Virus record (IMG/VR): IMGVR_UViG_3300046004_001609 | Coordinates: 1-62,391 of that record | Strand: one strand, 5' to 3' | DNA length: 62,391 nucleotides | Source of the DNA: a virus | Shown here: one piece after another, positions 1-62,391 of the stretch | Layout of the letters: each line of letters begins with the position of its first letter | Numbering within the stretch: position 1 is the first letter of the stretch | Notes under the pieces: generated by a model | The model's input: the letters and a program-made list of their open reading frames with translations, nothing else | Database searches by the model: none | Told to the model about the DNA's origin: nothing | Made by a program: the position numbers and the translations under genes

Positions 1-286
1 CCCATGCGCGTTAGTATCCATATATATGGGGCGCGTTGAAAGAGTGAGTGTAGATTAACACTCACCACTCGTACAACCTTTACACCCCGATGTTGTATAT
101 AAGTATATAAAAGCACCCTGCGCTCAAACACCAAACATAACCCACAAATCGCACTCACATTTTCAGAAAACCCCTTTTGTATAAATCCACATAAAATCGA
201 AATCCTTGAGATCCAAAAATTTTCATACGTCAACAAAGTATATACTTATATTTGGATTCCAGAAAAACTATTATTATATTTATAAC
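1..286. other. Non-coding leader with palindrome and hairpin
   Basis: No credible gene is seen here. The stretch holds a 12-base perfect palindrome CCATATATATGG at 18-29, and a hairpin with 8 bp arms at 44-51 and 58-65 and a 6-base loop. The GC content of 1-180 is visibly higher than in the coding regions. The end of the stretch (276-285) is a copy of the late-type motif described elsewhere. Function is unknown; it could belong to a transcript leader or a replication or recombination site. Confidence 0.4.
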
Positions 287-463
287 ATGGAAAATAAAAT
301 AAAAAATTTAATAGCATTTTTGCTAATTAGTGGATTTTGGTATAGCGTATTTTCATTTATTATGTGGGAACCAAACGCGTTTGCTTGGCATTGGGGTGTG
401 CGCTTATTGTACTCTTTGGTTATAATTGGTACGTTACATCATAGCGAATTTAAGGAAGACTAG
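287..463 (+). CDS. Small membrane protein, 58 aa
   Basis: I do not recognise the family. The ATG at 287 is preferred over the upstream in-frame ATG at 206 because the late-type motif ATATTTATAA (276-285) abuts it. The product starts MENKIKNLIAFLLISG and has two hydrophobic stretches, roughly residues 7-24 and 39-50, separated by a Trp-rich segment. It ends in a short charged tail. It is probably a small inner-membrane protein with both ends facing the same side. The gene lies alone just upstream of the tRNA cluster. Confidence 0.55.
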   Translation: MENKIKNLIAFLLISGFWYSVFSFIMWEPNAFAWHWGVRLLYSLVIIGTLHHSEFKED

Positions 464-514
464 TATATACGTATTAACGTATGAAGTGTAGGGTGTGTGC
501 TTATTCAAGTAAAT

Positions 515-586
515 GCTCCGTTCGTCTAGGGGCTAGGACGTGTCCCTTTCACGGATGAAACACGGGTTCGATTCCCGTACAGAGTA
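515..586 (+). tRNA. tRNA-Glu (UUC)
   Basis: A canonical cloverleaf can be drawn. Acceptor strand 515-521 pairs with 579-585, with one C-A mismatch and one G-U. The D stem is GTC 524-526 / GAC 537-539. The anticodon stem 541-545/553-557 encloses loop CTTTCAC with anticodon TTC at 548-550. The T stem 562-566/574-578 encloses TTCGATT. CCA is not encoded. Confidence 0.9.
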
Positions 587-811
587 CAAAAGGTTGATTG
601 GGGAATACTGCTTATGCAGAGGAGGAGGTTAAAAGCCAAAGTAATGCCAATCGTAATAGTAGTTGTACACGCGCCCATCCTCTACTATCCTCAAAAGTAG
701 AAACAACACCTCCCCAGTTTCTTGTTCAGCGCGCATGGAAGGATTTATAAGGAGGTTGAGAATGGATGACGTTAGTCTTTTGTAATCCGTCAATAAACAG
801 AAAAAGGCGTT
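587..811. other. Structured non-coding spacer
   Basis: No gene is seen. Several local pairings suggest a folded RNA. GATTGG (596-601) pairs with CCAATC (647-652) and encloses a CTGC-TTAT-GCAG hairpin (608-619). TGACG near 766 pairs with CGTCA near 789. The string GACGTTAGT at 768-776 recurs at 992-1000, also just upstream of a tRNA-like gene, so each tRNA-like gene may have a related leader. Confidence 0.35.
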
Positions 812-896
812 AGTCAGGTGGCGGAATGGAGAGACGCAGCCCTATCAGGGGTAGAGGCGAAAGAAACTCATACAGGTTCGAATCCTGTCCTGGCTA
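812..896 (+). tRNA. tRNA-like gene 1 (Leu-like, atypical anticodon arm)
   Basis: The length of 85 is normal for a class II tRNA. Acceptor AGTCAGG (812-818) pairs fully with CCTGGCT (889-895). The D arm GCG...CGC (821-837) has the wording GGTGGCGGAATGG typical of tRNA-Leu. T stem ACAGG/CCTGT encloses TTCGAAT (872-888). The centre is odd. The loop-like string ATCAGGG would give anticodon CAG (Leu) with T33 and G37, but the flanking 5-mers hardly pair. Instead CCCT-ATCA-GGGG forms a 4-base-loop hairpin. It could be a degenerate tRNA-Leu, a tRNA with an unusual insertion, or a tRNA-derived RNA. Confidence 0.55.
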
Positions 897-1051
897 CAGA
901 CAGCCCTCTACCTAGCGCTAGGTATGGATCGTAAAACACAGAAGGCCTCTTAACAATGCCCAAATATCTGTTCTCATCGTATAGGAGATAGGACGTTAGT
1001 TAACCTTTGCAAACTGTCCAACGTCGTTTAAACTACTTTAAAAGGTAATTT
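897..1051. other. Spacer between tRNA-like genes
   Basis: No gene is seen. The spacer contains CCTAGCGCTAGG (perfect palindrome near 910-921). It also contains a GGAC(991)...GTCC(1016) pairing around GTTAGTTAACC, which echoes the structured stretch ahead of the first tRNA-like gene. Confidence 0.3.
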
Positions 1052-1150
1052 AGTCAGGTGGCGGAGAGGAAACGCTAACTATGAATAGTCTGAGGAGTGG
1101 AGCATAGTCCTATACTCCAATGACCACAGGTTCGAATCCTGTCCTGACTA
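1052..1150 (+). tRNA. tRNA-like gene 2 (Leu-like, enlarged central region)
   Basis: Acceptor AGTCAGG (1052-1058) is a perfect complement of CCTGACT (1143-1149). The D arm GCG/CGC (1061-1075) and T arm ACAGG-TTCGAAT-CCTGT (1126-1142) are intact. Between D and T arms there are about 50 bases, roughly 14 more than in copy 1. The best helix there is ACTATG (1078-1083) with CATAGT (1103-1108), closing a 19-base loop that contains TAG (a Leu anticodon). GGAGT/ACTCC (1094-1098/1114-1118) is an alternative long-arm helix. A standard 7-base anticodon loop cannot be drawn. Confidence 0.45.
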
Positions 1151-1165
1151 CAAACAAGTAAAACA

Positions 1166-1612
1166 ATGAAACAATTTTTAAAACAACTATTTAATAAAAA
1201 GCAAAAATCAAAAACAATGGTAGGAAAAAAAGTAAAATTAGTAAGTGCTCCATCAGGCAAGCTGAGTTCAGGCAATAGTTTTATTGGTAAAGGTGGCGAG
1301 TTTACTGTAATGTCTCCGTACAATGAACCAAATTCATGGAAGATTGGCCAATCTGGCATTCTAGCTGGATGGGTATATGAATGGGAAATGGAGGGTTTTA
1401 AGTTAGGAATTAAAGAACTTGAAAAAGAACTTTCAGAGACACAAACAAAACTTAACAACATCCAATTCAAAATTGATTGGATGACGGAAACCGGTTCGGA
1501 TGAATTTTCAGAAGATGAATTTAAAGTTTATCAAACTCTTAAATTACTAGAAGATGAGAAACTTTCACGACTTGAAAAAAGTAAATTGATTGCTGAATTG
1601 ATTAAGAAATAA
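1166..1612 (+). CDS. Hypothetical protein, 148 aa, C-terminal coiled coil
   Basis: Not recognised. The gene sits between two tRNA-like genes and its ATG follows the upstream one by 15 bases. The first 20 residues are Lys-rich. Residues about 20-75 read like a small beta domain (VKLVSAPSGKLSSG..., GGEFTVMS, GWVYEWEMEG). Residues 80-148 are strongly helical and charged, compatible with a coiled coil. Codon use matches the neighbours. Sense-strand coding is much more plausible than the antisense open frame over the same DNA. Confidence 0.6.
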   Translation: MKQFLKQLFNKKQKSKTMVGKKVKLVSAPSGKLSSGNSFIGKGGEFTVMSPYNEPNSWKIGQSGILAGWVYEWEMEGFKLGIKELEKELSETQTKLNNIQFKIDWMTETGSDEFSEDEFKVYQTLKLLEDEKLSRLEKSKLIAELIKK

Positions 1613-1619
1613 AAATACT

Positions 1620-1723
1620 AGTCAGGTGGCGGAATTGGTTAGACGCACTCCCCGAGTGAGAGAGCACCTCTAGTAATCACTCAAATAAACAAGGTGTTAC
1701 AGGTTCAAATCCTGTCCTGACTA
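1620..1723 (+). tRNA. tRNA-like gene 3 (Leu-like, 104 nt)
   Basis: Acceptor AGTCAGG (1620-1626) is perfectly complementary to CCTGACT (1716-1722). The D arm GCGGAATTGGTTAGACGC (1629-1646) is textbook tRNA-Leu. The T arm ACAGG-TTCAAAT-CCTGT is intact (1699-1715). The centre is about 52 bases. CACTC-CCC-GAGTG, GAGTGA/TCACTC (1654-1659/1677-1682) and CACCT/AGGTG (1666-1670/1692-1696) compete with one another. No normal anticodon stem-loop is clear, although GAG (Leu) is present at 1654-1656. The outer arms match the other two copies almost base for base. Confidence 0.45.
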
Positions 1724-1899
1724 CGCGTTCTGTTATCAACAGATAGTGTGCCCCACATGAAAAGAAACAGAGTGATGTCTGTAGGTGGTTTGGTATCACA
1801 GTAAGGCTGTGTGTGATTTGTTCAGTCACCTCAAGAAGGGGAAGAGTTTGTAGTAACCGTTGAACTATTCCTAACCCAGCAATGGGGACAGCCACAACA
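1724..1899. other. Structured non-coding region upstream of tmRNA-like gene
   Basis: No sense-strand gene is seen. Hairpins include CTGTT-ATC-AACAG (1730-1742) and CACAG-TAAGG-CTGTG (near 1797-1811). This stretch may contain the missing 5-prime part of the tmRNA-like gene that ends at 2141, because bacterial tmRNAs are usually 350-400 nt. I could not find a GGGGCTG-type acceptor strand. Confidence 0.3.
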
Positions 1900-2141
1900 C
1901 CTGTAAGTTGGATAAAATAGGGTGTTAATTAAAATTGCTGGTGGGGTAAGCATTGAAACAGAAGGATGCAATATTAAAGTTTTTGTATTTTTGAACTTAA
2001 ATAAAAATGCCTACAATTTGTTAGTTTAAGTAGCCATATAAACTATCTATTTTGTTTGTTTAGAAAAATAAACTAAGCTTGTAAATGAATTTCTTAGTAT
2101 TTATTATTTGGACGAGGGTTCGAATCCCTCCAGCTCCACTA
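1900..2141 (+). ncRNA. ssrA: tmRNA-like RNA (3-prime end clear, 5-prime end uncertain)
   Basis: The 3-prime end is the evidence. TTTGGACGAGGG, then TTCGAAT, CCCTC, and the acceptor strand CAGCTCC (2131-2137) with A and CTA reproduce the end of Bacteroidetes tmRNAs, where CCA would follow. A GTAAGCAT string at 1947-1954 resembles the helix-2 strand of flavobacterial tmRNAs. TTGGATAAAATAGGG near 1904-1918 sits where the TGGTTTCGACAG signature would be, but it is diverged. A candidate tag frame (A)NKNAYNLLV followed by TAA lies near 2003-2030. If it starts near 1900 the RNA is unusually short (about 240 nt), and the 5-prime acceptor strand is not evident. It could be a minimal, split or decayed tmRNA. 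Confidence 0.5.
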
Positions 2142-2142
2142 T

Positions 2143-2214
2143 TTTCCTTTCGTCTAATTGGCAGGACGAGACATTTTGGATGTCTAAATTGGAGTTCGAA
2201 TCTCTGAGGGAAAA
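2143..2214 (+). tRNA. tRNA-Gln (UUG)
   Basis: A canonical cloverleaf. Acceptor TTTCCTT (2143-2149) pairs with AGGGAAA (2207-2213). The D stem is GTC/GAC. Anticodon stem AGACA/TGTCT encloses TTTTGGA with anticodon TTG at 2176-2178. The T stem 2190-2194/2202-2206 encloses TTCGAAT. It begins one base after the tmRNA-like 3-prime end. CCA is not encoded. Confidence 0.92.
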
Positions 2215-2240
2215 CTTATTATATTTTATTATTTTTTATT

Positions 2241-2257
2241 ATATGTATAATAAAACA
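2241..2257 (+). promoter_or_regulatory. Late-type promoter motif variant
   Basis: TATATGTATAATAAAAC is a one-base variant of the aTATTTATAATAAA motif, with G in place of T. It lies about 25 bases ahead of the 2280 start codon, as at other copies. Confidence 0.4.
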
Positions 2258-2279
2258 AATATATTAAAACTTTAAATAA

Positions 2280-2702
2280 ATGAAAAGATCAGAATTACAA
2301 TCACTAATTAATGAATGCATTGCTGAAGTATTAGCTGAAGATAAAAAAACAATAGCAATTGCTGAAATTAAACATATCATTGCTGAGAATGAGTTAAGTG
2401 AAGCTGATGTAGAAGAAGCTTTTTTAGGATTTGGAAAAAAACCTGAAGAAAAATTAGCTGAATTAGAAGCAGAATTAAAAAGTAAAAATTCTGAGACTTA
2501 TAAAAGTTGGGTAGATGCTATTAAAACATTAAAATGGAGAGAAAATGGAAAAATCCAAATGATGGCCGATTCTATTAAAAAATATGCTCAAGCATATGGA
2601 TATCCTAAAGATGGGAAGTATGTTGTTAATGGAAAAGTTATTAATTTTAATACTTCTAAAAAAGATAAAGGATTTAACCCTAACCCAATGGGTGGATTTT
2701 AA
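2280..2702 (+). CDS. Hypothetical protein with capsid-targeting-like N-terminus, 140 aa
   Basis: The N-terminus MKRSELQSLINECIAEVLAE followed by D is one of the recurring amphipathic peptides of this genome. It ends in an LAE site that fits T4-type prohead protease cleavage. Downstream is a second acidic helix rich in Ala and Glu. A Gly-rich hinge LGFGKKPEEK follows, then a C-terminal domain with YKSWVDAIKTLKW and a final NPNPMGGF. The body is not a family I can name. The gene ends at a strong terminator. I infer a protein carried in the head, but sequence alone does not prove this. Confidence 0.75.
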   Translation: MKRSELQSLINECIAEVLAEDKKTIAIAEIKHIIAENELSEADVEEAFLGFGKKPEEKLAELEAELKSKNSETYKSWVDAIKTLKWRENGKIQMMADSIKKYAQAYGYPKDGKYVVNGKVINFNTSKKDKGFNPNPMGGF

Positions 2703-2724
2703 TTAATACCAATATAATAATAGA

Positions 2725-2748
2725 GCCAATCGAAAGATTGGCTTTTTT
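2725..2748 (+). terminator. Intrinsic terminator
   Basis: A 7-bp stem GCCAATC/GATTGGC with a GAAA tetraloop is followed by TTTTTT. It lies 22 bases after the stop of the 140-aa gene. Confidence 0.9.
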
Positions 2749-2749
2749 G

Positions 2750-2781
2750 TTTGGCTTCCATCACTCTTAAACGTATATTTA
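2750..2781 (+). promoter_or_regulatory. Host-type (Bacteroidetes) promoter
   Basis: TTTG (2750-2753), 20 bases, then TATATTTA (2774-2781) fit the Bacteroidetes -33 TTTG / -7 TAnnTTTG pattern. It directly follows a terminator and precedes the ATG at 2805. Two further copies with the same 20-base spacing occur in this window (at 4102 and 40524). Confidence 0.6.
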
Positions 2782-2804
2782 ATCATAATTAAAAAATAAA
2801 GGTT

Positions 2805-3296
2805 ATGAAAAAGTTAGATGAATTAGTAGCAAATAGTTTAAATCCGTATACTATTGTACGTATGGTATCATTAAATACAGAAGAACAATTAGATAAAATT
2901 GAACATGACATGCCAGAATTTGAGAACGACATGACTGGTGATGTAGTTGAAATTGAAATTTCTCCTGTTGAATCGATAATTTTTATAAATAGAAATGATT
3001 TAATTACTTCTACTAGAAGATTAAAAGATATAGGTGTTAATTTTAAAGTGACTAATATTGTTAACGAAATATTTGAAATGAATAGCTTAGATGAGTTATT
3101 GTTAAGTTTAGAAATAGATGAAAATCCTGAACTTACTGCTGAGTTTTTTCCTGGGTTGCTTTGTCAAAGACAAAAAGCAATTAATATTATTAATTCAGTA
3201 TTTAAATCTAATTTTGATGTTGATGATGTATTAGATAGAATTAGGACTAAAGGTTCAGGTTCATTAAATGAATTTCACAAAAATATTTTAATTTAA
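2805..3296 (+). CDS. Hypothetical protein, 163 aa
   Basis: Not recognised. It is an acidic soluble protein with no signal peptide. It begins MKKLDELVANSLNPYTIVRM and has a mixed alpha/beta pattern with a beta-rich stretch VVEIEISPVESIIFINRN near residues 47-65. The C-terminal half is Leu-rich. It has its own host-type promoter after a terminator, so it is probably expressed early. It may share a general fold with the 143-aa protein two genes on, but I see no clear residue-level match. Confidence 0.65.
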   Translation: MKKLDELVANSLNPYTIVRMVSLNTEEQLDKIEHDMPEFENDMTGDVVEIEISPVESIIFINRNDLITSTRRLKDIGVNFKVTNIVNEIFEMNSLDELLLSLEIDENPELTAEFFPGLLCQRQKAINIINSVFKSNFDVDDVLDRIRTKGSGSLNEFHKNILI

Positions 3297-3355
3297 ACGT
3301 GCCCCGTTACATATTTATTAGTATACTAATTAAAAACAAATAAAAACAAAAATTT

Positions 3356-3532
3356 ATGAAAAATTTCATCATCACCGCAGTTACAGCTTTAATTCTAACT
3401 AGCTGCGTAACAGCAACAGAAGAAGTAGCAGCAGTACCTACAGTTGATAGCACTATCGTTATGGTAGATACTACAGCAGTTGATTCAATTTCAGTATCTA
3501 CACCAAGTGTAGCTACAACTACTGTAAAGTAA
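3356..3532 (+). CDS. Small lipoprotein, 58 aa
   Basis: The start MKNFIITAVTALILTSC has a short basic n-region, a hydrophobic core and an LTSC lipobox with Cys at residue 17. The mature part is about 40 residues, rich in Thr, Val, Ser and Asp with no Lys until the end, and is likely unstructured. A strong hairpin follows the stop. Small phage lipoproteins placed with early genes sometimes block superinfection (T5 Llp-like function); that role is only inference here. Confidence 0.75.
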   Translation: MKNFIITAVTALILTSCVTATEEVAAVPTVDSTIVMVDTTAVDSISVSTPSVATTTVK

Positions 3533-3551
3533 TTAGAAAATGATTAAAACG

Positions 3552-3587
3552 GGTTGCTTCATATTAAGATATGGAGCAATCTTGGTT
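3552..3587 (+). terminator. Long hairpin, likely terminator
   Basis: A 13-bp stem (3552-3564 with 3569-3581, two G-U pairs) with a 4-base loop is followed by TTGGTTT. It lies 20 bases after the lipoprotein stop. The T-run is weak, so it could instead be an RNA stability or regulatory hairpin. Confidence 0.6.
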
Positions 3588-3681
3588 TAAATCAACGTTT
3601 TAAGTGATAAAAAATTTTATTCAATTAGTTATATAAAAATTAGTTAGTAATTTATTATAATCGCTTTTTAGTAATTTTAAA

Positions 3682-4113
3682 ATGAATATAAATAATATAT
3701 TTAATGCCTTTAATGAGGATTTTGAAGATGAAGAAACAGAAATGTTAATCGACTTTTCGGAACATCCTCTATATTGGATAGGGGGATTTAATAAAATAAT
3801 AGGTAACTATGCCTTCTTTAGTAAATATACTTCTAAAGTATTTAAAAACATTTCCCCTGAGTTAAATATTGATGATGTAGAAAAGGCAGGCGAATATTTA
3901 ATGTTTGATAAGGCATGGGGTTATATAAAGAATATAGATTTAAATAATACATTTCATATTAAATGTATAGGTAAGAAAGCATCTGTTGAATTTTTATCAA
4001 ATTTAAATGTGGCTATAACGTTTTACGAGCCATTAGAAGAATATGAAAAATGTGCTTTATTAAAAAATATAGAAAATAAAATTAAAGAATTTAAATTTGA
4101 ACTTGGCAGCTAA
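3682..4113 (+). CDS. Hypothetical protein, 143 aa
   Basis: Not recognised. It is an acidic soluble protein. The N-terminus MNINNIFNAFNEDFEDEETEML is followed by an aromatic-rich central part (HPLYWIGGF, NYAFFSKYTSKVF, AWGYIKN) and a C-terminal helix KNIENKIKEFKFELGS. The AT-rich stretch before it has no strong motif. The next promoter overlaps its last codons. Confidence 0.6.
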   Translation: MNINNIFNAFNEDFEDEETEMLIDFSEHPLYWIGGFNKIIGNYAFFSKYTSKVFKNISPELNIDDVEKAGEYLMFDKAWGYIKNIDLNNTFHIKCIGKKASVEFLSNLNVAITFYEPLEEYEKCALLKNIENKIKEFKFELGS

Positions 4114-4133
4114 TTTTTCCGAACGTATACTTG
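4102..4133 (+). promoter_or_regulatory. Host-type promoter overlapping upstream gene end
   Basis: CTTG (4102-4105), 20 bases, TATACTTG (4126-4133). The spacing equals that of the promoters at 2750 and 40524. It would drive the 64-aa gene and the HD hydrolase. Confidence 0.45.
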
Positions 4134-4197
4134 GATTACGGGTTTTGAGATAAGAAATAAGAAATAGAGTTATAAACAAATAAAATAAAATAAACAT

Positions 4198-4392
4198 ATG
4201 AGAAACAGAGAAGCAGTGTTAAGAAAAATGGATAGTGTAGAATCTAACTTAACTAAATTATCATTTACCCTTAATCAAGGTAACCGTGAAGGTAGTCATG
4301 AAATAATTGAAAATGTCAGAGAACAAATAGAACAATTGAAGTTATATATTGAATCTGAACCAATTTCAGGAAGTGAATTAAATAAAGAATAA
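4198..4392 (+). CDS. Small helical protein, 64 aa
   Basis: Not recognised. It starts MRNREAVLRKMDSVESNLTKL and is almost entirely helical with heptad-like Leu and Ile spacing, compatible with a short coiled coil. It has an acidic C-terminal tail. It is the first gene of a short operon with the HD-domain gene, separated by 21 bases. Confidence 0.65.
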   Translation: MRNREAVLRKMDSVESNLTKLSFTLNQGNREGSHEIIENVREQIEQLKLYIESEPISGSELNKE

Positions 4393-4413
4393 GAATAAAT
4401 ATAAATAAAAGTT

Positions 4414-5199
4414 ATGAAACTAACAGCCGAACAAATCCAGGATAACTGGAATCAATTTATAGGTTATATTGATACTTATATCTCAGAACCTAGAGCATCT
4501 AAACTAAAGGAATTCTATAACAAATATTCTGAACGAATTATCATGATGCCAGCGGCACATAAGAAAGAATATCATAATGCATTTCCTGGAGGATACATTG
4601 AACATGTTAATCGTGTTATTGATGCTTCACTTAAAATCAATTCAGTATGGGTTGAATTTGGAGTTGAACAAAATTATACTATTGAAGAATTAGTATTTTC
4701 AGCTATGAATCATGATTTAGGTAAAATGGGTGACGAGGAAAATGAATCATATATCCCCCAAACTGATCAGTGGCGTAAAGATAAATTAGGTGAAGATTAT
4801 ACATTTAATAATAAACTTGAATTTATGTCAGTACCAGATAGAGGTTTATTTTTATTAAATTCACATGGGGTTAGTTATACCAAAAATGAATGGTTGGCTA
4901 TCAGATTACATGATGGATTATATGATGAAGCGAATAAACCATATCTTTTATCTTGGGCTCCAGAAACTAAAGTTAGAACAGCATTAGTACATATAATACA
5001 TCAGGCTGATTTTTTAGCTGCTAAGGTAGAGTTTGAACGTGAATGGTTTCCTAAATTTAAAAGTAACTTGGCTAGTACAGGAAAAGGTAGTACATTAACT
5101 AATAATCAATCAACTAAAAAGGCTCCAATCAAAACAAAGGCATTAGGTAACATTCAAAGTGAAGGCCTAAAGAATGTAATGGATGGATTTTTTAATTAA
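4414..5199 (+). CDS. HD-domain phosphohydrolase, 261 aa
   Basis: HD-family signature residues are visible in order: His in GGYIEHVNRV (about residue 60), the NHDLGK pair near 104-109, a later His in LHDGLYDE (about 169), and His-Asp in HIIHQADF (about 195-201). HD proteins hydrolyse phosphoester bonds, commonly of nucleotides, with one or two metal ions. The last 45 residues are a basic, low-complexity tail with STGKGSTLTNNQSTKK. The gene ends at a hairpin terminator and is likely cytoplasmic and early. Substrate is unknown; nucleotide pool or alarmone hydrolysis is possible. Confidence 0.8.
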   Translation: MKLTAEQIQDNWNQFIGYIDTYISEPRASKLKEFYNKYSERIIMMPAAHKKEYHNAFPGGYIEHVNRVIDASLKINSVWVEFGVEQNYTIEELVFSAMNHDLGKMGDEENESYIPQTDQWRKDKLGEDYTFNNKLEFMSVPDRGLFLLNSHGVSYTKNEWLAIRLHDGLYDEANKPYLLSWAPETKVRTALVHIIHQADFLAAKVEFEREWFPKFKSNLASTGKGSTLTNNQSTKKAPIKTKALGNIQSEGLKNVMDGFFN

Positions 5200-5214
5200 C
5201 TAATAATTAAACTT

Positions 5215-5247
5215 AAAGGTTGTGATTAATTTCACGACCTTTTTTTA
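5215..5247 (+). terminator. Intrinsic terminator
   Basis: AAAGGTTGTG pairs with CACGACCTTT (one G-U pair) around an 8-base loop, and TTTTT follows. It lies 15 bases after the HD gene. Confidence 0.85.
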
Positions 5248-5256
5248 TTTAAAACT

Positions 5257-5523
5257 ATGATAACAATTATTATTTTATCAATTATAGTATTAGTACTAGG
5301 ATTTACTAGTTACAATTTACTTAAAAAAAACGAAAAGTGCGAGGACATAATTAAATCATATGAAGAATACATGATTAATTTATCTGCAACAATTGAATCA
5401 TCAGATAAAAAACTAAAAGAAATTGATTCTAAAGGTACATTTGAAGGTGATGATGAAGTAGGTTACTTTTTTAAACAACTAATATTCTTGCAAGAACAAT
5501 TAAACATCTTCAAAGTTAAATAA
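5257..5523 (+). CDS. Membrane-anchored small protein, 88 aa
   Basis: The N-terminal transmembrane helix is at residues 1-20 (MITIIILSIIVLVLGFTSYN). A Lys-rich turn and a helical soluble part follow, with the conserved-looking FEGDDEVGYFFKQL near residue 65. It sits 4 bases before the late sigma gene, so the two are translated from one message. The layout, one TM helix plus a coil, would fit a small membrane regulator. It does not resemble a spanin. Function unknown. Confidence 0.65.
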   Translation: MITIIILSIIVLVLGFTSYNLLKKNEKCEDIIKSYEEYMINLSATIESSDKKLKEIDSKGTFEGDDEVGYFFKQLIFLQEQLNIFKVK

Positions 5524-5527
5524 AAAT

Positions 5528-6229
5528 ATGTCTAAGAACTATTTCACCCAGGAAACTGAAGATGCTATTATAGCATATAATTCTAGTACTGACTTTGAAG
5601 AAAGAAGTAGAATATATGAAACTAAAATTCATTATGCTTTTTTTAAATTAACTCAAAATATTATTCACACATTTAAATTTTACTACACTGAAGTAAATAA
5701 TATTGAAGATTTACAACATGAAGTAATTACATTTCTTTTATCTAAAATACATAAATTTGATCCAACCAGAGGAGCAAAAGCCTATTCATATTTTGGAACT
5801 ATTGTCAAACGATGGTTAATTTTATATAATGAAACTAACTATAAAAAGCGCGTTAAATCAACTCCAATTTCAACAATTGAAGAAGATGGTAACCACTCTT
5901 ATATTACTGATGAAAACAATACATCAGTTAATAAATTATCTCAAAATGATAAATTATCGTTATTCATAGATTTATATGTTGAATATTGTACATTAAATAT
6001 TTATAATTTATTCCCAAAAGAAACAGATGCTAAAATAGCCGATGCCGTTCTTGAGCTATTCAGAAAGCGAGAAAATTTAGATGTATTTAATAAAAAGGCA
6101 CTATACATATATATTAGAGAGATGATAGATGTAAAAACACCTAAAATTACTAAAATAGCGGATAAATTATATGATACATATAAAAAAGGTTACATATTTT
6201 ATATAGAAAACGGATATATAAAATTTTAA
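5528..6229 (+). CDS. gp55: Late sigma factor, T4 gp55-like, 233 aa
   Basis: Residues about 55-105 carry a sigma-70 region-2-like block: NIEDLQHEVITFLLSKIHKF, then DPTRGAKAYSYF, then GTIVKRWLI. T4 gp55 has the same pattern of helices and aromatic residues, and in T4 it directs host RNA polymerase to late promoters together with the clamp gp45 and coactivator gp33. The rest is not clearly alignable; it is longer than T4 gp55 (about 185 aa). The frequent upstream motif aTATTTATAATAAA is the natural candidate for its target. Alternative: a more generic phage sigma factor. Confidence 0.75.
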   Translation: MSKNYFTQETEDAIIAYNSSTDFEERSRIYETKIHYAFFKLTQNIIHTFKFYYTEVNNIEDLQHEVITFLLSKIHKFDPTRGAKAYSYFGTIVKRWLILYNETNYKKRVKSTPISTIEEDGNHSYITDENNTSVNKLSQNDKLSLFIDLYVEYCTLNIYNLFPKETDAKIADAVLELFRKRENLDVFNKKALYIYIREMIDVKTPKITKIADKLYDTYKKGYIFYIENGYIKF

Positions 6230-6235
6230 TAGTTC

Positions 6236-6249
6236 ATATTTATAATAAA
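6236..6249 (+). promoter_or_regulatory. Late-type promoter motif
   Basis: ATATTTATAATAAA is an exact consensus copy, 18 bases before the 6267 start. It opens the baseplate module. Confidence 0.65.
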
Positions 6250-6266
6250 TAAATACTAATAAAATT

Positions 6267-6611
6267 ATGAGTAGTTTAGATTCCGACATATTTGGTGATA
6301 AAAAACTTAAGGATCTTTTTCAAGAGATATATAATAATCAAAAGAAAAAAGAAAAACAAATATCTTCATTAATTGATGAATTAAAACCAATGATCGAAAG
6401 TATTGGTGACGCTACATTAATTGTACCATTACTTAAAGAATATTTAGAAATAGGTGTTAAAAATGATGAGCAATTAATTAAAATGGCTACTATTATTCAA
6501 CGTTGTTTAACTACTAATAATAGCGGAACAGGTGAGGATGGTTTTACTATTTCGGATGCTGAAAAAGAGCAACTATTGAAAGATATAAATAAAATAAACG
6601 AGAATAAGTAA
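6267..6611 (+). CDS. Conserved-looking structural or assembly protein, 114 aa
   Basis: Not named with certainty. It is an all-helical protein with a Lys-rich start (KKLKDLFQEIYNNQKKKEKQ), a Leu/Ile heptad pattern ('IGDATLIVPLLKEYLEIGVKNDEQL') and a flexible Gly/Thr segment before the final helix. It is the first gene of the baseplate operon, under a late-type motif and 2 bases from the spike-like gene. A small assembly or chaperone role is possible. Confidence 0.6.
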   Translation: MSSLDSDIFGDKKLKDLFQEIYNNQKKKEKQISSLIDELKPMIESIGDATLIVPLLKEYLEIGVKNDEQLIKMATIIQRCLTTNNSGTGEDGFTISDAEKEQLLKDINKINENK

Positions 6612-6613
6612 AA

Positions 6614-7879
6614 ATGGGCGGCTATGGTTTTAGTAGTTTAAATAAAAATTTAAATTCAAAAAATAATAATACTAATTTACTTGAGGTATCAAGTTTAAGT
6701 AGTCTAATCACAGCAGTTAGAGTTATATATATATTACTGGATGATAGTGATCCTATAAAATTTAAAAAATATGGTGGGTGGAATGGGTTAGGTACTATAG
6801 AATATGAATTAGTAACTTCTCCTGGAACTACTTCAAACGCTTTTCCTCTTTATTCAAATTTAAAAAATTACCCATTAATAAATGAGATAGTATATACTAT
6901 TTCTTTTCCTTCTAATTTAATAGGAAAAGCTAATGTTAGTGAAAGAAAATATTATCTAAATACTATAAATTTATGGAATCATCCACATCATAATGCCTAC
7001 CCATCTATAGCTAATGAACCTGATCCTCCACAACAAAAGGATTATATTCAAACTCAATTAGGTAGTGCTAAAATAATTACTGATGAGAATAAACAAATAT
7101 CTTTAGGTAAAACATTTAAAGAAAGATCTAATATACATCCTTTATTACCTTTTGAAGGTGATGTTATACAAGAAGGTAGATGGGGTAATTCAATACGTTT
7201 AGGTAGTACAGTTCAATACACTCCAAACAATTGGTCCACATCCGGAACTAATGGAGATCCTATTACTATTTTTAGAAATGGACAAGGAGAACAAACAGAT
7301 GAAGGATGGATTCCAATTACTGAAGATATTAATAACGATGAATCTTCTATTTATTTAACAAGTACTCAAATTATACCTTTAAAGGCGTCTAGCACTAATT
7401 ATGTAAGTTATGAAGGTTCGGGTTATGAAGCTCCTTCTGCACCAGATAAATTTAATAGTAAACAAATAATATTATCTTCTGGAAGATTAGTATTTAATTC
7501 TAGTAATGATAACATATTATTAAGTTCTGCTAAATCAATTGATTTAAATTCAAAAGCATCAGTTAACATAACTGCAGATAAATTTATAGTTCAATCTAAT
7601 AATACCTATTTAGGTAATATAAAATTAGCAACAGAGCCACTAATGTTAGGTAAAAAAACAACAGATGTATTACGAGATTTAATTAATAAACTTACCCCAT
7701 TAGTCACAGCACTTCAATCAATTCAAACCGCTCCTACTGTACCAGGCGCCCCAGTTGTATTTTTAAATTTAATAGAACCAACAACTAATTTATTAATTGT
7801 ATTAAATTCTTTAAGTAATGAATTAGGAGCTTCTTCAGCAAATTGTACTTTAATTTCTAAAAATAACTTTACAGTATAA
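6614..7879 (+). CDS. Baseplate hub/spike protein, gp5-like OB domain, 421 aa
   Basis: Residues about 170-235 contain PFEGDVIQEGRWGNSIRLGS and then DPITIFRNGQ, the wording seen in gp5/VgrG-type OB-fold spike proteins of T4-like phages. Residues 280-345 run as short beta repeats (SSGRLVFNSSNDNILLSSAK, SIDLNSKASVNITADKFIVQ), consistent with the triple beta-helix that forms the membrane-piercing needle. The C-terminus has helices VLRDLINKLTPLVTALQSI. I see no lysozyme domain, unlike T4 gp5. It lies at the head of the baseplate cluster. Confidence 0.7.
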   Translation: MGGYGFSSLNKNLNSKNNNTNLLEVSSLSSLITAVRVIYILLDDSDPIKFKKYGGWNGLGTIEYELVTSPGTTSNAFPLYSNLKNYPLINEIVYTISFPSNLIGKANVSERKYYLNTINLWNHPHHNAYPSIANEPDPPQQKDYIQTQLGSAKIITDENKQISLGKTFKERSNIHPLLPFEGDVIQEGRWGNSIRLGSTVQYTPNNWSTSGTNGDPITIFRNGQGEQTDEGWIPITEDINNDESSIYLTSTQIIPLKASSTNYVSYEGSGYEAPSAPDKFNSKQIILSSGRLVFNSSNDNILLSSAKSIDLNSKASVNITADKFIVQSNNTYLGNIKLATEPLMLGKKTTDVLRDLINKLTPLVTALQSIQTAPTVPGAPVVFLNLIEPTTNLLIVLNSLSNELGASSANCTLISKNNFTV

Positions 7880-7881
7880 AA

Positions 7882-8982
7882 ATGGCCGGCGAAACTAAAG
7901 AAGAAATATTAAAAAGTGAAAAAGCTAGATCTAATAGATTTGCTATTGGTAATCCTGAAGTAGATCTTACAGCAGCTGTAAAATTAAATAAAGACCCATA
8001 TCTAATTCCCGATGGAATAAATACTGCAGGTTGGAGTTATTTTCAACGATATTTACAAAAATTATATAAAGATAATCCTGAAAAATTACAAGAATTAAAT
8101 ACTAATGAAGGATTTTTAGTTAGTCAACAGATAATAAATGATTTTAACCAAAACTATATTATTAATGTAGGTGATAGTTATGATATATGGAAAGTTCTTC
8201 AAAATGGAAAAATAGAGCGTGTAACAATAAATAGACCAACTGTTACATCTTTTAGATTTTTAGATAGATTTCCAAATGGTTTAATAGATATAGCTACTGT
8301 TAAGGCAGCTCAAAATTACCATTTAATAACAAGTTTTTCAGGAGTAAATAGAGTATTAGTAGATGGGTGGGTAGGTAGTCAAACATCTCAATTAGTATAT
8401 CCTGGAAGATACCTCACATATCTAGAATACTCAGAAGAAGAAGACATAAATGGTAAACCTCTAGGTATACTTACCAAAGATGGTATAGTATCATCTAGAC
8501 CAAAATATAAATCCGGTTTAATCCCAGCAATTTGGGGTAATAGAAGATTTGTAGTAGATGCTAGGGTTGTAGATCAATATATTAATAATGTAGAAACTGG
8601 TGTCATTGCCAGACCTATCCCAGAAAAAATAGGAGACTCAGGAACAGGAGTAATTCCATTTGAATATTTTATTCCCTATGAACCTTCATTACATGATGCT
8701 ACTTTACAGTTTAAAGATCAAGTAAAATTCCCAGGCGCTACTACTCCAGGTAGTTGGGACACAATAGGACAAGAAACCATAGTATATAAAGATCCTACAA
8801 AAATAAATGCTTTTATAAAAGAACAACAATTAAAAGATAAAAAACTTAGATATGTTTCAGATGTTAAACAAACTATTACATCATCTAAAGAAGATATTGC
8901 AAAACAAAAAGCCCTTAAAAAACAAGCTTATCAAGATTCACTAACCAGAAGTAAAGAATTAGCTAAATTATACGCAAAATAA
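7882..8982 (+). CDS. Baseplate-associated protein with peptidoglycan-binding-like segment, 366 aa
   Basis: Three bases follow the spike gene. Residues about 135-170 read VKAAQNYHLITSFSGVNRVL-VDGWVGSQTSQLVYPG, which resembles the DGxxGxxT core of peptidoglycan-binding repeats. The rest is mixed, with FRFLDRFPNGLIDIATVKAA and a Lys-rich helical C-terminus ('KKQAYQDSLTRSKELAKLYAK'). Position next to the needle suggests a hub component that touches the cell wall during infection. I see no lytic-enzyme catalytic motif. The binding-domain call is tentative. Confidence 0.5.
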   Translation: MAGETKEEILKSEKARSNRFAIGNPEVDLTAAVKLNKDPYLIPDGINTAGWSYFQRYLQKLYKDNPEKLQELNTNEGFLVSQQIINDFNQNYIINVGDSYDIWKVLQNGKIERVTINRPTVTSFRFLDRFPNGLIDIATVKAAQNYHLITSFSGVNRVLVDGWVGSQTSQLVYPGRYLTYLEYSEEEDINGKPLGILTKDGIVSSRPKYKSGLIPAIWGNRRFVVDARVVDQYINNVETGVIARPIPEKIGDSGTGVIPFEYFIPYEPSLHDATLQFKDQVKFPGATTPGSWDTIGQETIVYKDPTKINAFIKEQQLKDKKLRYVSDVKQTITSSKEDIAKQKALKKQAYQDSLTRSKELAKLYAK

Positions 8983-9951
8983 ATGGCTATACAAGATAAA
9001 ATACCTGTATTATTAGCAAATAAAACTCAAGAATTAGTTGAGTTTGTAGTACCTGCTATAGTAAATTTAGCATTCCAAATTGGTATGGAAAAGTTAGATG
9101 ATACAACAGGTGAAATTGTATTACCTGAACTTTGTATCCCTGCAGTTGAATTACAAAAAGTATTAAATATAAGAAATAATATAGTAAGTAAATTAAACTC
9201 AGCTTCAAAATCAATAGAAGCATTACAAAAACCACTTAATGCTTTAAACACAACTGTAAACATTTCAGACAAATCACTTAAAGCTCTAAATATAGCAATA
9301 TTAGCTGCTGAAATAGCAATTCCATTACTACCCACTTCTGTACCAGGAACACCTAACCCCGCAGGTATAGCATTAACCACTTTAACTAAAATAAAAGATT
9401 TTAAAACACCAATAACTTATAAAATAAATATAGTAAAAAATGGTATTAATTCTATAACAACCACATTAGATTATGTTAATTCAATTTTAAGTCAAATTAT
9501 AACTTTATTAAATTCAATAGATGCATATTTATTAAAATGTGGTGGTGCTACCACAGATTTAACAAACTCAAACGCAAATATAAATGTAAACGCAAATGTA
9601 AACACAAATATAAACACAAATGTAAACGCAAATACAAACGCAAATGCAAACGCAAATGCAAACGCAGATGAAAATAAAAAGTTAACACCATTATCACCAT
9701 ATTTGCTTAATGTTGAACAAAATGCTAATAAGGTAAAAATAGATCCAAATAAAAATGAAATATATCAAGGCTTTTTATTTGAAATTGTTGAAGAACCATT
9801 CTCTCCTACTGTAAATAAAAGAAGAGCGGTGGCCAAGAATAATAATGGTATTATATTGTTACAAACACCTTCGTCATTTACTACTGATACTCAAGTATTA
9901 TTCACAGAACTTAAACTAATAATTGATAAAAATAATTTAAAAGCTAATTAA
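8983..9951 (+). CDS. Structural protein with Asn-rich repeat, 322 aa
   Basis: Not recognised. The start codon follows the previous stop directly. Residues 1-190 are helical and Ile/Leu-rich (LVEFVVPAIVNLAFQIGMEK, ILAAEIAIPLLPTSVPG). Residues about 196-228 are a low-complexity run alternating Asn with Ala, Val, Thr or Ile. The C-terminal 95 residues look like a beta-rich domain (YQGFLFEIVEEPFSPTVNKR, NGIILLQTPSSF). The linker probably separates two folded parts. It is likely a baseplate hub component by position. Confidence 0.55.
   Translation: MAIQDKIPVLLANKTQELVEFVVPAIVNLAFQIGMEKLDDTTGEIVLPELCIPAVELQKVLNIRNNIVSKLNSASKSIEALQKPLNALNTTVNISDKSLKALNIAILAAEIAIPLLPTSVPGTPNPAGIALTTLTKIKDFKTPITYKINIVKNGINSITTTLDYVNSILSQIITLLNSIDAYLLKCGGATTDLTNSNANINVNANVNTNINTNVNANTNANANANANADENKKLTPLSPYLLNVEQNANKVKIDPNKNEIYQGFLFEIVEEPFSPTVNKRRAVAKNNNGIILLQTPSSFTTDTQVLFTELKLIIDKNNLKAN
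9571..9668 (+). repeat. In-frame tandem hexamer repeat
   Basis: About 16 copies of a six-base unit close to AACGCA / AATGTA encode the alternating Asn-X run of the 322-aa protein. The unit length is a multiple of three, so copy-number change would keep the frame. Confidence 0.85.
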
Positions 9952-9954
9952 TTT

Positions 9955-9966
9955 AATATTTATAAC
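9955..9966 (+). promoter_or_regulatory. Late-type promoter motif
   Basis: AATATTTATAAC lies 3 bases ahead of the ATG at 9969, so any transcript would have a very short leader. Confidence 0.5.
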
Positions 9967-9968
9967 AA

Positions 9969-10334
9969 ATGAAACAAAACGAATTAAAAGATTTAATTAA
10001 AATTGCCGTAAAAGAAGCAATCCAAGAAGAATTAAAAGATATTCTTTTGGAAGCAATTAAATCAAACAAACAACCAATAAACGAATCTTACCAAGTAGGC
10101 GCAGATAGAACATTAAGATTTAATAGTTCAAACGTTCCTACACAACCTTTAATTACAGCTGTTAACCCAAAACAATCATACATGGATATAATAGCTGAAA
10201 TGTCAAAACCAACTCCGTCAGGATTTGAAGGTGATTTTAAAGTATCAGGTGAAATTAATACAATGTCTGAAGGTAGCGCATTACCTGGTGGACAACTTGG
10301 TTTAGATCAAATAATGAATTTAATTAAAAAATAA
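9969..10334 (+). CDS. Capsid-targeting-like N-terminal protein in baseplate operon, 121 aa
   Basis: The N-terminus MKQNELKDLIKIAVKEAIQE and following ELKDILLEA form two turns of the recurring amphipathic peptide, with several possible E-ending cleavage sites. The remainder (PTQPLITAVNPKQSYMDIIA, PGGQLGLDQIMNLIKK) is not a recognised domain. The stop overlaps the gp25-like start (TAATG). A structural role in the tail, or head cargo encoded among tail genes, are both possible. Confidence 0.65.
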   Translation: MKQNELKDLIKIAVKEAIQEELKDILLEAIKSNKQPINESYQVGADRTLRFNSSNVPTQPLITAVNPKQSYMDIIAEMSKPTPSGFEGDFKVSGEINTMSEGSALPGGQLGLDQIMNLIKK

Positions 10335-10741
10335 TGGCATTCGGAGCAAAAAAAATATTTCCAATTGATACTAAGCCCGGAACGGCTGTAGGAGTATCTA
10401 TTCCTTTTAATGCTCCAAATGTATTTTTTCAAACATATACTACTCAAGATGCTATACGAAATAATTTATTAAATTTCTTTTTAACAAATCAAACAGAAAG
10501 ATATTTAAATAATCAATTTGGAGCAAATTTAAGAGCATTTATATTTGAACAAATATCTTCAGATAATATAACCTCTTTAAAAGAAAATATTCAATTATTA
10601 ATAAGTAAATATTTTAATAATGTAAAAGTAGAAAAATTAGATGTGTTAGAATATCCCGACAATAATGAAATAAATGTTAAATTAACATATAGTATAATCA
10701 ACACTGGTGTAACAGATCAAGTTCAAATATCATTCACATAA
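10334..10741 (+). CDS. gp25: Baseplate wedge protein, gp25-like, 135 aa
   Basis: Length matches T4 gp25 (132 aa). The diagnostic central block is present: TTQDAIRNNLLNFFLTNQTE, RYLNNQFGANLRAFIFEQIS, followed by the beta hairpin VKVEKLDVLEYPDNNEINVK. gp25 is the sheath initiator in the inner baseplate, homologous to the lysozyme-like gpW family but without enzyme activity. Start and stop overlap the neighbours as TAATG, indicating coupled translation with the gp6-like protein it binds. Confidence 0.9.
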   Translation: MAFGAKKIFPIDTKPGTAVGVSIPFNAPNVFFQTYTTQDAIRNNLLNFFLTNQTERYLNNQFGANLRAFIFEQISSDNITSLKENIQLLISKYFNNVKVEKLDVLEYPDNNEINVKLTYSIINTGVTDQVQISFT

Positions 10742-12591
10742 TGGCTGTAAATAAAAATATAAAATACATAAATAAAGATTTTAATGAGTTTAGGACTAAT
10801 TTAATTGACTACTCTAAAACTTATTTTCCTACAACATATAATGATTTTAGCCCAGCATCACCAGGAATGATGTTTATGGAAATGGCAGCGTATGTAGGTG
10901 ACGTTTTATCATTTTATTTAGATAATCAAGTACAAGAAAACTATTTACAATTTGCTCGTCAATCAAATAACTTATTTGAATTAGCATATATGTTTGGTTA
11001 TAAACCAAATGTAACAGGAATAGCAGTTACTAACATAGATTTTTACCAAAAAGTACCATCTAAAATGTCTGGTTCAACATATATTCCTGATTTTGATTAT
11101 ACATTACTTATTAACGGAAATGCTACTGTAACTTCAACAAGTGGGGTTTCATTCCTAATTGCTGACCCAGTAGATTTTTCAGTATCAAGTTCAGGAGATC
11201 CTACCGAAATTTCTGTATATGAAGTTTCAGGAGGAAACCCAACATATTATCTATTAAAGAAAACACGTAAATCTATATCATCTACAATTAATACAAAAAC
11301 ATTTTCATTTAACTCACCTGTTAAATTTTCAACAGTTGAAATAAATGCTACAAATATAGTAGGTATTTTAGATTGTATTGATAATGAAGGAAATACATGG
11401 TATGAAGTAGATTATTTAGGACAAGAAATGGTATTTGATTCAATTAAAAATACAAACACTAACGATCCAAATTTATCTCAATATAATGGGGATACCCCAT
11501 ATTTATTAAAGTTGAAGAAAATACAACGTAGATTTGCTTCTCGCTTTAAAAACTCAAATACATTACAAATTCAATTTGGGTCAGGTACTACATCAGATTC
11601 TGATGAAATAATTATTCCAAACCCAGATAATATAGGTATTGGTCTACCATTTGAACAAACAAAATTAACAACAGCATATGCTCCATCAAATTTTTTATTT
11701 ACAGATACTTATGGGATTGCCCCTTCAAATACTACTTTAACATTTAGATATTTAACAGGGGGAGGAGTATCAGCAAATGTAAATGCTAATAGTTTAACTA
11801 AATTAAATGGTACAACTACTTTTTTAAATGCAAATTTAAATACTACAACAGCAAATAACATATTTGCTTCATTAGCTGTTACTAACCCACAAGCAGCAAG
11901 TGGAGGAGGAGATGGAGATACAATTGAAGAAATTAGACAAAATTCATCTGCTAATTTTGCTAGTCAATTACGTAATGTAACTCAAGATGACTATTTAGTA
12001 AGAGCATTAAGTATGCCTGCTAAGTATGGTAATATAGCTAAAGCATATATTGAACCAACTAAAGCACAAAGTATACAAGCTGGCGAAGCAGCTGGTATAT
12101 TAGATTTATATATTTTAACAAATGATGTTAATGGTAAATTAAATACAGCGTCCTCAGGTTTAAAACAAAATCTGATTACTTATCTTTCTTTATATAGAAT
12201 GATAAATGATGCTATTAATATTAAAGACGGCTTTATAATTAATATAGGAGTTAATTTTGATATTATTATTCTTCCAAATTACAATAGTAATGAAGTTTTA
12301 ACAAAATGTATTACAGCATTGCAAGGATATTTTGCAATTAATAATTGGCAAATAAACCAACCAATTGTACTAAGAGAACTTTATATTCTTTTAGATAAAA
12401 TAGAAGGAGTACAAACAGTAAAAACGATAAATATTTCAAATTTAACTGGAACAAATTTAGGATACTCAGCGTTTGCATATAATATTTCTGGTGCAACTAA
12501 AAATAACGTAGTTTACCCATCGATAGATCCTATGATTTTCGAAGTGAAATATCCTTCTACAGACATTCAAGGTAGAGTAGTATCATTATAA
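10741..12591 (+). CDS. gp6: Baseplate wedge protein, gp6-like (baseplate J family), 616 aa
   Basis: The N-terminal 80 residues (KDFNEFRTNLIDYSKTYFPT, SPGMMFMEMAAYVGDVLSFY, QESNNLFELAYMFGYKP-type region) are characteristic of T4 gp6 and related J-family wedge proteins. The length is close to T4 gp6 (660 aa). The C-terminal part contains the family's REIALLDKIEGVQTV-like stretch (LRELYILLDKIEGVQTVKTI). gp6 dimers form the inner ring of the baseplate. A Gly-rich turn ASGGGDGDTIEEIRQNSSAN near residue 383 is also typical of J proteins. Confidence 0.9.
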   Translation: MAVNKNIKYINKDFNEFRTNLIDYSKTYFPTTYNDFSPASPGMMFMEMAAYVGDVLSFYLDNQVQENYLQFARQSNNLFELAYMFGYKPNVTGIAVTNIDFYQKVPSKMSGSTYIPDFDYTLLINGNATVTSTSGVSFLIADPVDFSVSSSGDPTEISVYEVSGGNPTYYLLKKTRKSISSTINTKTFSFNSPVKFSTVEINATNIVGILDCIDNEGNTWYEVDYLGQEMVFDSIKNTNTNDPNLSQYNGDTPYLLKLKKIQRRFASRFKNSNTLQIQFGSGTTSDSDEIIIPNPDNIGIGLPFEQTKLTTAYAPSNFLFTDTYGIAPSNTTLTFRYLTGGGVSANVNANSLTKLNGTTTFLNANLNTTTANNIFASLAVTNPQAASGGGDGDTIEEIRQNSSANFASQLRNVTQDDYLVRALSMPAKYGNIAKAYIEPTKAQSIQAGEAAGILDLYILTNDVNGKLNTASSGLKQNLITYLSLYRMINDAINIKDGFIINIGVNFDIIILPNYNSNEVLTKCITALQGYFAINNWQINQPIVLRELYILLDKIEGVQTVKTINISNLTGTNLGYSAFAYNISGATKNNVVYPSIDPMIFEVKYPSTDIQGRVVSL

Positions 12592-12605
12592 AAATAAAAT
12601 AAACA

Positions 12606-13712
12606 ATGGCCACATATAAAATCTTCCCAACCAAAGATACAACTTTATATTCTATATATCCAGAAATGAATACAGGATTAGATGAAATATTAGAAGCATC
12701 TTTAGAAGTAGGAAATTTAGGAACACCTTCCCCTCAAGCAAGTCGTTTTCTAATTCAATTTGACTCAAATGAAATAACAGATGTTATTAATAATAAAATA
12801 TCAGGTTCACAATGGGAATCTAATTTAAAATGCTTAGTAGCTAATGTTACTGCTTTAAATACAGATACAACTATAAATGCATTTGCTGTTTCTCAATCTT
12901 GGGATATGGGCACAGGTAGATTTGCAAATGTCCCTGAAACACAAAACGGCGCTAGTTGGATATGGAAAAATTATCAAGGAGGAACCAAATGGACTACTAG
13001 TTCATTCTCAGCAGGATCAACAGGATCTTATTCTTCCTCAGTTTCACCTGGAGGAGGAACTTGGTATACAGCTTTATCTTCATCTACTACATTCGGATAT
13101 TACACAGATAAAGATATTATTCTTAATACTACACCAATTGTAACTCAATGGTATACTGGTTCTATTCCTAATGATGGATTTATTGTAAAGCAAAAAGATG
13201 AATTTATGGATAATGAAAATACTCAACCAAAAATGAAGTATTTTTCAATTGACACCCATACCATTTATCCTCCAAGTTTAGAATTTAAATGGGTAGATGC
13301 TACATTTAATACTGGATCTTCTACATTACCAACAATTCGTAAAACACCACTTGTAGTAACTATAGGTGATAACCCAGGATATTTCTACTCAGGAAGTATA
13401 AATCAATTTAGAGTATATTCAAGACCGGAATACCCAGATAGAATATTCGCTACAGCTTCATATTATACTCAAAACTTTTATTTACCAACATCTTCTTATT
13501 ATGCTATAAAAGATTTAGATACTAATGAATATGTAGTAGAATTTGATAAAACATATACCCAATTAAGTATGGATACTACAAGTAGCTTATTTACATTATA
13601 TATGGCTGGATTACAACCAGAAAGATATTATAAAATATTAATCCAAACCACAGTAGATGGAAGTACATTAGTATTAGATAATGATTATTACTTTAAAATA
13701 ATTAATGGATAA
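12606..13712 (+). CDS. Virion protein with DNRLRE-like N-terminus, 368 aa
   Basis: The start reads MATYKIFPTKDTTLYSIYPE then MNTG, followed by EASLEVGNLG and SRFLIQFD. This resembles the beta-sandwich family in which TxDTT, NxG and RxLLxFD elements recur (DNRLRE-type, often in extracellular proteins). The middle is Ser/Gly/Trp-rich and the C-terminal 100 residues look like a second beta domain (YFYSGSINQFRVYSRPEYPD). Position after gp6 suggests a wedge or peripheral baseplate protein, perhaps replacing gp7/gp8. Confidence 0.55.
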   Translation: MATYKIFPTKDTTLYSIYPEMNTGLDEILEASLEVGNLGTPSPQASRFLIQFDSNEITDVINNKISGSQWESNLKCLVANVTALNTDTTINAFAVSQSWDMGTGRFANVPETQNGASWIWKNYQGGTKWTTSSFSAGSTGSYSSSVSPGGGTWYTALSSSTTFGYYTDKDIILNTTPIVTQWYTGSIPNDGFIVKQKDEFMDNENTQPKMKYFSIDTHTIYPPSLEFKWVDATFNTGSSTLPTIRKTPLVVTIGDNPGYFYSGSINQFRVYSRPEYPDRIFATASYYTQNFYLPTSSYYAIKDLDTNEYVVEFDKTYTQLSMDTTSSLFTLYMAGLQPERYYKILIQTTVDGSTLVLDNDYYFKIING

Positions 13713-14062
13713 TGGAAACTGTAAATTTAAATAAAAGAACTTATGCTAAAAGTCAATATCAAAAAGTTATAGATACTAACTTTAATCAATTAGCACAATC
13801 TCCATCTATTACTAACCCAAATATAATAACCCCTACTATATCAGTTGAAGAATTTTTTTCTAAATATGTTCAAATATTTTTTACAATACCTAAACTTGGA
13901 GCTACAAATTCTCATGAGTATCTTGTAAAAACAAGTTTAGAATATATTGGAACAAATCCTGCAAGTAATGAAATAAATGCATTAATTGATGAAATTAATA
14001 TATTACAACAACAAAATTTAGATCTTAATCAACAAATAATAGACCTACAACTTCCTAAATAA
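13712..14062 (+). CDS. Small baseplate-cluster protein, 116 aa
   Basis: Not recognised. It is coupled at both ends by TAATG overlaps. The N-terminal half (RTYAKSQYQKVIDTNFNQLA, PTISVEEFFSKYVQIFFTIP) precedes a C-terminal coiled coil with NEINALIDEINILQQQNLDL. The C-terminal coil might trimerise. Confidence 0.6.
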   Translation: METVNLNKRTYAKSQYQKVIDTNFNQLAQSPSITNPNIITPTISVEEFFSKYVQIFFTIPKLGATNSHEYLVKTSLEYIGTNPASNEINALIDEINILQQQNLDLNQQIIDLQLPK

Positions 14063-16350
14063 TGGATAAGATAGTTAATATTCAAAATGTCGACCCAAAC
14101 ACATTTCAGCTGCAAAATTATACTGCGGCTGATGATTCACTTATATCATATTACACAGAAGAAGTAACATTTGATCCTGCAGAAGATTATTTAGAATATT
14201 TTATTTTAGATTTAAATAAAAATATATTATTTAGTAATGTTGCCGGTTATCCTAATTATAGAATTCATAATACGGAAATATTAATTGATCCTCAACAAGA
14301 TTTAGAATTACATGGATACGAAGAAGGACAATATTATACAGTATATAATTTTTTAAGACGAAAGTTATCTTCCTCTCCTAATAGTACATTATATATTCAA
14401 AGTATAAGTACTGATAGAACTGAAGTAAGATTAAATACTACAAGTATATCTAATTTAAATTTAATTACTTTAACAGATGAATTAAAAAAATCATTATCTG
14501 ACCCACTAACACAAGATGTTGATTTTTACTTAGATTTTGGAAATAATAAATTAGTTATTGCTAATAACATATTTTTAGATAATACTAATCCAAGTGATCC
14601 TACAGTATTAATTAAATTATACGAACCATTACCTACTGAATTTATATTACAATCTCAATGTTGGATAGTACAACAAATTGCTGAATCTCAAGCATATCAA
14701 ATTGAATTAACAACTGTATTTACATATACCGAACAACTTAATTATATTAATGGACCTAATTTTAACTTAACTGTACAGGACCAAATTAATAATTCTACAG
14801 CATATATTAACCAAAGTATATTACAACAAAACACTTCAACTGCTGGTTCAGGTAGCTTATTATATCAAATTAATAGTATGCTAGCTGAAAAAGGTATTGA
14901 AATTAATATTGACTTCTCAGATTATTCTCAATTTGTACACTTTTCATCAGCACAAACTAGATTAGAAAACTTCTATTATAAATTAGCATTAATAGAAGAA
15001 TACACTGTTAGTAGTAGCTATTCAAATACATCAACAAGTTCATTTTCAGCTACTAATCAACAAATATGGAATACTAAAATAAATGATATTATAACTAATT
15101 TTGATGGTTATGAATATTATTTATATTACACCTCAGAAAGTCATGCTTGGCCTAAAACAAATAGTACAGCACCATATATTAACTACTCAGTAGGATCAGG
15201 AACAGCTATTAGTTGGTTTAATAATCAATCTATTTCTGCTTCATTTTTTGACTCGGAAAACAATGATGCTTTAATTAACACCATACCTTCATATTTAAGA
15301 GAAGATCCAAATAACGCCCAATATGAGTTGTTTACTCAAATGATAGGACAAAATTTTGACAATGTTTGGGTTTATCTAAAAGATATTACTAGTAAATTTG
15401 ATGCCGACAACAGATTAAATTATGGTATTTCAAAGGATATGGTAGCCCAAGCTATTAGAGACTTAGGAGTAAAAATATATCAAAATAACTTTTCATCAAC
15501 AGATGTATACTCAGCATTATTAGGTTTAACTCCATCAGGTAGTAATTTTAATGTACCTAATATTACTGGATCTTTCCCTACACCTTCTGGATTTGAATAC
15601 ATAAATACATTTATTACAGCATCAGATCCAAATGCCCTTGAACCTTTGGATGATGTTAATAAAGAAATTTATAAGCGCATTTATCACAACTTACCTTACT
15701 TACTTAAGAAAAAAGGAACAGTTGAAGGTTTAAGAACATTAATTACTCTTTATGGTATTCCTGACAGTATAGTTCGTATAAATGAATTTGGAGGTAAATC
15801 AACAACCGTTTCCAACAACTACGATAACTTTCAAAATCAATTTAATTATAAATTTTACACTACTAGTTCAGGTTATATACAAAAAGATATTGTAATATCT
15901 ACAGGTTCTGCTTATGGTATTTATGGCTCAGCAAGTTATAGTCAAGATTATTATGGAGGAGATTCATTTAATGGTAATGGTACATCATCTTTTTCAATAG
16001 AATTTAGGTTTAAAACAGAAGGTATTCCTATAAATTCAGGTAGTTATAATCAAATATTATCATATGCCCCTGAAAATAATTTTGTATTAGTATTAGAATA
16101 TACAGGATCAGGTTATACTACTGGTTCATATAGTGGTGCTCCTGTAGACCCATATAATGAATATGGAACTTTAAAATTTATAGATTTAACAACAAGCTTA
16201 TCATCTTCTTTATATTTACCATTTTTTGATGGTGAATGGTGGTCAGTAATGTATAATTTAAATACACTTGAAAATACGGATTGGTTATTATATGATGGAA
16301 TTTGGAATGATTTAGGTAATTGGTATGATAGTAGTTTCTGGGTAGATTAA
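14062..16350 (+). CDS. Baseplate/tail protein with gpI-like region, ends inside a LamG-like domain, 762 aa
   Basis: Residues about 405-590 (YELFTQMIGQNFDNVWVYLK, DAVNKEIYKRIYHNLP-like, YLLKKKGTVEGLRTLITLYG, IPDSIVRINEFGGK) resemble the tail protein I / wedge-tip family. Residues 625-740 start a concanavalin/LamG-like fold: FNGNGTSSFSIEFRFKTEGI and FFDGEWWSVMYN. The last 24 residues are Trp/Tyr/Asp-rich (DWLLYDGIWNDLGNWYDSSF) and do not fit the fold. The next gene starts with what looks like the rest of the same domain, so this gene appears interrupted. Confidence 0.7.
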   Translation: MDKIVNIQNVDPNTFQLQNYTAADDSLISYYTEEVTFDPAEDYLEYFILDLNKNILFSNVAGYPNYRIHNTEILIDPQQDLELHGYEEGQYYTVYNFLRRKLSSSPNSTLYIQSISTDRTEVRLNTTSISNLNLITLTDELKKSLSDPLTQDVDFYLDFGNNKLVIANNIFLDNTNPSDPTVLIKLYEPLPTEFILQSQCWIVQQIAESQAYQIELTTVFTYTEQLNYINGPNFNLTVQDQINNSTAYINQSILQQNTSTAGSGSLLYQINSMLAEKGIEINIDFSDYSQFVHFSSAQTRLENFYYKLALIEEYTVSSSYSNTSTSSFSATNQQIWNTKINDIITNFDGYEYYLYYTSESHAWPKTNSTAPYINYSVGSGTAISWFNNQSISASFFDSENNDALINTIPSYLREDPNNAQYELFTQMIGQNFDNVWVYLKDITSKFDADNRLNYGISKDMVAQAIRDLGVKIYQNNFSSTDVYSALLGLTPSGSNFNVPNITGSFPTPSGFEYINTFITASDPNALEPLDDVNKEIYKRIYHNLPYLLKKKGTVEGLRTLITLYGIPDSIVRINEFGGKSTTVSNNYDNFQNQFNYKFYTTSSGYIQKDIVISTGSAYGIYGSASYSQDYYGGDSFNGNGTSSFSIEFRFKTEGIPINSGSYNQILSYAPENNFVLVLEYTGSGYTTGSYSGAPVDPYNEYGTLKFIDLTTSLSSSLYLPFFDGEWWSVMYNLNTLENTDWLLYDGIWNDLGNWYDSSFWVD

Positions 16351-16361
16351 TATTTATAAAT
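16349..16361 (+). promoter_or_regulatory. Late-type promoter motif at gene split
   Basis: AATATTTATAAAT occupies the 13 bases between the stop of the 762-aa gene and the start of the 343-aa gene, exactly where the LamG-like domain is broken. Confidence 0.5.
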
Positions 16362-16363
16362 AA

Positions 16364-17395
16364 ATGGGACTTTTATACGCTAAAAATAAAATATATAATG
16401 GTTATGATGGTAATACTATAGGATTTCAAGCATCCGCAAGCGTTTCATCTTCTGCTTTTTCAACTGTAACAAGTGGGAGTTTTTATCTTTCCTCCCCTTT
16501 ACCTTCATTAATTATAGCAGGTAATACATATTTACCATTTAGTGGTTCATTTCAAGAATTAAGATTTTATAAAATTAATTTAAAGGAAAGTTATTTTGAT
16601 GATTATGTAATGGATCCTTATTCAATAGAAGGTAACCAACTTATTGGACCCCAAAGCGCCTTAAACTCTCTAATATTTAGAGCTCCATTAGGAACAGTAC
16701 TAGATAGTGGATCAGATACAACAAGAACATCAATCCACCCAAGAATATCAACAATCCCTCCTGTTCAATCATTTTATTTATCAGGAAGTAGTACATACAC
16801 ATTAAATGGTACATATTCATTTGTACCACAAAACGAAATAATTTACCAAGATCAGTTTCATACTGGTGTAAAAAATGCAGTATCTGAGAAAATTAGAATT
16901 ATTAGTTCATCTTTAGCACCAGGAAATGTTTTATCTCAATATATTTCAATTCAACAACAAACAACACTAGACGAAACATTTACTAAAGATGTTAATTATG
17001 TAGAAGTAGCATTCTCACCTCAAGATGAAGTCAACGATGATATTATATCTCAGCTTGGCTCATTCAATATAGGTAATTATATTGGTGATCCGAGACAAGT
17101 ATCTTCATCATTAACATACTACCCAGATTTTAATGTGTTAAGAAATAGTTACTTCTCTAAATATACTAGTAATTACAATTTATGGGATTATATAAGATTA
17201 ATTAAATTTTATGATAACTCATTATTTAAAATGATTCAAGATTTTACACCTGCAAGAGCAGGTTTAGCAACTGGAATAGTTATTAAACAAACATTATTAG
17301 AAAGAAATAAATACCCGTTACCTCAAGCTACTACAAATAGTGAAATAGCATTTATAGGTAGCCCAACAACACGAACAATTAATATACCGTATTAA
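16364..17395 (+). CDS. Tail protein, starts with the second half of a LamG-like domain, 343 aa
   Basis: Residues 1-95 read as the back half of a LamG-type beta sandwich: LLYAKNKIYNGYDGNTIGFQ, then SGSFQELRFYKINLKESYFD. Normally these follow a WWSVM-type strand, which ends the previous gene. Residues 110-343 are a tail domain with FRAPLGTVLDSGSDTTRTSI and a C-terminal IRLIKFYDNSLFKMIQDF-TPARAGLATGIVIKQTLLERNK. That last block is the usual C-terminus of this phage protein type. I infer that the 762-aa and 343-aa genes are two parts of one ancestral gene of about 1,080 codons. Confidence 0.65.
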   Translation: MGLLYAKNKIYNGYDGNTIGFQASASVSSSAFSTVTSGSFYLSSPLPSLIIAGNTYLPFSGSFQELRFYKINLKESYFDDYVMDPYSIEGNQLIGPQSALNSLIFRAPLGTVLDSGSDTTRTSIHPRISTIPPVQSFYLSGSSTYTLNGTYSFVPQNEIIYQDQFHTGVKNAVSEKIRIISSSLAPGNVLSQYISIQQQTTLDETFTKDVNYVEVAFSPQDEVNDDIISQLGSFNIGNYIGDPRQVSSSLTYYPDFNVLRNSYFSKYTSNYNLWDYIRLIKFYDNSLFKMIQDFTPARAGLATGIVIKQTLLERNKYPLPQATTNSEIAFIGSPTTRTINIPY

Positions 17396-20052
17396 TGGCA
17401 TTAAAAAATATTATAATAACTGGATCAATAGGAACTTACCCTACTTTATCTTATGGACAAAAAATGTACGTTTCATCAACAGATGAAGAATCATTTCCAA
17501 TAGAAGAGGTAATAGGAAGTAATGGAGGTTCAATGCCTAATTTATTTGGTCAAACATCATCATTAGATTTATATGTAAATATAGATCAAAAATGGTCTGG
17601 ATACAATGATACACAAGTTGGGTTAGTAGCATACACACAATCATTTCAAAGTGAATTTATAAATGGAGAACTTAGTGGATCAGTATTAACTGTTTCTAAT
17701 GGAAATTTAAACGACCCATATTGCCAAGAAATACTAAAAGTTAGCACAGTAAACATAAATTATGACATATTTATTTATAACTCGTTATATAATGTAAATA
17801 ATTCAGCCCCAGGTCTAAAAGACGAAAATTTTATAAACTCAGTTGTTGCTCCAAATAATGGAGAAATATTTATATTAAACTCAGCAGTTGGAACTGCAAT
17901 CCCTAACTCAATAACCGGATATTATGACACATCAAATTTACTTACTTATATCAAAATTAGTAGATTTGATAAACAAGGCAACGATAATACCTTATCATTA
18001 CAAGAATTAACTAAATTAACAGTTAAATTCACAGATATTGGGATTATTGATTTACCATTATTTACAATATCAGAATATCCAACATATTATCTTTATACAA
18101 CATATTATTCAACGGGTATGGGATATGTACTTCCCCCAACTGTATTTTACCCATTTAATACAGTAGATAATAATATTAAAACACACCAATTTAAAGCATC
18201 CGCCGGAGTATATTATATTCCCCCATATTCTACATATAATGGGAATACACTATTTGCATCTATTGATAATAATTCATGTTTTAATCCAATAACTGGATTA
18301 TATACTTTTAATGATACTCCTAATATAGAAATATATTATACAGCATCATTTAAAGCAGTCAATTCATTTATTGGTTCTATGATAATATATGGTGACACTT
18401 CATCATTAACACCACCAATCTCTTTTATTTCTGGATTAGATTATACGATTACTGGTTCACTCTTTCCAATAGAAAATCAACAATATACATTTAAAATAAA
18501 TAATGCCGGGGGTACTGGAGCTAATATTACTAATATATCCTTCGAACTTACTCAATCTGTATCTTTTAATTCCTCATCAAATTTAACAGTTTTAGAACCA
18601 TATCTAACCCAGAATTTTGAATATAATGATTGTAATGCATTATATGGTAATGCTTTAAATTTAGAATATGATAGTAATTTTTATCAAGTAAACTACGAAG
18701 GAACGACAGTACCTACAAATCAACAACAAATAATAAGTGGAACGGCTGAATTATCTTCTGTAAAATCATACAATTACACAGCAGCAAGTCAAGTTCTCCC
18801 AAGATACAAAGGAAGTAGATTAACATCTGATGCATATAATACTAGTTTAGTAGTCACAGCCTCACTAATTCAGTCTTCATATCCACAATATTTAAACGCC
18901 AAATCATATGGTTACATTCCTATTAATACTTACGATACTGTAATTTTTGAATTTAATGGAGGAAATCCAACAGTTGAAGTATCTAAAACAAGTAGAGTAG
19001 ACATATCTAATATACTAAATATAGATAATACAGCATCTGTTTCTACTATATATTCTTCAGACTCAGCTTTTAGTGAAATAATTGAAGAAAAATTACAATT
19101 AAAAACTACTCCTATTATAACTCAATATACTACTAATGAAATTATAGTTCCAGCAGATATTAAAGTAGTTACAAATGACATTTCTCCAACACCTGTATTC
19201 ATGAATACTAGTTACCCTCAAGATTGGACATATATCTCTGGCTCACAACAAGATAATAGCAATCAATTTTTAGTAACTGGTTCTTATTATAAAATAAATA
19301 ATTATATCCCAGGTGATGATTTTGAAAAAATAGCATGGGTTACAGAAGGAACAATTAATACGGATGGTTGTATATTTTTAATTCCATTGTGGTATTCACA
19401 ATCATATGTAAATACAAATTATTCATGGAGTTTTGGCTCTAATTTAAGTAAAATAGTAGGAGAAACATATGGGTTTGCTATTGGTAATAATCCAAATCAA
19501 GTAAATTTATTTGAAAGATCATGGTATGTCTATAAAGATCCAAATGGAGATTATTCCCCTAAGGGTTCAGTAACCACACAAGTTATTAGTCAATCAATAA
19601 CTGATGGAATAAATAAAGGGGAAAGATGGTTTATTACATTATTTAATGATCCATTTAAAGCTCCAATTAATACAAGTAATATAAATCTACTAATGAATAC
19701 ATTTACTGGAAGTTCAGACGATGTAAACTATCCATTAGCTTATAGTTCGGCGTATGAAATATCAACACTTAATACATCAAGTAATATACTTATATTCCAA
19801 TTTAACCCCCCAGTTGATGCATATGCTCCTATAGGAAATCTTTTCCAAGGCCCTCCGGGTTCTATATATGGAGGATTAAATAACCGCTTTGGTTTATTAA
19901 TATGGAAATCCCCAGCTATTACAAATACTATATTATTTAATGGTACTAATTTAGTAAATTTAGGATTAGGAAATATTATAACAAATGATTCATCACCAAC
20001 AATTAAAAATAATTTAAATTTAATTTCAAAAACATTTGGCTCAAAGCCATAA
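17395..20052 (+). CDS. Large virion protein, 885 aa
   Basis: Not recognised. It overlaps the previous stop as TAATG. It is a beta-rich, Ser/Thr/Tyr/Asn-rich protein throughout, with no catalytic motif, signal peptide or membrane segment. Short elements such as TASLIQSSYPQYLNAKSYGY, FEFNGGNPTVEVS and ISGSQQDNSNQFLVTGSYYK suggest several immunoglobulin- or carbohydrate-module-like domains. From its place after the tail proteins and before three small virion proteins it is probably a peripheral baseplate or short-fibre component. Confidence 0.6.
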   Translation: MALKNIIITGSIGTYPTLSYGQKMYVSSTDEESFPIEEVIGSNGGSMPNLFGQTSSLDLYVNIDQKWSGYNDTQVGLVAYTQSFQSEFINGELSGSVLTVSNGNLNDPYCQEILKVSTVNINYDIFIYNSLYNVNNSAPGLKDENFINSVVAPNNGEIFILNSAVGTAIPNSITGYYDTSNLLTYIKISRFDKQGNDNTLSLQELTKLTVKFTDIGIIDLPLFTISEYPTYYLYTTYYSTGMGYVLPPTVFYPFNTVDNNIKTHQFKASAGVYYIPPYSTYNGNTLFASIDNNSCFNPITGLYTFNDTPNIEIYYTASFKAVNSFIGSMIIYGDTSSLTPPISFISGLDYTITGSLFPIENQQYTFKINNAGGTGANITNISFELTQSVSFNSSSNLTVLEPYLTQNFEYNDCNALYGNALNLEYDSNFYQVNYEGTTVPTNQQQIISGTAELSSVKSYNYTAASQVLPRYKGSRLTSDAYNTSLVVTASLIQSSYPQYLNAKSYGYIPINTYDTVIFEFNGGNPTVEVSKTSRVDISNILNIDNTASVSTIYSSDSAFSEIIEEKLQLKTTPIITQYTTNEIIVPADIKVVTNDISPTPVFMNTSYPQDWTYISGSQQDNSNQFLVTGSYYKINNYIPGDDFEKIAWVTEGTINTDGCIFLIPLWYSQSYVNTNYSWSFGSNLSKIVGETYGFAIGNNPNQVNLFERSWYVYKDPNGDYSPKGSVTTQVISQSITDGINKGERWFITLFNDPFKAPINTSNINLLMNTFTGSSDDVNYPLAYSSAYEISTLNTSSNILIFQFNPPVDAYAPIGNLFQGPPGSIYGGLNNRFGLLIWKSPAITNTILFNGTNLVNLGLGNIITNDSSPTIKNNLNLISKTFGSKP

Positions 20053-20058
20053 ATTCAT

Positions 20059-20074
20059 TATATTTATAATAAAA
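20059..20074 (+). promoter_or_regulatory. Late-type promoter motif
   Basis: TATATTTATAATAAAA is a consensus copy, about 11 bases before the ATG at 20085. Confidence 0.65.
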
Positions 20075-20084
20075 ATTAATAAAA

Positions 20085-20741
20085 ATGGGATATTTAAATA
20101 ATAGCGTCGTAACAGTAGATGCAATTTTAACAACAAAAGGAAGACAATTATTAGCACAAAATAATGGTTCATTCAAAATTACTCAATTTGCATTAGCAGA
20201 CGATGAAGTAAATTATACATTGTATAATCCAAATCACCCATCAGGTTCTGCGTATTATGGTGAAGCCATTGTTAACATGCCATTATTGGAAGCATTTCCT
20301 CAAGAAACACAAATTATGAAATATAAATTAGTTACGTTACCTAGGGGAACAGCTAAAATGCCTATTTTAAATTTAGGTTACTCATCAATCGTAATTAAAC
20401 AAGGTGCTTCATTAGCTATTACTCCTCAAACATTAAATTATTTTGGTGGTAATACTTACGAAACAGCTGGTTATACAGCAACTATTTCTGATGTACGTTT
20501 ATGTAATACATTTGAAGGTATAGGTATTAATACCCCAGCAGCTTTAGCGTTAAATTCAACAACTACATTAGGTACAAGTGTTTCTAAAACAGTTGTTGGA
20601 ACTACTATTAATATTAGAGCAACAACATTAAACACGTTGTTTGGTTCTACTGCTACTACATTGCAAGCTACATTAACTGTAGAAGGTAGAGATAGTGGAG
20701 CTAGAATTACAATCCCAGTAACTGTAACTAAAATATCATAA
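20085..20741 (+). CDS. Virion structural protein, 218 aa
   Basis: The N-terminus MGYLNNSVVTVDAILTTKGR followed by QLLAQNNGSFKITQFALADD is a pattern I associate with minor structural proteins of T4-like and related phages. The phrase FALADDEVNYTLYNPNHPSG is characteristic. The C-terminal third is a Thr/Val-rich beta domain, possibly Ig-like (TTLQATLTVEGRDSGARITI). It has its own late-type motif and begins a three-gene block of small virion proteins. Confidence 0.65.
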   Translation: MGYLNNSVVTVDAILTTKGRQLLAQNNGSFKITQFALADDEVNYTLYNPNHPSGSAYYGEAIVNMPLLEAFPQETQIMKYKLVTLPRGTAKMPILNLGYSSIVIKQGASLAITPQTLNYFGGNTYETAGYTATISDVRLCNTFEGIGINTPAALALNSTTTLGTSVSKTVVGTTINIRATTLNTLFGSTATTLQATLTVEGRDSGARITIPVTVTKIS

Positions 20742-20757
20742 ATTAAAAATATAAAAC

Positions 20758-21765
20758 ATGTCATTTAACCGTTTAGCACCTGAAGATTTTGTAGTAAGTT
20801 CTGACTCAATTACGTCTACATTATGGACTGGAGGATTAACATCTTTAACTACTTTCAATACTTCATCAACACAAGAAGCAGGATCTTCTGGAAATTTTTA
20901 TTTAAATATTTACCAAACCGCTTCTACAAATCCTTTAGCAGAAGTACAATTCGCTATAGCATATGGCAATCAGGCAGGTAGTGGAAGTTCATGGTATAAT
21001 GCTTCTGTTCCGGGAATGTCACCAACTAAGACAACTTATGGTCAATACCAAGTTTTAGTATTAGGAGATGAAAACTCAGGATTTATATTTGGAGGTATTT
21101 CATCTTCAGATTTTTGGGTTTTGTCAATAGACAGAACTCGATATAAACAAAGTATACTACCAGGATCAATGGCATTAGTATTATCAGGAAGTACAGGTAA
21201 AATTACTTTAACAGATGATAGTCAAGTGGCCTCGTCAGTTATATTTAATGATGCAGGTAGAATATTTCAATTAGTTAGTGGTTCTCAAGGAACAGTTAAC
21301 ACCACAAATCCAAATGGATATAGTTCAACTCAAGGATCTTATGGGTGGTTATTGCCAGATATTGGAACTATTATTTTAAACCCAAATGCATTAAACCAAA
21401 CAATAGGTTTAGCATCTAATCCAACATCAAATTCTGACGGTCTAAATTATCAAATAATGTTTAACGCTATTAATGGTACAGGAGCTAAATCATTTTTTCT
21501 AAATAGCCAAGAAACAATATCCTCAGATTATATTTTTGTTAGAGCTAGAAATGCTGAATTTAACTACTCAGAAAACCCAAGTTTTATCTCAGGGAGTACT
21601 GGTGAAGTATTATTTAGTTCATTTGTAAATAATCCACAAACCTATCCTACAACAGTTGGATTATACAATGATACAAATGAATTGTTAGCAGTTGCTAAAC
21701 TTTCAAGACCATTATTAAAAGATTTCACAAAAGAAGCATTAGTACGAGTTAAATTAGATTTTTAA
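20758..21765 (+). CDS. Virion protein A, paralogue of next gene, 335 aa
   Basis: The C-terminal 65 residues (NAEFNYSENPSFISGSTGEV, TVGLYNDTNELLAVAKLSRP) match the end of the next gene in order and spacing, so the two share a domain. The N-terminal 250 residues are Ser/Gly/Thr-rich beta with no name I can give. The repeated NExLAVAKLSRPL element is a common ending of phage head or tail decoration proteins in this lineage. The last strand is KEALVRVKLDF. Confidence 0.65.
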   Translation: MSFNRLAPEDFVVSSDSITSTLWTGGLTSLTTFNTSSTQEAGSSGNFYLNIYQTASTNPLAEVQFAIAYGNQAGSGSSWYNASVPGMSPTKTTYGQYQVLVLGDENSGFIFGGISSSDFWVLSIDRTRYKQSILPGSMALVLSGSTGKITLTDDSQVASSVIFNDAGRIFQLVSGSQGTVNTTNPNGYSSTQGSYGWLLPDIGTIILNPNALNQTIGLASNPTSNSDGLNYQIMFNAINGTGAKSFFLNSQETISSDYIFVRARNAEFNYSENPSFISGSTGEVLFSSFVNNPQTYPTTVGLYNDTNELLAVAKLSRPLLKDFTKEALVRVKLDF

Positions 21766-21770
21766 AATGA

Positions 21771-22679
21771 ATGGGTGCTTACAAACAATTTCTTGCTTCG
21801 GACATAATAATTACTCCGTTTGAAGTAAATAAAGGATTTACATTCCATGGAGCTGAATTACATAACCCAAATGTATCAATAGATAGATTTTTAGGAACGA
21901 ATATTGTATCCCCAATATTTGATCCTTTATCTGATCCTACAACTGGTCAAATGTCAACTCAATACCAACGATTGGTATATAGTTCAATACAAGAACTTTA
22001 CTATTCTAATTATTTGAGTTCAAGCTATGGAGATATAGTCAACATGCCTGTTCTAATCCCAGGATTTGACCCCTCAGGAGATAGATTAATAGGATCATCA
22101 AGTAACCCATCTTATGACAATTATCTACAAACTACACTTTCATACCCTAAATTTTTCCCCTCAGCATCTAGCTCAATAATAGGAGTAATATCTATTCCAG
22201 TTAGATTATTTGGCGATTATATTCAACCAAATTCATTTAAATTTAATACCCCGTCAGGTAGTTTAACAGATGATGGTGAAGGAAATATCCTTAATGGAGT
22301 TGGAGCTATAGTAGGAAATATATTTTACCCCCACGGTTTAATTACTATTACATCTGAATCAAATTACATCATAAATGATTTTGTAACTTCTTCATTTGTA
22401 ACTTGCTCATTTTCAAGTTCATACATAATACAAGAAACACAATATAAAGCAACTATCAGAGAAAATGAATTTAGTTTTACATTAAACCCAAGCTCAATCT
22501 CAGGTAGTACTGAAGGTACATTATATGGGTTTGTAACTGAATCATATTTTTCACCTTACATTACAACAGTAGGTTTATATGATGAAGCACAAAATTTATT
22601 AGCAATAGGTAAATTAGCTCAACCATTACCATCATCACCAACAACAGATACAACTATATTAATTAATCTAGATAGATAA
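21771..22679 (+). CDS. Virion protein B, paralogue of previous gene, 302 aa
   Basis: The C-terminus (ENEFSFTLNPSSISGSTEGT, TVGLYDEAQNLLAIGKLAQP) is clearly homologous to the end of the 335-aa protein, while the N-terminal part differs (YKQFLASDIIITPFEVNKGF). The ATG at 21771 was chosen, since the one at 21766 is in another frame. A shared C-terminal attachment domain with diversified N-terminal parts is a sensible reading. Confidence 0.65.
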   Translation: MGAYKQFLASDIIITPFEVNKGFTFHGAELHNPNVSIDRFLGTNIVSPIFDPLSDPTTGQMSTQYQRLVYSSIQELYYSNYLSSSYGDIVNMPVLIPGFDPSGDRLIGSSSNPSYDNYLQTTLSYPKFFPSASSSIIGVISIPVRLFGDYIQPNSFKFNTPSGSLTDDGEGNILNGVGAIVGNIFYPHGLITITSESNYIINDFVTSSFVTCSFSSSYIIQETQYKATIRENEFSFTLNPSSISGSTEGTLYGFVTESYFSPYITTVGLYDEAQNLLAIGKLAQPLPSSPTTDTTILINLDR

Positions 22680-22684
22680 AAATT

Positions 22685-23131
22685 ATGAATAATTGGTTAT
22701 ATGAAAATAAAGTTATAGAAAAAATTGAAGATTTCCCTGAAAATACATTTGGATTTGTTTATAGGATAACAAACCTAACAAACGACAAATTTTACATAGG
22801 TAAAAAACAATTGCTATCTCAAACTAATGTTAAATTAGGTAAAAAAGAAATAGCAGCACTCCCAACTCAACGTGGTAGAACTCCATCTAAAAAATTAGTA
22901 GTTAAAGAATCTAATTGGCAAGAATATTGGGGTAGTTGTAAACCACTACATGAGGATCTTAAAAAATTAGGAGCGGACCATTTTAAAAGAGAAATATTAA
23001 TGATATGTAAATCAAAAAAATTACTTACATATTACGAAGCGGCATTTCAAATTAAAGAAAATGTATTGTTAAATGAAAATTATAACGATACAATTCTGGG
23101 TCATTACTATAGAAAAGACTTCCTATCTTAA
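22685..23131 (+). CDS. GIY-YIG family nuclease (SegE-like), 148 aa
   Basis: Residues 23-28 GFVYRI and 37-39 YIG, with the following KKQL, match the GIY-YIG nuclease core as it appears in T4 SegE-type enzymes. Downstream NWQEYWGSC and the Glu in TYYEAAFQIKE (about residue 120) are where the family has its conserved aromatic, Gly and metal-binding Glu. Such proteins are often homing endonucleases of phage genomes, and the location at the border of the tail module and the replication genes fits. No DNA-binding extension is seen, so it could be a host-DNA or repair nuclease. Confidence 0.75.
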   Translation: MNNWLYENKVIEKIEDFPENTFGFVYRITNLTNDKFYIGKKQLLSQTNVKLGKKEIAALPTQRGRTPSKKLVVKESNWQEYWGSCKPLHEDLKKLGADHFKREILMICKSKKLLTYYEAAFQIKENVLLNENYNDTILGHYYRKDFLS

Positions 23132-23177
23132 ATTAGGATTCCTTAATTTAATTTTGTATATTCATGATTAATAAATT

Positions 23178-24113
23178 ATGGATAATTCTTCATTAACATA
23201 TTTGATTGATTCTATTTTAGGACATGGTAAATCATCTTCTAAAGGAAATAAAGCGTACCACTGCCCTGAATGTAAGCACCATAAATTAAAATTAGAAGTA
23301 AATTTAGATCCCAATTCACCTCATTTTCAGTCATATAATTGTTGGACGTGTGGTTTTAAAGGTAAAAAGTTAACTACATTATTTAAGAAATTAGAAGTAG
23401 ATTTTGATAAAGTAGAGCAATTACGATTCTTAGTTAAATCATCATCTAAAGAATATACTGAACAAACTATTGTTAGTAAAAAAATAACTTTACCTAAAGA
23501 ATTTATTTCATTAGCGACTCCACCAAGTAATTTAATGGCTAAAAAGGCAATACATTATTTGACTACTCGTAATTTTACAGAAAACGATATAATTAAATAT
23601 AATATAGGATATTGTGAATTTGGTATTTACTCAAACATGATTATTATACCATCATATGATGCTGAAGGTAATTTAAATTATTTTATATCTAGAAATTTTA
23701 ATAAAAATTCAACAACAAAGTATAAAAATCCAGATGTGTCTAAAGATATAATTGGATTAGAATTATTTATAAATTGGAATATGCCTATTACATTATGTGA
23801 AGGTATGTTTGATGCTATAGCTATTAAAAGGAATGTTATTCCATTACTTGGAAAAACAATTCAAAACAATTTAATGAAAAAAATCATTAATTCAACAGTA
23901 CAAAAAATATACATTGCGTTAGATAAAGATGCAATGAAACAAGCTTTAAATTTTTGCGAGAATTTAATGAATGAAGGTAAAGAAGTTTATTTAGTTGACA
24001 TTGACGATAAAGATCCTAGTGATATGGGATTTGTTAAATTCACTAATCTAATTCAAAACACTTTACCTCTAACCTTCTCAAATTTACTTGAGAAAAAATT
24101 ACAAAGAATATGA
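23178..24113 (+). CDS. DNA primase (zinc finger plus Toprim), 311 aa
   Basis: An N-terminal zinc ribbon has Cys29/Cys32 (HCPEC) and Cys55/Cys58 (CWTC). The Toprim domain has the acid-Gly pair at E208-G209 (LCEGMFDAIAIKRN) and the Asp cluster at D249/D251 (ALDKDA), with DDKDPSDMGF later. At 311 aa it is close to T4 gp61 (342 aa), which makes the RNA primers for lagging-strand synthesis. The gene overlaps the next nuclease by 4 bases. The partner helicase is not in this window. Confidence 0.9.
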   Translation: MDNSSLTYLIDSILGHGKSSSKGNKAYHCPECKHHKLKLEVNLDPNSPHFQSYNCWTCGFKGKKLTTLFKKLEVDFDKVEQLRFLVKSSSKEYTEQTIVSKKITLPKEFISLATPPSNLMAKKAIHYLTTRNFTENDIIKYNIGYCEFGIYSNMIIIPSYDAEGNLNYFISRNFNKNSTTKYKNPDVSKDIIGLELFINWNMPITLCEGMFDAIAIKRNVIPLLGKTIQNNLMKKIINSTVQKIYIALDKDAMKQALNFCENLMNEGKEVYLVDIDDKDPSDMGFVKFTNLIQNTLPLTFSNLLEKKLQRI

Positions 24114-24904
24114 TAGAAAAAAATGTAAATGTCTTTAAGAAAAGCGTTAAACGCCTAGTAGAAGTAGATATGGAATCCAAAAGGGTCAATATCTTAGACA
24201 ACAGGTACTACACCAGAAACGGCAAGTACTACCCATCCGTTACCAGCATATTACAATACATGCCTAAAGGTAAATTTTTTGAAAACTGGTTAAAGGATGT
24301 AGGTCACAATGCTGACGTTATAGCACGAAAAGCAGCAGATGAAGGTACACAAGTACACGATGCTATTGAAAGATATCTTCAAGGTGAAAAAATATCACTA
24401 ATTAATGAAGAGGGATATTCAAAGTACAACTTAGATGTTTGGAAAATGATATTGAAATTCCATGAATTTTGGATAACATATAAACCAACATTGATTGAAA
24501 GTGAAATACATTTATTTTCAGAAATATATACATTTGCAGGTACGTGCGATTTAGTATTAGAGATTAATGGTGAAAAATGGTTATTAGATATTAAAACCTC
24601 AAATTCATTACACGCTAGTCAAGATTTTCAACTGTCTGCATATGCTCAGGCATGGAATGAATTATATGAAGAAAAAATTGATCGCATTGGTATACTATGG
24701 ATGAAATCATCTAAGCGCGGTGAAGATAAAAAAGGCGAAAAAATCCAAGGTAAAGGATGGGAAATACATGAACCAATTAAATCAATTGATGAAAATTTAA
24801 AAATATTTGAATATATACATGAGTTGTATAAGTTAGAGCATCCTAACCCAACTCCGAAGAGCAATGATTTCCCTACAGAAATCCAAATAGAACCAACTGT
24901 TTAA
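24110..24904 (+). CDS. PD-(D/E)XK nuclease, Cas4/RecB-like, 264 aa
   Basis: The core motifs are GTQVHDAIERYL (79-90), the Glu-containing LIESEIHLFSE (129-139), D147 in FAGTCDLVLE, D160 and K162 in WLLDIKTS, and QLSAYAQAWNEL (174-185). This is the order of a single-strand exonuclease of the RecB/Cas4 type. No iron-sulphur Cys cluster is visible, so it is not a full Cas4. It is coupled to the primase, which suggests a role in replication or recombination, or in host DNA breakdown. Confidence 0.85.
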   Translation: MIEKNVNVFKKSVKRLVEVDMESKRVNILDNRYYTRNGKYYPSVTSILQYMPKGKFFENWLKDVGHNADVIARKAADEGTQVHDAIERYLQGEKISLINEEGYSKYNLDVWKMILKFHEFWITYKPTLIESEIHLFSEIYTFAGTCDLVLEINGEKWLLDIKTSNSLHASQDFQLSAYAQAWNELYEEKIDRIGILWMKSSKRGEDKKGEKIQGKGWEIHEPIKSIDENLKIFEYIHELYKLEHPNPTPKSNDFPTEIQIEPTV

Positions 24905-24919
24905 TATATTTATAGTAAA
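24905..24919 (+). promoter_or_regulatory. Late-type promoter motif
   Basis: ATATTTATAGTAAAT differs from the consensus by one base. It precedes the 24928 start and marks the beginning of the accessory block. Confidence 0.55.
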
Positions 24920-24927
24920 TATTGGGA

Positions 24928-25842
24928 ATGGTATCTTTAATTCAGCTTTTAAAAGAAATAATTATTAATGAAGGTGGCAATGTATTTAAAAATACAGAGT
25001 ACGACACTCAAGATATACTATTAGCAAATATTGAACCCACAATTAAAAAATTTGTAGATGATTTAGGTAAATTATTTCCAAATAAAAGATCTACATTTTC
25101 TGAATTAACAAGTAAAAGTAATTGGTTAGGTTCAACTGGAAATAAACCACAATCAGGCGACGTAGATATAGCTTATTCATCAGAACATTTTTTTAAAAAT
25201 AAACAAGCCGATGTTGAAGGTTGGGGAATAGATAGAAACGAATATACCCAATTATACGAAAAAAGTAAAAAGGCGGCTCGCTCAGCAACTGATGATCAAA
25301 TTCAATTAAAATCATTAATTCAATTAATTGTTAAAAAAATTAATGCTAGTGGAGGAGATTTATATGCTAGCGATAAAGCATCAGGAGCAGGGTCTATACA
25401 TTTTTCTTATCCTCAATATGCTACTTCAGGAGAAAAATTAGATTCTAGATCCCAATTAGACATGGATATTGGAGATATGGATTGGTTAAAATTTAGATAT
25501 AATTCTGAATTACCAAAAGATGATCCAAATATTAAAGGTTTACATAGAGGGCAATTAATGTTAGCTATGTTTGCAGCTTTAGGATATACATTTAAAAGTG
25601 GTAGAGGATTTGTTCGTAAAGAAACAGGTGAAACTATTGCTGATAAACCTAAAGAAGCATTAGAAGTATTTAATAAAGAATATAATCCAAAACAATCATT
25701 AACTATGGATGTAGTTAACAATTATGTTAAATTAATGAGTTATATTAAAACTAATTTAAAACCTGAAGACCAAACTAAAACATTAGATATGTTTAAAGAG
25801 GCTGTAAGAAGAGCAGGAGCATATGTTCCTGACAATATTTAA
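24928..25842 (+). CDS. Polymerase-beta-type nucleotidyltransferase with capsid-targeting-like peptide, 304 aa
   Basis: The ATG at 24928 is preferred to an upstream TTG. The N-terminus MVSLIQLLKEIIINEGG is an amphipathic peptide ending in INE-G, a plausible prohead-protease site. The nucleotidyltransferase signature is LGST (67-70), then D78-V-D80 in SGDVDIAYS. A third acidic strand lies near 180 (QLDMDIGDMDW), with further conserved-looking GLHRGQLMLAMFAALGYTFK. The family transfers nucleotides to proteins, RNAs or small molecules; the target is unknown. Six bases separate it from the next gene, which has a second domain of the same superfamily. Confidence 0.7.
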   Translation: MVSLIQLLKEIIINEGGNVFKNTEYDTQDILLANIEPTIKKFVDDLGKLFPNKRSTFSELTSKSNWLGSTGNKPQSGDVDIAYSSEHFFKNKQADVEGWGIDRNEYTQLYEKSKKAARSATDDQIQLKSLIQLIVKKINASGGDLYASDKASGAGSIHFSYPQYATSGEKLDSRSQLDMDIGDMDWLKFRYNSELPKDDPNIKGLHRGQLMLAMFAALGYTFKSGRGFVRKETGETIADKPKEALEVFNKEYNPKQSLTMDVVNNYVKLMSYIKTNLKPEDQTKTLDMFKEAVRRAGAYVPDNI

Positions 25843-25847
25843 TTACT

Positions 25848-28211
25848 ATGAGTGGAGCAGCAGGCGGATCACGTATAAATAAAGAGGATTTAAAAACAAC
25901 AATCCGTGACTATAGAGATAACATCTTAAAACCATTAGGACTAGATAAATCTTATAATATCACTGGTGTACGTTCTAGACCTGAAAAAGATATATTTGGG
26001 GATATAGACATTGTTGTATCGTTTCCTGAAGGTGATAAAAAAGAACTTAAGCAACAATTTGCTAGTTTCTTAACACAAAACGATAAAGTTCCAGTTATTC
26101 CGTCTAAAAATAAAAAATACTTTATACATGGTAATATTGTTTCTACATTATATCCTATAGCAAATAAAGAAGGAGAATATGTTCAAATTGACAATATAGT
26201 AACAGTTACTAAAGAAGAAGGTAAATTTGCTTTTCAAATGTTAGATTTACCCGCCCAAGAACAAACATTAGCTATAGGTTTAGTTAAAACAATATTTACT
26301 GAATTAGATGAAAAACAAGTAGAAAATTTATTTAATGATTTAGGTATTGCAAGTTCTGAAAAACCAGGTGAAGGTGAAGAATATGATTTTAATTTAAACC
26401 CAGCAGAATTAACTTTAAGGATTGTTCCTGTAGGTAAAAATGAGGGTAAACAAATATGGAAGTCAAATAGCTTTGAAGATGTTAAAAAAATATTACTATC
26501 ATTAGGTATTAATATTGAAAAAGATAAATTTGAAGATATTGTATCTAAAATTAAAAAATTTAAAAATAGAAGATCTATAGATCGCCTTAAAGGAATGTTT
26601 GCTAAAAATATACGTGTTGGCGATGCTGAAAAAGAAATTGAAAAAGGTATTAAAAAACAACAAGCATTAGATACAGTAGCTTCTTTAGAGGAAAAATATA
26701 ACCCATTAATAATGGGATTAATTAAACCATTTATTTTAGAAGATATTAATACACAACCTACTATAGCTATATTTCCAGGTAAATTTAAACCACCACATAA
26801 AGATCATTTAGCTCGTATACAAGCAGCGGCAGCCGATGCTGATGAAGTATATGTATTAGTTTCTCCAAAATCCTCAGAAGAAAAACCAAACCAAAAAACT
26901 ATAACTGCTCAACAAAGTGTAGCATTATTTGATTTATATCGTAAAAAAGGATTAATACCTAGTAATGTTAAAATATACATATCTGATAATTTACCTTTTA
27001 AAGGAGATAATGATGAACAACTATCATTTAATTCCCCAGTAAAATCAGCATATGAAATAATGGATAAAAAGGTTGGACCAAATTATATAGCTGTATTTGG
27101 AAAAGAAGAAGATTTAAAAAGATTTGGAAAAGTACCTAAAAACACAGTTGTTAAAAATTATGATGGCTCAGCAGGAAATTTGAGCGCTACAGATTTAAGA
27201 ATTGCTTTAAAAAATGATCAAGATGTTTCTCAATTTCTTCCTAAAGATATAGATACATCTGATATTTTAAAAGAACACTGTGGATGTGATGATTCATTAC
27301 CAACTACATTAAAGGATGCAATGTTATCATTGACTACATATATGATAGAAAATGATATGAATGTATTACCTTTACCTAAAATTAAAATAATAGACAACGA
27401 TTCTGAAAACGCTAATGGTATATTTGGTAAAACAGCATATTATAATCCAAATGAGTGTTCAATAACGTTATTTACATTGAACAGACATCCAAAAGATGTA
27501 TTGCGTTCATATTCTCACGAAATGATTCATCGTATTCAAGATAATGAAGGTAGATTAAAAAATATTAATACTACTAACACAAATGAAGATGATGAGTTAC
27601 TTGAATTAGAAAAAGAAGCTTATTTAAACGGAAATATTACCTTTAGAAATTGGGAAGATAATTTAAAAAATAATATAAATGAATGGATTGTTGATATCCC
27701 AAAATATAATTACACTCAAAAGCTTTCAAATAAAATTTTTTCTCAACTTTATGAATTAAAAGTAAATGAAATAACTCTTAATCCGAACAATGCTGTTGAA
27801 ATATATGGTGATTTAAATAATGGAGATTTTACTGTGGGGGAACATGATTATAATTATAGAATAATAAAATTGGATAAAAATCCATATAGTAGTAATTCAT
27901 TTTATAGTATTGATTTTCATGAAATTGGAAATAAAAATCCCAATCCTTCTTTACCAACAAAAAATGCTAGAGAAAATTATATAAAAATATTATCAACAAT
28001 ATATAAAATTATATTAGATTTTACTAAAGAAGAAAAACCAGAATATATAGGAATATCAAGTTTAGATGAAAGTGGATACGGAAATATTTACAATAACTTA
28101 ACCAAAACAAATAAACTTCCAGGGTATTCAAGAAAAGATGCAGGTTTAAATTTTACATCCAAATCAGGAGAAAAAGGAAAATTTATAGTACTAAAAAGAA
28201 CAGATGTATAA
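25848..28211 (+). CDS. Three-domain fusion: nucleotidyltransferase, NMNAT-like, HExxH metalloprotease, 787 aa
   Basis: Residues 30-240 form a pol-beta-type nucleotidyltransferase with D52/D54 (FGDIDIVVSF). Residues about 240-300 are helical and end LIKPFILED, an amphipathic stretch with an ILE cleavage-like site. Residues 300-470 form a cytidylyltransferase-fold domain: FPGKFKPPHKDHL stands for the HxGH motif (here HKDH) and NLSATDLRIAL for the ISSTxxR motif, as in nicotinamide-nucleotide adenylyltransferases. Residues 480-610 contain YSHEMIHRIQ (about 555-564) and LEKEAY (about 585-590), a zincin-like protease core. The last 170 residues are unrecognised. The gene overlaps the HAD gene by 8 bases. 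It could be a polyprotein cut by the prohead protease. Confidence 0.7.
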   Translation: MSGAAGGSRINKEDLKTTIRDYRDNILKPLGLDKSYNITGVRSRPEKDIFGDIDIVVSFPEGDKKELKQQFASFLTQNDKVPVIPSKNKKYFIHGNIVSTLYPIANKEGEYVQIDNIVTVTKEEGKFAFQMLDLPAQEQTLAIGLVKTIFTELDEKQVENLFNDLGIASSEKPGEGEEYDFNLNPAELTLRIVPVGKNEGKQIWKSNSFEDVKKILLSLGINIEKDKFEDIVSKIKKFKNRRSIDRLKGMFAKNIRVGDAEKEIEKGIKKQQALDTVASLEEKYNPLIMGLIKPFILEDINTQPTIAIFPGKFKPPHKDHLARIQAAAADADEVYVLVSPKSSEEKPNQKTITAQQSVALFDLYRKKGLIPSNVKIYISDNLPFKGDNDEQLSFNSPVKSAYEIMDKKVGPNYIAVFGKEEDLKRFGKVPKNTVVKNYDGSAGNLSATDLRIALKNDQDVSQFLPKDIDTSDILKEHCGCDDSLPTTLKDAMLSLTTYMIENDMNVLPLPKIKIIDNDSENANGIFGKTAYYNPNECSITLFTLNRHPKDVLRSYSHEMIHRIQDNEGRLKNINTTNTNEDDELLELEKEAYLNGNITFRNWEDNLKNNINEWIVDIPKYNYTQKLSNKIFSQLYELKVNEITLNPNNAVEIYGDLNNGDFTVGEHDYNYRIIKLDKNPYSSNSFYSIDFHEIGNKNPNPSLPTKNARENYIKILSTIYKIILDFTKEEKPEYIGISSLDESGYGNIYNNLTKTNKLPGYSRKDAGLNFTSKSGEKGKFIVLKRTDV

Positions 28212-28731
28212 ATTAACAGATATATATCGACAAATTAAAGAAGAAGAAGCACTTCCAACACAACAATACAAAATATATTGTGACATGGATGGTGTATTAT
28301 GTGACTTTGATAGACAATTTGAACAATATGCTAGAATAAGTCCTAAAGCATTTGAATCTAAATTTGGAACAGATAAGTTTTGGGAATTAATAGATAAAAT
28401 AGGTTACATATTTTGGTCTAAAATACCTTGGATGTCAGATGGTAAAAGTTTATGGACATATATTAGTAAATACAAACCCGATTTATTATCAGCTCCATCA
28501 CAAAAGGCATCATCACGCTATGGAAAACGTTTATGGGTAAGTGAAAACATACCAGGAGCTAAATTAATATTAGCTGACAGAGAAAAAAAACAAAATTATT
28601 CAAAGAAAAATTCAATACTTATTGATGATCGCCCTGACACCATTAGTGAATGGAATAGTAGGGGAGGAATTGGTATATTATTTACATCAACAGAACAAAC
28701 AATTAATGATTTGAAAAAATTGGGCTTATGA
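28204..28731 (+). CDS. HAD-superfamily 5'(3')-nucleotidase-like phosphatase, 175 aa
   Basis: The N-terminal 15-residue amphipathic leader MYKLTDIYRQIKEEE precedes the HAD motif I at D27/D29 (CDMDGVLCDFD). SAPSQKASSRYGKRLWVSEN holds the motif-II/III region, and SILIDDRPDTISEWNSRGG (about 137-155) holds the motif-IV Asp pair. The cap FESKFGTDKFWELIDKIG is small, as in the mitochondrial-type deoxyribonucleotidases. It likely dephosphorylates nucleotides. The gene overlaps both neighbours by a few bases. Confidence 0.85.
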   Translation: MYKLTDIYRQIKEEEALPTQQYKIYCDMDGVLCDFDRQFEQYARISPKAFESKFGTDKFWELIDKIGYIFWSKIPWMSDGKSLWTYISKYKPDLLSAPSQKASSRYGKRLWVSENIPGAKLILADREKKQNYSKKNSILIDDRPDTISEWNSRGGIGILFTSTEQTINDLKKLGL

Positions 28732-29315
28732 AAATATGTAGTAAATGCAATATAGGTAAACCAATAGGTGAATATTATAAAAACTCGGGTAATACTTTAG
28801 GTTTAGATCCTTTATGTAAAGAATGTAAAAAGGAATATAGAAAAAGTAAAGGTTTTAATAAATGGAATTCTAAATATAATTTAAATGTTAATAAAGAATA
28901 TAAAAAAGAATATTTTTTAAAAAATAAAGAACATATATATGCTAGAATAAAAAAATGGAGAAATATCCCTAAAAATAAAATATCATGTATATTAAGAGTT
29001 CAAATAAATAACTATATTAGAAAAGGTAAAGGAAAAAAACACACTTCTGTTATTAATTTAATTGGGTGTGATATACATAGCTTAAAACAATATCTAGAAC
29101 AACAATTCAAACCAGAAATGACTTGGGAAAATCATGGGATAATATGGGAAATAGATCATATTAAACCATGTTCAAGTTTTAACTTAGTAGATATAGAGCA
29201 ACAAAAACAATGTTTTCATTATACAAATCAACAACCATTATTTAAGACAACTGAGATAGCCTATAGTTATGGGTATATTAATGAAATAGGAAACAGAGAT
29301 AAAAATAATAATTAA
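28728..29315 (+). CDS. HNH endonuclease (homing type), 195 aa
   Basis: An N-terminal zinc ribbon has CSKC (4-7) and CKEC (about 32-35) and a basic linker. Residues about 139-171 contain IIWEIDHIKPCSSFNLVD and the closing NQQPL, the HNH His-Asp and Asn positions. This combination is typical of free-standing phage homing endonucleases. It overlaps the HAD gene by 4 bases and may be an inserted selfish gene; no disrupted reading frame is visible on either side. Confidence 0.85.
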   Translation: MKICSKCNIGKPIGEYYKNSGNTLGLDPLCKECKKEYRKSKGFNKWNSKYNLNVNKEYKKEYFLKNKEHIYARIKKWRNIPKNKISCILRVQINNYIRKGKGKKHTSVINLIGCDIHSLKQYLEQQFKPEMTWENHGIIWEIDHIKPCSSFNLVDIEQQKQCFHYTNQQPLFKTTEIAYSYGYINEIGNRDKNNN

Positions 29316-29317
29316 CT

Positions 29318-29842
29318 ATGATTTACAAATACAAATTAGTAGAACAAGAAATGGATGGAGATAATGCAATGCAAAAAGCTTCATATGACTTAGTTCTTAC
29401 TCCAACTACCTTATCTGTTGAAGAAGTAGTTAAAGCATTAGAAAATATAGATAATTACGGAGCATATATATCTAACTTAAGAAACTCAGCTACTGATGTA
29501 AATAAAGCTGTTGAAGCACATTTTGGACCTAGTCAACCTTGGGCTAAAAAAGCAAAAGAAAAAGAAAATGGTAAACCATTCCCAATTAAAACAAAACAAG
29601 CACAAGATGATTTTATTAAAACATTAAAATCAAGACCCAGTTTATTAAACTGGACTATCCAAGGAGAAGTATTACATTTCCCAACAAGTAAAAATCCATC
29701 TAAACAAGTAACTAAAAATATCATTTACACAGTTATGAATAATGCTAAAATCGATTATACTATAGATGATAAAGTAGCGACAAGTGAAGATTCATTACGC
29801 GAAGCAATTAAAGAAATCATTAGAAAAAACATTAAAAAATAA
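29318..29842 (+). CDS. Hypothetical protein with C-terminal amphipathic peptide, 174 aa
   Basis: Not recognised. The core (PTTLSVEEVVKALENIDNYG, KEKENGKPFPIKTKQAQDDF, RPSLLNWTIQGEVLHFPTSK) is alpha/beta. The last 20 residues EDSLREAIKEIIRKNIKK repeat the recurring amphipathic pattern, here at the C-terminus and without a clear cleavage site after it. One base separates it from the next gene. Confidence 0.6.
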   Translation: MIYKYKLVEQEMDGDNAMQKASYDLVLTPTTLSVEEVVKALENIDNYGAYISNLRNSATDVNKAVEAHFGPSQPWAKKAKEKENGKPFPIKTKQAQDDFIKTLKSRPSLLNWTIQGEVLHFPTSKNPSKQVTKNIIYTVMNNAKIDYTIDDKVATSEDSLREAIKEIIRKNIKK

Positions 29843-29843
29843 T

Positions 29844-30413
29844 ATGTCTGAAAATGTTTTAAAAAAGGATTTCAAGCAAAAAGATATCCAACGTATACGT
29901 AATCTCGTTCAAAATAAACATGGAGAGAAAACCACTACAGGTGTAGGTTATGAAAAGCAAAAAGACTTTCATGAAGAAGGTGATGTGTGGGAAGTAGATG
30001 GAAGACAATGGACCATTAAAAACGGCATCAAACAAAATATTACTAAACTAGATAAAGCAAAAAAGGAGGTTACACTTCCCTTATTTTGCCCTTGTTGTTC
30101 TAATTTAATGAAAAATAAATACGATAAACTATTTTACATTCAGTATAAAAGATGCTTCAATTGTCAAATTGACTTTGAAACAGAATTGCGTGTATTAGGT
30201 TTATGGGAAGAATATGAGAAAAATATCATCAACTCAGATATAGAACATGTAATTACAGATTATAGTGTTTGGATGGATGAAGTTATAAATGGTTCAAATG
30301 AAAGTTTTATTACAGAAGCTGGTGATATCGAAAAATGGGTAGGTTCATCAAAAAATAAGTTGTTAGAAAATAAAGAAGAAACAATTAAGTACTTACAAGG
30401 CCTCAAAAAATAA
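29844..30413 (+). CDS. Zinc-binding hypothetical protein, 189 aa
   Basis: The ATG at 29844 (MSENVLKKDFKQKDIQRIRN) is chosen because it follows the previous stop; the upstream in-frame ATG lies inside the previous gene. Four Cys in FCPCCSNL (about 85-92) and RCFNCQIDF (about 110-118) form a zinc ribbon. Before it, VWEVDGRQWTIKNGIKQNIT is a compact beta motif. The remainder is acidic and helical. Small zinc-ribbon proteins of this design are common in T4-like phages, and no function is assigned here. Confidence 0.7.
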   Translation: MSENVLKKDFKQKDIQRIRNLVQNKHGEKTTTGVGYEKQKDFHEEGDVWEVDGRQWTIKNGIKQNITKLDKAKKEVTLPLFCPCCSNLMKNKYDKLFYIQYKRCFNCQIDFETELRVLGLWEEYEKNIINSDIEHVITDYSVWMDEVINGSNESFITEAGDIEKWVGSSKNKLLENKEETIKYLQGLKK

Positions 30414-30414
30414 T

Positions 30415-31032
30415 ATGAGTACAATAACTTTAACAATTATAACAGCATTAACAACAGCAATACTTGGACCCATAATTGTAGAATGGGTTAAGATAAAATT
30501 CATATCTAAAAAACCTAACAGAGATGTGGTAGGTGAATCTATAAATATTCATGAAAAAGTAGACACACAGCTTGAACTCCTTTTAGAAGAATTAGAATGT
30601 GATAGAATATGTATTGCCCAATTTCATAATGGTGGTCATTTTTATCCAACAGGTAAATCAATCAAAAAATTTAGTATATTCTATGAACGAATTACTAATA
30701 AAGCTACATCAATAAAAGAAACATTTCAAAATATACCTGTATCTTTATTTCCAAAAGTATTTTCTTTATTATATAAAGACAACGAATTAGTTATACCAAG
30801 TTGTTCTAATAATGAAATTGATTGTGGATTATTTCAGGTTAAAGGTAAAAAATATAAAACTAAATCGATGTATATGTTAGCTATAAACGATCTAAATGAT
30901 AATTTCATTGGTTCATTAACTATATCATATTATAGTAAAGAACATAAACTTACATTGGATGAATGGATTTTAATAAGACAAAAAGTAGGTGCAATAGGCA
31001 CAATCCTTACAGATTATTTACATAGACATTAA
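30415..31032 (+). CDS. Membrane-anchored GAF-like domain protein, 205 aa
   Basis: Residues 1-22 (MSTITLTIITALTTAILGPI) form an N-terminal membrane anchor. Residues 50-200 look like a GAF fold: LEECDRICIAQFHNGGHFYP-type opening with CDRICIAQFHNG, a central SMYMLAINDLNDNFIGSLTI strand pair, and a closing helix WILIRQKVGAIGTILTDYLH. GAF domains bind small ligands or mediate signalling. A phage protein presenting one at the inner membrane could sense or bind a host metabolite, but the ligand is unknown. Confidence 0.6.
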   Translation: MSTITLTIITALTTAILGPIIVEWVKIKFISKKPNRDVVGESINIHEKVDTQLELLLEELECDRICIAQFHNGGHFYPTGKSIKKFSIFYERITNKATSIKETFQNIPVSLFPKVFSLLYKDNELVIPSCSNNEIDCGLFQVKGKKYKTKSMYMLAINDLNDNFIGSLTISYYSKEHKLTLDEWILIRQKVGAIGTILTDYLHRH

Positions 31033-31038
31033 AAATAT

Positions 31039-31054
31039 AATATTTATAATAAAA
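31039..31054 (+). promoter_or_regulatory. Late-type promoter motif
   Basis: AATATTTATAATAAAA is an exact consensus copy, 8 bases before the ATG at 31062. Confidence 0.65.
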
Positions 31055-31061
31055 CATTAAA

Positions 31062-31496
31062 ATGACTAATTCATTCGAAAATATGCAAAAATTGGCTTTT
31101 GGTAAAGTACTTATCAAAGAGTCAATGGAAAATACAAAAATGTCTAAATCTGCTTTAAAAGCACACATCCGTGAAATGATTTTAGATGAAGCTAAAAAGA
31201 AAAAAGACAAACCCGAAAATGTAGCTCCACAAGAAGACGTAGATGTTGATCTTAATATGGGTGATGAACAATTACCAGCTGAACCATCGGGTGAAGAATC
31301 AGCAATAAATACAGTACCTACAGCAACTAGTGATATAGGTGATATCGACCCAACAGTAAAATCTATACAGGATTCATTGCAAAAAGCGTTTGCTCAAGCT
31401 AAAACATTAGGTGACGAAAAATTAATGAACCAAATAGGTAATACTATTACAATGCTTGTACGCACTCAAGTATTGGGTCAGCAAGGTATGCAATAA
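31062..31496 (+). CDS. Capsid-cargo-like acidic protein, 144 aa
   Basis: Residues 1-45 contain two amphipathic helices: MTNSFENMQKLAFGKVLIKE and SKSALKAHIREMILDEAKKK, with an LDE-A junction. The centre (VAPQEDVDVDLNMGDEQLPA and after) is acidic and unstructured. The C-terminus VKSIQDSLQKAFAQAKTLGD to the end is a helical hairpin. It is the first gene after a late-type motif and precedes the Hc1-like protein. It is probably a head internal or core-associated protein; this is inference. Confidence 0.6.
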   Translation: MTNSFENMQKLAFGKVLIKESMENTKMSKSALKAHIREMILDEAKKKKDKPENVAPQEDVDVDLNMGDEQLPAEPSGEESAINTVPTATSDIGDIDPTVKSIQDSLQKAFAQAKTLGDEKLMNQIGNTITMLVRTQVLGQQGMQ

Positions 31497-31535
31497 ATAA
31501 ATTAACAGTTATAAACCAATAAAAACAAAAACAAA

Positions 31536-31709
31536 ATGAGTACTCAAGAACTATTTGAACAAATTAGTGGGTTGTATGAAACAGCAAAAACTAATCACGA
31601 AGAAACAAGCAAAGCAGCAAAAGGAAGAGCTAGAAAAGCATTAAGCGAAATGAAAAAAGTTATCGCTTCTTACAATAAAGCATCCGTAGCAGAAGCTAAA
31701 GCGAAGTAA
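31536..31709 (+). CDS. Hc1-like small basic DNA-binding protein, 57 aa
   Basis: The sequence MSTQELFEQISGLYETAKTN continues with Lys/Arg-rich KAAKGRARKALSEMKKVIAS. Bacterial histone-H1-like Hc1 proteins of Bacteroidetes and Chlamydiae have the same size, the same KAAGxRxRKxLxEL core and an acidic N-terminal helix. It would bind DNA without sequence preference and could compact phage DNA or shift host nucleoid structure. It lies in the accessory block next to proteins that may be packaged. Confidence 0.65.
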   Translation: MSTQELFEQISGLYETAKTNHEETSKAAKGRARKALSEMKKVIASYNKASVAEAKAK

Positions 31710-31714
31710 AAAAT

Positions 31715-32191
31715 ATGGCATCACTTACCCCACGAGAATTGGAATTAAAAAACCAACTTTATAGTCAATATAAACAAAGTAAAGAAAAGTTTATAAAAGA
31801 TTATGGTGGGGAAGCTGAAGCTGTTATGACTGGTAGAGCAATTAAATTAGCAAAGAATATGTCTGAAAAAGAAAGTAAACAAAAAATTAAAGAGATGATT
31901 AAGCAAGCCTTAAAGAAATCTCCTATTGAAGAAATCAATTCAGCTGAATATGTTCAAACACGTAAACCTGTAGCTCCAATTGAAGATAAAGAAAAAAATC
32001 CTGAAGACGTAATTATGATGGATGTTCCATTATTAATTCGTATGTTGGAATATGCTAGAGAAGATGCTAAAACAGATATGGATTTACATTTTGCAGCAGA
32101 AAACTTAATTGCGTTATGTAAAAAAGGTGTAACATTAACTATGGATGATTATGATACAATAATCACCCCTGACGAAGCTAAAAATGACTAA
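31715..32191 (+). CDS. Hypothetical helical protein, 158 aa
   Basis: Not recognised. It begins MASLTPRELELKNQLYSQYK. Residues about 48-72 (MSEKESKQKIKEMIKQALKK) repeat the amphipathic pattern internally. The C-terminal half (MMDVPLLIRMLEYAREDAKT, DMDLHFAAENLIALCKKGVT) is a helical bundle that is common next to structural genes of T4-like phages. The stop overlaps the next gene by 8 bases. Confidence 0.6.
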   Translation: MASLTPRELELKNQLYSQYKQSKEKFIKDYGGEAEAVMTGRAIKLAKNMSEKESKQKIKEMIKQALKKSPIEEINSAEYVQTRKPVAPIEDKEKNPEDVIMMDVPLLIRMLEYAREDAKTDMDLHFAAENLIALCKKGVTLTMDDYDTIITPDEAKND

Positions 32192-32711
32192 AAACGAATT
32201 AAGAGATAGAATTAAAAGTATAGTTAAAAAAGTATACTCAACTAAATCATCGGATTCAACTGATAAAGTGGATTTAGATTCACCAGAAGTAATATCATTA
32301 GATACAGCTCGTTTTCCAGTATTAGTTAAATTCCCAACATTACTTGACACTATAGTAAAATTACTAACAGATCAATATGATTTGTTTATTAAAGACATTG
32401 AATGGGTAGCACCACGCCCAACTACATTTCGTATTATATTAGCAAATGATCAAGTATTTTATTTGATTTATACTGATAGAACATGGATTGGTAAAGTAGA
32501 AGGCAAAAAATATTACTTATTAAATTTAAGTGAAGAACAAAACTGTGTAGAATCAATAGCTAGAATTTTAGCATATGGTGTTAGAATTGAGAAAACAGAA
32601 GAAGGAGCACCAGTTGATACCTCAGCAGACGCGCCCGTTGATACATCAATAGCACCGGAAACACCAATCGATGAAGTTCCCCCAACAGAAGAAACACCCC
32701 CAACAGCATAA
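32184..32711 (+). CDS. Capsid-targeting-like N-terminal protein, 175 aa
   Basis: The N-terminus MTKNELRDRIKSIVKKVYST belongs to the recurring amphipathic class, but no E-ending cleavage site follows directly. The core (TLLDTIVKLLTDQYDLFIKD, TTFRIILANDQVFYLIYTDR, GKVEGKKYYLLNLSEEQNCV) is a compact alpha/beta domain. The last 35 residues are an acidic Pro/Thr/Ala-rich tail (APVDTSIAPETPIDEVPPTE). TAATG overlap with the nuclease-like gene suggests the two act together. Confidence 0.65.
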   Translation: MTKNELRDRIKSIVKKVYSTKSSDSTDKVDLDSPEVISLDTARFPVLVKFPTLLDTIVKLLTDQYDLFIKDIEWVAPRPTTFRIILANDQVFYLIYTDRTWIGKVEGKKYYLLNLSEEQNCVESIARILAYGVRIEKTEEGAPVDTSADAPVDTSIAPETPIDEVPPTEETPPTA

Positions 32712-33529
32712 TGGATACATTAGATATATTTTTAAAAAAATATTCATATAAATTTACCAAAGGATATCCTGACATGAACAATGAGCAGGATATGTTGTTA
32801 ATGGAATCAATATTAAATGAATTAGGAGTTAAATTAAATGAAAATTTAGATTCAACAATTAAAGATTTAACAGGAAAACAAAAAGGTCCTAGTAAACTCC
32901 AAACATTTACAGATTTATCTAAATTAACTTATGAACAATATAAATCTAATTTAGGTAAAATAGCTAATATTTTCCCAAATACTATTAATACTATTGAAGA
33001 TTGGAGGTCATATGTAGATAAAGATTTATCTAATAGAGGAGTAGCAATAGAAAATAGTATTAAAAATTATATTATATCTCAAGATAGTGATGTTGAAGCT
33101 AAAGAAATACCTAAAGGAAAAGGTGAAGATTTAATGATAGATGGTAAAATAGTTGAAGTAAAATCTATGCAGGATGATAAAATAAATACTCAACTACAAA
33201 CCAGCTTCTATGTAAATGATCCTAATAAATTTTACATATTTGTTTCAAAAACTAGTTCTCCAAATATTGATATCCGAATAGTTAGTAGTCAATTACTATA
33301 TAGAGCAGCTTTAGGAGATGAAATAGCAGATGAAATAGAATCTAAACAAGGAAAAGAATCTGATATATTATCTAAACAATTAGAAGATGGTCTAAAAACC
33401 TTAGATGTTAAAAAATTCATAATATCTTCTTTATTAACTGGCAAAACATCTGAAGGTACTAAATCTTTTTTTATAGGTAAAAATGATAATATACGAGTAA
33501 GGTTTGTGATATATATTGAACCTAAGTAA
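32711..33529 (+). CDS. Putative PD-(D/E)XK nuclease, 272 aa
   Basis: Residues about 110-160 hold GVAIENSIKNYIISQDSDVE, then GKGEDLMIDGKIVEVKS. The ExnD-GKIVEVK arrangement (D in DLMIDG, E and K in VEVKS) fits the PD-(D/E)XK nuclease core, and the early Glu in the IENSIKNYI helix fits its first acidic position. The N-terminus has an amphipathic stretch DMLLMESILNELGVKLNEN with an NE site. It could be packaged and act on host DNA after entry, or be a restriction-like or repair enzyme. No HNH or GIY motif is seen. Confidence 0.55.
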   Translation: MDTLDIFLKKYSYKFTKGYPDMNNEQDMLLMESILNELGVKLNENLDSTIKDLTGKQKGPSKLQTFTDLSKLTYEQYKSNLGKIANIFPNTINTIEDWRSYVDKDLSNRGVAIENSIKNYIISQDSDVEAKEIPKGKGEDLMIDGKIVEVKSMQDDKINTQLQTSFYVNDPNKFYIFVSKTSSPNIDIRIVSSQLLYRAALGDEIADEIESKQGKESDILSKQLEDGLKTLDVKKFIISSLLTGKTSEGTKSFFIGKNDNIRVRFVIYIEPK

Positions 33530-33539
33530 TATTTATAAC
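33529..33539 (+). promoter_or_regulatory. Late-type promoter motif
   Basis: ATATTTATAAC overlaps the previous stop codon and ends one base before the 33541 start codon. Confidence 0.5.
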
Positions 33540-33540
33540 T

Positions 33541-34254
33541 ATGAAACACGCAGATCTTATAAAACGATTAATCAAAGAGGCATTATCTAAGCCGCTTAAA
33601 GAAGATACATGCAATTGTGGTTGTCATTCATGTGAAAATGTAGGTAATAAGGGTCCAGTACTTAACGAAAGTTTAGGTGCTCGTATATTAATGACCGAAA
33701 ATATGCAATACCATGTTAAAAATAAATTAGCAATTACTGAAAATACATTCAGATATGGTTCGCAAGCATTTTTAGATTTATGGGCTGAAGCGCGTTATTT
33801 ATATTCTCGCAATGCTATTCATTTAAATGATGATGATAAAGCAATTATATTAGAAACGAATTTAGGTGAATATGGAATGTTTGAAGGTAAAAAAGTAGCC
33901 TTAGACATACCTATGTTAGAAGATGATGCATTAGCAGCAGACGAAGAAAAAATTGCTGACGAACCTATATCAGAAGATAAAAAAAAGAATCCACCATTAA
34001 ATAAACCAAAACGTGGTGGATCTAAGAAATTTTATGTGTATATAAGAGACAAAGGTAAAATTAAAAAAGTTAGCTTTGGTGATACATCAGGATTATCTGC
34101 AAAAATAAATAACCCACAAGCACGTCAAGCATTTGCAAAACGTCATGACTGTGCTAACAAAAAGGATAAAACAAAAGCATCATATTGGAGCTGTCGCTTA
34201 CCTAGATATGCTAAATTATTAGGAATTAAATCAACATTTAGTGGATATTGGTAA
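33541..34254 (+). CDS. Capsid-targeting-like protein with conserved phage RHxC domain, 237 aa
   Basis: The N-terminal peptide MKHADLIKRLIKEALSKPLK is followed by ED. A Cys cluster CNCGCHSC near residue 22-29 may bind metal. The C-terminal 80 residues (SKKFYVYIRDKGKIKKVSFG, INNPQARQAFAKRHDCANKK, ASYWSCRLPRYAKLLG) form a domain widespread in tailed phages, with spaced Cys, His and Trp, whose function I cannot name. The stop overlaps the next gene as TAATG. Confidence 0.7.
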   Translation: MKHADLIKRLIKEALSKPLKEDTCNCGCHSCENVGNKGPVLNESLGARILMTENMQYHVKNKLAITENTFRYGSQAFLDLWAEARYLYSRNAIHLNDDDKAIILETNLGEYGMFEGKKVALDIPMLEDDALAADEEKIADEPISEDKKKNPPLNKPKRGGSKKFYVYIRDKGKIKKVSFGDTSGLSAKINNPQARQAFAKRHDCANKKDKTKASYWSCRLPRYAKLLGIKSTFSGYW

Positions 34255-34625
34255 TGGATAAACTTAGAAAATTAGTTAGAGAAGAAATACTTAAAGCATT
34301 AAGTGAAGGCTCTGAAGAAAAATTGTATAAAATTGAAGGATTACTTGTTTCAGATAATAACAAGAAAACACAATCTCAATTATTATCAGATATCCGTGCG
34401 ATAACTGGTGTTACTACAATTGATACTAATGAATATATACCTCGCTTACCCAAAGAGAACCGTTCATATAATAGATTAATGGTTAAAATAGATCCATATC
34501 CTTATTTAAAAAATGGCGAATTTAATATAGAAACACTTAATCAAGTTATTAATAACATTAATAATATAGTTGGTGTAGTTACATTTAAAGTTAAAAATCC
34601 ACAATTGATTAATATTGGGATATAG
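34254..34625 (+). CDS. Small protein with capsid-targeting-like N-terminus, 123 aa
   Basis: The ATG at 34254 overlaps the previous stop; the open frame upstream from a TTG is not needed. MDKLRKLVREEILKALSEGS has an LSE-G junction typical of the recurring peptide. The body (KIEGLLVSDNNKKTQSQLLS, DIRAITGVTTIDTNEYIPRL, NRLMVKIDPYPYLK) looks like a ferredoxin-like alpha/beta domain, with VVTFKVKNP as its last strand. Confidence 0.7.
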   Translation: MDKLRKLVREEILKALSEGSEEKLYKIEGLLVSDNNKKTQSQLLSDIRAITGVTTIDTNEYIPRLPKENRSYNRLMVKIDPYPYLKNGEFNIETLNQVINNINNIVGVVTFKVKNPQLINIGI

Positions 34626-35079
34626 TGATTAAATTAACAGACATATTAAAAGAATTACTCCTTGAAGATCGTTGTAAACGAATTGCTGATCGTAAGTATG
34701 ATAAACCATCTGCTTACAAATCAGGTGCTATTGTTAGGTGTCGTAAAGGTAATATTTGGAAAGATTTAAAAGAAACAGATAACCCACAATCAGGTAAAGC
34801 TACTCCATATGGATCAGGATATGCTAAAGTTAAAGAGGTTATTAAAAAAATGTTAAAAGAAGATAAATCTTTACGTAAATGGTTTTCACGTAAAGGTGCC
34901 CAGGTAAAAAAGGTGGATGGGTTGATTGTAATACTTGTCGCGAAGTAGATGGTAAAACAAAATGTAAAGCATGTGGTAGAGAAAAAGGCGAAAAACGCTC
35001 AAAATACCCATCATGTCGCCCCACACCATCTCAATGTAAAACACCTGGTAAAGGTAAAAAATGGGGAAAAACAAAATAA
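34625..35079 (+). CDS. Frame-shifted small basic protein, 151 aa if joined
   Basis: The first reading frame starts at GTG 34625 with MIKLTDILKELLLEDRCK, a capsid-targeting-like peptide with an LLE-D site, and runs through LRKWFSRKGA. It then drifts into non-conserved QVKKVDGLIVILVAK. The -1 frame from 34900 instead reads PGKKGGWVDCNTC, KCKACGREKGEKRSKYPSCR, PTPSQCKTPGKGKKWGKTK, a Cys- and Lys-rich ending I recognise from phage proteins that have KxWF-GAPGKKGGW in one frame. The junction is GGTGCCCAGGT (34895-34905); one extra C would restore the frame. It is either a programmed -1 shift, a mutation or a homopolymer error. Confidence 0.75.
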
Positions 35080-35104
35080 AATTGGTTCTTACCTAAAAAA
35101 TAAG

Positions 35105-35117
35105 TATATTTATAATA
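35105..35117 (+). promoter_or_regulatory. Late-type promoter motif
   Basis: GTATATTTATAAT matches the consensus and lies immediately before the ATG at 35119. Confidence 0.55.
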
Positions 35118-35118
35118 G

Positions 35119-37920
35119 ATGGAAAACACGTACAAATTCATAACACACGTAATAGGAAATTTATTCCCACTTAACGAATACTCAGATGGTGAGATGAAAA
35201 GGTTAATGGATAAGTTTAAAGAGGAAGCTGATGACTTAAACATTAAAATTTCAGACGAACAACTTAAAAAATATATTGAACGTTTTGATCAATTAAAAAA
35301 TTCACCTAAAATTGAGGAAAAAGATTTACGTAGATGGCCTTTATCTAAATTAATTAAATTAGTATCTTCATCTGAAGGAGCAGATTCTGAAGAAGAAGAA
35401 GGTCCAGATGTAATATATAGTGAAAACGGGTATACTGTTTATAGTGGTGGAAATGAAGAATTATGTCAAAGACATAGAAATGATGTTCCATGGTGTATAA
35501 CTAGAGGTTCATTTGGAAACTATAGATACAGTGGAGGTAAAGGTTACCCATCATTTTACTTAATAAGTAATACTAATCTGCCAGAAAGTAATAAATTAAG
35601 TTTTGTTGCTATTCAAGTTAGAGATGAAGAGGAAAATCGTAAATATGTTTGGACCCCTAGAGATAACAGCCCAAATGAATCTTCACCAATGGGATGGAGT
35701 ACATTAACTTCAGATATTCCTTGGTTAAATGAAATTCCTAATATCAAAAATATACTTAAAAATGTTCCTTTATCATCAAAAGAAAAAGCAACTCAGGTAT
35801 ATAGTAAATCTGGAAGTGAAATATCTATACGTCAATGGGTAAGTATGCCCTTTAACGAAAAAAAGCAATATTTAGTAGTTAGAAAAAAAAGCAAAATATT
35901 TAATGATATTACAAATGAAGAATTTGTAGCTAATTACTTACCTAACTATCCTCAATTAGCGGCATTCGCAGCCGTTACTCCTGGTGTAGTAGATCCAATG
36001 TTATTACTCAAAAATTTAGATAAATTTTCAGCTAATGATAGAAAATCTATAACTGCTAATTTACATAATTTAGTAGATATAAAAGAATTACAAAAAGAAA
36101 CATTACCATTTGACGTTAAAAAATTATTAACTATTTTAAACAAGTGGGATCTTAAAAATGACGAAAGAATATATGTAACCAAAAATGGTGAAGCTATAGT
36201 TAAGTTAACATTTGGATCAGACATTAATGTAGGAGTTTTTACAGCAGAAGATGATTATCCAAGTATTAAATTAAATAAAAGAACAGCTAAATTTTTATTA
36301 GATTATCCTAAAATAGATGAAATTCCATTTAATAATTTAATTAAATTAGCTAGTGCAGATATAATAGATAAAGATTTTATTACTAAAGTTCTCCAAAAAG
36401 CAGAACAAGACCCAAATTCAGCCATTATAGTTAAAGATACTGAAAATGGTAAAATTTTATTAGATTCAAATTCATTTACTTCTTATAAAATTGAAGGAGA
36501 TAAAATTTCCCCAATCCTATTTAGTAGTGATGAAGTACAAAATATATTAGCATCAGAAACTGAAAATAGTGGCTTTCAAAAATCAGCAGTAGATTTAGTA
36601 TTTGCAGAAGAAAATATACCCGACCAAATAGATAAAGATTCATTTCTTAGTATATTAAAGAATACTCCATATGATAAAAGAACAAAAGATGGTATTGTAA
36701 TAATTCCGTTAGAAAATGGTATAGGGGCATTTAATACAGATGCAGCTCAAGGCAATCCATTTCAATTTTTATATGGTGTTGATCGTCCATGGAATGAATA
36801 TATTAACTATACTCCGAGATTAACAGCAGACATTTGGAGAGAATATTTTGCTTATTTAAGAAATAAAAATGCATCATACACCGATGAACAATTAATGAGA
36901 GTTCTTAATAATTTACCTTCTCAAAGAAAAGCATTTGTAGAAGCATTACCACCAATGGTTGCTGGTAGTATGTACAAACCAGCAATTTATGAAAATGAAG
37001 CTTATCTTGTTAATACTAGAAATCCAAGAGATAGTAAGAGAATATCGGGTACTGGCAAAATAGTTAAAGGAGCATTATCATCATCTCAAGCAAGTAGAAT
37101 ATTAGGAACAACAGTTCAAGCACCAGCAGGACAAGCTCAAGCAGCACCTGCAGCAGCACAACCTGGAGTACCTAGAAGAGGAAGACCAGCAGGAGTAGCA
37201 GGTGCACCTAGACCAGTAGCTGCACCAGCAGCAGGTGGAACACCAACATTTGAATTAATGGTTGGAAGAGGTTTAGAAACAGCATTTAATGGATTACCTA
37301 GACCAGTTAGAAATAGATTAGTAATAGCTACACAAGAAACAGGTTTATCTAGAGGAGCTTCTCGCCGTAATAATCAATTAGGAAATAGAGGTAGAGTTGT
37401 GAGTACTTGGAATTCTGGACCTAGTAGCATATATTTTATTAGATTAACTAATGGTACTATGATAGCATCAATTAATATACAACCAGGAAATGGCAATTAT
37501 ATACTTATTCCAGGCCAAGAATACGTTAGATTAAATTCACCAACTGAATTACTATCAGCATTACAAGCAAGAGAGCTAGCTGAAGTATTTATTGCTGAAT
37601 TTATGTCTTCAAATCCAACAATGATTGATGAAACTAAAAAAGTAGTAGATTTTTATAATAGAAAAATTAAAAACAAACCAAATATGAAATTAAATGAATT
37701 AAAAAATCTTATTAAAAATGAGATTAGAGCAGTTTTAGCTGAAAACGCACCCGCAAAGGAGAAAGAAAAAGTAACTACTCCAACTAAAACTCCAAGCAAA
37801 AACCCATTACATCCAAATCCTAATATTAATCCAAAGACTAAACCAAAAGCACAAAAAGAAGGTATGTCTAAAGGAATAGCTGACATTGTAAAAAAATATA
37901 AATCATTAAAAAAGAAATAA
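35119..37920 (+). CDS. Large multi-domain protein with internal capsid-targeting-like peptide, 933 aa
   Basis: Residues about 95-200 contain YTVYSGGNEELCQRHRND, VPWCITR and YPSFYLISNT. This looks like a domain seen in phage and plasmid proteins with a Cys...WCT/WCI motif followed by a short-chain sandwich. Residues 200-660 are helical repeats without a name. Residues about 664-712 are an Ala/Pro/Gly-rich linker (AGQAQAAPAAAQPGVPRRGR). Then comes a compact domain with FELMVGRGLETAFNGLPRPV and RNRLVIATQETGLSRGASRR. Residues 856-877 read MKLNELKNLIKNEIRAVLAE then NAP, the recurring peptide placed internally, followed by a basic Pro/Lys tail. It could be a polyprotein or a head protein that is trimmed during maturation. 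Confidence 0.65.
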   Translation: MENTYKFITHVIGNLFPLNEYSDGEMKRLMDKFKEEADDLNIKISDEQLKKYIERFDQLKNSPKIEEKDLRRWPLSKLIKLVSSSEGADSEEEEGPDVIYSENGYTVYSGGNEELCQRHRNDVPWCITRGSFGNYRYSGGKGYPSFYLISNTNLPESNKLSFVAIQVRDEEENRKYVWTPRDNSPNESSPMGWSTLTSDIPWLNEIPNIKNILKNVPLSSKEKATQVYSKSGSEISIRQWVSMPFNEKKQYLVVRKKSKIFNDITNEEFVANYLPNYPQLAAFAAVTPGVVDPMLLLKNLDKFSANDRKSITANLHNLVDIKELQKETLPFDVKKLLTILNKWDLKNDERIYVTKNGEAIVKLTFGSDINVGVFTAEDDYPSIKLNKRTAKFLLDYPKIDEIPFNNLIKLASADIIDKDFITKVLQKAEQDPNSAIIVKDTENGKILLDSNSFTSYKIEGDKISPILFSSDEVQNILASETENSGFQKSAVDLVFAEENIPDQIDKDSFLSILKNTPYDKRTKDGIVIIPLENGIGAFNTDAAQGNPFQFLYGVDRPWNEYINYTPRLTADIWREYFAYLRNKNASYTDEQLMRVLNNLPSQRKAFVEALPPMVAGSMYKPAIYENEAYLVNTRNPRDSKRISGTGKIVKGALSSSQASRILGTTVQAPAGQAQAAPAAAQPGVPRRGRPAGVAGAPRPVAAPAAGGTPTFELMVGRGLETAFNGLPRPVRNRLVIATQETGLSRGASRRNNQLGNRGRVVSTWNSGPSSIYFIRLTNGTMIASINIQPGNGNYILIPGQEYVRLNSPTELLSALQARELAEVFIAEFMSSNPTMIDETKKVVDFYNRKIKNKPNMKLNELKNLIKNEIRAVLAENAPAKEKEKVTTPTKTPSKNPLHPNPNINPKTKPKAQKEGMSKGIADIVKKYKSLKKK

Positions 37921-38972
37921 TGAACGAAGCACAATATAAGGATATATTTAAGGATCCAGAAACCATTAAAAACCTAAAAAGTAAAAACGTTACATCAAGA
38001 GAAAGAATGCTTGGTAACGAAAAATTAATGAAGGTCCTTCAACGTTCTCAAGAATTAATTTCTGAGTTAATGAAAGATGAAGCACCATATAAAAGCCAAT
38101 TAGAAAAATTAGCTGTAGATATGGTTAAAAGAATGTATCCTGTTATTGAAGAATTTGATATTGAAATAGAAGCAACATTAGGTGAAGCTAAATTACAAGG
38201 TGGAGGTAGTCCACCTGATGAAGAACCATCATCTGATTTACCTTCAGTAGATATAATGAATGACGAAGTAGCTAAAAGAAGACTTATAAATGCTATTACT
38301 CAAGGTGCTTCAATTAGAGGTGCTTTAGATAAACCATTTATGGATTTCTTAAATGAAGTTCCCGATAACTTATTAGATAGTTATAATGAAACTTTAGCCG
38401 GTATAGATAATAGTGTAGACAAATATGGTGAAACATTAAAGAAAGTATTCGGTATATTTTATGATGAAGAAGCATTAGCAATGTTCTTAGCTATGTTAGC
38501 AGGTGGTGCTGGTGGTGAAGCTCAAGGTGGTGAATCAGAAGCTGAATTTGATGAGGAAGAAGGTAAATTAAAAATCAGAGCAACTGGTTTAATATTTCCA
38601 TTTTTAATTCATGAAATTATTAAAGGTTTATACGAAATTGTATCATTACAAGGATTTACTAAAAGCAAAGAACAAAACCAAGCAACAGTAGATGCTACAG
38701 ATCAATTAGGATATGAACCAGAAGATTTTTCTGTAGGTACACATATTCAAGAAGCATTAGAAAGATTATATAATGAAGCTAATGTTCGTGATAAAGTAGC
38801 ATTTGAATTATTTTTAGCTAATTTATATAGAGAAGATGATGCAGCTGCATTCGTTTCATTTATTGAAAATATTATCAATGATAGATTAACATCATCTCAA
38901 AAACGTTGGGCTCTAGATTATATGGAACCAGCAAAAGAAGAAGATGAAGATGAAGGATATGAAGAATACTAA
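37920..38972 (+). CDS. Hypothetical protein, 350 aa
   Basis: Not recognised. It is coupled to the 933-aa gene through TAATG. The protein is acidic and helical throughout, with MNEAQYKDIFKDPETIKNLK at the start. A Gly/Ala/Glu-rich loop (LAGGAGGEAQGGESEAEFDE) lies near residue 200, and an amphipathic stretch RATGLIFPFLIHEIIKGLYE near 222. No enzyme motif is seen. Conserved-looking position and length suggest a head- or packaging-associated protein. Confidence 0.6.
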   Translation: MNEAQYKDIFKDPETIKNLKSKNVTSRERMLGNEKLMKVLQRSQELISELMKDEAPYKSQLEKLAVDMVKRMYPVIEEFDIEIEATLGEAKLQGGGSPPDEEPSSDLPSVDIMNDEVAKRRLINAITQGASIRGALDKPFMDFLNEVPDNLLDSYNETLAGIDNSVDKYGETLKKVFGIFYDEEALAMFLAMLAGGAGGEAQGGESEAEFDEEEGKLKIRATGLIFPFLIHEIIKGLYEIVSLQGFTKSKEQNQATVDATDQLGYEPEDFSVGTHIQEALERLYNEANVRDKVAFELFLANLYREDDAAAFVSFIENIINDRLTSSQKRWALDYMEPAKEEDEDEGYEEY

Positions 38973-38977
38973 ACAAT

Positions 38978-39415
38978 ATGAATAACTTTGATTTAAGAAA
39001 ATATTTAACTGAAGGTAAATTATATGAGGCAGCTATGTCTTGTCCTTTACCCACTCAAAATTTAGAACTTAACACTAAAAATAGAGACTCATCCATTAAA
39101 GCAGATTATATTAAATATGGTCCTTTAAATGTTGATGAACCTGGAGATTTCTGGGAAGAATTAGCAGGACATTGGGATACAACGGTTGAAGCTGCTCAAC
39201 AATCTTTATGTGGTAATTGTGCTGCATTTGATATATCTCCAAGAATGGAAGATTGTATGCCTGGATCATTATCAGATGATGATGGTAAACTAGGATATTG
39301 TTGGATGCATAGTTTTAAATGCCATTCAGCTCGTACTTGTAGAACATGGGCTAAAGGAGGTCCTATAGTTAAAGATGTTATATCTTATGATTGGCAAGAA
39401 CGTAAAGGAGAATGA
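38978..39415 (+). CDS. Cys-rich, metal- or Fe-S-binding protein, 145 aa
   Basis: The leader MNNFDLRKYLTEGKLYEAAM has an LTE-G junction of the recurring class. The C-terminal half holds eight Cys in order: CGNC (about 83-86), C98, C112, C119, C125 and neighbours, in CGNCAAFDISPRMEDCMPGS, LGYCWMHSFKCHSARTCRTW and AKGGP. Spacing resembles small iron-sulphur or zinc proteins of T4-like phages. It may carry a redox or structural metal site. It overlaps the next small gene by 4 bases. Confidence 0.65.
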   Translation: MNNFDLRKYLTEGKLYEAAMSCPLPTQNLELNTKNRDSSIKADYIKYGPLNVDEPGDFWEELAGHWDTTVEAAQQSLCGNCAAFDISPRMEDCMPGSLSDDDGKLGYCWMHSFKCHSARTCRTWAKGGPIVKDVISYDWQERKGE

Positions 39416-39558
39416 TTAAACTAATAGATATATTAAAAGAATTAGTAACCAAAACAGAAATCATTTGTGATAACTGTGGGTGGAGATGGAAAATTGTAGA
39501 TGGTGGAGATGATTTATACATTTGTCACAAATGTGGACATGACAATACCCCAGAATGA
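39412..39558 (+). CDS. Zinc-ribbon micro-protein with capsid-targeting-like leader, 48 aa
   Basis: This gene is short but clear. MIKLIDILKELVTKTE is the amphipathic leader. The rest is one zinc ribbon, CDNCGWRWK (about 19-27) and CHKCGHDN (about 38-45), with Trp-rich spacing and the ending NTPE. The same ribbon recurs in many T4-like phage genomes. It is embedded in an overlap chain (start inside the previous gene, stop overlapping the next by 4 bases), which supports translation. Confidence 0.75.
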   Translation: MIKLIDILKELVTKTEIICDNCGWRWKIVDGGDDLYICHKCGHDNTPE

Positions 39559-39815
39559 CCCCATACACCGACATAGAAGTTACTGATAAATACATTATTC
39601 GTGAATTTGATGAAAACATCGATCCAATCGAATTAATGTGGCATCGTGATGATGAAAGTCGTACATTAGAAATAATTGGTGAAACAGATTGGAAAATACA
39701 GTTAGATAATAAATTACCGATCTTACTAGAAAGCCATATATTTATACCAAAACACGAGTATCATAGAGTAATTAAAGGTACAAAAACATTAAAATTAAAA
39801 ATATACAAAAAATGA
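39555..39815 (+). CDS. Small cupin-like conserved phage protein, 86 aa
   Basis: The sequence has a single beta-barrel-like pattern: YIIREFDENIDPIELMWHRD, DESRTLEIIGETDWKIQLDN, KLPILLESHIFIPKHEYHRV, IKGTKTLKLKIYKK. The WHRD...GW...P...IP...YHRVIKG order is one I associate with small single-domain cupins of cyanophages and other T4-like phages. Function is unknown. The start overlaps the zinc ribbon gene. Confidence 0.65.
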   Translation: MTPYTDIEVTDKYIIREFDENIDPIELMWHRDDESRTLEIIGETDWKIQLDNKLPILLESHIFIPKHEYHRVIKGTKTLKLKIYKK

Positions 39816-40432
39816 GTAAATTAAGACAACTAATCCGCGAATCAATTACTAATTATATTAGTGAAATAAATGAGGCGGGAGATATTTCAGCTTGTGAGTC
39901 AAAAATATTAAAAACTCGAGAAGCTATTGAACTTCGTGAAAAGAAAATAAGTAAGGAGGGCATCGATGAAGCTTATCATGATATGCTTGATGAAAACAAA
40001 TTAAAAGAATTTGCTAAAGAAATTAAAATATTAGAGAAAAGTTTAGCTAAACATGAAAAAATGTTAGAAAAACTTAAATCAAAAGCTAATAAAGGAGAAA
40101 AAGTAGAAGATACTGAAGAAAAAGAAATCGTTGATGAAGTTTCAATTGATGAAAACGCAGAAGATGGTCCATATAAAGTAGATCCAAAAGATAGAAAATA
40201 TTTATCAATGCCAGGAATGGAAAATTTTGATGAAGATGAAAGATTTGATGCTGATGGCACTCCAAACGAAGAAGGAATGTATGATGCAGAAGGAAATCGT
40301 ATTTCATTTGCAGATATTGATAAAGCAATGTATGATGGAGAAGCAGAATATATGAATGAATCATTTTTACACATGCAAAAATTAGCTGGTGTAATTACTG
40401 AAGCACAATACAAAGATAAGTTAAAGAAATAA
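39812..40432 (+). CDS. Capsid-targeting-like acidic protein, 206 aa
   Basis: The leader MSKLRQLIRESITNYISEIN contains ISE and NEA candidate sites. A long charged coil follows (LDENKLKEFAKEIKILEKSL and KHEKMLEKLKSKANKGEKVE), then an acidic disordered part. The C-terminal helix ends FLHMQKLAGVITEAQYKDKL, a segment shaped like the start of the same class of peptide. It resembles internal head or core proteins in composition. It ends the operon at a terminator. Confidence 0.65.
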   Translation: MSKLRQLIRESITNYISEINEAGDISACESKILKTREAIELREKKISKEGIDEAYHDMLDENKLKEFAKEIKILEKSLAKHEKMLEKLKSKANKGEKVEDTEEKEIVDEVSIDENAEDGPYKVDPKDRKYLSMPGMENFDEDERFDADGTPNEEGMYDAEGNRISFADIDKAMYDGEAEYMNESFLHMQKLAGVITEAQYKDKLKK

Positions 40433-40488
40433 ATTTTTATAGAACACATTCATTGCGTGTTCGAATATAACAAAGTTAAAGGAGTAGT

Positions 40489-40523
40489 GGCCTGATCTTA
40501 TTTAAAGGATCGGGCCTCTTTAA
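40489..40523 (+). terminator. Intrinsic terminator
   Basis: GGCCTGATC (40489-40497) pairs with GATCGGGCC (40508-40516) with one G-U pair and a 10-base loop, and is followed by TCTTTAATTT. A smaller hairpin GAACAC/GTGTTC lies just upstream (40442-40462). Confidence 0.8.
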
Positions 40524-40555
40524 TTTGGCTTACTTAATAAAATAACTTATATTTA
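40524..40555 (+). promoter_or_regulatory. Host-type promoter
   Basis: TTTG (40524-40527), 20 bases, TATATTTA (40548-40555). The boxes and spacing are identical to the promoter at 2750. It lies after a terminator and 15 bases ahead of the next ATG, so this operon is probably early. Confidence 0.6.
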
Positions 40556-40570
40556 CTAAAAATAAAGGTT

Positions 40571-41044
40571 ATGAATATATTTTATATTAATGAAGACCCA
40601 ATCATTGCAGCACGTGAGCTGGCAGATGATCATATTAGAAAAATGCAAATTGAATCTGCACAAATGTGTTGTACCGCTCATTGGGAAACAGGTAAAGAAG
40701 CACCATATAAACGTGCTCATAAAAACCACCCATCAACAATATGGGTAAGACAATCTATCCAACATTATAGATGGCTTATAGCTCATGGTTTAGAAATTTG
40801 TAATGAATTTGAAAAACGCTATGGTAAATCTCATAAAACAAAAGAAGTATTAGAATGGTGTAAAATAAATGAACCTAATATTCCTAACAATGAGTTTATA
40901 ACCCCCCCACAATGTATGCCTGATGAATTTAAAGGACCAAATACTTTGGATGCTTATAAAAGATTTTATATATTAGATAAAGTAAAAATTAAAAAATTAG
41001 ATTGGAAAAAATTAAACAACAAACCAGAATGGATAAAAGAATAG
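40571..41044 (+). CDS. Pyrimidine-dimer glycosylase-family protein (Pyr_excise-like), 157 aa
   Basis: The opening MNIFYINEDPIIAARELADD HIRKMQIESAQMCCTAHW, then APYKRAHKNHPSTIWVRQSI and LIAHGLEICNEFEKRYGKSH, reproduces the order of a small phage and virus family related to T4 endonuclease V (DenV). In that family a pyrimidine dimer is excised by glycosylase and lyase activity using the N-terminal amine. Length is 157, against 138 in DenV. The residue homologous to catalytic Glu cannot be assigned by eye. It shares 16 bases with the FAD dehydrogenase gene. Confidence 0.7.
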   Translation: MNIFYINEDPIIAARELADDHIRKMQIESAQMCCTAHWETGKEAPYKRAHKNHPSTIWVRQSIQHYRWLIAHGLEICNEFEKRYGKSHKTKEVLEWCKINEPNIPNNEFITPPQCMPDEFKGPNTLDAYKRFYILDKVKIKKLDWKKLNNKPEWIKE

Positions 41045-42354
41045 TAATTGTAGGAAGTGGGGTTGCAGGTATAAATGCTGCAACTAAATTAGTAGATAAT
41101 GGATACCCAGGTGAACTTATTACTATCATTGATAAAGGAAATGACCCACACAATCGTTTACCTGAAGAAGTAATGACAGGTATGTTAGGAGCAGGAGGTT
41201 GGAGTGACGGTAAATTAACATATCATACTGAAATTGGAGGGCAATTAGCAAAATATTGTGGTGAAGACAAAGCAATGGATTTAATGAAACAAGTAGTAGA
41301 TAACTTTACTCGTTTCCATCCTAAACCAGAAGAAATATCTTTATCCAACCCAATTGAAGAACCAGAATTTATTAAACCATATTTTGGATTACGTTTATTC
41401 CCTGTATGGCATATCGGTTCAAATTATTTACATGAAATTGCTAAAAATTGGTACTCATATTTAGTTGATAAAGGTGTTAAGTTTTTATGGAATGCTGAAG
41501 TGGATAATATATCATTTAAAGATGAAGAGGTTTGTGGATATCTTAATGTACATCAAGGGAAAAGTGACGATGATGTATTTCAAATATTGTACGATAAATT
41601 AATATTCGCAGTAGGCAAATCAGGTATTGATTTTGCTCAAAAATTAGCAGATGACTATAAATTACCTAATGAACCTAAATCAGTACAAATAGGTGTTCGA
41701 TTTGAAGCACCACAAAAATATTTCCAAAAATTAATCGATGTATCTTATGATTTCAAACTTTATCAGAAATTTGATAATATTTCTTTACGTAGCTTTTGTA
41801 CTAACAATAACGCTGCTTATGTGGCTGTTGAAGAAACTTATGGTGATGTTAGTTACAATGGTCACGCCAAAAAAGGAGAACAATTCCGGAACGACATGAC
41901 TAACTTTGGTATCTTAATGGAAATTAAAGGTATTGAAGATCCATTTAAATGGTCAAGAGATGTAGTTGATAAATTACAATCAAATGGAACAGGATTGTAT
42001 TACTCACCAGGCAATACTCGTAAACCAGGATTAACATCAGAATGTACAACTGTATCTGCTACACAAATAGATTGGTTAGAGTTAATTAAAGTAACAGAAG
42101 TGATGAATCCATACTTTGAATATATTGTTAATTTTATTGATGACATGAAAAAGGTGTTCCCTGAAATGGGTGATGATTGGGGAATGTATATACCTGAAGT
42201 AAAATATTTAAGTCCTGAACCATTAGTAAATTATACTGACTTATCATTAAATAAATATCCAAATGTTCATTTTGTTGGTGATGCATTAAGTGCTCGTGGT
42301 ATTACTGTTAGTGGTGCGCATGGAATTTATGTTGCAGAAGCCTTGCTTTCGTAA
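41029..42354 (+). CDS. FAD-dependent dehydrogenase, 441 aa
   Basis: The start MDKRIVIVGSGVAGINAATK (G9, G11, G14) is a Rossmann FAD-binding motif. The ATG at 41029 is chosen because it puts this motif at the N-terminus. The middle holds VWHIGSNYLHEIAKNWYSYL, a substrate-side helix, and a redox-like SFCTNNNAAYVAVEETYGDV. The C-terminus closes the FAD site with NVHFVGDALSARGITVSGAH. The closest type I know is the COG2509-like FAD dehydrogenases. A phage copy of a complete dehydrogenase is unusual. It could modify a small molecule or a nucleotide derivative. Confidence 0.8.
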   Translation: MDKRIVIVGSGVAGINAATKLVDNGYPGELITIIDKGNDPHNRLPEEVMTGMLGAGGWSDGKLTYHTEIGGQLAKYCGEDKAMDLMKQVVDNFTRFHPKPEEISLSNPIEEPEFIKPYFGLRLFPVWHIGSNYLHEIAKNWYSYLVDKGVKFLWNAEVDNISFKDEEVCGYLNVHQGKSDDDVFQILYDKLIFAVGKSGIDFAQKLADDYKLPNEPKSVQIGVRFEAPQKYFQKLIDVSYDFKLYQKFDNISLRSFCTNNNAAYVAVEETYGDVSYNGHAKKGEQFRNDMTNFGILMEIKGIEDPFKWSRDVVDKLQSNGTGLYYSPGNTRKPGLTSECTTVSATQIDWLELIKVTEVMNPYFEYIVNFIDDMKKVFPEMGDDWGMYIPEVKYLSPEPLVNYTDLSLNKYPNVHFVGDALSARGITVSGAHGIYVAEALLS

Positions 42355-42364
42355 TATTTATATT
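42353..42364 (+). promoter_or_regulatory. Late-type promoter motif
   Basis: AATATTTATATT overlaps the end of the dehydrogenase gene by two bases. It departs from the consensus at the last positions. Confidence 0.4.
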
Positions 42365-42365
42365 C

Positions 42366-42407
42366 ATGGAAGATAACGACTACCCTGACTTTATTGAAAA
42401 TTTTTAA
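42366..42407 (+). CDS. Possible 13-aa peptide
   Basis: The frame reads MEDNDYPDFIENF and then TAA, directly under a late-type motif and 9 bases before the next gene. It is acidic and aromatic. It is too short to judge coding by composition; it may be a leader peptide or chance. Confidence 0.25.
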   Translation: MEDNDYPDFIENF

Positions 42408-42416
42408 ATATAAATT

Positions 42417-42719
42417 ATGAAAAACTTAAAAGAACTTGTACGTAAACAGTTAAAGGAAATGGCTCGCCCAGCTCAATCTTATACAATTGGAGACCTAACA
42501 AAAGCTGACACATTAATCAGTTCATATGCTCAAACTGAAAGATTTAAATGGATAGGTAATACAATTCAAATAATAAAAGATGCAGGTGAAACTGGTATTT
42601 TACTTATGGATTTATTAGATAAATTATCTGAAGAATATAGACAAAATAAAACATCACAAGAAATAAATCCACCACTAGGACGTTTAGTAGATAGTGGAAT
42701 ATTAAGAAGAGGTAGATAA
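42417..42719 (+). CDS. Winged-helix protein with capsid-targeting-like leader, 100 aa
   Basis: Residues 1-17 MKNLKELVRKQLKEMARP form the recurring amphipathic leader. Residues 30-100 look like a winged-helix DNA-binding domain (KWIGNTIQIIKDAGETGILL, MDLLDKLSEEYRQNKTSQEI, PPLGRLVDSGILRRGR). The similar wing-helix domain recurs in the 290-aa protein two genes on. Two leader-tagged DNA-binding proteins suggest DNA-bound cargo or regulators delivered with the genome. The gene ends at a terminator. Confidence 0.7.
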   Translation: MKNLKELVRKQLKEMARPAQSYTIGDLTKADTLISSYAQTERFKWIGNTIQIIKDAGETGILLMDLLDKLSEEYRQNKTSQEINPPLGRLVDSGILRRGR

Positions 42720-42726
42720 ATTAGAG

Positions 42727-42751
42727 GGCTTGGATTACCAAGCCTTCATTT
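42727..42751 (+). terminator. Intrinsic terminator
   Basis: Perfect 7-bp stem GGCTTGG/CCAAGCC with loop ATTA, followed by TTCATTTG. It begins 8 bases after the winged-helix stop. The stem also excludes a longer upstream start for the next gene. Confidence 0.85.
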
Positions 42752-42774
42752 GTACATTTACAAAAACAAAAGTT

Positions 42775-43305
42775 ATGAAAATAGGATTTACAGGAACAGT
42801 CTCGGTTGGAAAAACCACATTAGTAAAATCGCTACAAGAATTACCTGAATTTAAACACTATAATTTTTCTACTGAACGTAGTAAATATTTACGTGATTTA
42901 GGTATACCTTTAAATACGGATAGTACATTAAAAGGACAAACAGTATTCTTAGCAGAAAGATGCAGTGAATTAATTCAAACAAACGTTATAACGGATAGAA
43001 CAGTAATAGATGTTATGGCATTTACACTCAATGCTCAATCAATTGACATCGCAGATAAACACGGATTTGAAGAATATGCTTCTCGTTTTATTGATGAATA
43101 TGATTGGATATTTTATGTAAGCCCATCAGGTGTAGGTATTGAAGATAATAATGTACGTACTACAGATGCTGAATATCGTAAACAAATAGATAAAACAATT
43201 AAACATTTATGTTCTTTAAATTTAGACCGTATCCAAAATTTTGGTATTATAACGGGTTCTAATGAGGATAGAATCAGACAAATACAATCTTATTTAAATT
43301 TGTAA
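42775..43305 (+). CDS. P-loop kinase, NadR/AAA_28-like, 176 aa
   Basis: The ATG at 42775 is chosen because it places the Walker A motif GTVSVGKT at residues 7-14 and lies after the terminator hairpin. The pattern KSLQELPEFKHYNFSTERSK, then VITDRTVIDVMAFTLNAQSI, resembles nucleoside/nicotinamide-riboside-type kinases (NadR-like ATPase fold). It would phosphorylate a small molecule. Together with the NMNAT-like domain of the 787-aa protein it could belong to an NAD-related pathway, but the substrate is not shown. Confidence 0.75.
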   Translation: MKIGFTGTVSVGKTTLVKSLQELPEFKHYNFSTERSKYLRDLGIPLNTDSTLKGQTVFLAERCSELIQTNVITDRTVIDVMAFTLNAQSIDIADKHGFEEYASRFIDEYDWIFYVSPSGVGIEDNNVRTTDAEYRKQIDKTIKHLCSLNLDRIQNFGIITGSNEDRIRQIQSYLNL

Positions 43306-43318
43306 TATTTATAATAAA
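43304..43318 (+). promoter_or_regulatory. Late-type promoter motif
   Basis: AATATTTATAATAAA is an exact consensus copy that starts within the stop codon of the kinase gene, 11 bases before the 43330 start. Confidence 0.65.
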
Positions 43319-43329
43319 ACTCTACATAA

Positions 43330-44202
43330 ATGAAACGCAAAGACTTATATAAATACATTCGTACTGAAATTATTAATGAATTAACTGAGGATGCAACAGC
43401 AATGGTAACTAGCAAAGCTGGTACTAAATCAGTATCATATAAAAATCCAACAGAATTAGATGCTTTAAAAAGAGATTCTAATGTATCAAGTATTACTACT
43501 ACAGCAGGTCAAAAAATTAAAGAGGCTCGTAAAGGTAGTAGTATCAAAGCTGGTGAAAATTTTGCTGCTATTAAAAGTGCATATGCCGGTAGTATAATTG
43601 AAAGAATTTTAAATAAAATTGAAGAAGCAGGTGATGCAGGTGTAACACCAAAAGAAATAATGGTGGCTGTAGGTATTAAAGCCCCATCTCAATTAAATCC
43701 AATAATGAGAGAACTTATGGAATTAGGTGCTATTTCAGGTCCACCTCCAAGAGAAGAAGCTGAACCAGAAGAAATTACACCTGAAGATGATTTAGCAAGT
43801 ATCGGCATTCCAAAAGTAACTGACAACCCAGAAGATAAAGAAGTAGATGACGATGAATTAGTTGTAGCGGATGATGAATATTACAAATCAGAAGAGGAAG
43901 AAGATTCAACTGAAGAAGAACCTAAAGTAATAGATATTAAAGCTGCAGATAAAGAAGCTGAAAAAGTAGTAGGTGGAAACTCAAATGCTAAAAAATTATC
44001 TCCTGCAGATGAAGAAAAATATACTAAACTTAAAGCCGGTATAATAGCAAAAATAACAAAAATCAAAAAATTACCAGTGGCAAAACGAGTAACATCAGAT
44101 GACTTTAAAATTTTAAAACAATTAATTGCTAGAGAAGATGTTAAAAAATTATTTAAAGATAAAGGTGTTAGTTTAAAAAATGTAGTTTCAGATGTAATGT
44201 AA
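43330..44202 (+). CDS. Winged-helix protein with capsid-targeting-like leader, 290 aa
   Basis: The leader MKRKDLYKYIRTEIINELTE is followed by D (LTE-D junction). Residues about 88-140 (IERILNKIEEAGDAGVTPKE, IMVAVGIKAPSQLNPIMREL, MELGAISG) are a winged-helix domain similar to the 100-aa neighbour. A long acidic disordered middle follows, then a C-terminal helical domain (LPVAKRVTSDDFKILKQLIA). It is probably DNA-binding. Role as cargo or late regulator is inference. Confidence 0.7.
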   Translation: MKRKDLYKYIRTEIINELTEDATAMVTSKAGTKSVSYKNPTELDALKRDSNVSSITTTAGQKIKEARKGSSIKAGENFAAIKSAYAGSIIERILNKIEEAGDAGVTPKEIMVAVGIKAPSQLNPIMRELMELGAISGPPPREEAEPEEITPEDDLASIGIPKVTDNPEDKEVDDDELVVADDEYYKSEEEEDSTEEEPKVIDIKAADKEAEKVVGGNSNAKKLSPADEEKYTKLKAGIIAKITKIKKLPVAKRVTSDDFKILKQLIAREDVKKLFKDKGVSLKNVVSDVM

Positions 44203-44203
44203 T

Positions 44204-44785
44204 ATGAAGAAAAATAAATTTTATTTTATTATTATTTTAATTTTAATCATTATCATTTTTTTACAAAAATGTATTGGTGATGGATTAGGTAGAAAAGATA
44301 AAACTATTCATGATACTATTACTACTATAGATACATCATATATTACAATTACTAAAGAGATTCCAAAATATACTCCAAAATGGAATATAAAAATACAATA
44401 TACTCACGATACAATTAAAGTAATTGATACAGCATATGTAATAGGAGATTATTATTCTACATATGTTTATAAAGATTCATTAATAACAGATACTTTAAAA
44501 GTATACATAAATGATTCTATATCTCAAAATAAAATTAAAATAAGAGATATAAAATATAAAATTACATTACCTATAGTAACTATTACTAATAACATAACTA
44601 AAAGAAGAAATGAATTTTATTATGGATTTAACATAGCAGGCGAAAAATCAGGAATAAATAGTTTTGGCCCAGAATTAATGTTAAAAACAAAAAACAGTTC
44701 AGCATATGGAATTGGGGTTGGATTAAATAGAAATTTCCAACCAATAATAAGTTTTAAAATGTACTGGAAGATAGGAAAAAAATAA
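44204..44785 (+). CDS. Membrane-anchored beta-rich protein, 193 aa
   Basis: The N-terminal anchor MKKNKFYFIIILILIIIIFL is followed by a Cys and a periplasmic-looking domain. That domain has short DT repeats (TIHDTITTIDTSYITITKEI, THDTIKVIDTAYVIGDYYST) and a C-terminal beta stretch (EFYYGFNIAGEKSGINSFGP). The layout suits an inner-membrane-anchored lysis or envelope protein (spanin-like), but I cannot confirm it. It is one base from the terminase start. Confidence 0.55.
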   Translation: MKKNKFYFIIILILIIIIFLQKCIGDGLGRKDKTIHDTITTIDTSYITITKEIPKYTPKWNIKIQYTHDTIKVIDTAYVIGDYYSTYVYKDSLITDTLKVYINDSISQNKIKIRDIKYKITLPIVTITNNITKRRNEFYYGFNIAGEKSGINSFGPELMLKTKNSSAYGIGVGLNRNFQPIISFKMYWKIGKK

Positions 44786-46357
44786 ATGTCACAAGATTTA
44801 AAACAAATAATAAGAGATGAATATATTCTTTGCGCAAAGGATCCAAGTCACTTTATGCGTAAGTACTGTAATATCCAACATCCTCAACGCGGGCGAGTTA
44901 TATTTAATTTATACCCGTTCCAGGCTAAAGTATTAAATCTATGGAAAGAAAATCAATATTCTATAGTACTAAAATCTAGACAGTTAGGTATATCAACATT
45001 AGCAGCAGGATATTCTTTATGGTTAATGACTTTTCATAAAGACAAAAACGTACTTTGTTTAGCTACCAAGCAGGAAACTGCTAAAAACATGGTAACTAAA
45101 GTAAAATTTATGTATGACAATTTACCATCATGGTTAAAAGTACCACATGAAGAAAATAATAAATTAACATTAAGATTAACTAATGGATCACAAGTTAAAG
45201 CGGTATCAGCAGCTGGTGATGCAGGTAGATCTGAAGCAGTATCTTTATTAATAATAGATGAGGCTGCATTTATTGAAAATATCGAACCAATTTGGGCCTC
45301 AGCTCAACAAACCTTAGCTACAGGTGGTGGAGCAATTGTATTATCAACTCCATTTGGTACAGGTAACTGGTTCCATAAAACATGGGTTGAAGCAGAATCT
45401 CAAAATAATGACTTTTTACCAATTAAATTACCTTGGTATGTACATCCAGAACGAGATGAAAGTTGGAGAAAAGAACAAGATAGAAAATTAGGTGATCCTA
45501 GATTAGCAGCTCAAGAATGTGACTGTGACTTTACAACATCTGGTGATGTAGTATATTATCCTGAACATCTTGAATATATGAGTACTACTCATGTAGTTGA
45601 TCCAATGGAAAGAAGAGGAGTAGATAGAAATTTATGGATATGGGAATCCCCAGATTATACAAGAAATTACATAGTATCAGCTGACGTTGCTAGAGGAGAT
45701 GGAAAGGATTATTCAGCATTCCATATATTTGATTTAGAGACTAATGCACAAGTAGCTGAATATAGAGGACAAATATCCCCTAAAGAATTTGGATATATGT
45801 TAGTAGGTATAGCTACCGAATATAACGAAGCAATGTTAGTAGTTGAAAATGCAAACATTGGTTGGTCGACATTAGACTCAATTATAGAAAGAGGATATAG
45901 AAATCTATATTATTCATCTAAGGGTGACTCTTCAGCTTCTGATTCGTATCTTAGTCAATATGAAGATCAATCAAAAATGACACCTGGTTTTACTATGTCA
46001 TTAAGAACTCGCCCATTGTTAATTAACAAAGGAAGAGAATATTTTGGTGATCACAGTGTTATACTTAGATCAAAACGTTTAATAGAAGAAATGAAAGTAT
46101 TTATTTGGAGAAACGGAAGAGCAGAAGCACAATCAGGGTACAATGACGATTTAGTTATGTCTTACAGTATAGCAATGTACGTTAGAGATACAGCATTAAA
46201 GAATAAACAACAAGGAATAGAATTAACTAAAGCAGCAATAAACAATATATCAAGACCAAATCAACAACAAGGGGCTTACTTCGCATCGGGAAAGGATAAT
46301 CCATACTCAATGACTGTAGGCAACAATCAAAGTGAAGATATTTCTTGGTTACTCTAA
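44786..46357 (+). CDS. terL: Terminase large subunit (T4 gp17-like), 523 aa
   Basis: The ATPase motor has Walker A SRQLGIST (64-71) and Walker B LLIIDEAA (154-161), with LSTPFGTGNWFHK as the coupling motif. The C-terminal nuclease domain carries the first catalytic Asp in YIVSADVARGDGKDYSAFHI (about 290-310), then LVVENANIGWSTLDSIIE, and YNDDLVMSYSIAM near 455-467. It is somewhat shorter than T4 gp17 (610 aa). The enzyme cuts concatemers and pumps DNA into proheads. The portal gene follows directly, with no sheath or tube genes between. Confidence 0.95.
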   Translation: MSQDLKQIIRDEYILCAKDPSHFMRKYCNIQHPQRGRVIFNLYPFQAKVLNLWKENQYSIVLKSRQLGISTLAAGYSLWLMTFHKDKNVLCLATKQETAKNMVTKVKFMYDNLPSWLKVPHEENNKLTLRLTNGSQVKAVSAAGDAGRSEAVSLLIIDEAAFIENIEPIWASAQQTLATGGGAIVLSTPFGTGNWFHKTWVEAESQNNDFLPIKLPWYVHPERDESWRKEQDRKLGDPRLAAQECDCDFTTSGDVVYYPEHLEYMSTTHVVDPMERRGVDRNLWIWESPDYTRNYIVSADVARGDGKDYSAFHIFDLETNAQVAEYRGQISPKEFGYMLVGIATEYNEAMLVVENANIGWSTLDSIIERGYRNLYYSSKGDSSASDSYLSQYEDQSKMTPGFTMSLRTRPLLINKGREYFGDHSVILRSKRLIEEMKVFIWRNGRAEAQSGYNDDLVMSYSIAMYVRDTALKNKQQGIELTKAAINNISRPNQQQGAYFASGKDNPYSMTVGNNQSEDISWLL

Positions 46358-46366
46358 AAATAAAAA

Positions 46367-48232
46367 ATGGCAAATACAGACATATTTTCAAGACTAAAAA
46401 GATTATTTTCAACAGATGTAATTATCCGAAATGAGGGTGGAAACGACATTAAAGTAATTGATGTTAACTCTATTCAAAATAGTGGCCAATATCAAACTAA
46501 CTCATTAGGTGATCGATATAGTAGAATTTATTCTCAAAACGCTACTTCACTTTATGGACAACAATTAAATGTCAATTATCAGTACTTAAGAGCACAATTA
46601 TACTCTGATTATGACGTAATGGATACTGATGCTATTATAGCTTCAGCATTAGATATCATCGCTGATGAATGTTCATTAAAGAATGAAATGGGTGAAGTAT
46701 TACAAATTCGTAGTTCAGATGAAGATATACAAAAAATATTATACAACTTATTCTATGATGTTTTAAATATAGAATTTAACATGTGGTCATGGGTTAGACA
46801 AATGTGTAAATATGGAGATTTTTTCTTGAAATTAGATATTTCAGAAAAATTTGGAGTATATAATGTTATTCCTTACACTGCATATCATATCATGCGTCAA
46901 GAAAATTATGATATAAAAAATCCACAATCAATAAGATTCAGATTTAGTCCAGATGGTTATGTTGGTGGTACAGGACAATTTACAGTTCCTAATCAACAAT
47001 TTGACGAAACAAATGGTATATATTTTGATAATTTTGAGATGGCTCATTTTAGATTATTAACGGATGTTAACTACCTTCCCTATGGTCGTTCATATCTTGA
47101 ACCAGCTCGTAAATTATTTAAACAATATACATTGATGGAAGATGCTATGTTAATTCATAGAATTTCCCGTGCACCTGAAAAACGTGTATTTTATATAAAT
47201 GTTGGTGCTATTCCTCCTAATGAAGTAGAAAACTTTATGAAGAAGACAATCACTACAATGAAAAAAACTCCATATATGGATCATCAAACTGGTGAATATA
47301 ATTTAAAATACAACATGCAAAACATGTTAGAAGATTTTTACATCCCAGTTCGTGGTAATGACACATCAACTAAAATTGAAACAACCAAAGGTTTAGAGTA
47401 TGATGGTATTAAGGATGTTGAATATTTAAGAGATAAGTTATTTGCTGCCCTTAAAGTACCTAAAGCATTTATGGGTTACGAAAAAGATTTAACTGGTAAA
47501 GCAACATTAGCAGCTGAAGATATTCGTTTTGCTCGTACAATTGACAGAATTCAACGTATTATATTATCTGAATTAAATAAAATAGCATTAGTACATTTAT
47601 ATACTCAAGGCTTTATTGGTGAATCATTAACTAATTTTGAAATTTCATTAACAACTCCATCAATTATTTACGATCAAGAACGTATTGCGTTAATGAAAGA
47701 AAAAGTCGATTTAGCTAAAAATATTATGGAAGCCCAATTATTACCAACTGATTGGATATATCACAATGTGTTTCACTTTAGTGAAGACCAATTTGATGAA
47801 TATAGAGATTTAATATTACAAGATGCTAAACGCAAATTCAGATTGGGTCAAGTAACTGAAGAAGGTAATGATCCATTAGAAACAGGTAAATCTTATGGTA
47901 CACCACATGATTTAGCTTCATTATATGGTAAAGGTAGAACAATATCTGACCCAGGAAATGTACCAGCTGGATATGAAGATGATACTACTTTAGGACGTCC
48001 TGAAAAAAAAGTGTCAAATATTAATACACAAGATAATGTATTTGGTAAAGATAGATTAGGTAGAGATTCAATGAAAAACGATGATCAACAAAAATATAAT
48101 GGTAAAATTAACGAGAATGCTCAAATTACATATCTAAAAAATAAACAATTCTTAACTGAATTGGATAAAAAATTAGTATTTCAAACTGATAAAGCTAAAG
48201 AATCATTGTTAGATGAAAATCGACTTTCATAG
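46367..48232 (+). CDS. gp20: Portal protein (T4 gp20-like), 621 aa
   Basis: The sequence follows the gp20 order: N-terminal DIFSRLKRLFSTDVIIRNEG, then YDVMDTDAIIASALDIIADE, the SLEPARKLFKQYTLMEDAML-type stem block (SYLEPARKLFKQYTLMEDAM), RISRAPEKRVFYINVGAIPP, and TKGLEYDGIKDVEYLRDKLF with ALKVPKAFMGYEKDLTGKAT. It is longer than T4 gp20 (524 aa), owing to a C-terminal tail that ends in basic and acidic disordered sequence. Twelve copies form the DNA entry vertex and dock terminase and neck. Confidence 0.93.
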   Translation: MANTDIFSRLKRLFSTDVIIRNEGGNDIKVIDVNSIQNSGQYQTNSLGDRYSRIYSQNATSLYGQQLNVNYQYLRAQLYSDYDVMDTDAIIASALDIIADECSLKNEMGEVLQIRSSDEDIQKILYNLFYDVLNIEFNMWSWVRQMCKYGDFFLKLDISEKFGVYNVIPYTAYHIMRQENYDIKNPQSIRFRFSPDGYVGGTGQFTVPNQQFDETNGIYFDNFEMAHFRLLTDVNYLPYGRSYLEPARKLFKQYTLMEDAMLIHRISRAPEKRVFYINVGAIPPNEVENFMKKTITTMKKTPYMDHQTGEYNLKYNMQNMLEDFYIPVRGNDTSTKIETTKGLEYDGIKDVEYLRDKLFAALKVPKAFMGYEKDLTGKATLAAEDIRFARTIDRIQRIILSELNKIALVHLYTQGFIGESLTNFEISLTTPSIIYDQERIALMKEKVDLAKNIMEAQLLPTDWIYHNVFHFSEDQFDEYRDLILQDAKRKFRLGQVTEEGNDPLETGKSYGTPHDLASLYGKGRTISDPGNVPAGYEDDTTLGRPEKKVSNINTQDNVFGKDRLGRDSMKNDDQQKYNGKINENAQITYLKNKQFLTELDKKLVFQTDKAKESLLDENRLS

Positions 48233-48288
48233 TCGATAAAAATAATTCTACAATATATAAAAATTTTGCGTTTAAATCCAAAAATTAA

Positions 48289-48305
48289 CATATGTATAAT
48301 AAAAA
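48289..48305 (+). promoter_or_regulatory. Late-type promoter motif variant
   Basis: ACATATGTATAATAAAA is the same G-containing variant found at 2241, lying 12 bases before the 48317 start. Confidence 0.4.
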
Positions 48306-48316
48306 TAACTATTTAA

Positions 48317-49174
48317 ATGCTAATAAAACATTCTAAGTACAAAAACACGGGCATTTTATTCGAATTGTTAGTAAGACAGATTACAGCAGATACATTATCT
48401 GGTAAAAATTCTGAGGCAACTAATATATTAAAGAAACACTTTAGCAAAACAGAATTAGGCCGTGAATACAAATTATATGATAGTTTACTTAAACGCACTA
48501 ATTTGTCAGAAGGTAAAGCAGAACTTATAATTAACACAGTATTAGAAAGTGCTAAGCAATTAAATCGTACGTCGCTTAAAAAACAAAAATACAATTTAAT
48601 TAATGAGATTAAAAAACATTACAATTTAGAAGAATTTTTTAAAACCAAACTTCCAAATTATAAATCTCATGCCGCAATTTATACGTTAATTGAGTCATAT
48701 AGTGATGGTAAAAACGTATCTCATGAACAAACTATAACTAATAAATTAGTATTATTAGAACATATATCTGCATCTCCTAAAGTAACAAAATCAACAGATA
48801 CATTTATGAATGAATTTGCTAAGGAAGATAAAGATACTCGAATATTAACTTATAAAATATTATTAGAAAAATTCAACTCTAAATACTCAGATTTTAGTAA
48901 TAATAAAAAATCCATTCTTAAAGAATTTATTAATAGTGTAGATAACACAAATAAATTAAAAGAATTTTACAATTCTAAAATTAATGAAATTAAAAGTGAA
49001 CTTGTTACATTAAATAAAAAAACCAAAAACCAAATTACTAAAATTAAAATAAATGAAGTATCTACACTTTTGGTTAAATTAGATAAAAATGATAAAGTAA
49101 CTAACGATCAATTAGTAAATTTACTTCAACATTGTGATTTATTAGAAGAACTACATTTAATTAATGGAAAATAA
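48317..49174 (+). CDS. Head-module protein, 285 aa
   Basis: Not named. It is an almost entirely helical, Lys-rich protein that starts MLIKHSKYKNTGILFELLVR and has conserved-looking ELLVRQITADTLSGKNSEAT. It lies between portal and protease, where T4 has the prohead core genes 67 and 68. A core, packaging or scaffold-assisting role is likely. It overlaps the next gene by 11 bases. Confidence 0.6.
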   Translation: MLIKHSKYKNTGILFELLVRQITADTLSGKNSEATNILKKHFSKTELGREYKLYDSLLKRTNLSEGKAELIINTVLESAKQLNRTSLKKQKYNLINEIKKHYNLEEFFKTKLPNYKSHAAIYTLIESYSDGKNVSHEQTITNKLVLLEHISASPKVTKSTDTFMNEFAKEDKDTRILTYKILLEKFNSKYSDFSNNKKSILKEFINSVDNTNKLKEFYNSKINEIKSELVTLNKKTKNQITKIKINEVSTLLVKLDKNDKVTNDQLVNLLQHCDLLEELHLINGK

Positions 49175-49916
49175 AGAACCAACAGGATTTGAATTTAGCG
49201 ACCCAAAAACTGACACAGAAACAGGTAAAATTTCTTGGGATGTTAAGTACAAAGCTGATTATGCATTAGTATATAAAAGATTTAAGGAACTTAATAAAGT
49301 ACTTAAGGATTTTACAACATATGATGAAGTTAGAAAAGATCTTAAATTAATGGAAATTAATAAGTGGTTTAATACTTTATACAATACATTTAGAACTCAC
49401 CTCAGAAGAGAATATCCAAACCAATATAAACAACTACAAACAATAGATGAAAATCTAGTTAAAGAACTTGTTCGTAAAGCATTAGAAGAAGAAAGTGCTA
49501 CTGGAGCGGGTGCAGGTGCTGGTTCATTTACACCAGGTGAAGGAGCTCAATATGCTACTAAATATGCATATAATCCAAACAAAAAAGCTAAAGGCGCTGA
49601 AAATATTTATTACTATAAGTTAGGTTTCAAACCAGTTAATACTAAAAATTTAGATGAAAATGAAGAATCATCACAATCATATGTTGATTCATTAAATTTG
49701 TCAGATCCAGCTTTAAAACAATTCGTAGACACTAGAATAACAGATTTTGATAAAATAGAAGATAAGATAAATACTTTACTTCCATTACTAAAAAAGGCTA
49801 AAACTGAAACAATGGAGTATTACAAAATATCTCCTGATTTTAAAATTAAATACGGTACGGATTTAGCAGTAGATTACTTAGACGACTTAATAACATTATT
49901 TAAAGACAAAAAATAA
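49164..49916 (+). CDS. Head-module protein, 250 aa
   Basis: Not named. The N-terminal half is helical (ALVYKRFKELNKVLKDFTTY, WFNTLYNTFRTHLRREYPNQ), followed by a peptide-like ENLVKELVRKALEEESATGA. An Ala/Gly-rich loop (GAGAGAGSFTPGEGAQYATK) then leads to a C-terminal helical part. The KELVRKALEEES stretch resembles the recurring amphipathic peptide, with possible E cleavage sites. Position suggests a prohead core component. Confidence 0.55.
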   Translation: MENKEPTGFEFSDPKTDTETGKISWDVKYKADYALVYKRFKELNKVLKDFTTYDEVRKDLKLMEINKWFNTLYNTFRTHLRREYPNQYKQLQTIDENLVKELVRKALEEESATGAGAGAGSFTPGEGAQYATKYAYNPNKKAKGAENIYYYKLGFKPVNTKNLDENEESSQSYVDSLNLSDPALKQFVDTRITDFDKIEDKINTLLPLLKKAKTETMEYYKISPDFKIKYGTDLAVDYLDDLITLFKDKK

Positions 49917-49917
49917 A

Positions 49918-51078
49918 ATGGCAACATTACAAGAACACTACAACCAAATTAACGAAGGTAAAGGAAACAAAGCTCAGTTTTTAAAACAAGCTAGAGAATT
50001 ATTCCCTCAACACTTCAATCAATATTCTGACTTTAATACAGTTACAAACGTATTAAAATCTAAACAAATCATCAGTGAATCAAAAACTAATGTTGTCACT
50101 AAAGGATTTGATATCTACGATTGGAAAAAAATATTAGCTGAAGAAGTTAAAGCAGAAGAAAAAACAACATCTAAAGGTGTTATTGATACTCAAAAACATG
50201 CTTACGATAACGTAGACATGAAAAATGCTGATAATATTAACTTCAATGAAATCATGAAAGGATTTTATGCTGAGTTAAAAGATCCAAAAAACCACGATAA
50301 AACTGGTGATGAAATTAAAGCTATGGTTGTTAAAAACTTAGGTAAAGATATTTTACACTATACTAAAGATGGTATGTTTGGTGAAAAGGGATTAGGATTT
50401 ACTACTGAAGCTCCAGGTTTAGGTACTCCAAAAGAACCTAAAGGTAAATTTAAATCGTCAGGATATGGTGATTTAGATACTGAAGTAAAAATCAAAGAAC
50501 TAAAATCAAATGTTCAAGACTCATTAGGTGATAAAGAAGCAGAAACTTCAATGCCTAAAAAAGTTAAAGAAATGTCTGTAACTCCTCAAAATTCAGCTGG
50601 CGTTAAAAAAATGAAAATGCCTGGTGCTGAAAAAACGATGAAGTTGCAAGAAGGTGTAATTAATGAAAACGAAGCAGTTTATGATCAAATAGCCGATTTA
50701 GAACATGATTTGATGTTAGCTAAAAATGATGAACATAAAGCTGAAATCGAAGCAAAAATCAAATCATTAGAAGCAGAATTATTAAATGAAAATGATGAAG
50801 ATGATGATTTATTTAATACTAGAAAAGAAGCAGAAAAATTAGCAATGGATTTATCTCGTTTTAAGAAAAACGAAATTTATTATGTTGAAGAAGAAAATGG
50901 TAAATATAAAGCTGTAGAAAGTATGTATGACGAACCACCAAGAGGTGTATATTTTCAAAATGGAAATAGAAAAGGAGGCTCATACATGCCATCACCAGGA
51001 AATGACCCAAGAAATGTAGATGAATCTAAATTACGTTCTGTAATTAAATCAATGATTAAAGAATCATTAAATAAATAA
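49918..51078 (+). CDS. Prohead core-like protein, 386 aa
   Basis: The protein is Lys/Glu-rich and mostly helical or disordered. Candidate protease sites (IISE-S near residue 55, LQE-G and INE-N near 245) are scattered along it. The C-terminus SKLRSVIKSMIKESLNK is an amphipathic peptide of the recurring class. In T4 such internal core proteins are cut into fragments by gp21 during maturation. The gene lies immediately upstream of the protease gene, 1 base apart. Confidence 0.6.
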   Translation: MATLQEHYNQINEGKGNKAQFLKQARELFPQHFNQYSDFNTVTNVLKSKQIISESKTNVVTKGFDIYDWKKILAEEVKAEEKTTSKGVIDTQKHAYDNVDMKNADNINFNEIMKGFYAELKDPKNHDKTGDEIKAMVVKNLGKDILHYTKDGMFGEKGLGFTTEAPGLGTPKEPKGKFKSSGYGDLDTEVKIKELKSNVQDSLGDKEAETSMPKKVKEMSVTPQNSAGVKKMKMPGAEKTMKLQEGVINENEAVYDQIADLEHDLMLAKNDEHKAEIEAKIKSLEAELLNENDEDDDLFNTRKEAEKLAMDLSRFKKNEIYYVEEENGKYKAVESMYDEPPRGVYFQNGNRKGGSYMPSPGNDPRNVDESKLRSVIKSMIKESLNK

Positions 51079-51079
51079 T

Positions 51080-51682
51080 ATGAAACCATTACTTATAGAA
51101 GTTACCCCATTTGCTATATCACCACAGTCTCTTAATGAGTCTCGTGATAGAGTATCTGGTAACCCATTAGTTGAAGGTATATTAGCTACGTGTGAAGTAA
51201 AAAACGGAAACGGTAGATATTATCCAAAAGAGTTATGGGATCGTGAAATTGATAAATACAATGTTTTGGTTAGAGAAAATAGAGCATTAGGTGAATTAGA
51301 TCATCCCGACTCTCAAATCATTAACTTAAAAAACGTATCTCACAACATCAAGAAACTTTGGTGGAAAGGGGATAAAGTAATGGGAGCAATTGAAATACTA
51401 CCTACACCATCAGGAAACATCTTAAAAGCACTTATTCAAAGTGGTATTAGCGTAGGTGTATCATCTCGTGGAATGGGTAGTTTAAAACAAGTGGGTGAAG
51501 TATTAGAAGTACAAGATGACTTCGAATTATTGTGTTGGGATTTTGTTTCAACCCCATCTAACCCAGGTTCATATATGACTCCATTAAATGAAGGTAAAAC
51601 AACAACATTAAATCCATATAATAAAGTAGATTCTATTATAACAGAAATACTTTGTTCGAATGGGTCTTGTCCAATATTTTAA
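51080..51682 (+). CDS. gp21: Prohead protease (T4 gp21-like), 200 aa
   Basis: The order RVSGNPLVEGILATCEVKNG, NGRYYPKELW, RALGELDHPDSQII (His75) and ISVGVSSRGMGSLKQ (Ser128/129), then CWDFVSTPSNPGSYM matches herpes-type serine proteases of T4-like heads. The catalytic His and Ser are in place. Length fits T4 gp21 (212 aa). It would cleave scaffold, core and other tagged proteins after (L/I)xE sites. The consensus in this phage is a key test for the many tagged proteins. A terminator follows. Confidence 0.92.
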   Translation: MKPLLIEVTPFAISPQSLNESRDRVSGNPLVEGILATCEVKNGNGRYYPKELWDREIDKYNVLVRENRALGELDHPDSQIINLKNVSHNIKKLWWKGDKVMGAIEILPTPSGNILKALIQSGISVGVSSRGMGSLKQVGEVLEVQDDFELLCWDFVSTPSNPGSYMTPLNEGKTTTLNPYNKVDSIITEILCSNGSCPIF

Positions 51683-51708
51683 CCCCCTCTATATAGTATA
51701 TTTAGGCC

Positions 51709-51740
51709 AAAGCGTTCCCTTAAAAAAGGAGCGCTTTTAC
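51709..51740 (+). terminator. Intrinsic terminator
   Basis: Ten-bp stem AAAGCGTTCC / GGAGCGCTTT (one G-U pair) with a 9-base loop and a TTTTACTTTTT tail. It lies 26 bases after the protease gene. Confidence 0.85.
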
Positions 51741-51757
51741 TTTTTCTGCGTTTTTGA

Positions 51758-51765
51758 TATATTTG
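51758..51765 (+). promoter_or_regulatory. Host-type -7 box upstream of scaffold gene
   Basis: TATATTTG is a perfect Bacteroidetes -7 box. A -33 candidate at 51734-51737 (CTTT) at 20-base spacing is weak and lies in the terminator stem. A leader of about 110 bases would precede the scaffold ATG; it holds no clear riboregulator. Confidence 0.45.
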
Positions 51766-51883
51766 CATATATGTATATTAGAATGTGCCCAATTTTATGA
51801 GGCGCTAAATTAATAAAACTTATTACGCTTCGAAGATTCCTTCACATTAAGCGTATTTCCAACAAAAACAAATTAAGGAAAAA

Positions 51884-52861
51884 ATGGCAACAAACAGAGA
51901 CTTGCTTGCAGAAGCAATCGCAGATGCTAAGACTGTTAAAGCAACAGCAATCGCAAATGCAAAAGCTGCTTTGGAAGAAGCATTCACTCCACATTTGACT
52001 CAAATGCTATCAGCTAAACTCCAGGAAATGGATTTAAATGAGTCAGAAGATGTAGATGCAGCAGACAATGCAGCAAATTCTATTGGTGATGATGAAGTTA
52101 CTTTAGAAGAACTTTTAGCTGAATTAGAATCAGATGATGATTTAGTAAAAGAAGCAAAAGATGAAGAAGAAGAAACTGAAGAAGAAGATGAAGAATCTGA
52201 AGAAATGTCTATTGAAGACATGGATGAAGATGATTTAAAATCATTCATTGAAGACGTTATTAAAGACATGGTTAAAGCAGGGGAACTTGAGGCTGGTCAT
52301 GAAGGAATGGAAAACGAAGAAGGCGCTGAAAAACCAGAAGCTGAAGATGAAGAATCTGAAGAAGAAGGTGAAGAAGAAGAAATCGACGTTGACGCATTAC
52401 TAGAAGAAGAAGGAATAGAAAAAGAAGTTACTTTAGACGAACTTTTAGCTGAGCTAGAAGGAGGTTTAGATAAAGAAACAGAAGTTGAAAACGAAGAAAT
52501 GAAAGCAGAATTAGAAGAAGCTATGGCTACAATCGCAATTCTTAAGAAAGATCTTAACGAAATCAATTTACTAAACGCTAAATTACTTTACACTAACAAA
52601 ATCTTCCGTAACAAATCTTTAACTGAATCACAAAAAGTTAAAGTGTTAACTGCTTTTGACAAAGCAACATCTAAAAAAGAAGTTGAATTAGTTTATGAAA
52701 CTTTGAGCGAAGGATTAAAAGTATCTACTATTAGTACTAAATCACCAATCAAAGAATCATTAGGTTCAGCATCAAAAGCTTTAGGTAGTGCAGTAGCAAA
52801 ACCAATTATTGAAAACGATGCTTTCGCACGTATGCGTGAGTTAGCAGGATTAAAAAAGTAA
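51884..52861 (+). CDS. gp22: Acidic prohead scaffold protein (T4 gp22-like), 325 aa
   Basis: It begins MATNRDLLAEAIADAKTVKA. A very acidic, Glu/Asp-rich middle follows (residues about 45-205, with LEELLAELE and repeated EEEE runs), and then a helical C-terminal third with NEINLLNAKLLYTNKIFRNK and a final AFARMRELAGLKK. T4 gp22 has the same location, composition and fate: it forms the prohead core and is degraded by the protease. Several LLAE-like sites occur along it. A 35-base gap separates it from the capsid gene. Confidence 0.85.
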   Translation: MATNRDLLAEAIADAKTVKATAIANAKAALEEAFTPHLTQMLSAKLQEMDLNESEDVDAADNAANSIGDDEVTLEELLAELESDDDLVKEAKDEEEETEEEDEESEEMSIEDMDEDDLKSFIEDVIKDMVKAGELEAGHEGMENEEGAEKPEAEDEESEEEGEEEEIDVDALLEEEGIEKEVTLDELLAELEGGLDKETEVENEEMKAELEEAMATIAILKKDLNEINLLNAKLLYTNKIFRNKSLTESQKVKVLTAFDKATSKKEVELVYETLSEGLKVSTISTKSPIKESLGSASKALGSAVAKPIIENDAFARMRELAGLKK

Positions 52862-52896
52862 AAACAATTAAAAACTAAAAAACAAAAAACAAAAAC

Positions 52897-54567
52897 ATGA
52901 GTTCAATTCAATCATTATTAGAATCAGCTAATCCCTGGAAATCATTACAAAGTGATGCTTCCAAATTAGCTACCAAGTGGTCTAAAACAGGCTTACTTGA
53001 AGGCTGTGGTTCAGAAGTCGACAAAAATAACATGGCGATTATCTTAGAAAACCAAGCAAAACAATTAGTAGTAGAAACAAGTCAAACCGGCGCAGGTTCA
53101 TCAGCAGGTAGCTTTACAGTAGGTCAGTCAGAAAACTGGGCTGGTATTGCTTTACCAATGGTACGTAAAGTATTTGGTTCAATCGCAGCTAAAGAATTCG
53201 TTTCAGTTCAACCAATGAATTTACCATCAGGTCTAGTGTTCTTCTTAGATTTCCAATACGGAACAACTAAAGATCCATTTACTTCTGGTAACTCTTTATA
53301 TGGTGCTAAAAACGCAACTGGTCAATTTCCATTCCAATCAACTGGTACAACAGGTGGTTTATATGGTGCAGGTCGTTTCGCATATTCTACTAACCAATTC
53401 TCAGCTTCAGTTGCTAGTGTAAACACAACTGGTTCTTGGGCAATGGTAGGATTTGATTCAGATTTATCAGCTTCTGCTGCTAGAAATGAAATCAAAGCTT
53501 TAACAGTATCTACTGCAAGTTTAACAGCATTTGACCCAGATGCAGTTCGTGCATTTATCATCACTTCAGGTTCTGTAGCTGTAGCTGATAACTTACAAGC
53601 ATTCACTACTTATAACTACACTGCTGGAACAATTACATTCTATGTAACTGCTTCTACTGCTGAAGTTGCTGCTTCTGCTTCTATGGTAGTTGAGTATAAC
53701 AAAATTACTGCTGATAATAATCGTGGTGACTTTGAAGATACTGCTGCTACATCTTTCTCTGTACCAAATGCTAACAGTGCATCTACAATCGTTATCCCTG
53801 AGATCAACATTAAAATGCAATCACAAGCAATTGTTGCTAAGACTAAAAAGTTAAAAGCTGTATGGACTCCTGAGTTCGCACAAGATTTAAATGCTTACCA
53901 AAACATCGATGCTGAAGCTGAATTAACTAACGTAATGAGTGAATACATTTCAATGGAAATTGATTTGGAGATCTTAGATATGTTAATTGAAGATGCAGCT
54001 GCTGCAACTGAATATTGGACAGTATTAAACAATGGTGTTTATAACCCAACTAATGCTAATGGATTTGATTTTCCAAGTTCAACTAGCCAAACAGGATTCT
54101 ATAACACTCAAGGTGCTTGGTTCCAAACTTTAGGTACTAAAATGCAAAAAGTAAGTAACAAAATTCACCAATTAACAATGCGTGGTGGTGCTAATTTCTT
54201 AGTATGTTCTCCAACAGTTGCTACTGTTTTAGAATCTATCCCAGGATTTGCTGCTAGCACAAATGGTGATGTTGCTAACATGGAATATGCAATGGGTGTA
54301 CAAAAAGTTGGTGCTATCAACAACCGTTACACAGTATACAAAAACCCATATATGACTGAAAACGTTATTTTAATGGGCTTCCGTGGTAAACAATTCTTGG
54401 AAACAGGTGCTGTTTTTGCTCCATACATTCCATTAATCATGACTCCATTAGTTTATGATCCGTCAACATTCACTCCACGTAAAGGTTTAATGACTCGTTA
54501 CGCTAAGAAGATGTTACGTCCTGAGTTTTATGGTAAAATTTATGTTAGTGGTTTAAATAGCCTATAA
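52897..54567 (+). CDS. gp23: Major capsid protein (T4 gp23-like), 556 aa
   Basis: The HK97-fold capsid landmarks are in order: ALPMVRKVFGSIAAKEFVSV, QPMNLPSGLVFFLDFQYGTT, then QSQAIVAKTKKLKAVWTPEF, AQDLNAYQNIDAEAELTNVM, SEYISMEIDLEILDMLIEDA, and the C-terminal SGLNSL. It is slightly longer than T4 gp23 (521 aa). The N-terminal region contains KTGLLEGCG (about 31-39), a candidate propeptide cleavage site for the protease. Codon use appears somewhat higher in GC than in neighbours, as for highly expressed genes. A strong terminator follows. Confidence 0.93.
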   Translation: MSSIQSLLESANPWKSLQSDASKLATKWSKTGLLEGCGSEVDKNNMAIILENQAKQLVVETSQTGAGSSAGSFTVGQSENWAGIALPMVRKVFGSIAAKEFVSVQPMNLPSGLVFFLDFQYGTTKDPFTSGNSLYGAKNATGQFPFQSTGTTGGLYGAGRFAYSTNQFSASVASVNTTGSWAMVGFDSDLSASAARNEIKALTVSTASLTAFDPDAVRAFIITSGSVAVADNLQAFTTYNYTAGTITFYVTASTAEVAASASMVVEYNKITADNNRGDFEDTAATSFSVPNANSASTIVIPEINIKMQSQAIVAKTKKLKAVWTPEFAQDLNAYQNIDAEAELTNVMSEYISMEIDLEILDMLIEDAAAATEYWTVLNNGVYNPTNANGFDFPSSTSQTGFYNTQGAWFQTLGTKMQKVSNKIHQLTMRGGANFLVCSPTVATVLESIPGFAASTNGDVANMEYAMGVQKVGAINNRYTVYKNPYMTENVILMGFRGKQFLETGAVFAPYIPLIMTPLVYDPSTFTPRKGLMTRYAKKMLRPEFYGKIYVSGLNSL

Positions 54568-54592
54568 TTATAAATTAACATAATTTCTAAAG

Positions 54593-54626
54593 ATAGCCGA
54601 GCCTGTAAGCTCGGCTATTTTTTTTC
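54593..54626 (+). terminator. Strong intrinsic terminator
   Basis: Perfect 10-bp stem ATAGCCGAGC/GCTCGGCTAT, 6-base loop, then TTTTTTTT. It closes the head operon. Confidence 0.95.
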
Positions 54627-54637
54627 ATTGGTTGTTT

Positions 54638-54654
54638 AATATTTATCAATAAAA
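54638..54654 (+). promoter_or_regulatory. Late-type promoter motif
   Basis: AATATTTATCAATAAAA has one inserted or changed base relative to the consensus. It is 3 bases before the PhoH start. Confidence 0.5.
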
Positions 54655-54657
54655 GCT

Positions 54658-55341
54658 ATGTTTCAAAATTCAAACGAAGAAGTTTTTCAAAACAAAAAGA
54701 AACCTAAAGGTCCTATTAAATTCAAAATTGAACTTAATTCTGAGCAAAAAGAAGCAAAACAAGTAATATTGGATTGCCCAGTAGTATTACTAAAAGGGAT
54801 GGCTGGTAGTGGTAAAACATTAGTCGCATGCCAGGCAGCATTAGATTTAGTTTTTAAAAAGGAAATGGATAAAATTATTATCACAAGACCTACTGTATCT
54901 AAAGAAGAAATTGGATTTCTACCAGGCGATTTAAAAGAAAAAATGGATCCATGGTTAGCCCCAATTTATGCCAATTTATATCTATTGTATGATAAAGAAA
55001 AAATCGATAAAATGGTTTTAGAAAATCAAATCGAAATAGTACCATTTGCATTTATGAGGGGTAGAACGTTTCCTAATGCGTTTGTAATCGTTGATGAATG
55101 CCAAAATATAACACACTCACAAACTGAAATGATGTTAGGTCGTTTAGGTAAAGGAGGCAAAATTGTATTTTGTGGTGATTTGGCTCAAGTCGATTTAAAA
55201 AGCAAAAAAGATTCTGGTATTGGATTTTTCCCACGACTAGAAGAACGAATTAAAGGTGTAAAAATTATATCTTTAAAGAAAAATCATAGACATGAAATAG
55301 TAGAGGAAATATTAAAAACATACGAAGAATTTAGAGACTAA
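54658..55341 (+). CDS. phoH: PhoH-like P-loop ATPase, 227 aa
   Basis: Walker A GMAGSGKT is at 47-54 and Walker B VIVDEC at 143-148. The family phrases ITRPTVSKEEIGFLPGDLKE, MRGRTFPNAFVIVDECQN and GRLGKGGKIVFCGDLAQVDL are present. The gene is very common in marine phages, usually near structural genes. It is proposed to be an RNA helicase or ATPase; its phage role is not settled. Its location between head and fibre genes under a late-type motif suggests late expression. Confidence 0.92.
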   Translation: MFQNSNEEVFQNKKKPKGPIKFKIELNSEQKEAKQVILDCPVVLLKGMAGSGKTLVACQAALDLVFKKEMDKIIITRPTVSKEEIGFLPGDLKEKMDPWLAPIYANLYLLYDKEKIDKMVLENQIEIVPFAFMRGRTFPNAFVIVDECQNITHSQTEMMLGRLGKGGKIVFCGDLAQVDLKSKKDSGIGFFPRLEERIKGVKIISLKKNHRHEIVEEILKTYEEFRD

Positions 55342-55364
55342 TAAAACAATAAATAAAACAATAA

Positions 55365-55589
55365 ATGAAAACACTAATTTACTTTAACAGACCAGATTGT
55401 CCTGAAAATATGGGCATAAGTCAATTAACAGATGATTTACAACAATTTTTAGCAGAGAGATCATCAATTATTATTAATCCTATTATTGATGAGAATATTC
55501 TTACTTTTGATAAACCAGAAACTGAAGGAGAATTATTTAACAGAGGATACGCTATTTTAACTGAAACTCCTGACGATTTTCAAAACTAG
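55365..55589 (+). CDS. Small conserved protein, copy 1 of duplicated pair, 74 aa
   Basis: The sequence starts MKTLIYFNRPDCPENMGISQ and ends ETPDDFQN. A second copy with the same start and end is at 61967. The two flank the fibre cassette in direct orientation. The copy here has a 5-residue longer loop near the end (ETEGELFNRG). Function unknown; the first half reads like a single beta-alpha unit, with CP in a loop. This may be a fibre accessory protein or a remnant of module exchange. Confidence 0.7.
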   Translation: MKTLIYFNRPDCPENMGISQLTDDLQQFLAERSSIIINPIIDENILTFDKPETEGELFNRGYAILTETPDDFQN

Positions 55590-55613
55590 TATTAGTAACT
55601 AGAATTAATCTGT

Positions 55614-55629
55614 AATATTTATAATAAAA
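55614..55629 (+). promoter_or_regulatory. Late-type promoter motif
   Basis: AATATTTATAATAAAA is an exact consensus copy, 8 bases before the 55638 start. Confidence 0.65.
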
Positions 55630-55637
55630 ATACTTAC

Positions 55638-56018
55638 ATGGCAGCAGGAAGATATTCATTTACTATAGAACAAGGATCAACCCTAAATTTAGAATTACAA
55701 TATAAAGATAGCAATGGAAACCCCATTGACCTTACAAATTATAGTGGGCAAATGCAAATTCGCCCTACTATAGCTTCATCTACTGTTTATATAACTTTAA
55801 GTAGTTCATTAGCAGCAGATGGAACTGGATTAAATTTTAGTGGTTCTAACGGATCAACTCCTCCAATTTCGGGTTCAATAGGAATATATATCTCAGCTGC
55901 TTCTTCTTCTTTATTAAATTTTGATACTGGAGTATATGATTTAGAATTATATTCAGGAAGCTTTGTATCAAGAATTTTAGAAGGTCAAGTAAAATTATCA
56001 CTTAACGTTACTAGATAA
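55638..56018 (+). CDS. Beta-sandwich virion protein, 126 aa
   Basis: The sequence MAAGRYSFTIEQGSTLNLEL, QYKDSNGNPIDLTNYSGQMQ, then SASSSLLNFDTGVYDLELYS and FVSRILEGQVKLSLNVTR forms a single beta domain. It resembles small BppU-N-type or fibre-base proteins that precede receptor-binding modules. It overlaps the fibre gene as TAATG. It is probably an adapter between baseplate and fibre. Confidence 0.65.
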   Translation: MAAGRYSFTIEQGSTLNLELQYKDSNGNPIDLTNYSGQMQIRPTIASSTVYITLSSSLAADGTGLNFSGSNGSTPPISGSIGIYISAASSSLLNFDTGVYDLELYSGSFVSRILEGQVKLSLNVTR

Positions 56019-59000
56019 TGTCAAATAATAATTGTATAGGACCTACAAACATTATTCCTAACAACAACCAAGTTGTATTGTTAGACAATAATAAAAGTAT
56101 AACAGTAATAGATAATAATTGTTGTACTAATGTTGATGTTACTCAACCAATAACTTCTGTAGTACAAGTACTAACAGGTCCTTTAGGACCACAAGGTCCT
56201 TCTGGCTCAATTGGTCCTTCTGGTTCACAAGGTCCTTCTGGTTCACAAGGTCCTTCTGGTTCACAAGGTCCTTCTGGCTCAATTGGTCCTTCTGGTTCAC
56301 AAGGTCCTATAGGTCCATCTGGTTCTTCTGCTCCATTTACTTATATAGGAAATAACATTTGGAATACTACAAGCAGTATTCAAGTTACAGGTTCATTTGT
56401 TATAAGTGGTTCAAACACATTTAGAAATATAGGCCCTGCCCAATTTACAGGTTCTACAGATATAACAGGAAGTTTAAGTATTAATGGAGTAGATTATGAA
56501 TTTACTTCTGCCTCATTTAACACTAGGATTTTAAATAATTCATCAAGCATATCTTCACTTTCAGGAAGTTTCTTAAATTTTAGTTCATCATATACTACAG
56601 GATCATTTACTGGTTCATTTACTGGTTCTTTACTAGGAACTGCATCATATGCTGAAAATGCTTTAACTGCTAGTTATGTAGAGAATGCTCAAACTGCTTC
56701 ATACGTTAATTTAGCTCAAACTGCTTCGTATATTTTAAATGCCGTAAGTAGTTCATACTCTCAAACATCATCATTTGCTCAAACCGCATCTTATGTTTTA
56801 AATGCAATAAGTAGCTCGTTTGCATCAACTGCTTCATATGTACAAAATGCTCAAACTGCTTCATACGCAACACAAGCTTTAAGTAGCTCATTTACATCTA
56901 CTGCTAGTTATGTACAAAATGCACAAACTGCTTCTTATGTTTTAAATGCTATAAGTAGTTCATATGCTTTAACTGCATCATACGTAGCTAATGCTTCATC
57001 ATTTCCATATACTGGAAGTGCAATTATAACTGGAAGTTTGATAGTTACTGGTTCAATAGAATCTACAACTGGACTAACAGGATCTCTACTTGGTACTGCT
57101 TCTTATACAAACCAGGCTTTAAGTTCATCATTTGCTTTAACTGCATCATATGCAGCAAATGTTCCCGCAACTGCATCTTATGCTTTACAAGCCTTAAGTA
57201 GCTCATACGCTTTAACAGCTTCATATTTAGACAATTATACACCACCATTCCCTTTTACTGGAAGTGCAACCATAACTGGTAGTTTAGAGGTAACTGGATC
57301 AATTACATCAACTTTAGGATTTACAGGTAGTTTATTTGGAACAGCATCTTATGCTAATCAAACATTAACATCTTCATACTTAAATACATTAAACCAAGAC
57401 GTTACAATCAACGGTAATGTAAACATTAATGGTACAGCTTCTATAGCTTATTTAAATGTGACTTACGAATCTGCTTCTGTAATTTACTCTTCTGGCTCAA
57501 ATCAATTTGGAGACGCAACTAACGACACTCAAACCTTAGTAGGAACAGTAAAAATAAGTGGAAGTCTACAATTAACAGGGAGTGCAAATATACCGTCAAT
57601 AACTGGATCACTATTTGGAACAGCATCATATGCTAATCAAGCTTTAACAGCATCATATGCTTTAAACGGAGGAGTAACACAATTACTAGCAGGACCAAAT
57701 ATAACACTATCACCAACTAATGGTTTAGGACAAGTCACAGTTAGTGCTACATTAAGTGGAAGTACAATTTTTAATACAGCAACAGGATCATATGGTAGTT
57801 TTTATGATACAACAATCCAAACTAATCCTATAGCTAATGTACCTCGTTCAATGTCTTTCAATTCAACAGACATAACAAACGGTGTATCAATATCTGGGTC
57901 AACAAATCCTTTTAACACATATATTAAAACGACTAATGCTGGAGTATACGATATTCAATTTTCAGCACAAGTAGATAAAACAGATAGTGGAGCAGATGAA
58001 ATAGTAATATGGTTACGTAAAAACGAAATTGATTTAACTGACACAGCAACTACCTTAACATTAAGTGGCAACAATGATAAACAAGTAGCAGCTTGGAACT
58101 GGTTTGTAACCTCAGCAGCTAACGACTACTATCAAATTATATGGGTATCAGCCGATACTAATCTAAGATTATTAGCAGAAACAATCTCAGCAACACACCC
58201 AGGTATCCCTTCTGTAATAGTAACTGTAAATAGAGTAGATCAATTTTTATCAAATACAGGATCATTTTCAGGTTCATTTACTGGACAATTCACAGGTTCA
58301 TTATTAGGAACAGCAAGCTATGCAACTCAAGCTTTAACAGCATCATACGCTTCAACATACGCTCCTGTATTCCCTTTTACTGGAAGCGCAGTTATAAGTG
58401 GTAGTTTAACTGTAACTGGCTCAACAACATTTATAGGTAGAATTTCTCAAACCGGATTAGGTTCTTCAATTTTCATTGGGCAAAGCGCTGGTTCAACAGA
58501 TGACTTAACTACTAATGTAAACTTAGCTATAGGTAACAATGCTTTGTTTTCTAATAAAGATGGAACTCAGAATGTAGCTATAGGTCAATCTGCATTATAT
58601 AACAATACAGGCTCAAATAATGTTGCTGTAGGAGCATATACCTTACAATTAAAAACAACTGGTGGTGAAAACATGGCAATTGGAACTTTCGCCTTAAATC
58701 AACTATCCACTGGTTCTGGAAACGTAGCTGTAGGAGCTTCAGCATTATTTAATGCACAAGGTAGTTACAATGTAGGTATAGGTGGTAATGCTCTTTATGA
58801 TGTAACGGGTGGTTTAAATGCAGGCCGCGGTAATACAGGTATAGGCCAAAATACAGGAAGAGGTATTACAACTGGAGAATATAACACAATTATAGGTGCT
58901 AGTGTTACTGGCTTATCTTCATCCTTATCAAACAATATTATAATCGCAGATGGTGTAGGTAACATAGCATTCAGAGTAAATCCTACAACTGGATTAACTG

Positions 59001-60073
59001 GATTAACTAGAATTATACCTCGTACTACAACTAGCCAAACAGCAACCACAGAAATATCTGCTTTTATATTTAATGGAGTAACAACAACTTGGCAAACTGG
59101 GAATATTACTACTCAAAGAAGTTTTTATTTACCGTCTCAAACATATGCTTTTAATGGCGCTAGTACTATGACTAGTAGTTATGGTCTATTCGTAGAAGCA
59201 GCAACCGCAGGAACGAATGCAACTATAACTAATAACTGGGGCATTGGTACAAATAGTGCTTATGTATCGGGAAGATTAGTAGTAGGTGTCCAACTGGCAA
59301 CAAGCCCTTACGGAAATAGTATTGTAGTTGTACCAAACACTGTAGAAGGCTTTATTGTTAATAGAAGAAATAGCGTAACTTCTTGTTTATCACTAGGTTG
59401 TGATGTTAGCTCTAACGCAACTTTAAATGTTACTAATGCAGACTATATATTTAATATTTCTACCGTTGAAAAACTACGTCTTTCATCTACTAATATTTTG
59501 ACATTTGCCGATACTGTTAACATTGCATTTAATACAACAACAGGCACAAAATTAGGCACAGCAACAACTCAAAAACTATCTTTTTGGAATGCTACACCAA
59601 TAGTTCAACCTACCGCCTCCACAGCAATTGATACTTTACTTACTAATACAGGTTTAAGAGCAACAGGAGGAGGAGCCAATTTTGATACTCCACTAACAGC
59701 TTCAATCATATCAGCATCTGCATTTACCGGATCATTATTCGGAACAGCAAGTTATGCATTAACTGCAAGTTACGCATTAACAGCTTTAACAGCAAGTTAT
59801 GCATTAACAGCATCTTATGTCAATGGTAATATAACAAAAGCAAATGCTCTCTCACCAGGAATGTTTGGAGGAACTCCTTTAACTACATCTATAACATTTA
59901 CAGCAGATTTCCCTAACCCAAGCTACTCAGTAACAATTACTGGAGAAGATGCTCGTATATTTACAATACAAAACAAATCAGCAACCGGATTTCAAATTAA
60001 CACAAACAGTAACATTGCTTTAACTGGTAACACTTACTGGCATGCAATAAGTTACGGTGAATTTAACAGTTAA
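56018..60073 (+). CDS. Long tail fibre with collagen-like and ASYA repeats, 1351 aa
   Basis: Residues 1-55 are a non-repetitive head. Residues about 55-105 hold roughly 14 Gly-Pro-Ser/Gln triplets, a collagen-like stem. Residues about 195-425 and parts further on repeat a unit near [20 protein letters not shown] with [10 protein letters not shown] joints. Residues 600-760 hold a beta-rich region ([20 protein letters not shown]). Residues 800-900 repeat NVAIGxSALYN, a beta-helix-like unit. The C-terminal end is a non-repetitive tip ([20 protein letters not shown]). It is trimeric by family type and sets host range. Repeat number is likely variable. Confidence 0.85.
56176..56330 (+). repeat. 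Collagen-like triplet repeat DNA
   Basis: Near-perfect tandem 18-base units (GGTCCTTCTGGTTCACAA variants) encode the Gly-Pro-Ser-Gly-Ser-Gln pattern of the fibre stem. The unit is a multiple of three, so length can vary without a frame shift. Confidence 0.9.
56632..57230 (+). repeat. ASYA-type fibre repeat DNA
   Basis: Repeats of about 30 bases encode ACTGCTTCATAT-type ASY motifs in variable registers. The units are diverged at the DNA level, which argues for protein-level selection and old duplication, not a recent slippage array. Confidence 0.8.
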
Positions 60074-60074
60074 T

Positions 60075-60088
60075 AATATTTATTAATA
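60075..60088 (+). promoter_or_regulatory. Late-type promoter motif
   Basis: AATATTTATTAATA has one mismatch to the consensus and lies 1 base before the 60090 start. Confidence 0.45.
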
Positions 60089-60089
60089 T

Positions 60090-60683
60090 ATGAGCATATT
60101 CTATACAGATAGTGGTAGTTTTGGAGACATTCAAGTAACAGGCTCGCTAGGAGTTACAGGCGGAATAAAAGTAACCGGTACTACAATAGCAGGATTTAAC
60201 CCAACTCCGTTGGCAGGAACAATTAAAGATGGGGTTACCTCAGTATTAGGATATTTAAAAGATTGGAATAGTGAATACTACTCAGGAGAAGTTTTATATT
60301 CTGAAATAGCAGGAGAATCAATATCTTTTGGTCAATTATGTTATAGAGATAGCTTTGGTAAATGGTTAATGGCTATAGGTAATGTAATAGGAGATTCTGC
60401 AAAAAACATGCTAGGTATTTGTTTATTAGATGCACCAGGTGATGAAGAACCGACGTCAATATTAACTAGAGGATATGTAGAAACAACATATATAGACAGT
60501 GGAAGTATGGGTACCCCTTTATATATGGAAGCGTTGACTACGGGAAGTATAACATTTACCGCTCCAACTGCGGCAGGTAATGTAGTAAGATTAGTTGGTC
60601 ATGTATTTTGGGATCCAGCGTCACAAACCAATGGTAAATATATTATATCATTTAATCCAGATAACACTTGGATAGAATTATAA
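60090..60683 (+). CDS. Fibre-associated virion protein, 197 aa
   Basis: It starts MSIFYTDSGSFGDIQVTGSL, a short beta-strand repeat that resembles the fibre's VTGSL units. A globular part follows (EYYSGEVLYSEIAGESISFG, QLCYRDSFGKWLMAIGNVIG, DEEPTSILTRGYVETTYIDS). It is likely a fibre tip or a short fibre partner. It lies directly after the long fibre. Confidence 0.65.
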   Translation: MSIFYTDSGSFGDIQVTGSLGVTGGIKVTGTTIAGFNPTPLAGTIKDGVTSVLGYLKDWNSEYYSGEVLYSEIAGESISFGQLCYRDSFGKWLMAIGNVIGDSAKNMLGICLLDAPGDEEPTSILTRGYVETTYIDSGSMGTPLYMEALTTGSITFTAPTAAGNVVRLVGHVFWDPASQTNGKYIISFNPDNTWIEL

Positions 60684-60686
60684 GTT

Positions 60687-61586
60687 ATGAAAATAAACGG
60701 AATTGAAACAACATCTATTACTAAAATTAGTGGAATAACAATAGCATCTATAACAAAAATTGCTGGAGTTGCATTACCTGGATTAGCTTCCTTTATTTCA
60801 GCAACAGGCGGAACTGTAACAACAGAAGGAGATTATAAAATACATACATTTACGACAGTAGGAAATACAAACTTTGTGGTTAGTACTGCTGGAACAGCCC
60901 CAAACAATGTAGTTGAATATTTAGTTGTTGCTGGCGGTGGAGGAGCCGGAGTTGGTGGTGGAGGAGCCGGTGGGTTTCTAACTGCAGTCAGTCATTCAAT
61001 CACGGCACAAACTTACCCAATCACAGTGGGCGGAGGGGGAGTTGGGCAATATGAAGCTATAGGAACTCAAGGAGGTAATTCGGTATTTGATAATATTACT
61101 TCAACAGGCGGAGGTTATGGAGGATATTATGGAGGTACATTAGACGGCGGAGCTGGTGGATCGGGAGGAGGTGTAGGCCACACTGTCGATGCAGATGGTG
61201 ATGGAGGAGCAGCAACAGCAGCTCAAGGTAATGACGGTGGATCTGGCACTGCCGGCATATATGGTGGCGGTGGTGGTGGCGGTGCTTCAGCTATAGGTGT
61301 AAGCAGTACAGGATATGAAGGAGGTAATGGCGGAGCAGGAACTTTCTCAATGATAGGTGGTGGAGATGGAGCTTACTATGCCGGAGGCGGAGGCGGAGGA
61401 GGAGGTTTTAGTGCAGGTGGTACTGGAGGAGTTGGCGGTGGTGGTGATGGAACTCAAAATAGTAACCCAGGTAATAATGGTGCTGATAATACTGGTGGCG
61501 GTGGTGGTGGTCGTAATTACCTCGCAGCAGGAGCAGGCGGAAACGGAGGCTCAGGCATTGTAATAATAAAGTATAAATTTCAATAA
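60687..61586 (+). CDS. Glycine-rich receptor-binding adhesin, 299 aa
   Basis: Residues 1-95 form a beta N-terminal domain (MKINGIETTSITKISGITIA, GDYKIHTFTTVGNTNFVVST). Residues about 98-290 are runs of Gly with short loop segments (GGGGAGVGGGGAGGF, GGTLDGGAGGSGGGVG, GIYGGGGGGGASAIGV). This layout of polyglycine stretches with intervening variable loops is that of T-even gp38-type adhesins, where the loops form the receptor-binding surface. The C-terminal strand is SGIVIIKYKFQ. A direct host-range role is likely. GC content is visibly higher here. Confidence 0.75.
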   Translation: MKINGIETTSITKISGITIASITKIAGVALPGLASFISATGGTVTTEGDYKIHTFTTVGNTNFVVSTAGTAPNNVVEYLVVAGGGGAGVGGGGAGGFLTAVSHSITAQTYPITVGGGGVGQYEAIGTQGGNSVFDNITSTGGGYGGYYGGTLDGGAGGSGGGVGHTVDADGDGGAATAAQGNDGGSGTAGIYGGGGGGGASAIGVSSTGYEGGNGGAGTFSMIGGGDGAYYAGGGGGGGGFSAGGTGGVGGGGDGTQNSNPGNNGADNTGGGGGGRNYLAAGAGGNGGSGIVIIKYKFQ

Positions 61587-61963
61587 TGGCAAATTTTGTA
61601 TTAATTAAAGAAAACATTGTAATAGCAGTTATGTTAATCGATCATCAAACTATTACTGTAAGTGGTTCTCAGGTTGAACAACTTGGTATTGATTATATAG
61701 AATCGCTAAATGTAAAAACTATATATCCATACGATACTATAAAACAGGCATTTTATAGATCTAATTCAACAAACACTTACGCCGGAGTAGGAGATGTTTG
61801 GAATGAAGTTAATAATACTTTTACTTCTTTAATACCCTTTAATGAATGGATTTTAAATAATAATTTTAGCTGCGAAACTCCTAAGCCAACACCAGATAAT
61901 AACAAAGCATACGTATGGGTAAATGGTGAATGGACAGAATTTACTTTTAATAGCAATAAATAA
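61586..61963 (+). CDS. Fibre-cassette protein, 125 aa
   Basis: It overlaps the adhesin stop as TAATG. The sequence MANFVLIKENIVIAVMLIDH followed by AFYRSNSTNTYAGVGDVWNE and EWILNNNFSCETPKP ends in a W/Y-rich NKAYVWVNGEWTEF. This resembles small fibre-assembly or fibre-bound proteins at the end of phage receptor cassettes. I cannot name the exact family. Confidence 0.6.
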   Translation: MANFVLIKENIVIAVMLIDHQTITVSGSQVEQLGIDYIESLNVKTIYPYDTIKQAFYRSNSTNTYAGVGDVWNEVNNTFTSLIPFNEWILNNNFSCETPKPTPDNNKAYVWVNGEWTEFTFNSNK

Positions 61964-61966
61964 AAC

Positions 61967-62176
61967 ATGAAAACACTAATTTACTTTAATAGACCAGATT
62001 GCCCTGAAAATATGGGTATTAGTCAACTAACAGATGATGTTCAAACATTTCTAGATGAAAGGTCTGATGTAATTATTAATCCTTCTATCGACGGAAATAT
62101 TCTTAATTTTAAAAAAACAGATGGAGACCCAGGATATGCTATATTAGCAGAAACACCTGAAGATTTTCAAAACTAA
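61967..62176 (+). CDS. Small conserved protein, copy 2 of duplicated pair, 69 aa
   Basis: Nearly the same protein as that at 55365: MKTLIYFNRPDCPENMGISQ, LTDDVQTFLDERSDVIINPS, then GYAILAETPEDFQN. It lacks the 5-residue loop insertion seen in copy 1. The first 75 bases match copy 1 with only a few changes, so the two are direct repeats about 6.6 kb apart, with the fibre cassette between them. Confidence 0.75.
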   Translation: MKTLIYFNRPDCPENMGISQLTDDVQTFLDERSDVIINPSIDGNILNFKKTDGDPGYAILAETPEDFQN

Positions 62177-62203
62177 AAAATATTAAATTTATAAACATTA
62201 GTA

Positions 62204-62232
62204 CTCCATACTTAAATGTTTGGAGCATTTTT
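62204..62232 (+). terminator. Intrinsic terminator
   Basis: CTCCATAC pairs with GTTTGGAG (one T-T mismatch) around a 6-base loop and is followed by CATTTTTG. It lies 28 bases after the duplicated small gene. Confidence 0.7.
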
Positions 62233-62242
62233 GTCCTTTAAC

Positions 62243-62257
62243 CATATTTATAATAAA
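62243..62257 (+). promoter_or_regulatory. Late-type promoter motif
   Basis: CATATTTATAATAAA is a consensus copy, 8 bases before the ATG at 62266. Confidence 0.6.
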
Positions 62258-62265
62258 TTATCATT

Positions 62266-62391
62266 ATGAATATCCCTATTTATCCTGGTTCTAGCTCATT
62301 TTTCCCTGGAGATACTCCATTTGGGTTTTATGATAACGACTATCAATTTCAAGTCGACGCAGATAAAGTAACAACTTTTTGTGCTCGAAGA
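62266..62391 (+). CDS. Partial gene at window end
   Basis: The frame MNIPIYPGSSSFFPGDTPFG continues FYDNDYQFQVDADKVTTFCA and runs off the window, with no stop. It follows a terminator and a late-type motif, so it begins a new late transcript, probably another virion protein. Function cannot be judged from 42 residues. Confidence 0.65.
   Translation, partial: MNIPIYPGSSSFFPGDTPFGFYDNDYQFQVDADKVTTFCARR

What the first reader, a model, noticed from the sequence alone, without database searches (positions are those of the whole stretch)
812..1723. Three tRNA-Leu-like genes with conserved outer arms but scrambled anticodon regions
The three copies (812-896, 1052-1150, 1620-1723) share acceptor AGTCAGG/CCTGACT-type strands, D arm GGTGGCGGA and T arm ACAGG-TTCRAAT-CCTGT almost base for base. 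Their centres differ in length (about 36, 50 and 52 bases) and do not form a normal anticodon stem-loop. CAG, TAG and GAG, all Leu anticodons, occur within each centre. They may be tRNAs with unusual insertions, tRNA decoys for nucleases or synthetases, or pieces that resist host anticodon nucleases.
Basis: seen in the sequence. Interest (0 to 1): 0.68.

Follow-up and report, generated by a model that had tools for sequence, protein, structure and literature searches.

The report
Phage tRNA-shaped RNAs with interchangeable centres
The three odd tRNA-Leu genes belong to a large, apparently undescribed family of phage RNAs that keep the body of a leucine tRNA but replace its codon-reading arm with one of at least a hundred different inserts, which suggests that viruses use the tRNA shape as a carrier for something other than protein synthesis.

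Summary
Window 812-896, 1052-1150 and 1620-1723 are three tRNA-Leu-bodied RNAs without an anticodon arm. They are neither decayed tRNAs nor intron-bearing ones. They belong to a large virus RNA family, called TLE here. More than 300 distinct elements were recovered from about 160 virus loci, several per contig, mostly inside tRNA arrays that also hold ordinary tRNA-Leu. The cap (acceptor AGTCAGG/CCTGACT, T arm, A73-C74) is nearly constant, and the D arm usually is. The centre is hypervariable, with over 100 unrelated families. Canonical anticodon arms occur no more often than chance (16/196, expected 12.2), while stems at the variable-arm position are enriched (75, expected 27). Individual centres recur almost unchanged between contigs whose flanks are unrelated. 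In one such family, compensatory changes support the acceptor, T and variable-arm helices. Copy B forms a covarying pseudoknot and copy C a plausible one. The elements keep the determinants reported to suffice for leucylation without an anticodon arm (A73, A15-U48, G18G19). Best reading: phage small RNAs matured and probably charged as tRNA-Leu, unable to decode, each presenting a different structured module, perhaps to anti-phage proteins. The RNA family is well supported; the function is inferred. No published description was found.

The parts
812..896 (+). TLE copy A: acceptor 812-818/889-895, D arm 819-837, centre 838-870, T arm 872-888, A73 at 896, C74 at 897. Centre: hairpin 839-843/848-852 in place of the anticodon arm, variable-arm stem 854-856/867-869.
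   Evidence: Thirteen stretches in IMG/VR carry this centre family; the hairpin is ACTC/GAGT in some and ACCCC/GGGGT in others, with loops of 4-7 nt and no conserved U33.
1052..1150 (+). TLE copy B: acceptor, D and T arms as A. Centre forms an H-type pseudoknot: S1 1078-1083 (ACTATG) with 1103-1108 (CATAGT); S2 1094-1098 (GGAGT) with 1114-1118 (ACTCC).
   Evidence: Relatives L005, L310, L313 have S1 ACTTGG/CCAAGT (two compensatory double changes, register set by eye); L311 has one mismatch in S1; S2 kept with one G-U.
1620..1723 (+). TLE copy C: acceptor, D and T arms as A. Centre can form an H-type pseudoknot: S1 1654-1659 (GAGTGA) with 1677-1682 (TCACTC); S2 1664-1669 (GCACCT) with 1692-1697 (AGGTGT).
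   Evidence: Only L074, L309 and L231 share this centre; L231 differs only outside the stems, so there is no covariation test for C.
515..587 (+). ordinary tRNA-Glu(TTC), neighbour
2143..2215 (+). ordinary tRNA-Gln(TTG), neighbour

Best explanation
The three genes are members of a virus RNA family with a constant tRNA-Leu body and an exchangeable centre. SHOWN by sequence comparison: acceptor and T-arm helices under base-pair selection; Leu-type D arm, A73 and U48 usually kept; anticodon arm lost; variable-arm stem kept in many; many unrelated centres, several per genome, each centre conserved as a unit in unrelated DNA surroundings; body and acceptor stem exchangeable. INFERRED: the RNAs are transcribed with the tRNA array, matured by host RNase P, RNase Z and CCA addition, fold into the tRNA elbow and are probably leucylated, because bacterial LeuRS does not need the anticodon arm. 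They cannot decode. The tRNA body serves as a stabilising and maturation chassis. The centre is the working part: a different structured RNA ligand in each element, most likely bound by a host protein, with anti-phage factors the likeliest targets, so that each genome carries a small library of decoy or inhibitor RNAs.
For: Hypervariable centre: 111 clusters among the first 173 elements; spacing from acceptor to T stem 30-156 nt. No anticodon arm: 16/196 against 12.2 +- 2.3 by chance, 17/17 ordinary Leu controls. Variable-arm stem 75/196 against 27 +- 4.7; positional pseudoknot 44 against 16 +- 3.6; S1 pairing still enriched when S2 is held fixed, KS p 5e-5, nested-hairpin control p 0.003. RNA-level selection: in one centre family, 10 of 26 pairs have double compensatory changes, 98.7% of cells paired, 0/500 shuffles reach it, slid structures 27-47% paired. 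Modules: 53 locus pairs share 80-100% of the centre region while both flanks are at random level; 31 distinct downstream flanks at 58.6% mean identity for one centre family. Exchangeable acceptor: L034 and L068 carry one body with AGTCAGG or fully compensated GACCGGG; L263 and L117 carry one tRNA-Ile(TAT) body with AGTCAGG or GCTCTCG. Leucylation: A14 311, A15 305, G18G19 299, U48 287, A73 313 of 337; E. coli tRNA-Leu lacking anticodon and variable arms is still charged and depends on A73, A15-U48, G18G19 and D/T-loop contacts (PMC9976931).
Against: No transcript data. No target is known. No conserved partner gene sits beside the elements (best family in 19 of 168 loci). Pseudoknots are significant only in a minority of centres and S1 has no covariation in the best-sampled family. 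About one third of elements lack at least one of five Leu determinants. The link to anti-phage systems rests on analogy and on one abiF-like RNA nearby that most family genomes lack (3 of 49).
Confidence: 0.4

Rival explanations
1. The centre is filler. The RNAs act through the tRNA-Leu body alone, as competitors or sinks for LeuRS, leucine, EF-Tu or a tRNA-Leu-directed nuclease.
For: Leu determinants kept; anticodon arm lost; centre sequences extremely diverse.
Against: Individual centres are conserved at 80-100% between contigs with unrelated flanks and keep paired helices by compensation, which filler would not. Several different centres per genome are not needed.
Confidence: 0.13
2. Antitoxin mimics: the centres imitate RNA antitoxins of type III toxin-antitoxin systems (H-type pseudoknots) or of AbiF, freeing the phage from abortive infection.
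For: Pseudoknot geometry in B and C and excess of pseudoknots; an abiF-like RNA at 938-972 without an Abi_2 gene in the window; phage RNA antitoxin mimicry is an established strategy (PMC3475682); abiF RNA neutralises its toxin in trans (PMC12373285).
Against: ToxN toxins over the cut-off in 0 of 395 Bacteroidota genomes; abiF RNA above threshold in 1 of 296 and rare in TLE genomes; no Rfam match other than tRNA for the TLEs in the window or in the best-scoring rows of the 11 related loci scanned. The true hosts are unknown.
Confidence: 0.12
3. tRNA-bodied antisense RNAs: single-stranded parts of the centre pair with host mRNAs.
For: Diverse centres on a common stable scaffold; the 5' part of many centres is predicted unpaired.
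Against: No excess complementarity to the phage's own DNA (host mRNAs could not be tested). Conserved helices rather than conserved loops in the families examined.
Confidence: 0.13
4. Recombination cassettes: the cap is a hot spot through which unrelated DNA is exchanged, and the RNAs have no function of their own.
For: Near-constant cap, exchange of caps between bodies including a tRNA-Ile, module in unrelated flanks.
Against: Compensatory changes in acceptor, T and variable-arm helices and kept A73-C74 and U48 show selection on an RNA product. Exchange and function are compatible.
Confidence: 0.1
5. Decaying or intron-containing tRNA-Leu genes that still decode, or did so recently.
For: tRNA-Leu-like outer parts; in copy A and two relatives a Leu anticodon-like triplet precedes GG in the hairpin loop.
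Against: Body kept nearly perfect across hundreds of elements while the decoding arm is at chance level; elements shorter than a normal tRNA-Leu exist; no U33 or purine-37 enrichment at the start of the centre; intact tRNA-Leu(TAA) or (TAG) stands in many of the same arrays.
Confidence: 0.04

Closest known systems
bacteriophage tRNA-Leu genes (Rfam RF00005)
   Same: Acceptor stem, Leu-type D arm, T arm, A73, C74, position in tRNA arrays, variable-arm stem in many.
   Different: No anticodon arm, no conserved U33 or anticodon, centres of very different length and unrelated sequence, near-constant acceptor stem.
Phage tRNAs with anticodon-loop mutations that evade host nucleases (PMC10264068)
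   Same: Phage tRNA-type genes whose anticodon region departs from the host's.
   Different: Those keep the anticodon arm and are proposed to decode in place of cleaved host tRNAs; TLEs have no decoding arm.
tmRNA (Rfam RF00023)
   Same: tRNA top half with a structured insert, no anticodon arm, pseudoknots.
   Different: Leu-type not Ala-type body, D arm usually kept, mostly 80-150 nt in all, no tag reading frame recognised. A separate tmRNA-like remnant lies at 1784-2141.
Type III toxin-antitoxin RNA antitoxins (ToxI, CptI, TenpI) and phage pseudo-ToxI (PMC3475682)
   Same: Short pseudoknotted RNA units, diverse in sequence, phage-borne mimics known.
   Different: Those are tandem repeats cut by the toxin; TLEs are single units inside a tRNA body, and no ToxN was found in the sampled Bacteroidota.
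Viral tRNA-like RNAs of other viruses (plant-virus 3' tRNA-like structures, gammaherpesvirus tRNA-like transcripts; from general knowledge)
   Same: Viral RNAs that use tRNA maturation or shape for other ends.
   Different: Different viruses, no family with a constant body and exchangeable centre known to me; not compared here.

Membership tests
functional (decoding) tRNA-Leu | acceptor stem, T arm and D arm of tRNA with Leu determinants A73, A15-U48, G18G19 | tested here: met
   (all five determinants in 226 of 337); covariation of acceptor and T stems
functional (decoding) tRNA-Leu | 5-bp anticodon stem, 7-nt loop with U33 and a Leu anticodon | tested here: not met
   16/196 against 12.2 expected; ordinary Leu 17/17. 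The window copies lack it.
functional (decoding) tRNA-Leu | aminoacylated with Leu and used by the ribosome | not testable with these tools
   leucylation predicted from PMC9976931; decoding argued against by anatomy
intron-containing tRNA | removal of an insert restores an anticodon arm | tested here: not met
   no U33/purine-37 signal at the start of the centre; elements shorter than tRNA-Leu. Splicing itself not testable.
tmRNA | Ala-type tRNA-like domain plus tag reading frame | tested here: inconclusive
   No tmRNA match at the three copies and short centres; Leu-type body. A tag frame was not searched for systematically.
type III toxin-antitoxin RNA | pseudoknot RNA neutralising a ToxN-family toxin | tested here: inconclusive
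   pseudoknots in B and C and excess in family; no ToxN over the cut-off in 395 Bacteroidota genomes; binding not testable
abiF RNA (RF03085), for the neighbouring 938-972 element | score at or above Rfam gathering cut-off 37 bits | tested here: not met
   28.0 bits, E 1.7e-4 for this record; conserved core GCCTCTTAACAATGCCCAAAT present

The most novel reading that the evidence does not exclude
Many uncultivated tailed phages share a modular library of leucylatable, non-decoding tRNA-bodied RNAs, exchanged as units between genomes, in which each centre is a different structured inhibitor or decoy aimed at host (probably anti-phage) proteins: an RNA counterpart of anti-defence gene islands, using the tRNA as a universal carrier.
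Probability: 0.28. Interest if true: 0.95.

Novelty: categorically new. Interest (0 to 1): 0.82.

Why it matters
It shows that an RNA annotated as (bad) tRNA or not at all in phage genomes is a large family of structured RNAs that cannot act in decoding, so tRNA counts of phages are partly wrong and 'why do phages carry tRNAs' may have a second answer. The constant body with exchangeable centres gives a ready assay: swap centres on one body. It makes two direct tests possible: whether a tRNA without an anticodon arm is charged in nature, and whether phages carry RNA decoy libraries.

Tried and rejected
Ordinary tRNA-Leu, intron or split-tRNA reading. Chance or decay. Antisense to own genome. 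Classical ToxIN mimicry in Bacteroidota. General association with abiF RNA or with a partner protein gene. Copy of a Bacteroidota host tRNA: the 3' cap is absent, at up to 2 mismatches, from 394 of 395 genomes; the one hit genome, G051, carries TLEs on a short MAG contig. Relatives in cultured phages: no full-length match, immuto and Mel-JY01 score only like ordinary tRNA-Leu. Single-sequence folding of the centres gave only weak signals (mean z -0.64, SE 0.10). The aligner set S1 of copy B one base out of register, so its two compensatory changes were read by eye. The first alignment for the family model was discarded because the D stem was split. Five literature searches found no description of such a family (the library lacks most subscription journals and preprints).

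Full report
WHAT IS THERE. The window is an uncultivated virus record of 62,391 bases. Terminase, portal and major capsid proteins are T4-like; the capsid protein is closest to Flavobacterium phage immuto (58% identity), then Microcystis phage Mel-JY01 (49%) and Rhodothermus phage RM378 (36%). Near its left end lie normal tRNA-Glu(TTC) and tRNA-Gln(TTG) genes and, between them, the three elements of the finding. Each has a 7-bp acceptor stem (AGTCAGG with CCTGACT, CCTGGCT in A), a Leu-type D arm beginning TGGCGGA, a T arm ACAGG-TTCRAAT-CCTGT, then A73 and C74. None has an anticodon arm.

A FAMILY, NOT THREE ODDITIES. The first 173 elements fell into 111 unrelated centre clusters. A second scan with the 3' half alone, free of any demand on the 5' half or the distance, again hit the limit; most hits have the 5' partner, at distances from about 30 to 156 bases. 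In all, 305 distinct elements in 158 loci were collected. A covariance model of the family run over whole virus records lists up to 11 elements of at least 59 bits in one record (counted from the rows printed), while ordinary tRNA-Leu genes score 27-53. A scan that asked only for a tRNA top half (acceptor stem, T stem, T loop, C74), with no sequence given for the stems, found 564 structures in these loci and none in the reversed sequences: 298 with the AGTCAGG-type cap, 242 ordinary tRNAs recognised by ARAGORN, 24 with other caps that ARAGORN does not recognise (26 if two unassigned calls are counted). The loci were chosen by the cap, so its dominance is partly a matter of sampling; the excess of several capped elements per locus is not.

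THE DECODING ARM IS GONE. With the anticodon arm defined as at least 4 of 5 pairs, a 7-base loop and U33 at the right place, 16 of 196 non-redundant centres qualify, against 12.2 +- 2.3 expected from shuffled centres; 17 of 17 ordinary tRNA-Leu from the same loci qualify. There is no enrichment of T at position 33 or purine at 37, which an intron after the anticodon would leave. Many of these arrays also hold intact tRNA-Leu(TAA) or (TAG) with varied acceptor stems.

THE BODY IS KEPT. Of 337 capped elements, 311 keep A14, 305 A15, 299 G18G19, 287 U48, 313 A73, and 226 keep all five. C74 follows in nearly all, as in the ordinary tRNAs of these loci. A review of tRNA identity states that E. coli tRNA-Leu lacking the anticodon arm and the variable arm is still leucylated, that A73, A15-U48, G18G19, A20a and D/T-loop contacts matter, and that the anticodon does not (PMC9976931). 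The elements therefore keep what LeuRS is known to need and have lost what it does not need. That they are charged is a prediction, not a result.

THE CENTRE IS STRUCTURED AND CONSERVED. A stem at the position of the variable arm, ending 1-4 bases before the T stem, is present in 75 of 196 centres against 27 +- 4.7 in shuffles; together with a second stem that interleaves with it (pseudoknot) in 44 against 16 +- 3.6. Because the second number partly follows from the first, the variable-arm stem was held fixed and the rest shuffled: pairing for the pseudoknot stem is still in excess (KS p 5e-5), ordinary hairpins less so (p 0.003). The pseudoknot is thus a feature of a subset. In the window, copy B has S1 ACTATG/CATAGT interleaved with S2 GGAGT/ACTCC; relatives have ACTTGG/CCAAGT, two compensatory double changes, and one relative (L311) has a mismatch (register set by eye). 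Copy C has GAGTGA/TCACTC interleaved with GCACCT/AGGTGT, without covariation data. Copy A has a nested hairpin whose stem is ACTC/GAGT or ACCCC/GGGGT in relatives, loops of 4-7 bases, and a variable arm GAG/CTC.

MODULES. In 53 pairs of loci the centre region is 80-100% identical while both 60-base flanks are at the level of random pairs. One centre family, searched by its centre alone, gave 46 copies in 45 stretches. Essentially all sit in a tRNA-type T arm, and nearly all whose upstream DNA is held sit in a complete body; L040 lacks the 5' half. Thirty-one distinct downstream flanks have a mean identity of 58.6%, the random level. On 18 distinct members, 26 pairs of the body, variable arm, inner hairpin and S1 are 98.7% paired; 10 pairs show changes on both sides (acceptor 4 of 7, T stem 4 of 5, variable-arm stem 2 of 4; the D stem, inner hairpin and S1 show none), no shuffle out of 500 reaches this, and sliding the partner by 1-3 columns drops pairing to 27-47%. 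Bodies and acceptor stems also exchange: L034 and L068 carry one body with AGTCAGG/CCTGACT or GACCGGG/CCCGGTC; L263 and L117 carry the same tRNA-Ile(TAT) body with AGTCAGG or GCTCTCG.

WHERE IT OCCURS. Of 33 larger TLE records tested (the window included), 20 carry a T4-like capsid gene; others may be fragments or other phages. In bacterial genome collections the full pattern gave three hits, all on short MAG contigs; the 3' cap is absent from 394 of 395 Bacteroidota genomes. No cultured phage with a TLE was found. Hosts are not established.

HOW IT MOST LIKELY WORKS. Shown: an RNA-level family with a selected tRNA body, no decoding arm, and conserved exchangeable centres. Inferred: transcription with the tRNA array; maturation by RNase P, RNase Z and CCA addition; leucylation; no decoding; and a specific action of each centre. 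I think the centre is a structured ligand for host proteins, with anti-phage factors the most likely targets, because a phage gains from carrying many different ones and from trading them. Precedents: phage pseudo-ToxI (PMC3475682), and abiF RNA, which neutralises its toxin in trans (PMC12373285). A diverged abiF-like RNA lies between A and B (938-972, 28 bits, below Rfam's cut-off) with no Abi_2 gene in the record. But abiF RNA is rare in TLE records (3 of 49), and ToxN is essentially absent from the sampled Bacteroidota, so neither is the general target. Antisense action on the phage itself is not seen; on host mRNA it is untested.

LIMITS. Sampling was by pattern and capped; related contigs are not independent; no expression data exist here; the pseudoknot test covers perfect stems only; literature coverage is partial. 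The family claim is strong, the mechanism is not. I rate the RNA family as categorically new because it fails the defining test of tRNA and matches no other Rfam family. The functional class could still turn out to be a variant of a known strategy (RNA mimicry).

Noticed in passing
window 938-972 (+): abiF-like RNA (RF03085, 28.0 bits, cut-off 37) with the conserved core GCCTCTTAACAATGCCCAAAT, no Abi_2 gene in the record; also in L074's record and, weakly, in G046. Possible phage-borne antitoxin RNA.
   Followed up: partly
window 1784-2141 (+): tmRNA-like sequence (24.6 bits, cut-off 47, E 1.5e-7): convincing 3' third ending GGACGAGGGTTCGAATCCCTCCAGCTCCACTA, but the 5' acceptor strand does not match; a decayed or strongly altered phage tmRNA.
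   Followed up: no
window 588-811: Non-coding stretch between tRNA-Glu and copy A with complementary blocks (GGGGAATACTGC..GGAGGAGG / CCTCCCC); may hold further RNAs.
   Followed up: no
L005, L071, L086, L117, L241, L258, L259, L270, L300, L307: Conserved hairpin TGAC[AG][CG]CTCGGAAAGACGAG[GC]AACA directly upstream of the 5' end of capped elements of several cap types, with C-G to G-C exchange in the stem.
   Followed up: partly
L263:4958-5031 (+): A tRNA-Ile(TAT) body that carries the AGTCAGG cap, while L117 has the same body with GCTCTCG.
   Followed up: partly
L005:841, L059:504, L093:4255, L310:2724: Another tRNA-capped family (CCATTCT or CCACTCT cap, GTTGG or GCTGG T stem) with a long paired extension where the anticodon arm should be.
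   Followed up: no
L167, L145, L195, L033, L219: Capped elements with inserts of about 130 bases, most of them sharing GGGTTGACCACAAAGCCGGCT; the insert is an open frame in some members and not in others.
   Followed up: no
L283, L104, L145, L261: Elements in which a hairpin insert also sits in the D loop.
   Followed up: no
L014:6420-6518 (+): tRNA-Leu-like gene with a perfect 5-bp anticodon stem, loop TGCAGAG: Leu anticodon CAG but G at position 33.
   Followed up: no
L099:11836-12243 (+), 3348-3409 (+), 13561-13958 (-): A TLE-bearing contig also carries GOLLD RNA, freshwater-1 RNA and a tmRNA.
   Followed up: no
window 1166-1612 (+): 148-aa protein gene of no known family between copies B and C.
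   Followed up: no

What the first reader, a model, noticed from the sequence alone, without database searches (positions are those of the whole stretch)
24928..44202. Candidate capsid-cargo system: many unrelated proteins share a cleavable amphipathic targeting peptide
At least a dozen proteins begin with (or contain) M(K)xxLxxLI+ExLxE peptides ending in (L/I)xE followed by G, D, A or N. Examples: 2280 (LAE-D), 24928 (INE-G), 28204 (MYKLTDIYRQIKEEE), 34254 (LSE-G), 34625 (LLE-D), 38978 (LTE-G), 39412, 39812, 42417 and 43330 (LTE-D). Internal or C-terminal copies occur at 25848, 29318, 35119 and 49918. T4 internal proteins carry N-terminal capsid-targeting sequences cut by gp21 after such sites, and a gp21-like protease is encoded at 51080. 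The attached domains are very different: nucleotidyltransferases, HAD phosphatase, metalloprotease, zinc ribbons, winged helices, possible nuclease. I infer a modular packaging tag that loads an enzyme set into the head, perhaps injected to take over the host. Seen: the peptides. Known: T4 precedent. Inferred: packaging and injection.
Basis: partly seen in the sequence, partly recalled or inferred. Interest (0 to 1): 0.9.

Follow-up and report, generated by a model that had tools for sequence, protein, structure and literature searches.

The report
Phage cargo tags that mimic scaffold ends
This virus of bacteria and its relatives put a few interchangeable short address labels, one of them a copy of the tail end of the head-building scaffold, on many unrelated proteins, each with a cutting site facing the protein, which is what one expects if they are loaded into the virus head and then cut free.

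Summary
The window is a T4-like phage contig with S77 (gp21-type) protease, gp20 portal and gp23 capsid genes. About a dozen window genes start with short amphipathic leaders, most ending (L/I)xE. In relatives these resolve into four tag classes: A (MKKSELKQIIREEI..), B (MDNFDLKKYLVEN..), C (MNKEFLKMQKLAGLITE), D (MIKLTDILKE..), on roughly 100 unrelated protein bodies. Class C matches the C-terminus of the scaffold encoded just upstream of gp23, a motif conserved at 74 of 74 such loci. In 144 contexts, 133 are at a protein end, with the (L/I/V/M)xE site on the body side: 61/63 N-terminal and 68/70 C-terminal copies. Homologous bodies occur with different tags (B/D, C/B, D/C, C/A). In the cultured relative immuto, one homolog starts exactly at the predicted mature N-terminus. 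Bacteroidetes phages without S77 have no B or C tags, and class A is not enriched there. Best explanation: cleavable prohead-targeting tags, a lineage-specific expansion of the T4 capsid-targeting principle in which cargo copies the scaffold's docking end. Packaging and cleavage are strongly inferred; injection is untested. "Enzyme set" is overstated: most cargo has no known domain. Class A/D matches are individually weak.

The parts
2280..2339 (+). Class A tag, MKRSELQSLINECIAEVLAE|D, on a 140-aa protein
24928..24972 (+). Class D tag, MVSLIQLLKEIIINE|GGN, on a polymerase-beta-like nucleotidyltransferase fold; immuto homolog starts at MGGNVF
   Evidence: S3, L4, L8, I13, E15 invariant in 10 homologs; residues 1-16 pLDDT <50
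28204..28242 (+). Class D tag, MYKLTDIYRQIKE|EEA, on an NT5C/HAD deoxyribonucleotidase-like protein
29780..29842 (+). C-terminal class A copy, SE|DSLREAIKEIIRKNIKK, of the 29318 protein; the homologs in L189 and L191 have MSE|N and VDE|N at the same place
31062..31190 (+). Tandem tags: degenerate class C (SFENMQKLAFGKVLIKE|S) then class A (KSALKAHIREMILDE|A)
   Evidence: the LAFG variant also ends several relatives' scaffolds
33541..33603 (+). Class A tag, MKHADLIKRLIKEALSKPLKE|D, on a phrog_7595 protein
34254..34307 (+). Class A tag, MDKLRKLVREEILKALSE|G
34625..34666 (+). Class D tag (GTG start), MIKLTDILKELLLE|D, on a DUF5872-like protein whose reading frame is shifted near its end
37684..37743 (+). 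Internal class A tag, MKLNELKNLIKNEIRAVLAE|N, in ORF 35119; relatives have this segment as a separate small tagged gene
38978..39013 (+). Class B tag, MNNFDLRKYLTE|G, on a Cys-rich protein; four homologs carry class D at the same place
39412..39441 (+). Class D-like leader, MIKLIDILKE, on a zinc-ribbon protein, without a canonical site at the body
39812..39874 (+). Class A tag, MSKLRQLIRESITNYISEINE|A, N-terminus of a doubly tagged protein
40358..40432 (+). C-terminal class C copy of the same protein, NE|SFLHMQKLAGVITE|AQYKDKLKK
42417..42458 (+). Class A tag, MKNLKELVRKQLKE|MARP; relatives of this family also carry a class C tag at the C-terminus
43330..43389 (+). Class A tag, MKRKDLYKYIRTEIINELTE|D
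49164..49916 (+). Probable prohead core protein at the gp67/gp68 position, with an internal class A-like segment IDE|NLVKELVRKALEE|ESATG
   Evidence: synteny; weak phrog_1220 head protein
49918..51078 (+). Probable prohead core protein, N-terminal INE|G site and C-terminal class A tag VDE|SKLRSVIKSMIKESLNK
51080..51682 (+). S77 (gp21-type) prohead protease, the presumed tag-cutting enzyme
   Evidence: PF03420 E 1.3e-32, phrog_207 9.9e-59
51884..52861 (+). Scaffold (gp22 position); C-terminus IIE|NDAFARMRELAGLKK is the class C motif
   Evidence: weak phrog_11209, E 0.024; motif at 74 of 74 loci
52897..54567 (+). Major capsid protein gp23, with N-terminal LLE|S, LLE|G, ILE|N motifs like the B/C tag sites
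   Evidence: PF07068 E 9.8e-74

Best explanation
These phages use short terminal docking peptides to pull cargo proteins into the prohead core while it assembles. Class C copies the C-terminal end of the scaffold, and class A copies segments of the gp67/gp68-position core proteins, so cargo joins the core as the scaffold does. The S77 protease then cuts after (L/I)xE on the body side of each tag, releasing the mature protein into the head while the tag leaves with the degraded core. Released cargo would be ejected with the DNA at the next infection. Shown: tags, their positions, site orientation, scaffold identity and exchangeability. Inferred: binding, packaging, cleavage and ejection.
For: (1) Class C sits at protein ends in 133 of 144 contexts among 5354 proteins; shuffles give about 0.6 hits per 2000 proteins; 0 of 326 control proteins have it. 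(2) The site is on the body side: downstream in 61/63 N-terminal copies, upstream in 68/70 C-terminal copies (only 5/70 downstream), background 0.28. An independent DNA scan whose pattern contains no Glu gave 44/44 and 24/24. (3) The scaffold upstream of gp23 ends in this motif at 67/74 loci strictly and 74/74 with LAFG/RFQKLAG variants. (4) Tag exchange: W38978 B/D, L277 or G001:18486 C / L133 B / immuto remote A, L187 C / L252 A, G004:103667 D / L258 C. (5) The immuto homolog of 24928 starts at MGGNVF with in-frame stops upstream. (6) P1' is S/G/A/N/D/T in 96% (B) and 92% (C) of sites versus 39% background, as in gp23 propeptides. (7) Class A tags within a genome have random synonymous codons (0.514 same versus 0.541 expected), so selection acts on the peptide. 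(8) Tagged genes with a free upstream gap carry the TATTTATA element of head and tail genes more often: 12/19 versus 120/459, p 0.001. (9) T4 precedent: CTS and gp21 cleavage after L/I-X-E (PMC9026906).
Against: No virion proteomics or N-terminal mapping could be reached. Class A and D patterns also match non-cargo proteins, notably the terminase N-terminus MSQDLKQIIREEY, and their P1' residues are no better than background (which scores the first site, not the last). 43 of 114 class A regex hits have no site near the tag end. Some tagged genes lie far from the head module. The scaffold assignment rests mainly on gene order. T4 gp22 lacks the class C ending.
Confidence: 0.82

Rival explanations
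1. The tagged proteins are structural or temporary prohead core parts (gp67/gp68-like), made to fill and shape the core and then degraded, not delivered to the host.
For: Core proteins 49164 and 49918 carry class A segments, the scaffold carries class C, and many tagged proteins are small and acidic without known domains.
Against: Tags also occur on enzyme-like bodies: NT5C, polymerase-beta-like NTase, zeta-toxin-type kinase, alpha/beta hydrolase. The repertoire varies between relatives, unlike an essential core. Sites lie at the tag/body border rather than throughout.
Confidence: 0.2
2. The leaders are 5' gene modules spread by recombination, with promoter and start codon, and have no targeting role.
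For: B, C and D tags in one genome share codons somewhat more than expected (0.63-0.72 versus about 0.52), so some shuffling is recent. Many tagged genes share an upstream TATTTATA element.
Against: Class A codons are randomised while the peptide is kept. Class C also occurs at C-termini, including the scaffold, where no 5' module could act. Site orientation is unexplained.
Confidence: 0.05
3. The tags recruit proteins to another site (inner membrane, portal or neck, tail) and the (L/I)xE sites are incidental.
For: Amphipathic helices often bind membranes (general knowledge); one class A family (9969) lies among baseplate genes.
Against: Body-side sites with gp23-like P1' residues, the scaffold C-terminus match, and absence of B and C from phages without S77.
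Confidence: 0.07
4. The leaders are chance N-terminal amphipathic helices in an AT-rich, K/E/L/I-rich phage.
For: True for part of the class A/D matches: the terminase start and several regex hits in controls.
Against: Shuffle and control-phage tests, terminal restriction and orientation of class C, tag exchange.
Confidence: 0.02

Closest known systems
T4 internal proteins IPI-IPIII and Alt with capsid targeting sequence, cut by gp21
   Same: S77 protease, gp20/gp23 head, short leader ending (L/I)xE on otherwise unrelated proteins; Alt is also processed at its C-terminus (PMC9026906, PMC3012670)
   Different: At least four leader classes of about 12-24 residues instead of one 10-residue CTS; roughly 100 body families; tags at either end; one class copies the scaffold C-terminus, which T4 gp22 does not have
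phiKZ / SPN3US giant-phage inner-head and ejection proteins with propeptides
   Same: gp21-related protease cuts after xxE and many cargo proteins are packaged (PMC5694885, PMC10052503)
   Different: Those propeptides are mostly over 100 residues and not described as interchangeable short tags
P1 Dar proteins (DarB N-terminal packaging signal)
   Same: N-terminal 30 residues suffice to load a reporter into the head (PMC9024508)
   Different: The paper reports no consensus among Dar N-termini and no separate scaffold in P1
Encapsulin cargo-loading peptides (from general knowledge, not tested)
   Same: Short terminal peptide on varied enzymes loads them into a protein shell
   Different: Not described as protease-released, and no scaffold homolog is copied

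Membership tests
T4 CTS / internal-protein system | S77 (gp21-type) prohead protease in the same genome | tested here: met
   Window and six near-complete relatives; annotated in immuto
T4 CTS / internal-protein system | Short N-terminal peptide ending (L/I)xE on proteins with unrelated mature parts | tested here: met
   B 19/19, C 24/26, A 71/114 with a site near the tag end; about 100 body families
T4 CTS / internal-protein system | Leader sequence similar to T4 MKTYQEFIAE | not tested
   Compared by eye and from memory only; class B is loosely similar
T4 CTS / internal-protein system | Leader is sufficient for packaging | not testable with these tools
   Needs fusion and virion assay
T4 CTS / internal-protein system | Leader removed by the protease in the prohead | not testable with these tools
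   Site placement and P1' residues agree but no cleavage data
T4 CTS / internal-protein system | Proteins ejected into the host | not testable with these tools
   None
T4 gp22-type scaffold (51884) | Gene between protease and gp23, scaffold homology | tested here: inconclusive
   Position fits; phrog_11209 head scaffolding E 0.024 only
T4 gp22-type scaffold (51884) | C-terminus shared with T4 gp22 | tested here: not met
   T4 gp22 ends VSVYAKVASRF, no LAG motif

The most novel reading that the evidence does not exclude
A widespread lineage of aquatic T4-like phages runs a general address code for its head: four interchangeable terminal tags, at least one taken from the scaffold's own docking end, by which a hundred or more families of unrelated proteins are loaded, cut free and delivered to new hosts, so that new effectors are gained simply by acquiring a tag.
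Probability: 0.45. Interest if true: 0.88.

Novelty: new variant of a known kind. Interest (0 to 1): 0.74.

Why it matters
It gives a sequence-level rule for predicting which of the many unknown phage proteins enter the virion and probably the host first. It suggests how cargo is recruited (by copying scaffold ends). A cultured phage, immuto, makes it directly testable. I found no paper holding the string MQKLAG, and in the papers read here the concept is described mainly for the few T4 internal proteins, giant-phage propeptides and P1 DarB.

Tried and rejected
Taking every class A match as cargo: rejected because the terminase N-terminus matches. Internal copy at 25848: no convincing tag seen. 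GYPD and LQEQYN motifs as extra tags: no support; the second regex was faulty. Structure of the 38978 family: model too poor to use (pLDDT 38). T4 gp22 as bearer of the class C ending: not found. Recent duplication of tag DNA as sole cause: rejected for class A by codon randomisation. PADLOC matches of cargo: five single weak hits, not interpreted. My strictest regex undercounts tags and is not used for totals.
Full report
What the window is. The 62,391-base contig is a virus record encoding an S77 prohead protease at 51080 (PF03420, E 1.3e-32; phrog_207, 9.9e-59), a T4-type portal (PF07230), a T4-type terminase (PF03237) and gp23 (PF07068, E 9.8e-74). Gene order from 44786 is terminase, portal, three small core-position genes, protease, scaffold-position gene, gp23. 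Its nearest cultured relative in the phage collection is Flavobacterium phage vB_FspM_immuto_2-6A (gp23 58% identical), fetched whole.

Observation. The leaders are present as stated, except that 39412 lacks a site at its body border and 25848 shows no convincing copy. A regex for the leader finds 8 of 70 window genes against 1.2 +/- 0.9 in shuffles; because the regex was written from these leaders this number is partly circular. In the S77 phage set it finds 57 of 1470 against 21.4 +/- 4.5, and in four Bacteroidetes phages without S77, 3 of 287 against 5.3 +/- 2.3. The bare (L/I)xE motif in the first 32 residues is likewise in excess only in the S77 set: 579 against 447 +/- 14, versus 93 against 94.7 +/- 7 in controls. 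The excess is not even across relatives: it is clear in the window, immuto, G001 and G004, and absent for this regex in G002, G005 and G006. The control phages are FCL-2, crAss001, phi14:2 (half the genome) and 11b; that they lack S77 is taken from their annotation and family, not from a search.

Four tag classes. Reading the N-termini of immuto and six near-complete relatives separates the leaders into A (MKKSELKQIIREEI...LNE), B (MDNFDLKKYLVEN/MNNFDLRKYLTEG), C (MNKEFLKMQKLAGLITE) and D (MIKLTDILKE, MISLVQLLKE). Three neighbouring genes in L279 carry B, A and C in turn. Clustering the bodies gave 67 families in a first set and 95 to 108 in the enlarged set, depending on the linkage rule; these are counts from a simple ORF caller and BLAST linkage, not curated families.

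Class C and the scaffold. The class C motif ends the protein encoded directly upstream of gp23. At 74 gp23 loci with an ORF over 150 aa ending less than 400 nt upstream, 67 end in the motif and the other seven end in LAFG or RFQKLAG variants. I call this protein the scaffold by position (gp22 of T4 lies there) and by a weak profile match (phrog_11209, E 0.024). In the combined set of 5354 proteins the motif occurs in 144 distinct contexts: 63 N-terminal, 70 C-terminal, 11 internal. At N-termini the [LIVM]xE site lies downstream in 61 of 63; at C-termini it lies upstream in 68 of 70 and downstream in 5; the background rate is 0.28. A separate scan of IMG/VR for DNA encoding FLxMQKLAG, a pattern without Glu, gave 44 of 44 N-terminal copies with the site downstream and 24 of 24 C-terminal copies with it upstream; of 11 internal copies nine have sites on both sides. 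Tags of one class share ancestry, so these are not independent trials; the contrast between the two ends is the informative part. Of 17 such contigs of 44 kb or more, ten hold S77, including all three of at least 129 kb; the rest are shorter fragments.

Exchange of tags on one body. The 38978 family carries class B in the window and class D in L049, L130, L312 and L277 with the site Glu in one alignment column. L133:1448 (B) and G001:18486 (C) share 65% identity over 175-177 aa, L277:949 (C) belongs to the same family, and a remote immuto homolog carries class A. L187:6375 (C) and L252:2249 (A) share their body, as do G004:103667 (D) and L258:593 (C). In the 24928 family ten homologs keep S3, L4, L8, I13 and E15 of the leader invariant, while the immuto homolog starts at MGGNVF, exactly after the predicted cut, with in-frame stops upstream. 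The predicted structure of 24928 leaves residues 1-16 at low confidence (pLDDT below 50) with the folded body after them; its nearest solved folds are all DNA polymerase beta, though weakly (E 0.016 to 0.07).

Further evidence. P1' residues after the site are S, G, A, N, D or T in 96% (B) and 92% (C) against 39% in background, and the gp23 propeptides show the same preference; classes A and D do not show it when the first site is scored. Identical residues of class A tags within a genome use the same codon no more often than chance (0.514 against 0.541), so the peptide and not the DNA is conserved; B, C and D show some shared codons, so part of the shuffling is recent. Tagged genes with a free upstream gap have TATTTATA within 45 nt in 12 of 19 cases against 120 of 459 (Fisher p 0.001); the same element precedes immuto terminase, portal and tail genes. 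This suggests late expression but no promoter was tested.

Cargo. Of 102 representative tagged proteins few match any Pfam family: NT5C, zeta-toxin-type kinase, alpha/beta hydrolase or thioesterase, GNAT, TusA, DUF5872 and other DUFs; PHROGs adds little. In the window, 28204 is deoxyribonucleotidase-like (phrog_2643, 8.4e-25) and 25848, untagged at its start, joins an NTase-like part, a cytidylyltransferase-like part and an HEMIH stretch that looks like a zinc protease motif. Neighbouring enzymes 40571 (Pyr_excise), 41002 (FAD oxidoreductase) and 42730 (AAA_28) are untagged, so tagging is selective.

Mechanism. T4 internal proteins are drawn into the core by the first 10 residues and gp21 cuts after L/I-X-E (PMC9026906; PMC3012670). 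The data here fit the same principle with a specific addition: class C copies the scaffold's own end and class A copies segments of the gp67/gp68-position core proteins, so cargo should join the core in the way scaffold and core proteins do, and the body-side cut should release it. Whether class C binds the shell or the scaffold core is open. Ejection into the host is by analogy only.

Limits. Gene starts come from a simple ORF caller; class A and D assignments of single genes are weak and the terminase N-terminus is a clear false positive. The search of open papers found no report of this motif, but most subscription papers are not held, so prior description cannot be excluded.

Noticed in passing
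34625-35080: The DUF5872-like gene is frame-shifted: its usual C-terminus (SKYPSCRPTPSQCKTPGKGKKWGKTK) lies in another frame after about 34900, either a real mutation or an assembly error.
   Followed up: partly
35119-37920: The last ~80 residues of this 933-aa ORF correspond to a small separate tagged gene in relatives (L103:1444, L175:20438, L188:22626), so the ORF looks like a gene fusion or contains an internal start.
   Followed up: partly
window, immuto and relatives: An (A)TATTTATAA element lies shortly upstream of many structural and tagged genes, mostly in gene orientation; candidate late promoter.
   Followed up: partly
44786-44830 and all terminase loci: The large terminase of this lineage starts MSQDLKQIIREEY, resembling class A tags without a cleavage site.
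   Followed up: no
L211:9175-9978 (G002): A protein with the class D leader MISLVQLLEE and a P-loop kinase start (GAPGAGKSS), probably the zeta-toxin-type Pfam hit; nearly the same leader as the unrelated 24928 nucleotidyltransferase family.
   Followed up: no
40571-41044: Pyrimidine-dimer glycosylase (Pyr_excise, E 1.1e-5) in the middle of the tagged region, itself untagged.
   Followed up: no
9969-10334: A class A-like leader on a protein next to baseplate genes, with counterparts in immuto, G001, G004 and G005; unclear whether it is cargo or a tail part.
   Followed up: no

What the first reader, a model, noticed from the sequence alone, without database searches (positions are those of the whole stretch)
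25848..28211. Three-domain fusion: nucleotidyltransferase + NMNAT-like + HExxH protease, with a protease-like site between domains
A pol-beta-type GDIDIVV motif, an NMNAT-fold domain with HKDH and LSATDLR motifs, and a HEMIH zincin core are fused in 787 aa. I do not know this combination as a described family. The ILE-D site near residue 297, placed between domains 1 and 2 in an amphipathic stretch, suggests that prohead protease could split the chain. The upstream gene is a second nucleotidyltransferase and the downstream gene an HAD phosphatase, so this is a coherent nucleotide-handling cluster.
Basis: partly seen in the sequence, partly recalled or inferred. Interest (0 to 1): 0.78.

Follow-up and report, generated by a model that had tools for sequence, protein, structure and literature searches.

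The report
Phage cargo polyprotein with protease joints
A phage, probably of flavobacteria, has one gene that strings several unrelated enzymes into a chain, with the cutting signal of the phage's own head protease at nearly every joint; this suggests a swappable set of proteins packed in the virus head, cut apart there and injected into the host.

Summary
The predicted structure breaks at residues 282-302, 476-483 and 608-642. Those breaks hold ILE|D (298), LKE|H (476) and INE|W (612), which fit the published T4 prohead-protease motif L/I-x-E. A T4-type prohead protease is encoded 23 kb downstream.

Relatives (127 non-redundant; IMG/VR, Flavobacterium phage immuto) show a module-shuffling polyprotein of up to more than 1762 aa. 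Joints carry L/I-x-E far above chance (50/52 contexts before the NMNAT-like module, 14/15 before HAD, 15/15 [LIVMF]xE before a second zincin); [LI]xD, [LI]xxE and [LI]xK are not enriched. The same kind of helical tag ending in L/I-x-E sits at the N-terminus when a module opens its own gene.

Best reading: a head-packaged effector polyprotein that the prohead protease cuts into single proteins. It is a new variant of the known polyvalent-protein / T4 internal-protein theme, not a nucleotide pathway. Packaging, cleavage and injection are inferred, not shown.

The parts
25848..28211 (+). 787-aa polyprotein gene
   Evidence: ORF; relatives; immuto gp183
25848..26690 (+). Domain 1 (aa 1-281): family-X DNA polymerase-like / Pol-beta nucleotidyltransferase
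   Evidence: Foldseek; DNA_pol_B_palm in relatives; invariant G51, D52, D54, D115
26691..26753 (+). Joint 1 (aa 282-302): helix 286-296 plus ILE|D, E298; resembles N-terminal tags of stand-alone modules
   Evidence: pLDDT break; sites; tags
26754..27272 (+). Domain 2 (aa 303-475): HIGH-superfamily, NMNAT/cytidylyltransferase-like
27267..27275 (+). Joint 2: LKE|H, E476, predicted prohead-protease site
   Evidence: other contexts of this joint
27297..27668 (+). Domain 3 (aa 484-607): zincin, HEMIH 557-561 with Glu588/590
   Evidence: alignment A1
27675..27683 (+). Joint 3: INE|W, E612, predicted prohead-protease site (further sites at 636 and 641)
27774..28208 (+). Domain 4 (aa about 643-787): DUF6934-like C-terminal module, absent from many relatives
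   Evidence: DUF6934 matches of relatives; lengths; low model confidence
24922..25842 (+). Upstream Pol-beta-like nucleotidyltransferase with N-terminal tag ending IIINE|GGNVF (aa 1-17)
   Evidence: 72 of 78 tagged relatives end [LI]xE before GGNVF, 8 untagged start M-GGNVF; first 18 aa disordered in model; fold
28204..28731 (+). Downstream HAD (5'-nucleotidase-like) with N-terminal tag; fused into the polyprotein in L096 and L186
33541..34948 (+). Three small genes (33541, 34248, 34625) with N-terminal tags ending LKE|, LSE|, LLE|
38978..44202 (+). Further genes with N-terminal L/I-x-E tags (38978, 39812, 42417, 43330)
51080..51682 (+). T4 gp21-type prohead protease, the proposed cutter
   Evidence: PHROG 207 E 1e-58; in 15 of 18 related contigs over 100 kb; in immuto
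52897..54567 (+). gp23-type major capsid protein; N-terminal region holds LLE (9), LLE (35), ILE (51), VVE (60)
   Evidence: PHROG 138; sequence

Best explanation
The gene encodes a polyprotein of head-packaged cargo proteins. During head assembly the chain is carried into the prohead core, probably through capsid-targeting-like helical tags, one of which lies inside the chain at joint 1. The phage's T4-type prohead protease then cuts after the E of L/I-x-E at the unstructured joints (298, 476, 612, perhaps also 282 and 636). This would release a polymerase-X-like nucleotidyltransferase of about 34 kDa, a HIGH/NMNAT-like enzyme of 20 kDa, a zincin of 16 kDa and a DUF6934-like protein of 20 kDa. 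These stay with the DNA and enter the host at infection, where they modify host targets or counter defence. Modules move between phages as cassettes bounded by these joints, sometimes as stand-alone tagged genes (like the HAD next door), sometimes fused. Shown here: domain identities, joints, motif enrichment, tag equivalence, presence of the protease. Inferred: actual cleavage, packaging, injection and the targets of each enzyme.
For: Model breaks coincide with L/I-x-E sites. Module starts are preceded by [LI]xE in 50/52, 37/51, 14/15, 14/20 and 8/11 distinct contexts against controls of 5.3, 12.5, 1.0, 3.4 and 0.3; GRYD module 15/15 [LIVMF]xE at the exact position. Mechanically found breakpoints: [LI]xE z 11.6; [LI]xD, [LI]xK, [LI]xxE and [LI]E show no excess. 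The motif was fixed beforehand by T4 work (PMC9026906; PMC5694885). Same module with the tag at its gene start or inside the fusion. Neighbour gene: tag present in 78, cleanly absent in 8 relatives. A gp21-type protease is in the window, in immuto and in 15 of 18 large related contigs. Cyanophage cytidylyltransferases were found in purified virions (PMC10665884, PMC9146016).
Against: No proteome of this phage or of a near relative was available. The motif is short; L/I-x-E also occurs inside folded domains (155, 586). The polyprotein itself has no N-terminal tag, so an internal targeting tag, unknown in T4 as far as I know, has to be assumed. Many joints keep only the motif, without a helical tag. 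The zincin joint has the motif in 37/51 contexts by the strict form, not in all. The reversed control E-x-[LI] is mildly enriched (z 3.6). Cyanophage authors warn their enzymes may be carry-over. S-PM2's homologue is distant.
Confidence: 0.72

Rival explanations
1. Self-processing polyvalent protein: the zincin module, not the prohead protease, cuts the chain, in the head or after injection, as proposed for polyvalent proteins in general.
For: Zincins are the hub domain of polyvalent proteins and were proposed to process them (PMC5512222). The HExxH and Glu are intact here.
Against: The enriched joint motif is the one of the prohead protease, and a zincin has no known reason to prefer it (inference). 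Tags with the same motif occur on genes without any zincin, such as 24922 and 28204.
Confidence: 0.13
2. A multifunctional nucleotide- or NAD-metabolism enzyme that works uncleaved in the infected cell, as the first reader's 'nucleotide-handling cluster' implies.
For: HIGH/NMNAT-like domain, HAD 5'-nucleotidase-like neighbour, two nucleotidyltransferases. Phages do encode NAD salvage enzymes (PMC9503650).
Against: Partner modules in relatives are zincins, ART-like, Zn-ribbon and DUF modules in changing order. No NadV-type enzyme turned up among the window proteins searched (not every ORF was searched).
Confidence: 0.07
3. Fusion by gene decay: neighbouring tagged genes lost their stop codons, the old N-terminal tags remain inside as relics, and the chain is not cut or is made as separate products from internal starts.
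For: Some joints read 'NE-M' (LNEMSQSS), where the Met could be an old start codon.
Against: The E and the L/I two residues before it are kept at joints while the surroundings diverge, unlike a relic. [LI]xD is below control at joints.
Confidence: 0.08

Closest known systems
Polyvalent proteins (Iyer et al. 2017, PMC5512222)
   Same: Large multidomain phage proteins of unrelated enzyme activities, coded near late genes, often with a zincin, predicted to be injected with the DNA.
   Different: There pol-beta NTases are listed only for conjugative elements, a HIGH-superfamily NTase is not mentioned, and processing is ascribed to the zincin; no prohead-protease joints or tags are described.
T4 internal proteins (IPI-III) and Alt with capsid-targeting sequence, cut by gp21
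   Same: Short tag ending in L/I-x-E; gp21-type protease in the same genome; effectors delivered with the DNA (PMC9026906, PMC5694885).
   Different: In T4 each effector is its own gene with a terminal tag; here several effectors are chained and the tags or sites are internal. Packaging is not shown here.
Giant-phage (phiKZ, SPN3US) ejection proteins processed by S/A-x-E proteases
   Same: Prohead protease cuts several head proteins, some at multiple propeptide sites.
   Different: In the passages I read, cuts trim propeptides and do not separate several enzymes of one chain.
Flavobacterium phage immuto gp183 (MW353175), annotated NMN adenylyltransferase
   Same: Same gene order (primase, exonuclease, NTase, polyprotein, HAD), same domains, 36% identity over 78% of the query.
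   Different: 907 aa with a GRYD second zincin at the C-terminus instead of the DUF6934-like module; its upstream NTase has no tag.
Cyanophage cytidylyltransferases (PHROG 395; S-PM2, S-CREM2, S-SZBM1)
   Same: HIGH-superfamily module in T4-like marine phages; reported in purified virions of S-CREM2 and S-SZBM1.
   Different: Different partner domains in S-PM2, only distant similarity to domain 2.

Membership tests
Polyvalent proteins | Two or more domains of unrelated biochemical activity in one chain | tested here: met
   Pol-X-like NTase, HIGH NTase, zincin, DUF6934-like
Polyvalent proteins | Phage copies lie near late/virion genes | tested here: met
   Terminase, portal, protease and capsid genes 16-29 kb downstream, tail genes upstream, all on the same strand
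Polyvalent proteins | Packaged and injected with the DNA | not testable with these tools
   No virion proteome available; only the indirect cyanophage reports
Polyvalent proteins | Zincin belongs to one of the 12 described clades | not tested
   The clade alignments are not at hand
T4-type capsid-targeted internal protein | N-terminal propeptide ending L/I-x-E | tested here: not met
   No [LI]xE at residues 9-28 of the 787-aa chain; a comparable segment is internal at 286-298. The neighbours 24922 and 28204 do meet it
T4-type capsid-targeted internal protein | gp21-type prohead protease in the genome | tested here: met
   51080-51682, PHROG 207 E 1e-58
T4-type capsid-targeted internal protein | Cleaved by that protease during head maturation | not testable with these tools
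   Needs proteomics or an in vitro assay
Pol beta / family-X nucleotidyltransferase | Palm fold with G-D-x-D and a third Asp | tested here: met
   Fold match to Pol lambda/beta/mu; G51, D52, D54, D115 invariant
Pol beta / family-X nucleotidyltransferase | DNA polymerase activity | not testable with these tools
   Substrate (DNA, RNA or protein) unknown
NMN adenylyltransferase (HIGH superfamily) | HxGH and ISxTxxR-type motifs in an NMNAT-like fold | tested here: met
   HKDH (HKGH in several relatives) and LSATDLR; profile matches
NMN adenylyltransferase (HIGH superfamily) | NMN as the substrate | not testable with these tools
   PPAT and cytidylyltransferase profiles also match
Zincin-like metallopeptidase | HExxH plus downstream Glu ligand | tested here: met
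   H557, E558, H561, E588, E590 invariant
Zincin-like metallopeptidase | Match to a known zincin family profile | tested here: inconclusive
   Only Peptidase_M91 at E 3e-3, below cut-off, in relative L015; none in PDB

The most novel reading that the evidence does not exclude
A general plug-in cargo system of T4-like, probably Bacteroidota, phages: effector modules are exchanged between phages as cassettes bounded by prohead-protease sites and string into polyproteins of many units, which are brought into the head by internal capsid-targeting tags and separated there.
Probability: 0.55. Interest if true: 0.82.

Novelty: new variant of a known kind. Interest (0 to 1): 0.72.

Why it matters
It gives a sequence rule (L/I-x-E joint or tag) that may read off which phage proteins are head-packaged and how a polyprotein is cut. 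If right, hundreds of unannotated aquatic phage contigs already list their injected effectors, including Pol-X-like NTases, zincins, ADP-ribosyltransferase-like and HAD modules. It also makes an open question testable: polyvalent proteins were proposed to be split by their own zincins, and here the evidence points to the capsid protease. Internal targeting tags, if real, would extend the T4 capsid-targeting model and suggest a way to load several enzymes into one phage head.

Tried and rejected
Searched for an identical described fusion: none found in Pfam/PHROG results or in six literature searches on polyproteins, prohead protease, polyvalent proteins and injected effectors; only open-licence papers are held. 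A position-specific matrix of the tag gave only three-fold N-terminal enrichment in the window (20 of the top 60 vs 6.7 expected; without its E column the matrix barely recovers the E); the plain [LI]xE test was clearer. The PYGSG linker shows only a modest site excess (7/15 vs 3.9+-1.5), so not every recurring segment is a bounded module. Hydrophobic moment of the stretch before E298 is only in the top 14-18% of the protein's windows, so 'amphipathic stretch' is weak evidence alone. Sequence search of the whole protein against solved structures found nothing. The zincin as cutter was considered and ranked second. Assembly artefact rejected: two contigs from different samples are identical and the architecture recurs in many relatives. 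Cellular origin rejected: 5 hits in 84,980 genomes, all in MAG contigs.

Full report
WHAT IS THERE. The ORF at 25848-28211 (+) encodes 787 aa. Domain 1 is a Pol-beta superfamily nucleotidyltransferase: the AlphaFold2 model (23-sequence alignment, mean pLDDT 74) matches DNA polymerases lambda, beta and mu by Foldseek (best E 7e-6, about 218 aligned columns); G51, D52, D54 and D115 are invariant in 12 relatives, and relatives hit Pfam DNA_pol_B_palm. Domain 2 is HIGH-superfamily, NMNAT/cytidylyltransferase-like; its substrate is undecided. Domain 3 has an intact HExxH plus downstream Glu. A fourth domain, residues about 643-787, resembles the DUF6934 module of relatives.

THE SITE. The model breaks (pLDDT below 50) at 282-302, 476-483 and 608-642. 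The eight L/I-x-E triplets end at 155, 282, 298, 476, 586, 612, 636 and 741; five of them lie in or at the edge of these three breaks.

THE FAMILY. Scans of IMG/VR returned 28 relatives of the whole protein, more than 590 stretches with the zincin module, about 490 with the HIGH module and 278 with domain 1. I extracted 93 unique zincin proteins of 122 to more than 1762 aa. They are mosaics: domain 1, HIGH, zincin, a second zincin (GRYD), Zn ribbon, an 'HFFDRLNDPRN' module, HAD phosphatase, DUF5661, DUF6934, an ADP-ribosyltransferase-like module (Tox-ART-HYD1, E 2e-4, below its cut-off) and a second nucleotidyltransferase appear in varying order and number. The zincin, the HIGH domain and the HAD also open genes or stand alone. 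The HAD directly downstream in the window is fused to the polyprotein in L096 and L186. The isolated relative is Flavobacterium phage immuto gp183. In 84,980 prokaryote genomes only five MAG contigs match, two of them titled Flavobacteriales or Winogradskyella, so the family is phage-borne and the host is probably in Flavobacteriales (inference).

THE JOINTS. T4 gp21 cuts after L/I-X-E; capsid-targeting propeptides of T4 internal proteins end there, and D in the last position blocks processing (PMC9026906). Alt is cut at ITE-6 and LTE-619 (PMC5694885). The strict motif is therefore set by T4 work, not by these data. (a) Curated module starts, contexts at most 60% alike: 50/52 before the HIGH module (control 5.3), 37/51 before the zincin (12.5), 14/15 before HAD (1.0), 14/20 before Zn ribbon (3.4), 8/11 before GTGKKP (0.3). 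The GRYD module is preceded immediately by [LIVMF]xE in 15/15 although the upstream sequence comes from different modules. (b) Breakpoints found mechanically from all-against-all BLAST of 127 non-redundant proteins: [LI]xE near 224 of 645 vs 120+-9 for random positions (z 11.6); [LI]xD z -3.1, [LI]xK 0.0, [LI]xN 0.8, [LI]xQ -1.8, [LI]xxE 1.1, [LI]E -2.0, reversed E-x-[LI] 3.6. The breakpoints are not independent, so z is a guide, not a probability. (c) The neighbour gene (24922) gives the cleanest case: 72 of 78 tagged relatives end [LI]xE directly before GGNVF, 3 more VxE, 3 TxE; 8 relatives start M-GGNVF with no tag, immuto among them. In its model the first 18 residues are disordered and the fold begins after them.

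TAGS. Where the HIGH, HAD or zincin module opens a gene, it has a tag such as MNSLVKELIQPLLE|; 39 of 43 tags carry [LIVMF]xE in the expected place. The joint between domains 1 and 2 is of the same kind (LVMELIKPFLLE| in L011, LIMGLIKPFILE| in the window). In the window, 14 of 23 genes at 24.9-44.2 kb have [LI]xE ending at residues 9-28 (control 5.9+-1.9), tail genes 5 of 20 (control 3.4).

THE CUTTER. A gp21-type protease lies at 51080-51682 (PHROG 207, E 1e-58), next to portal and major capsid genes. It is also in immuto and in 15 of 18 related contigs over 100 kb; the three misses are 105-124 kb and may be fragments.

HOW IT PROBABLY WORKS. Shown: domains, joints, tag equivalence, protease. 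Inferred: the chain enters the prohead core, is cut at the joints into about 34, 20, 16 and 20 kDa proteins (masses), and these are injected. Support from elsewhere: cyanophage cytidylyltransferases were found in purified virions (PMC10665884, PMC9146016), with the authors' own warning about carry-over. S-PM2 carries a gene with a strong match to PHROG 395, the family that domain 2 also matches; that the virion proteins belong to the same family rests on their annotation.

KNOWN OR NEW. The general idea, injected multidomain proteins with zincins, is known as polyvalent proteins (PMC5512222). That paper places pol-beta NTases only in conjugative elements, does not mention a HIGH NTase, and gives processing to the zincin. 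Capsid-targeting tags are known from T4. What I did not find described is the combination: a shuffled polyprotein with the prohead-protease motif at its joints, and the same modules as tagged single genes. Hence 'new variant of a known kind'.

LIMITS. No proteome; short motif; the polyprotein itself lacks an N-terminal tag; the fourth domain is modelled with low confidence; host and enzyme targets are not established; the literature searched holds open-licence papers only.

Noticed in passing
window 35119-37920: A 933-aa protein has a tag-like segment near its C-terminus (MKLNELKNLIKNEIRAVLAE followed by NAPAKEK), which could be another joint or a trapped tag.
   Followed up: no
window 51080-51682: The protease itself starts MKPLLIE (LIE-7); T4 gp21 has a comparable LIE-9 near its N-terminus (PMC9026906), suggesting self-cleavage.
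   Followed up: partly
window 34625-34948: A 107-aa tagged gene ends in the same 'NPQSGKATPYGSGYAKV' segment that recurs as a linker in the polyproteins.
   Followed up: partly
window 56018-60073: A 1351-aa protein begins with collagen-like Gly-x-y repeats ([16 protein letters not shown]), possibly a tail fibre.
   Followed up: no
window 22685-23131 and 28728-29315: A SegE-type GIY-YIG endonuclease (Pfam E 9e-30) and a Cys-rich, HNH-like small ORF flank the cluster and may help it move.
   Followed up: partly
related loci L011, L015, L026, L062, L063: The recurring 'HFFDRLNDPRN' module of about 110 aa has 28 relatives in IMG/VR and no known function.
   Followed up: partly
L056 aa 236-282: ADP-ribosyltransferase-like module (Tox-ART-HYD1, E 2e-4, below cut-off) inside a polyprotein, reminiscent of the injected T4 Alt enzyme.
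   Followed up: partly
Synechococcus phage S-PM2, 103025-104804: The cytitidyltransferase gene lies behind a KWDGAP-containing ligase-like ORF in S-PM2; UniProt has a 591-aa protein of this phage, so the two may be one gene.
   Followed up: partly
window 41002-42354 and 42730-43305: A dehydrogenase (PHROG 12409, E 3e-20) and a P-loop kinase-like protein, possible auxiliary metabolic genes.
   Followed up: no
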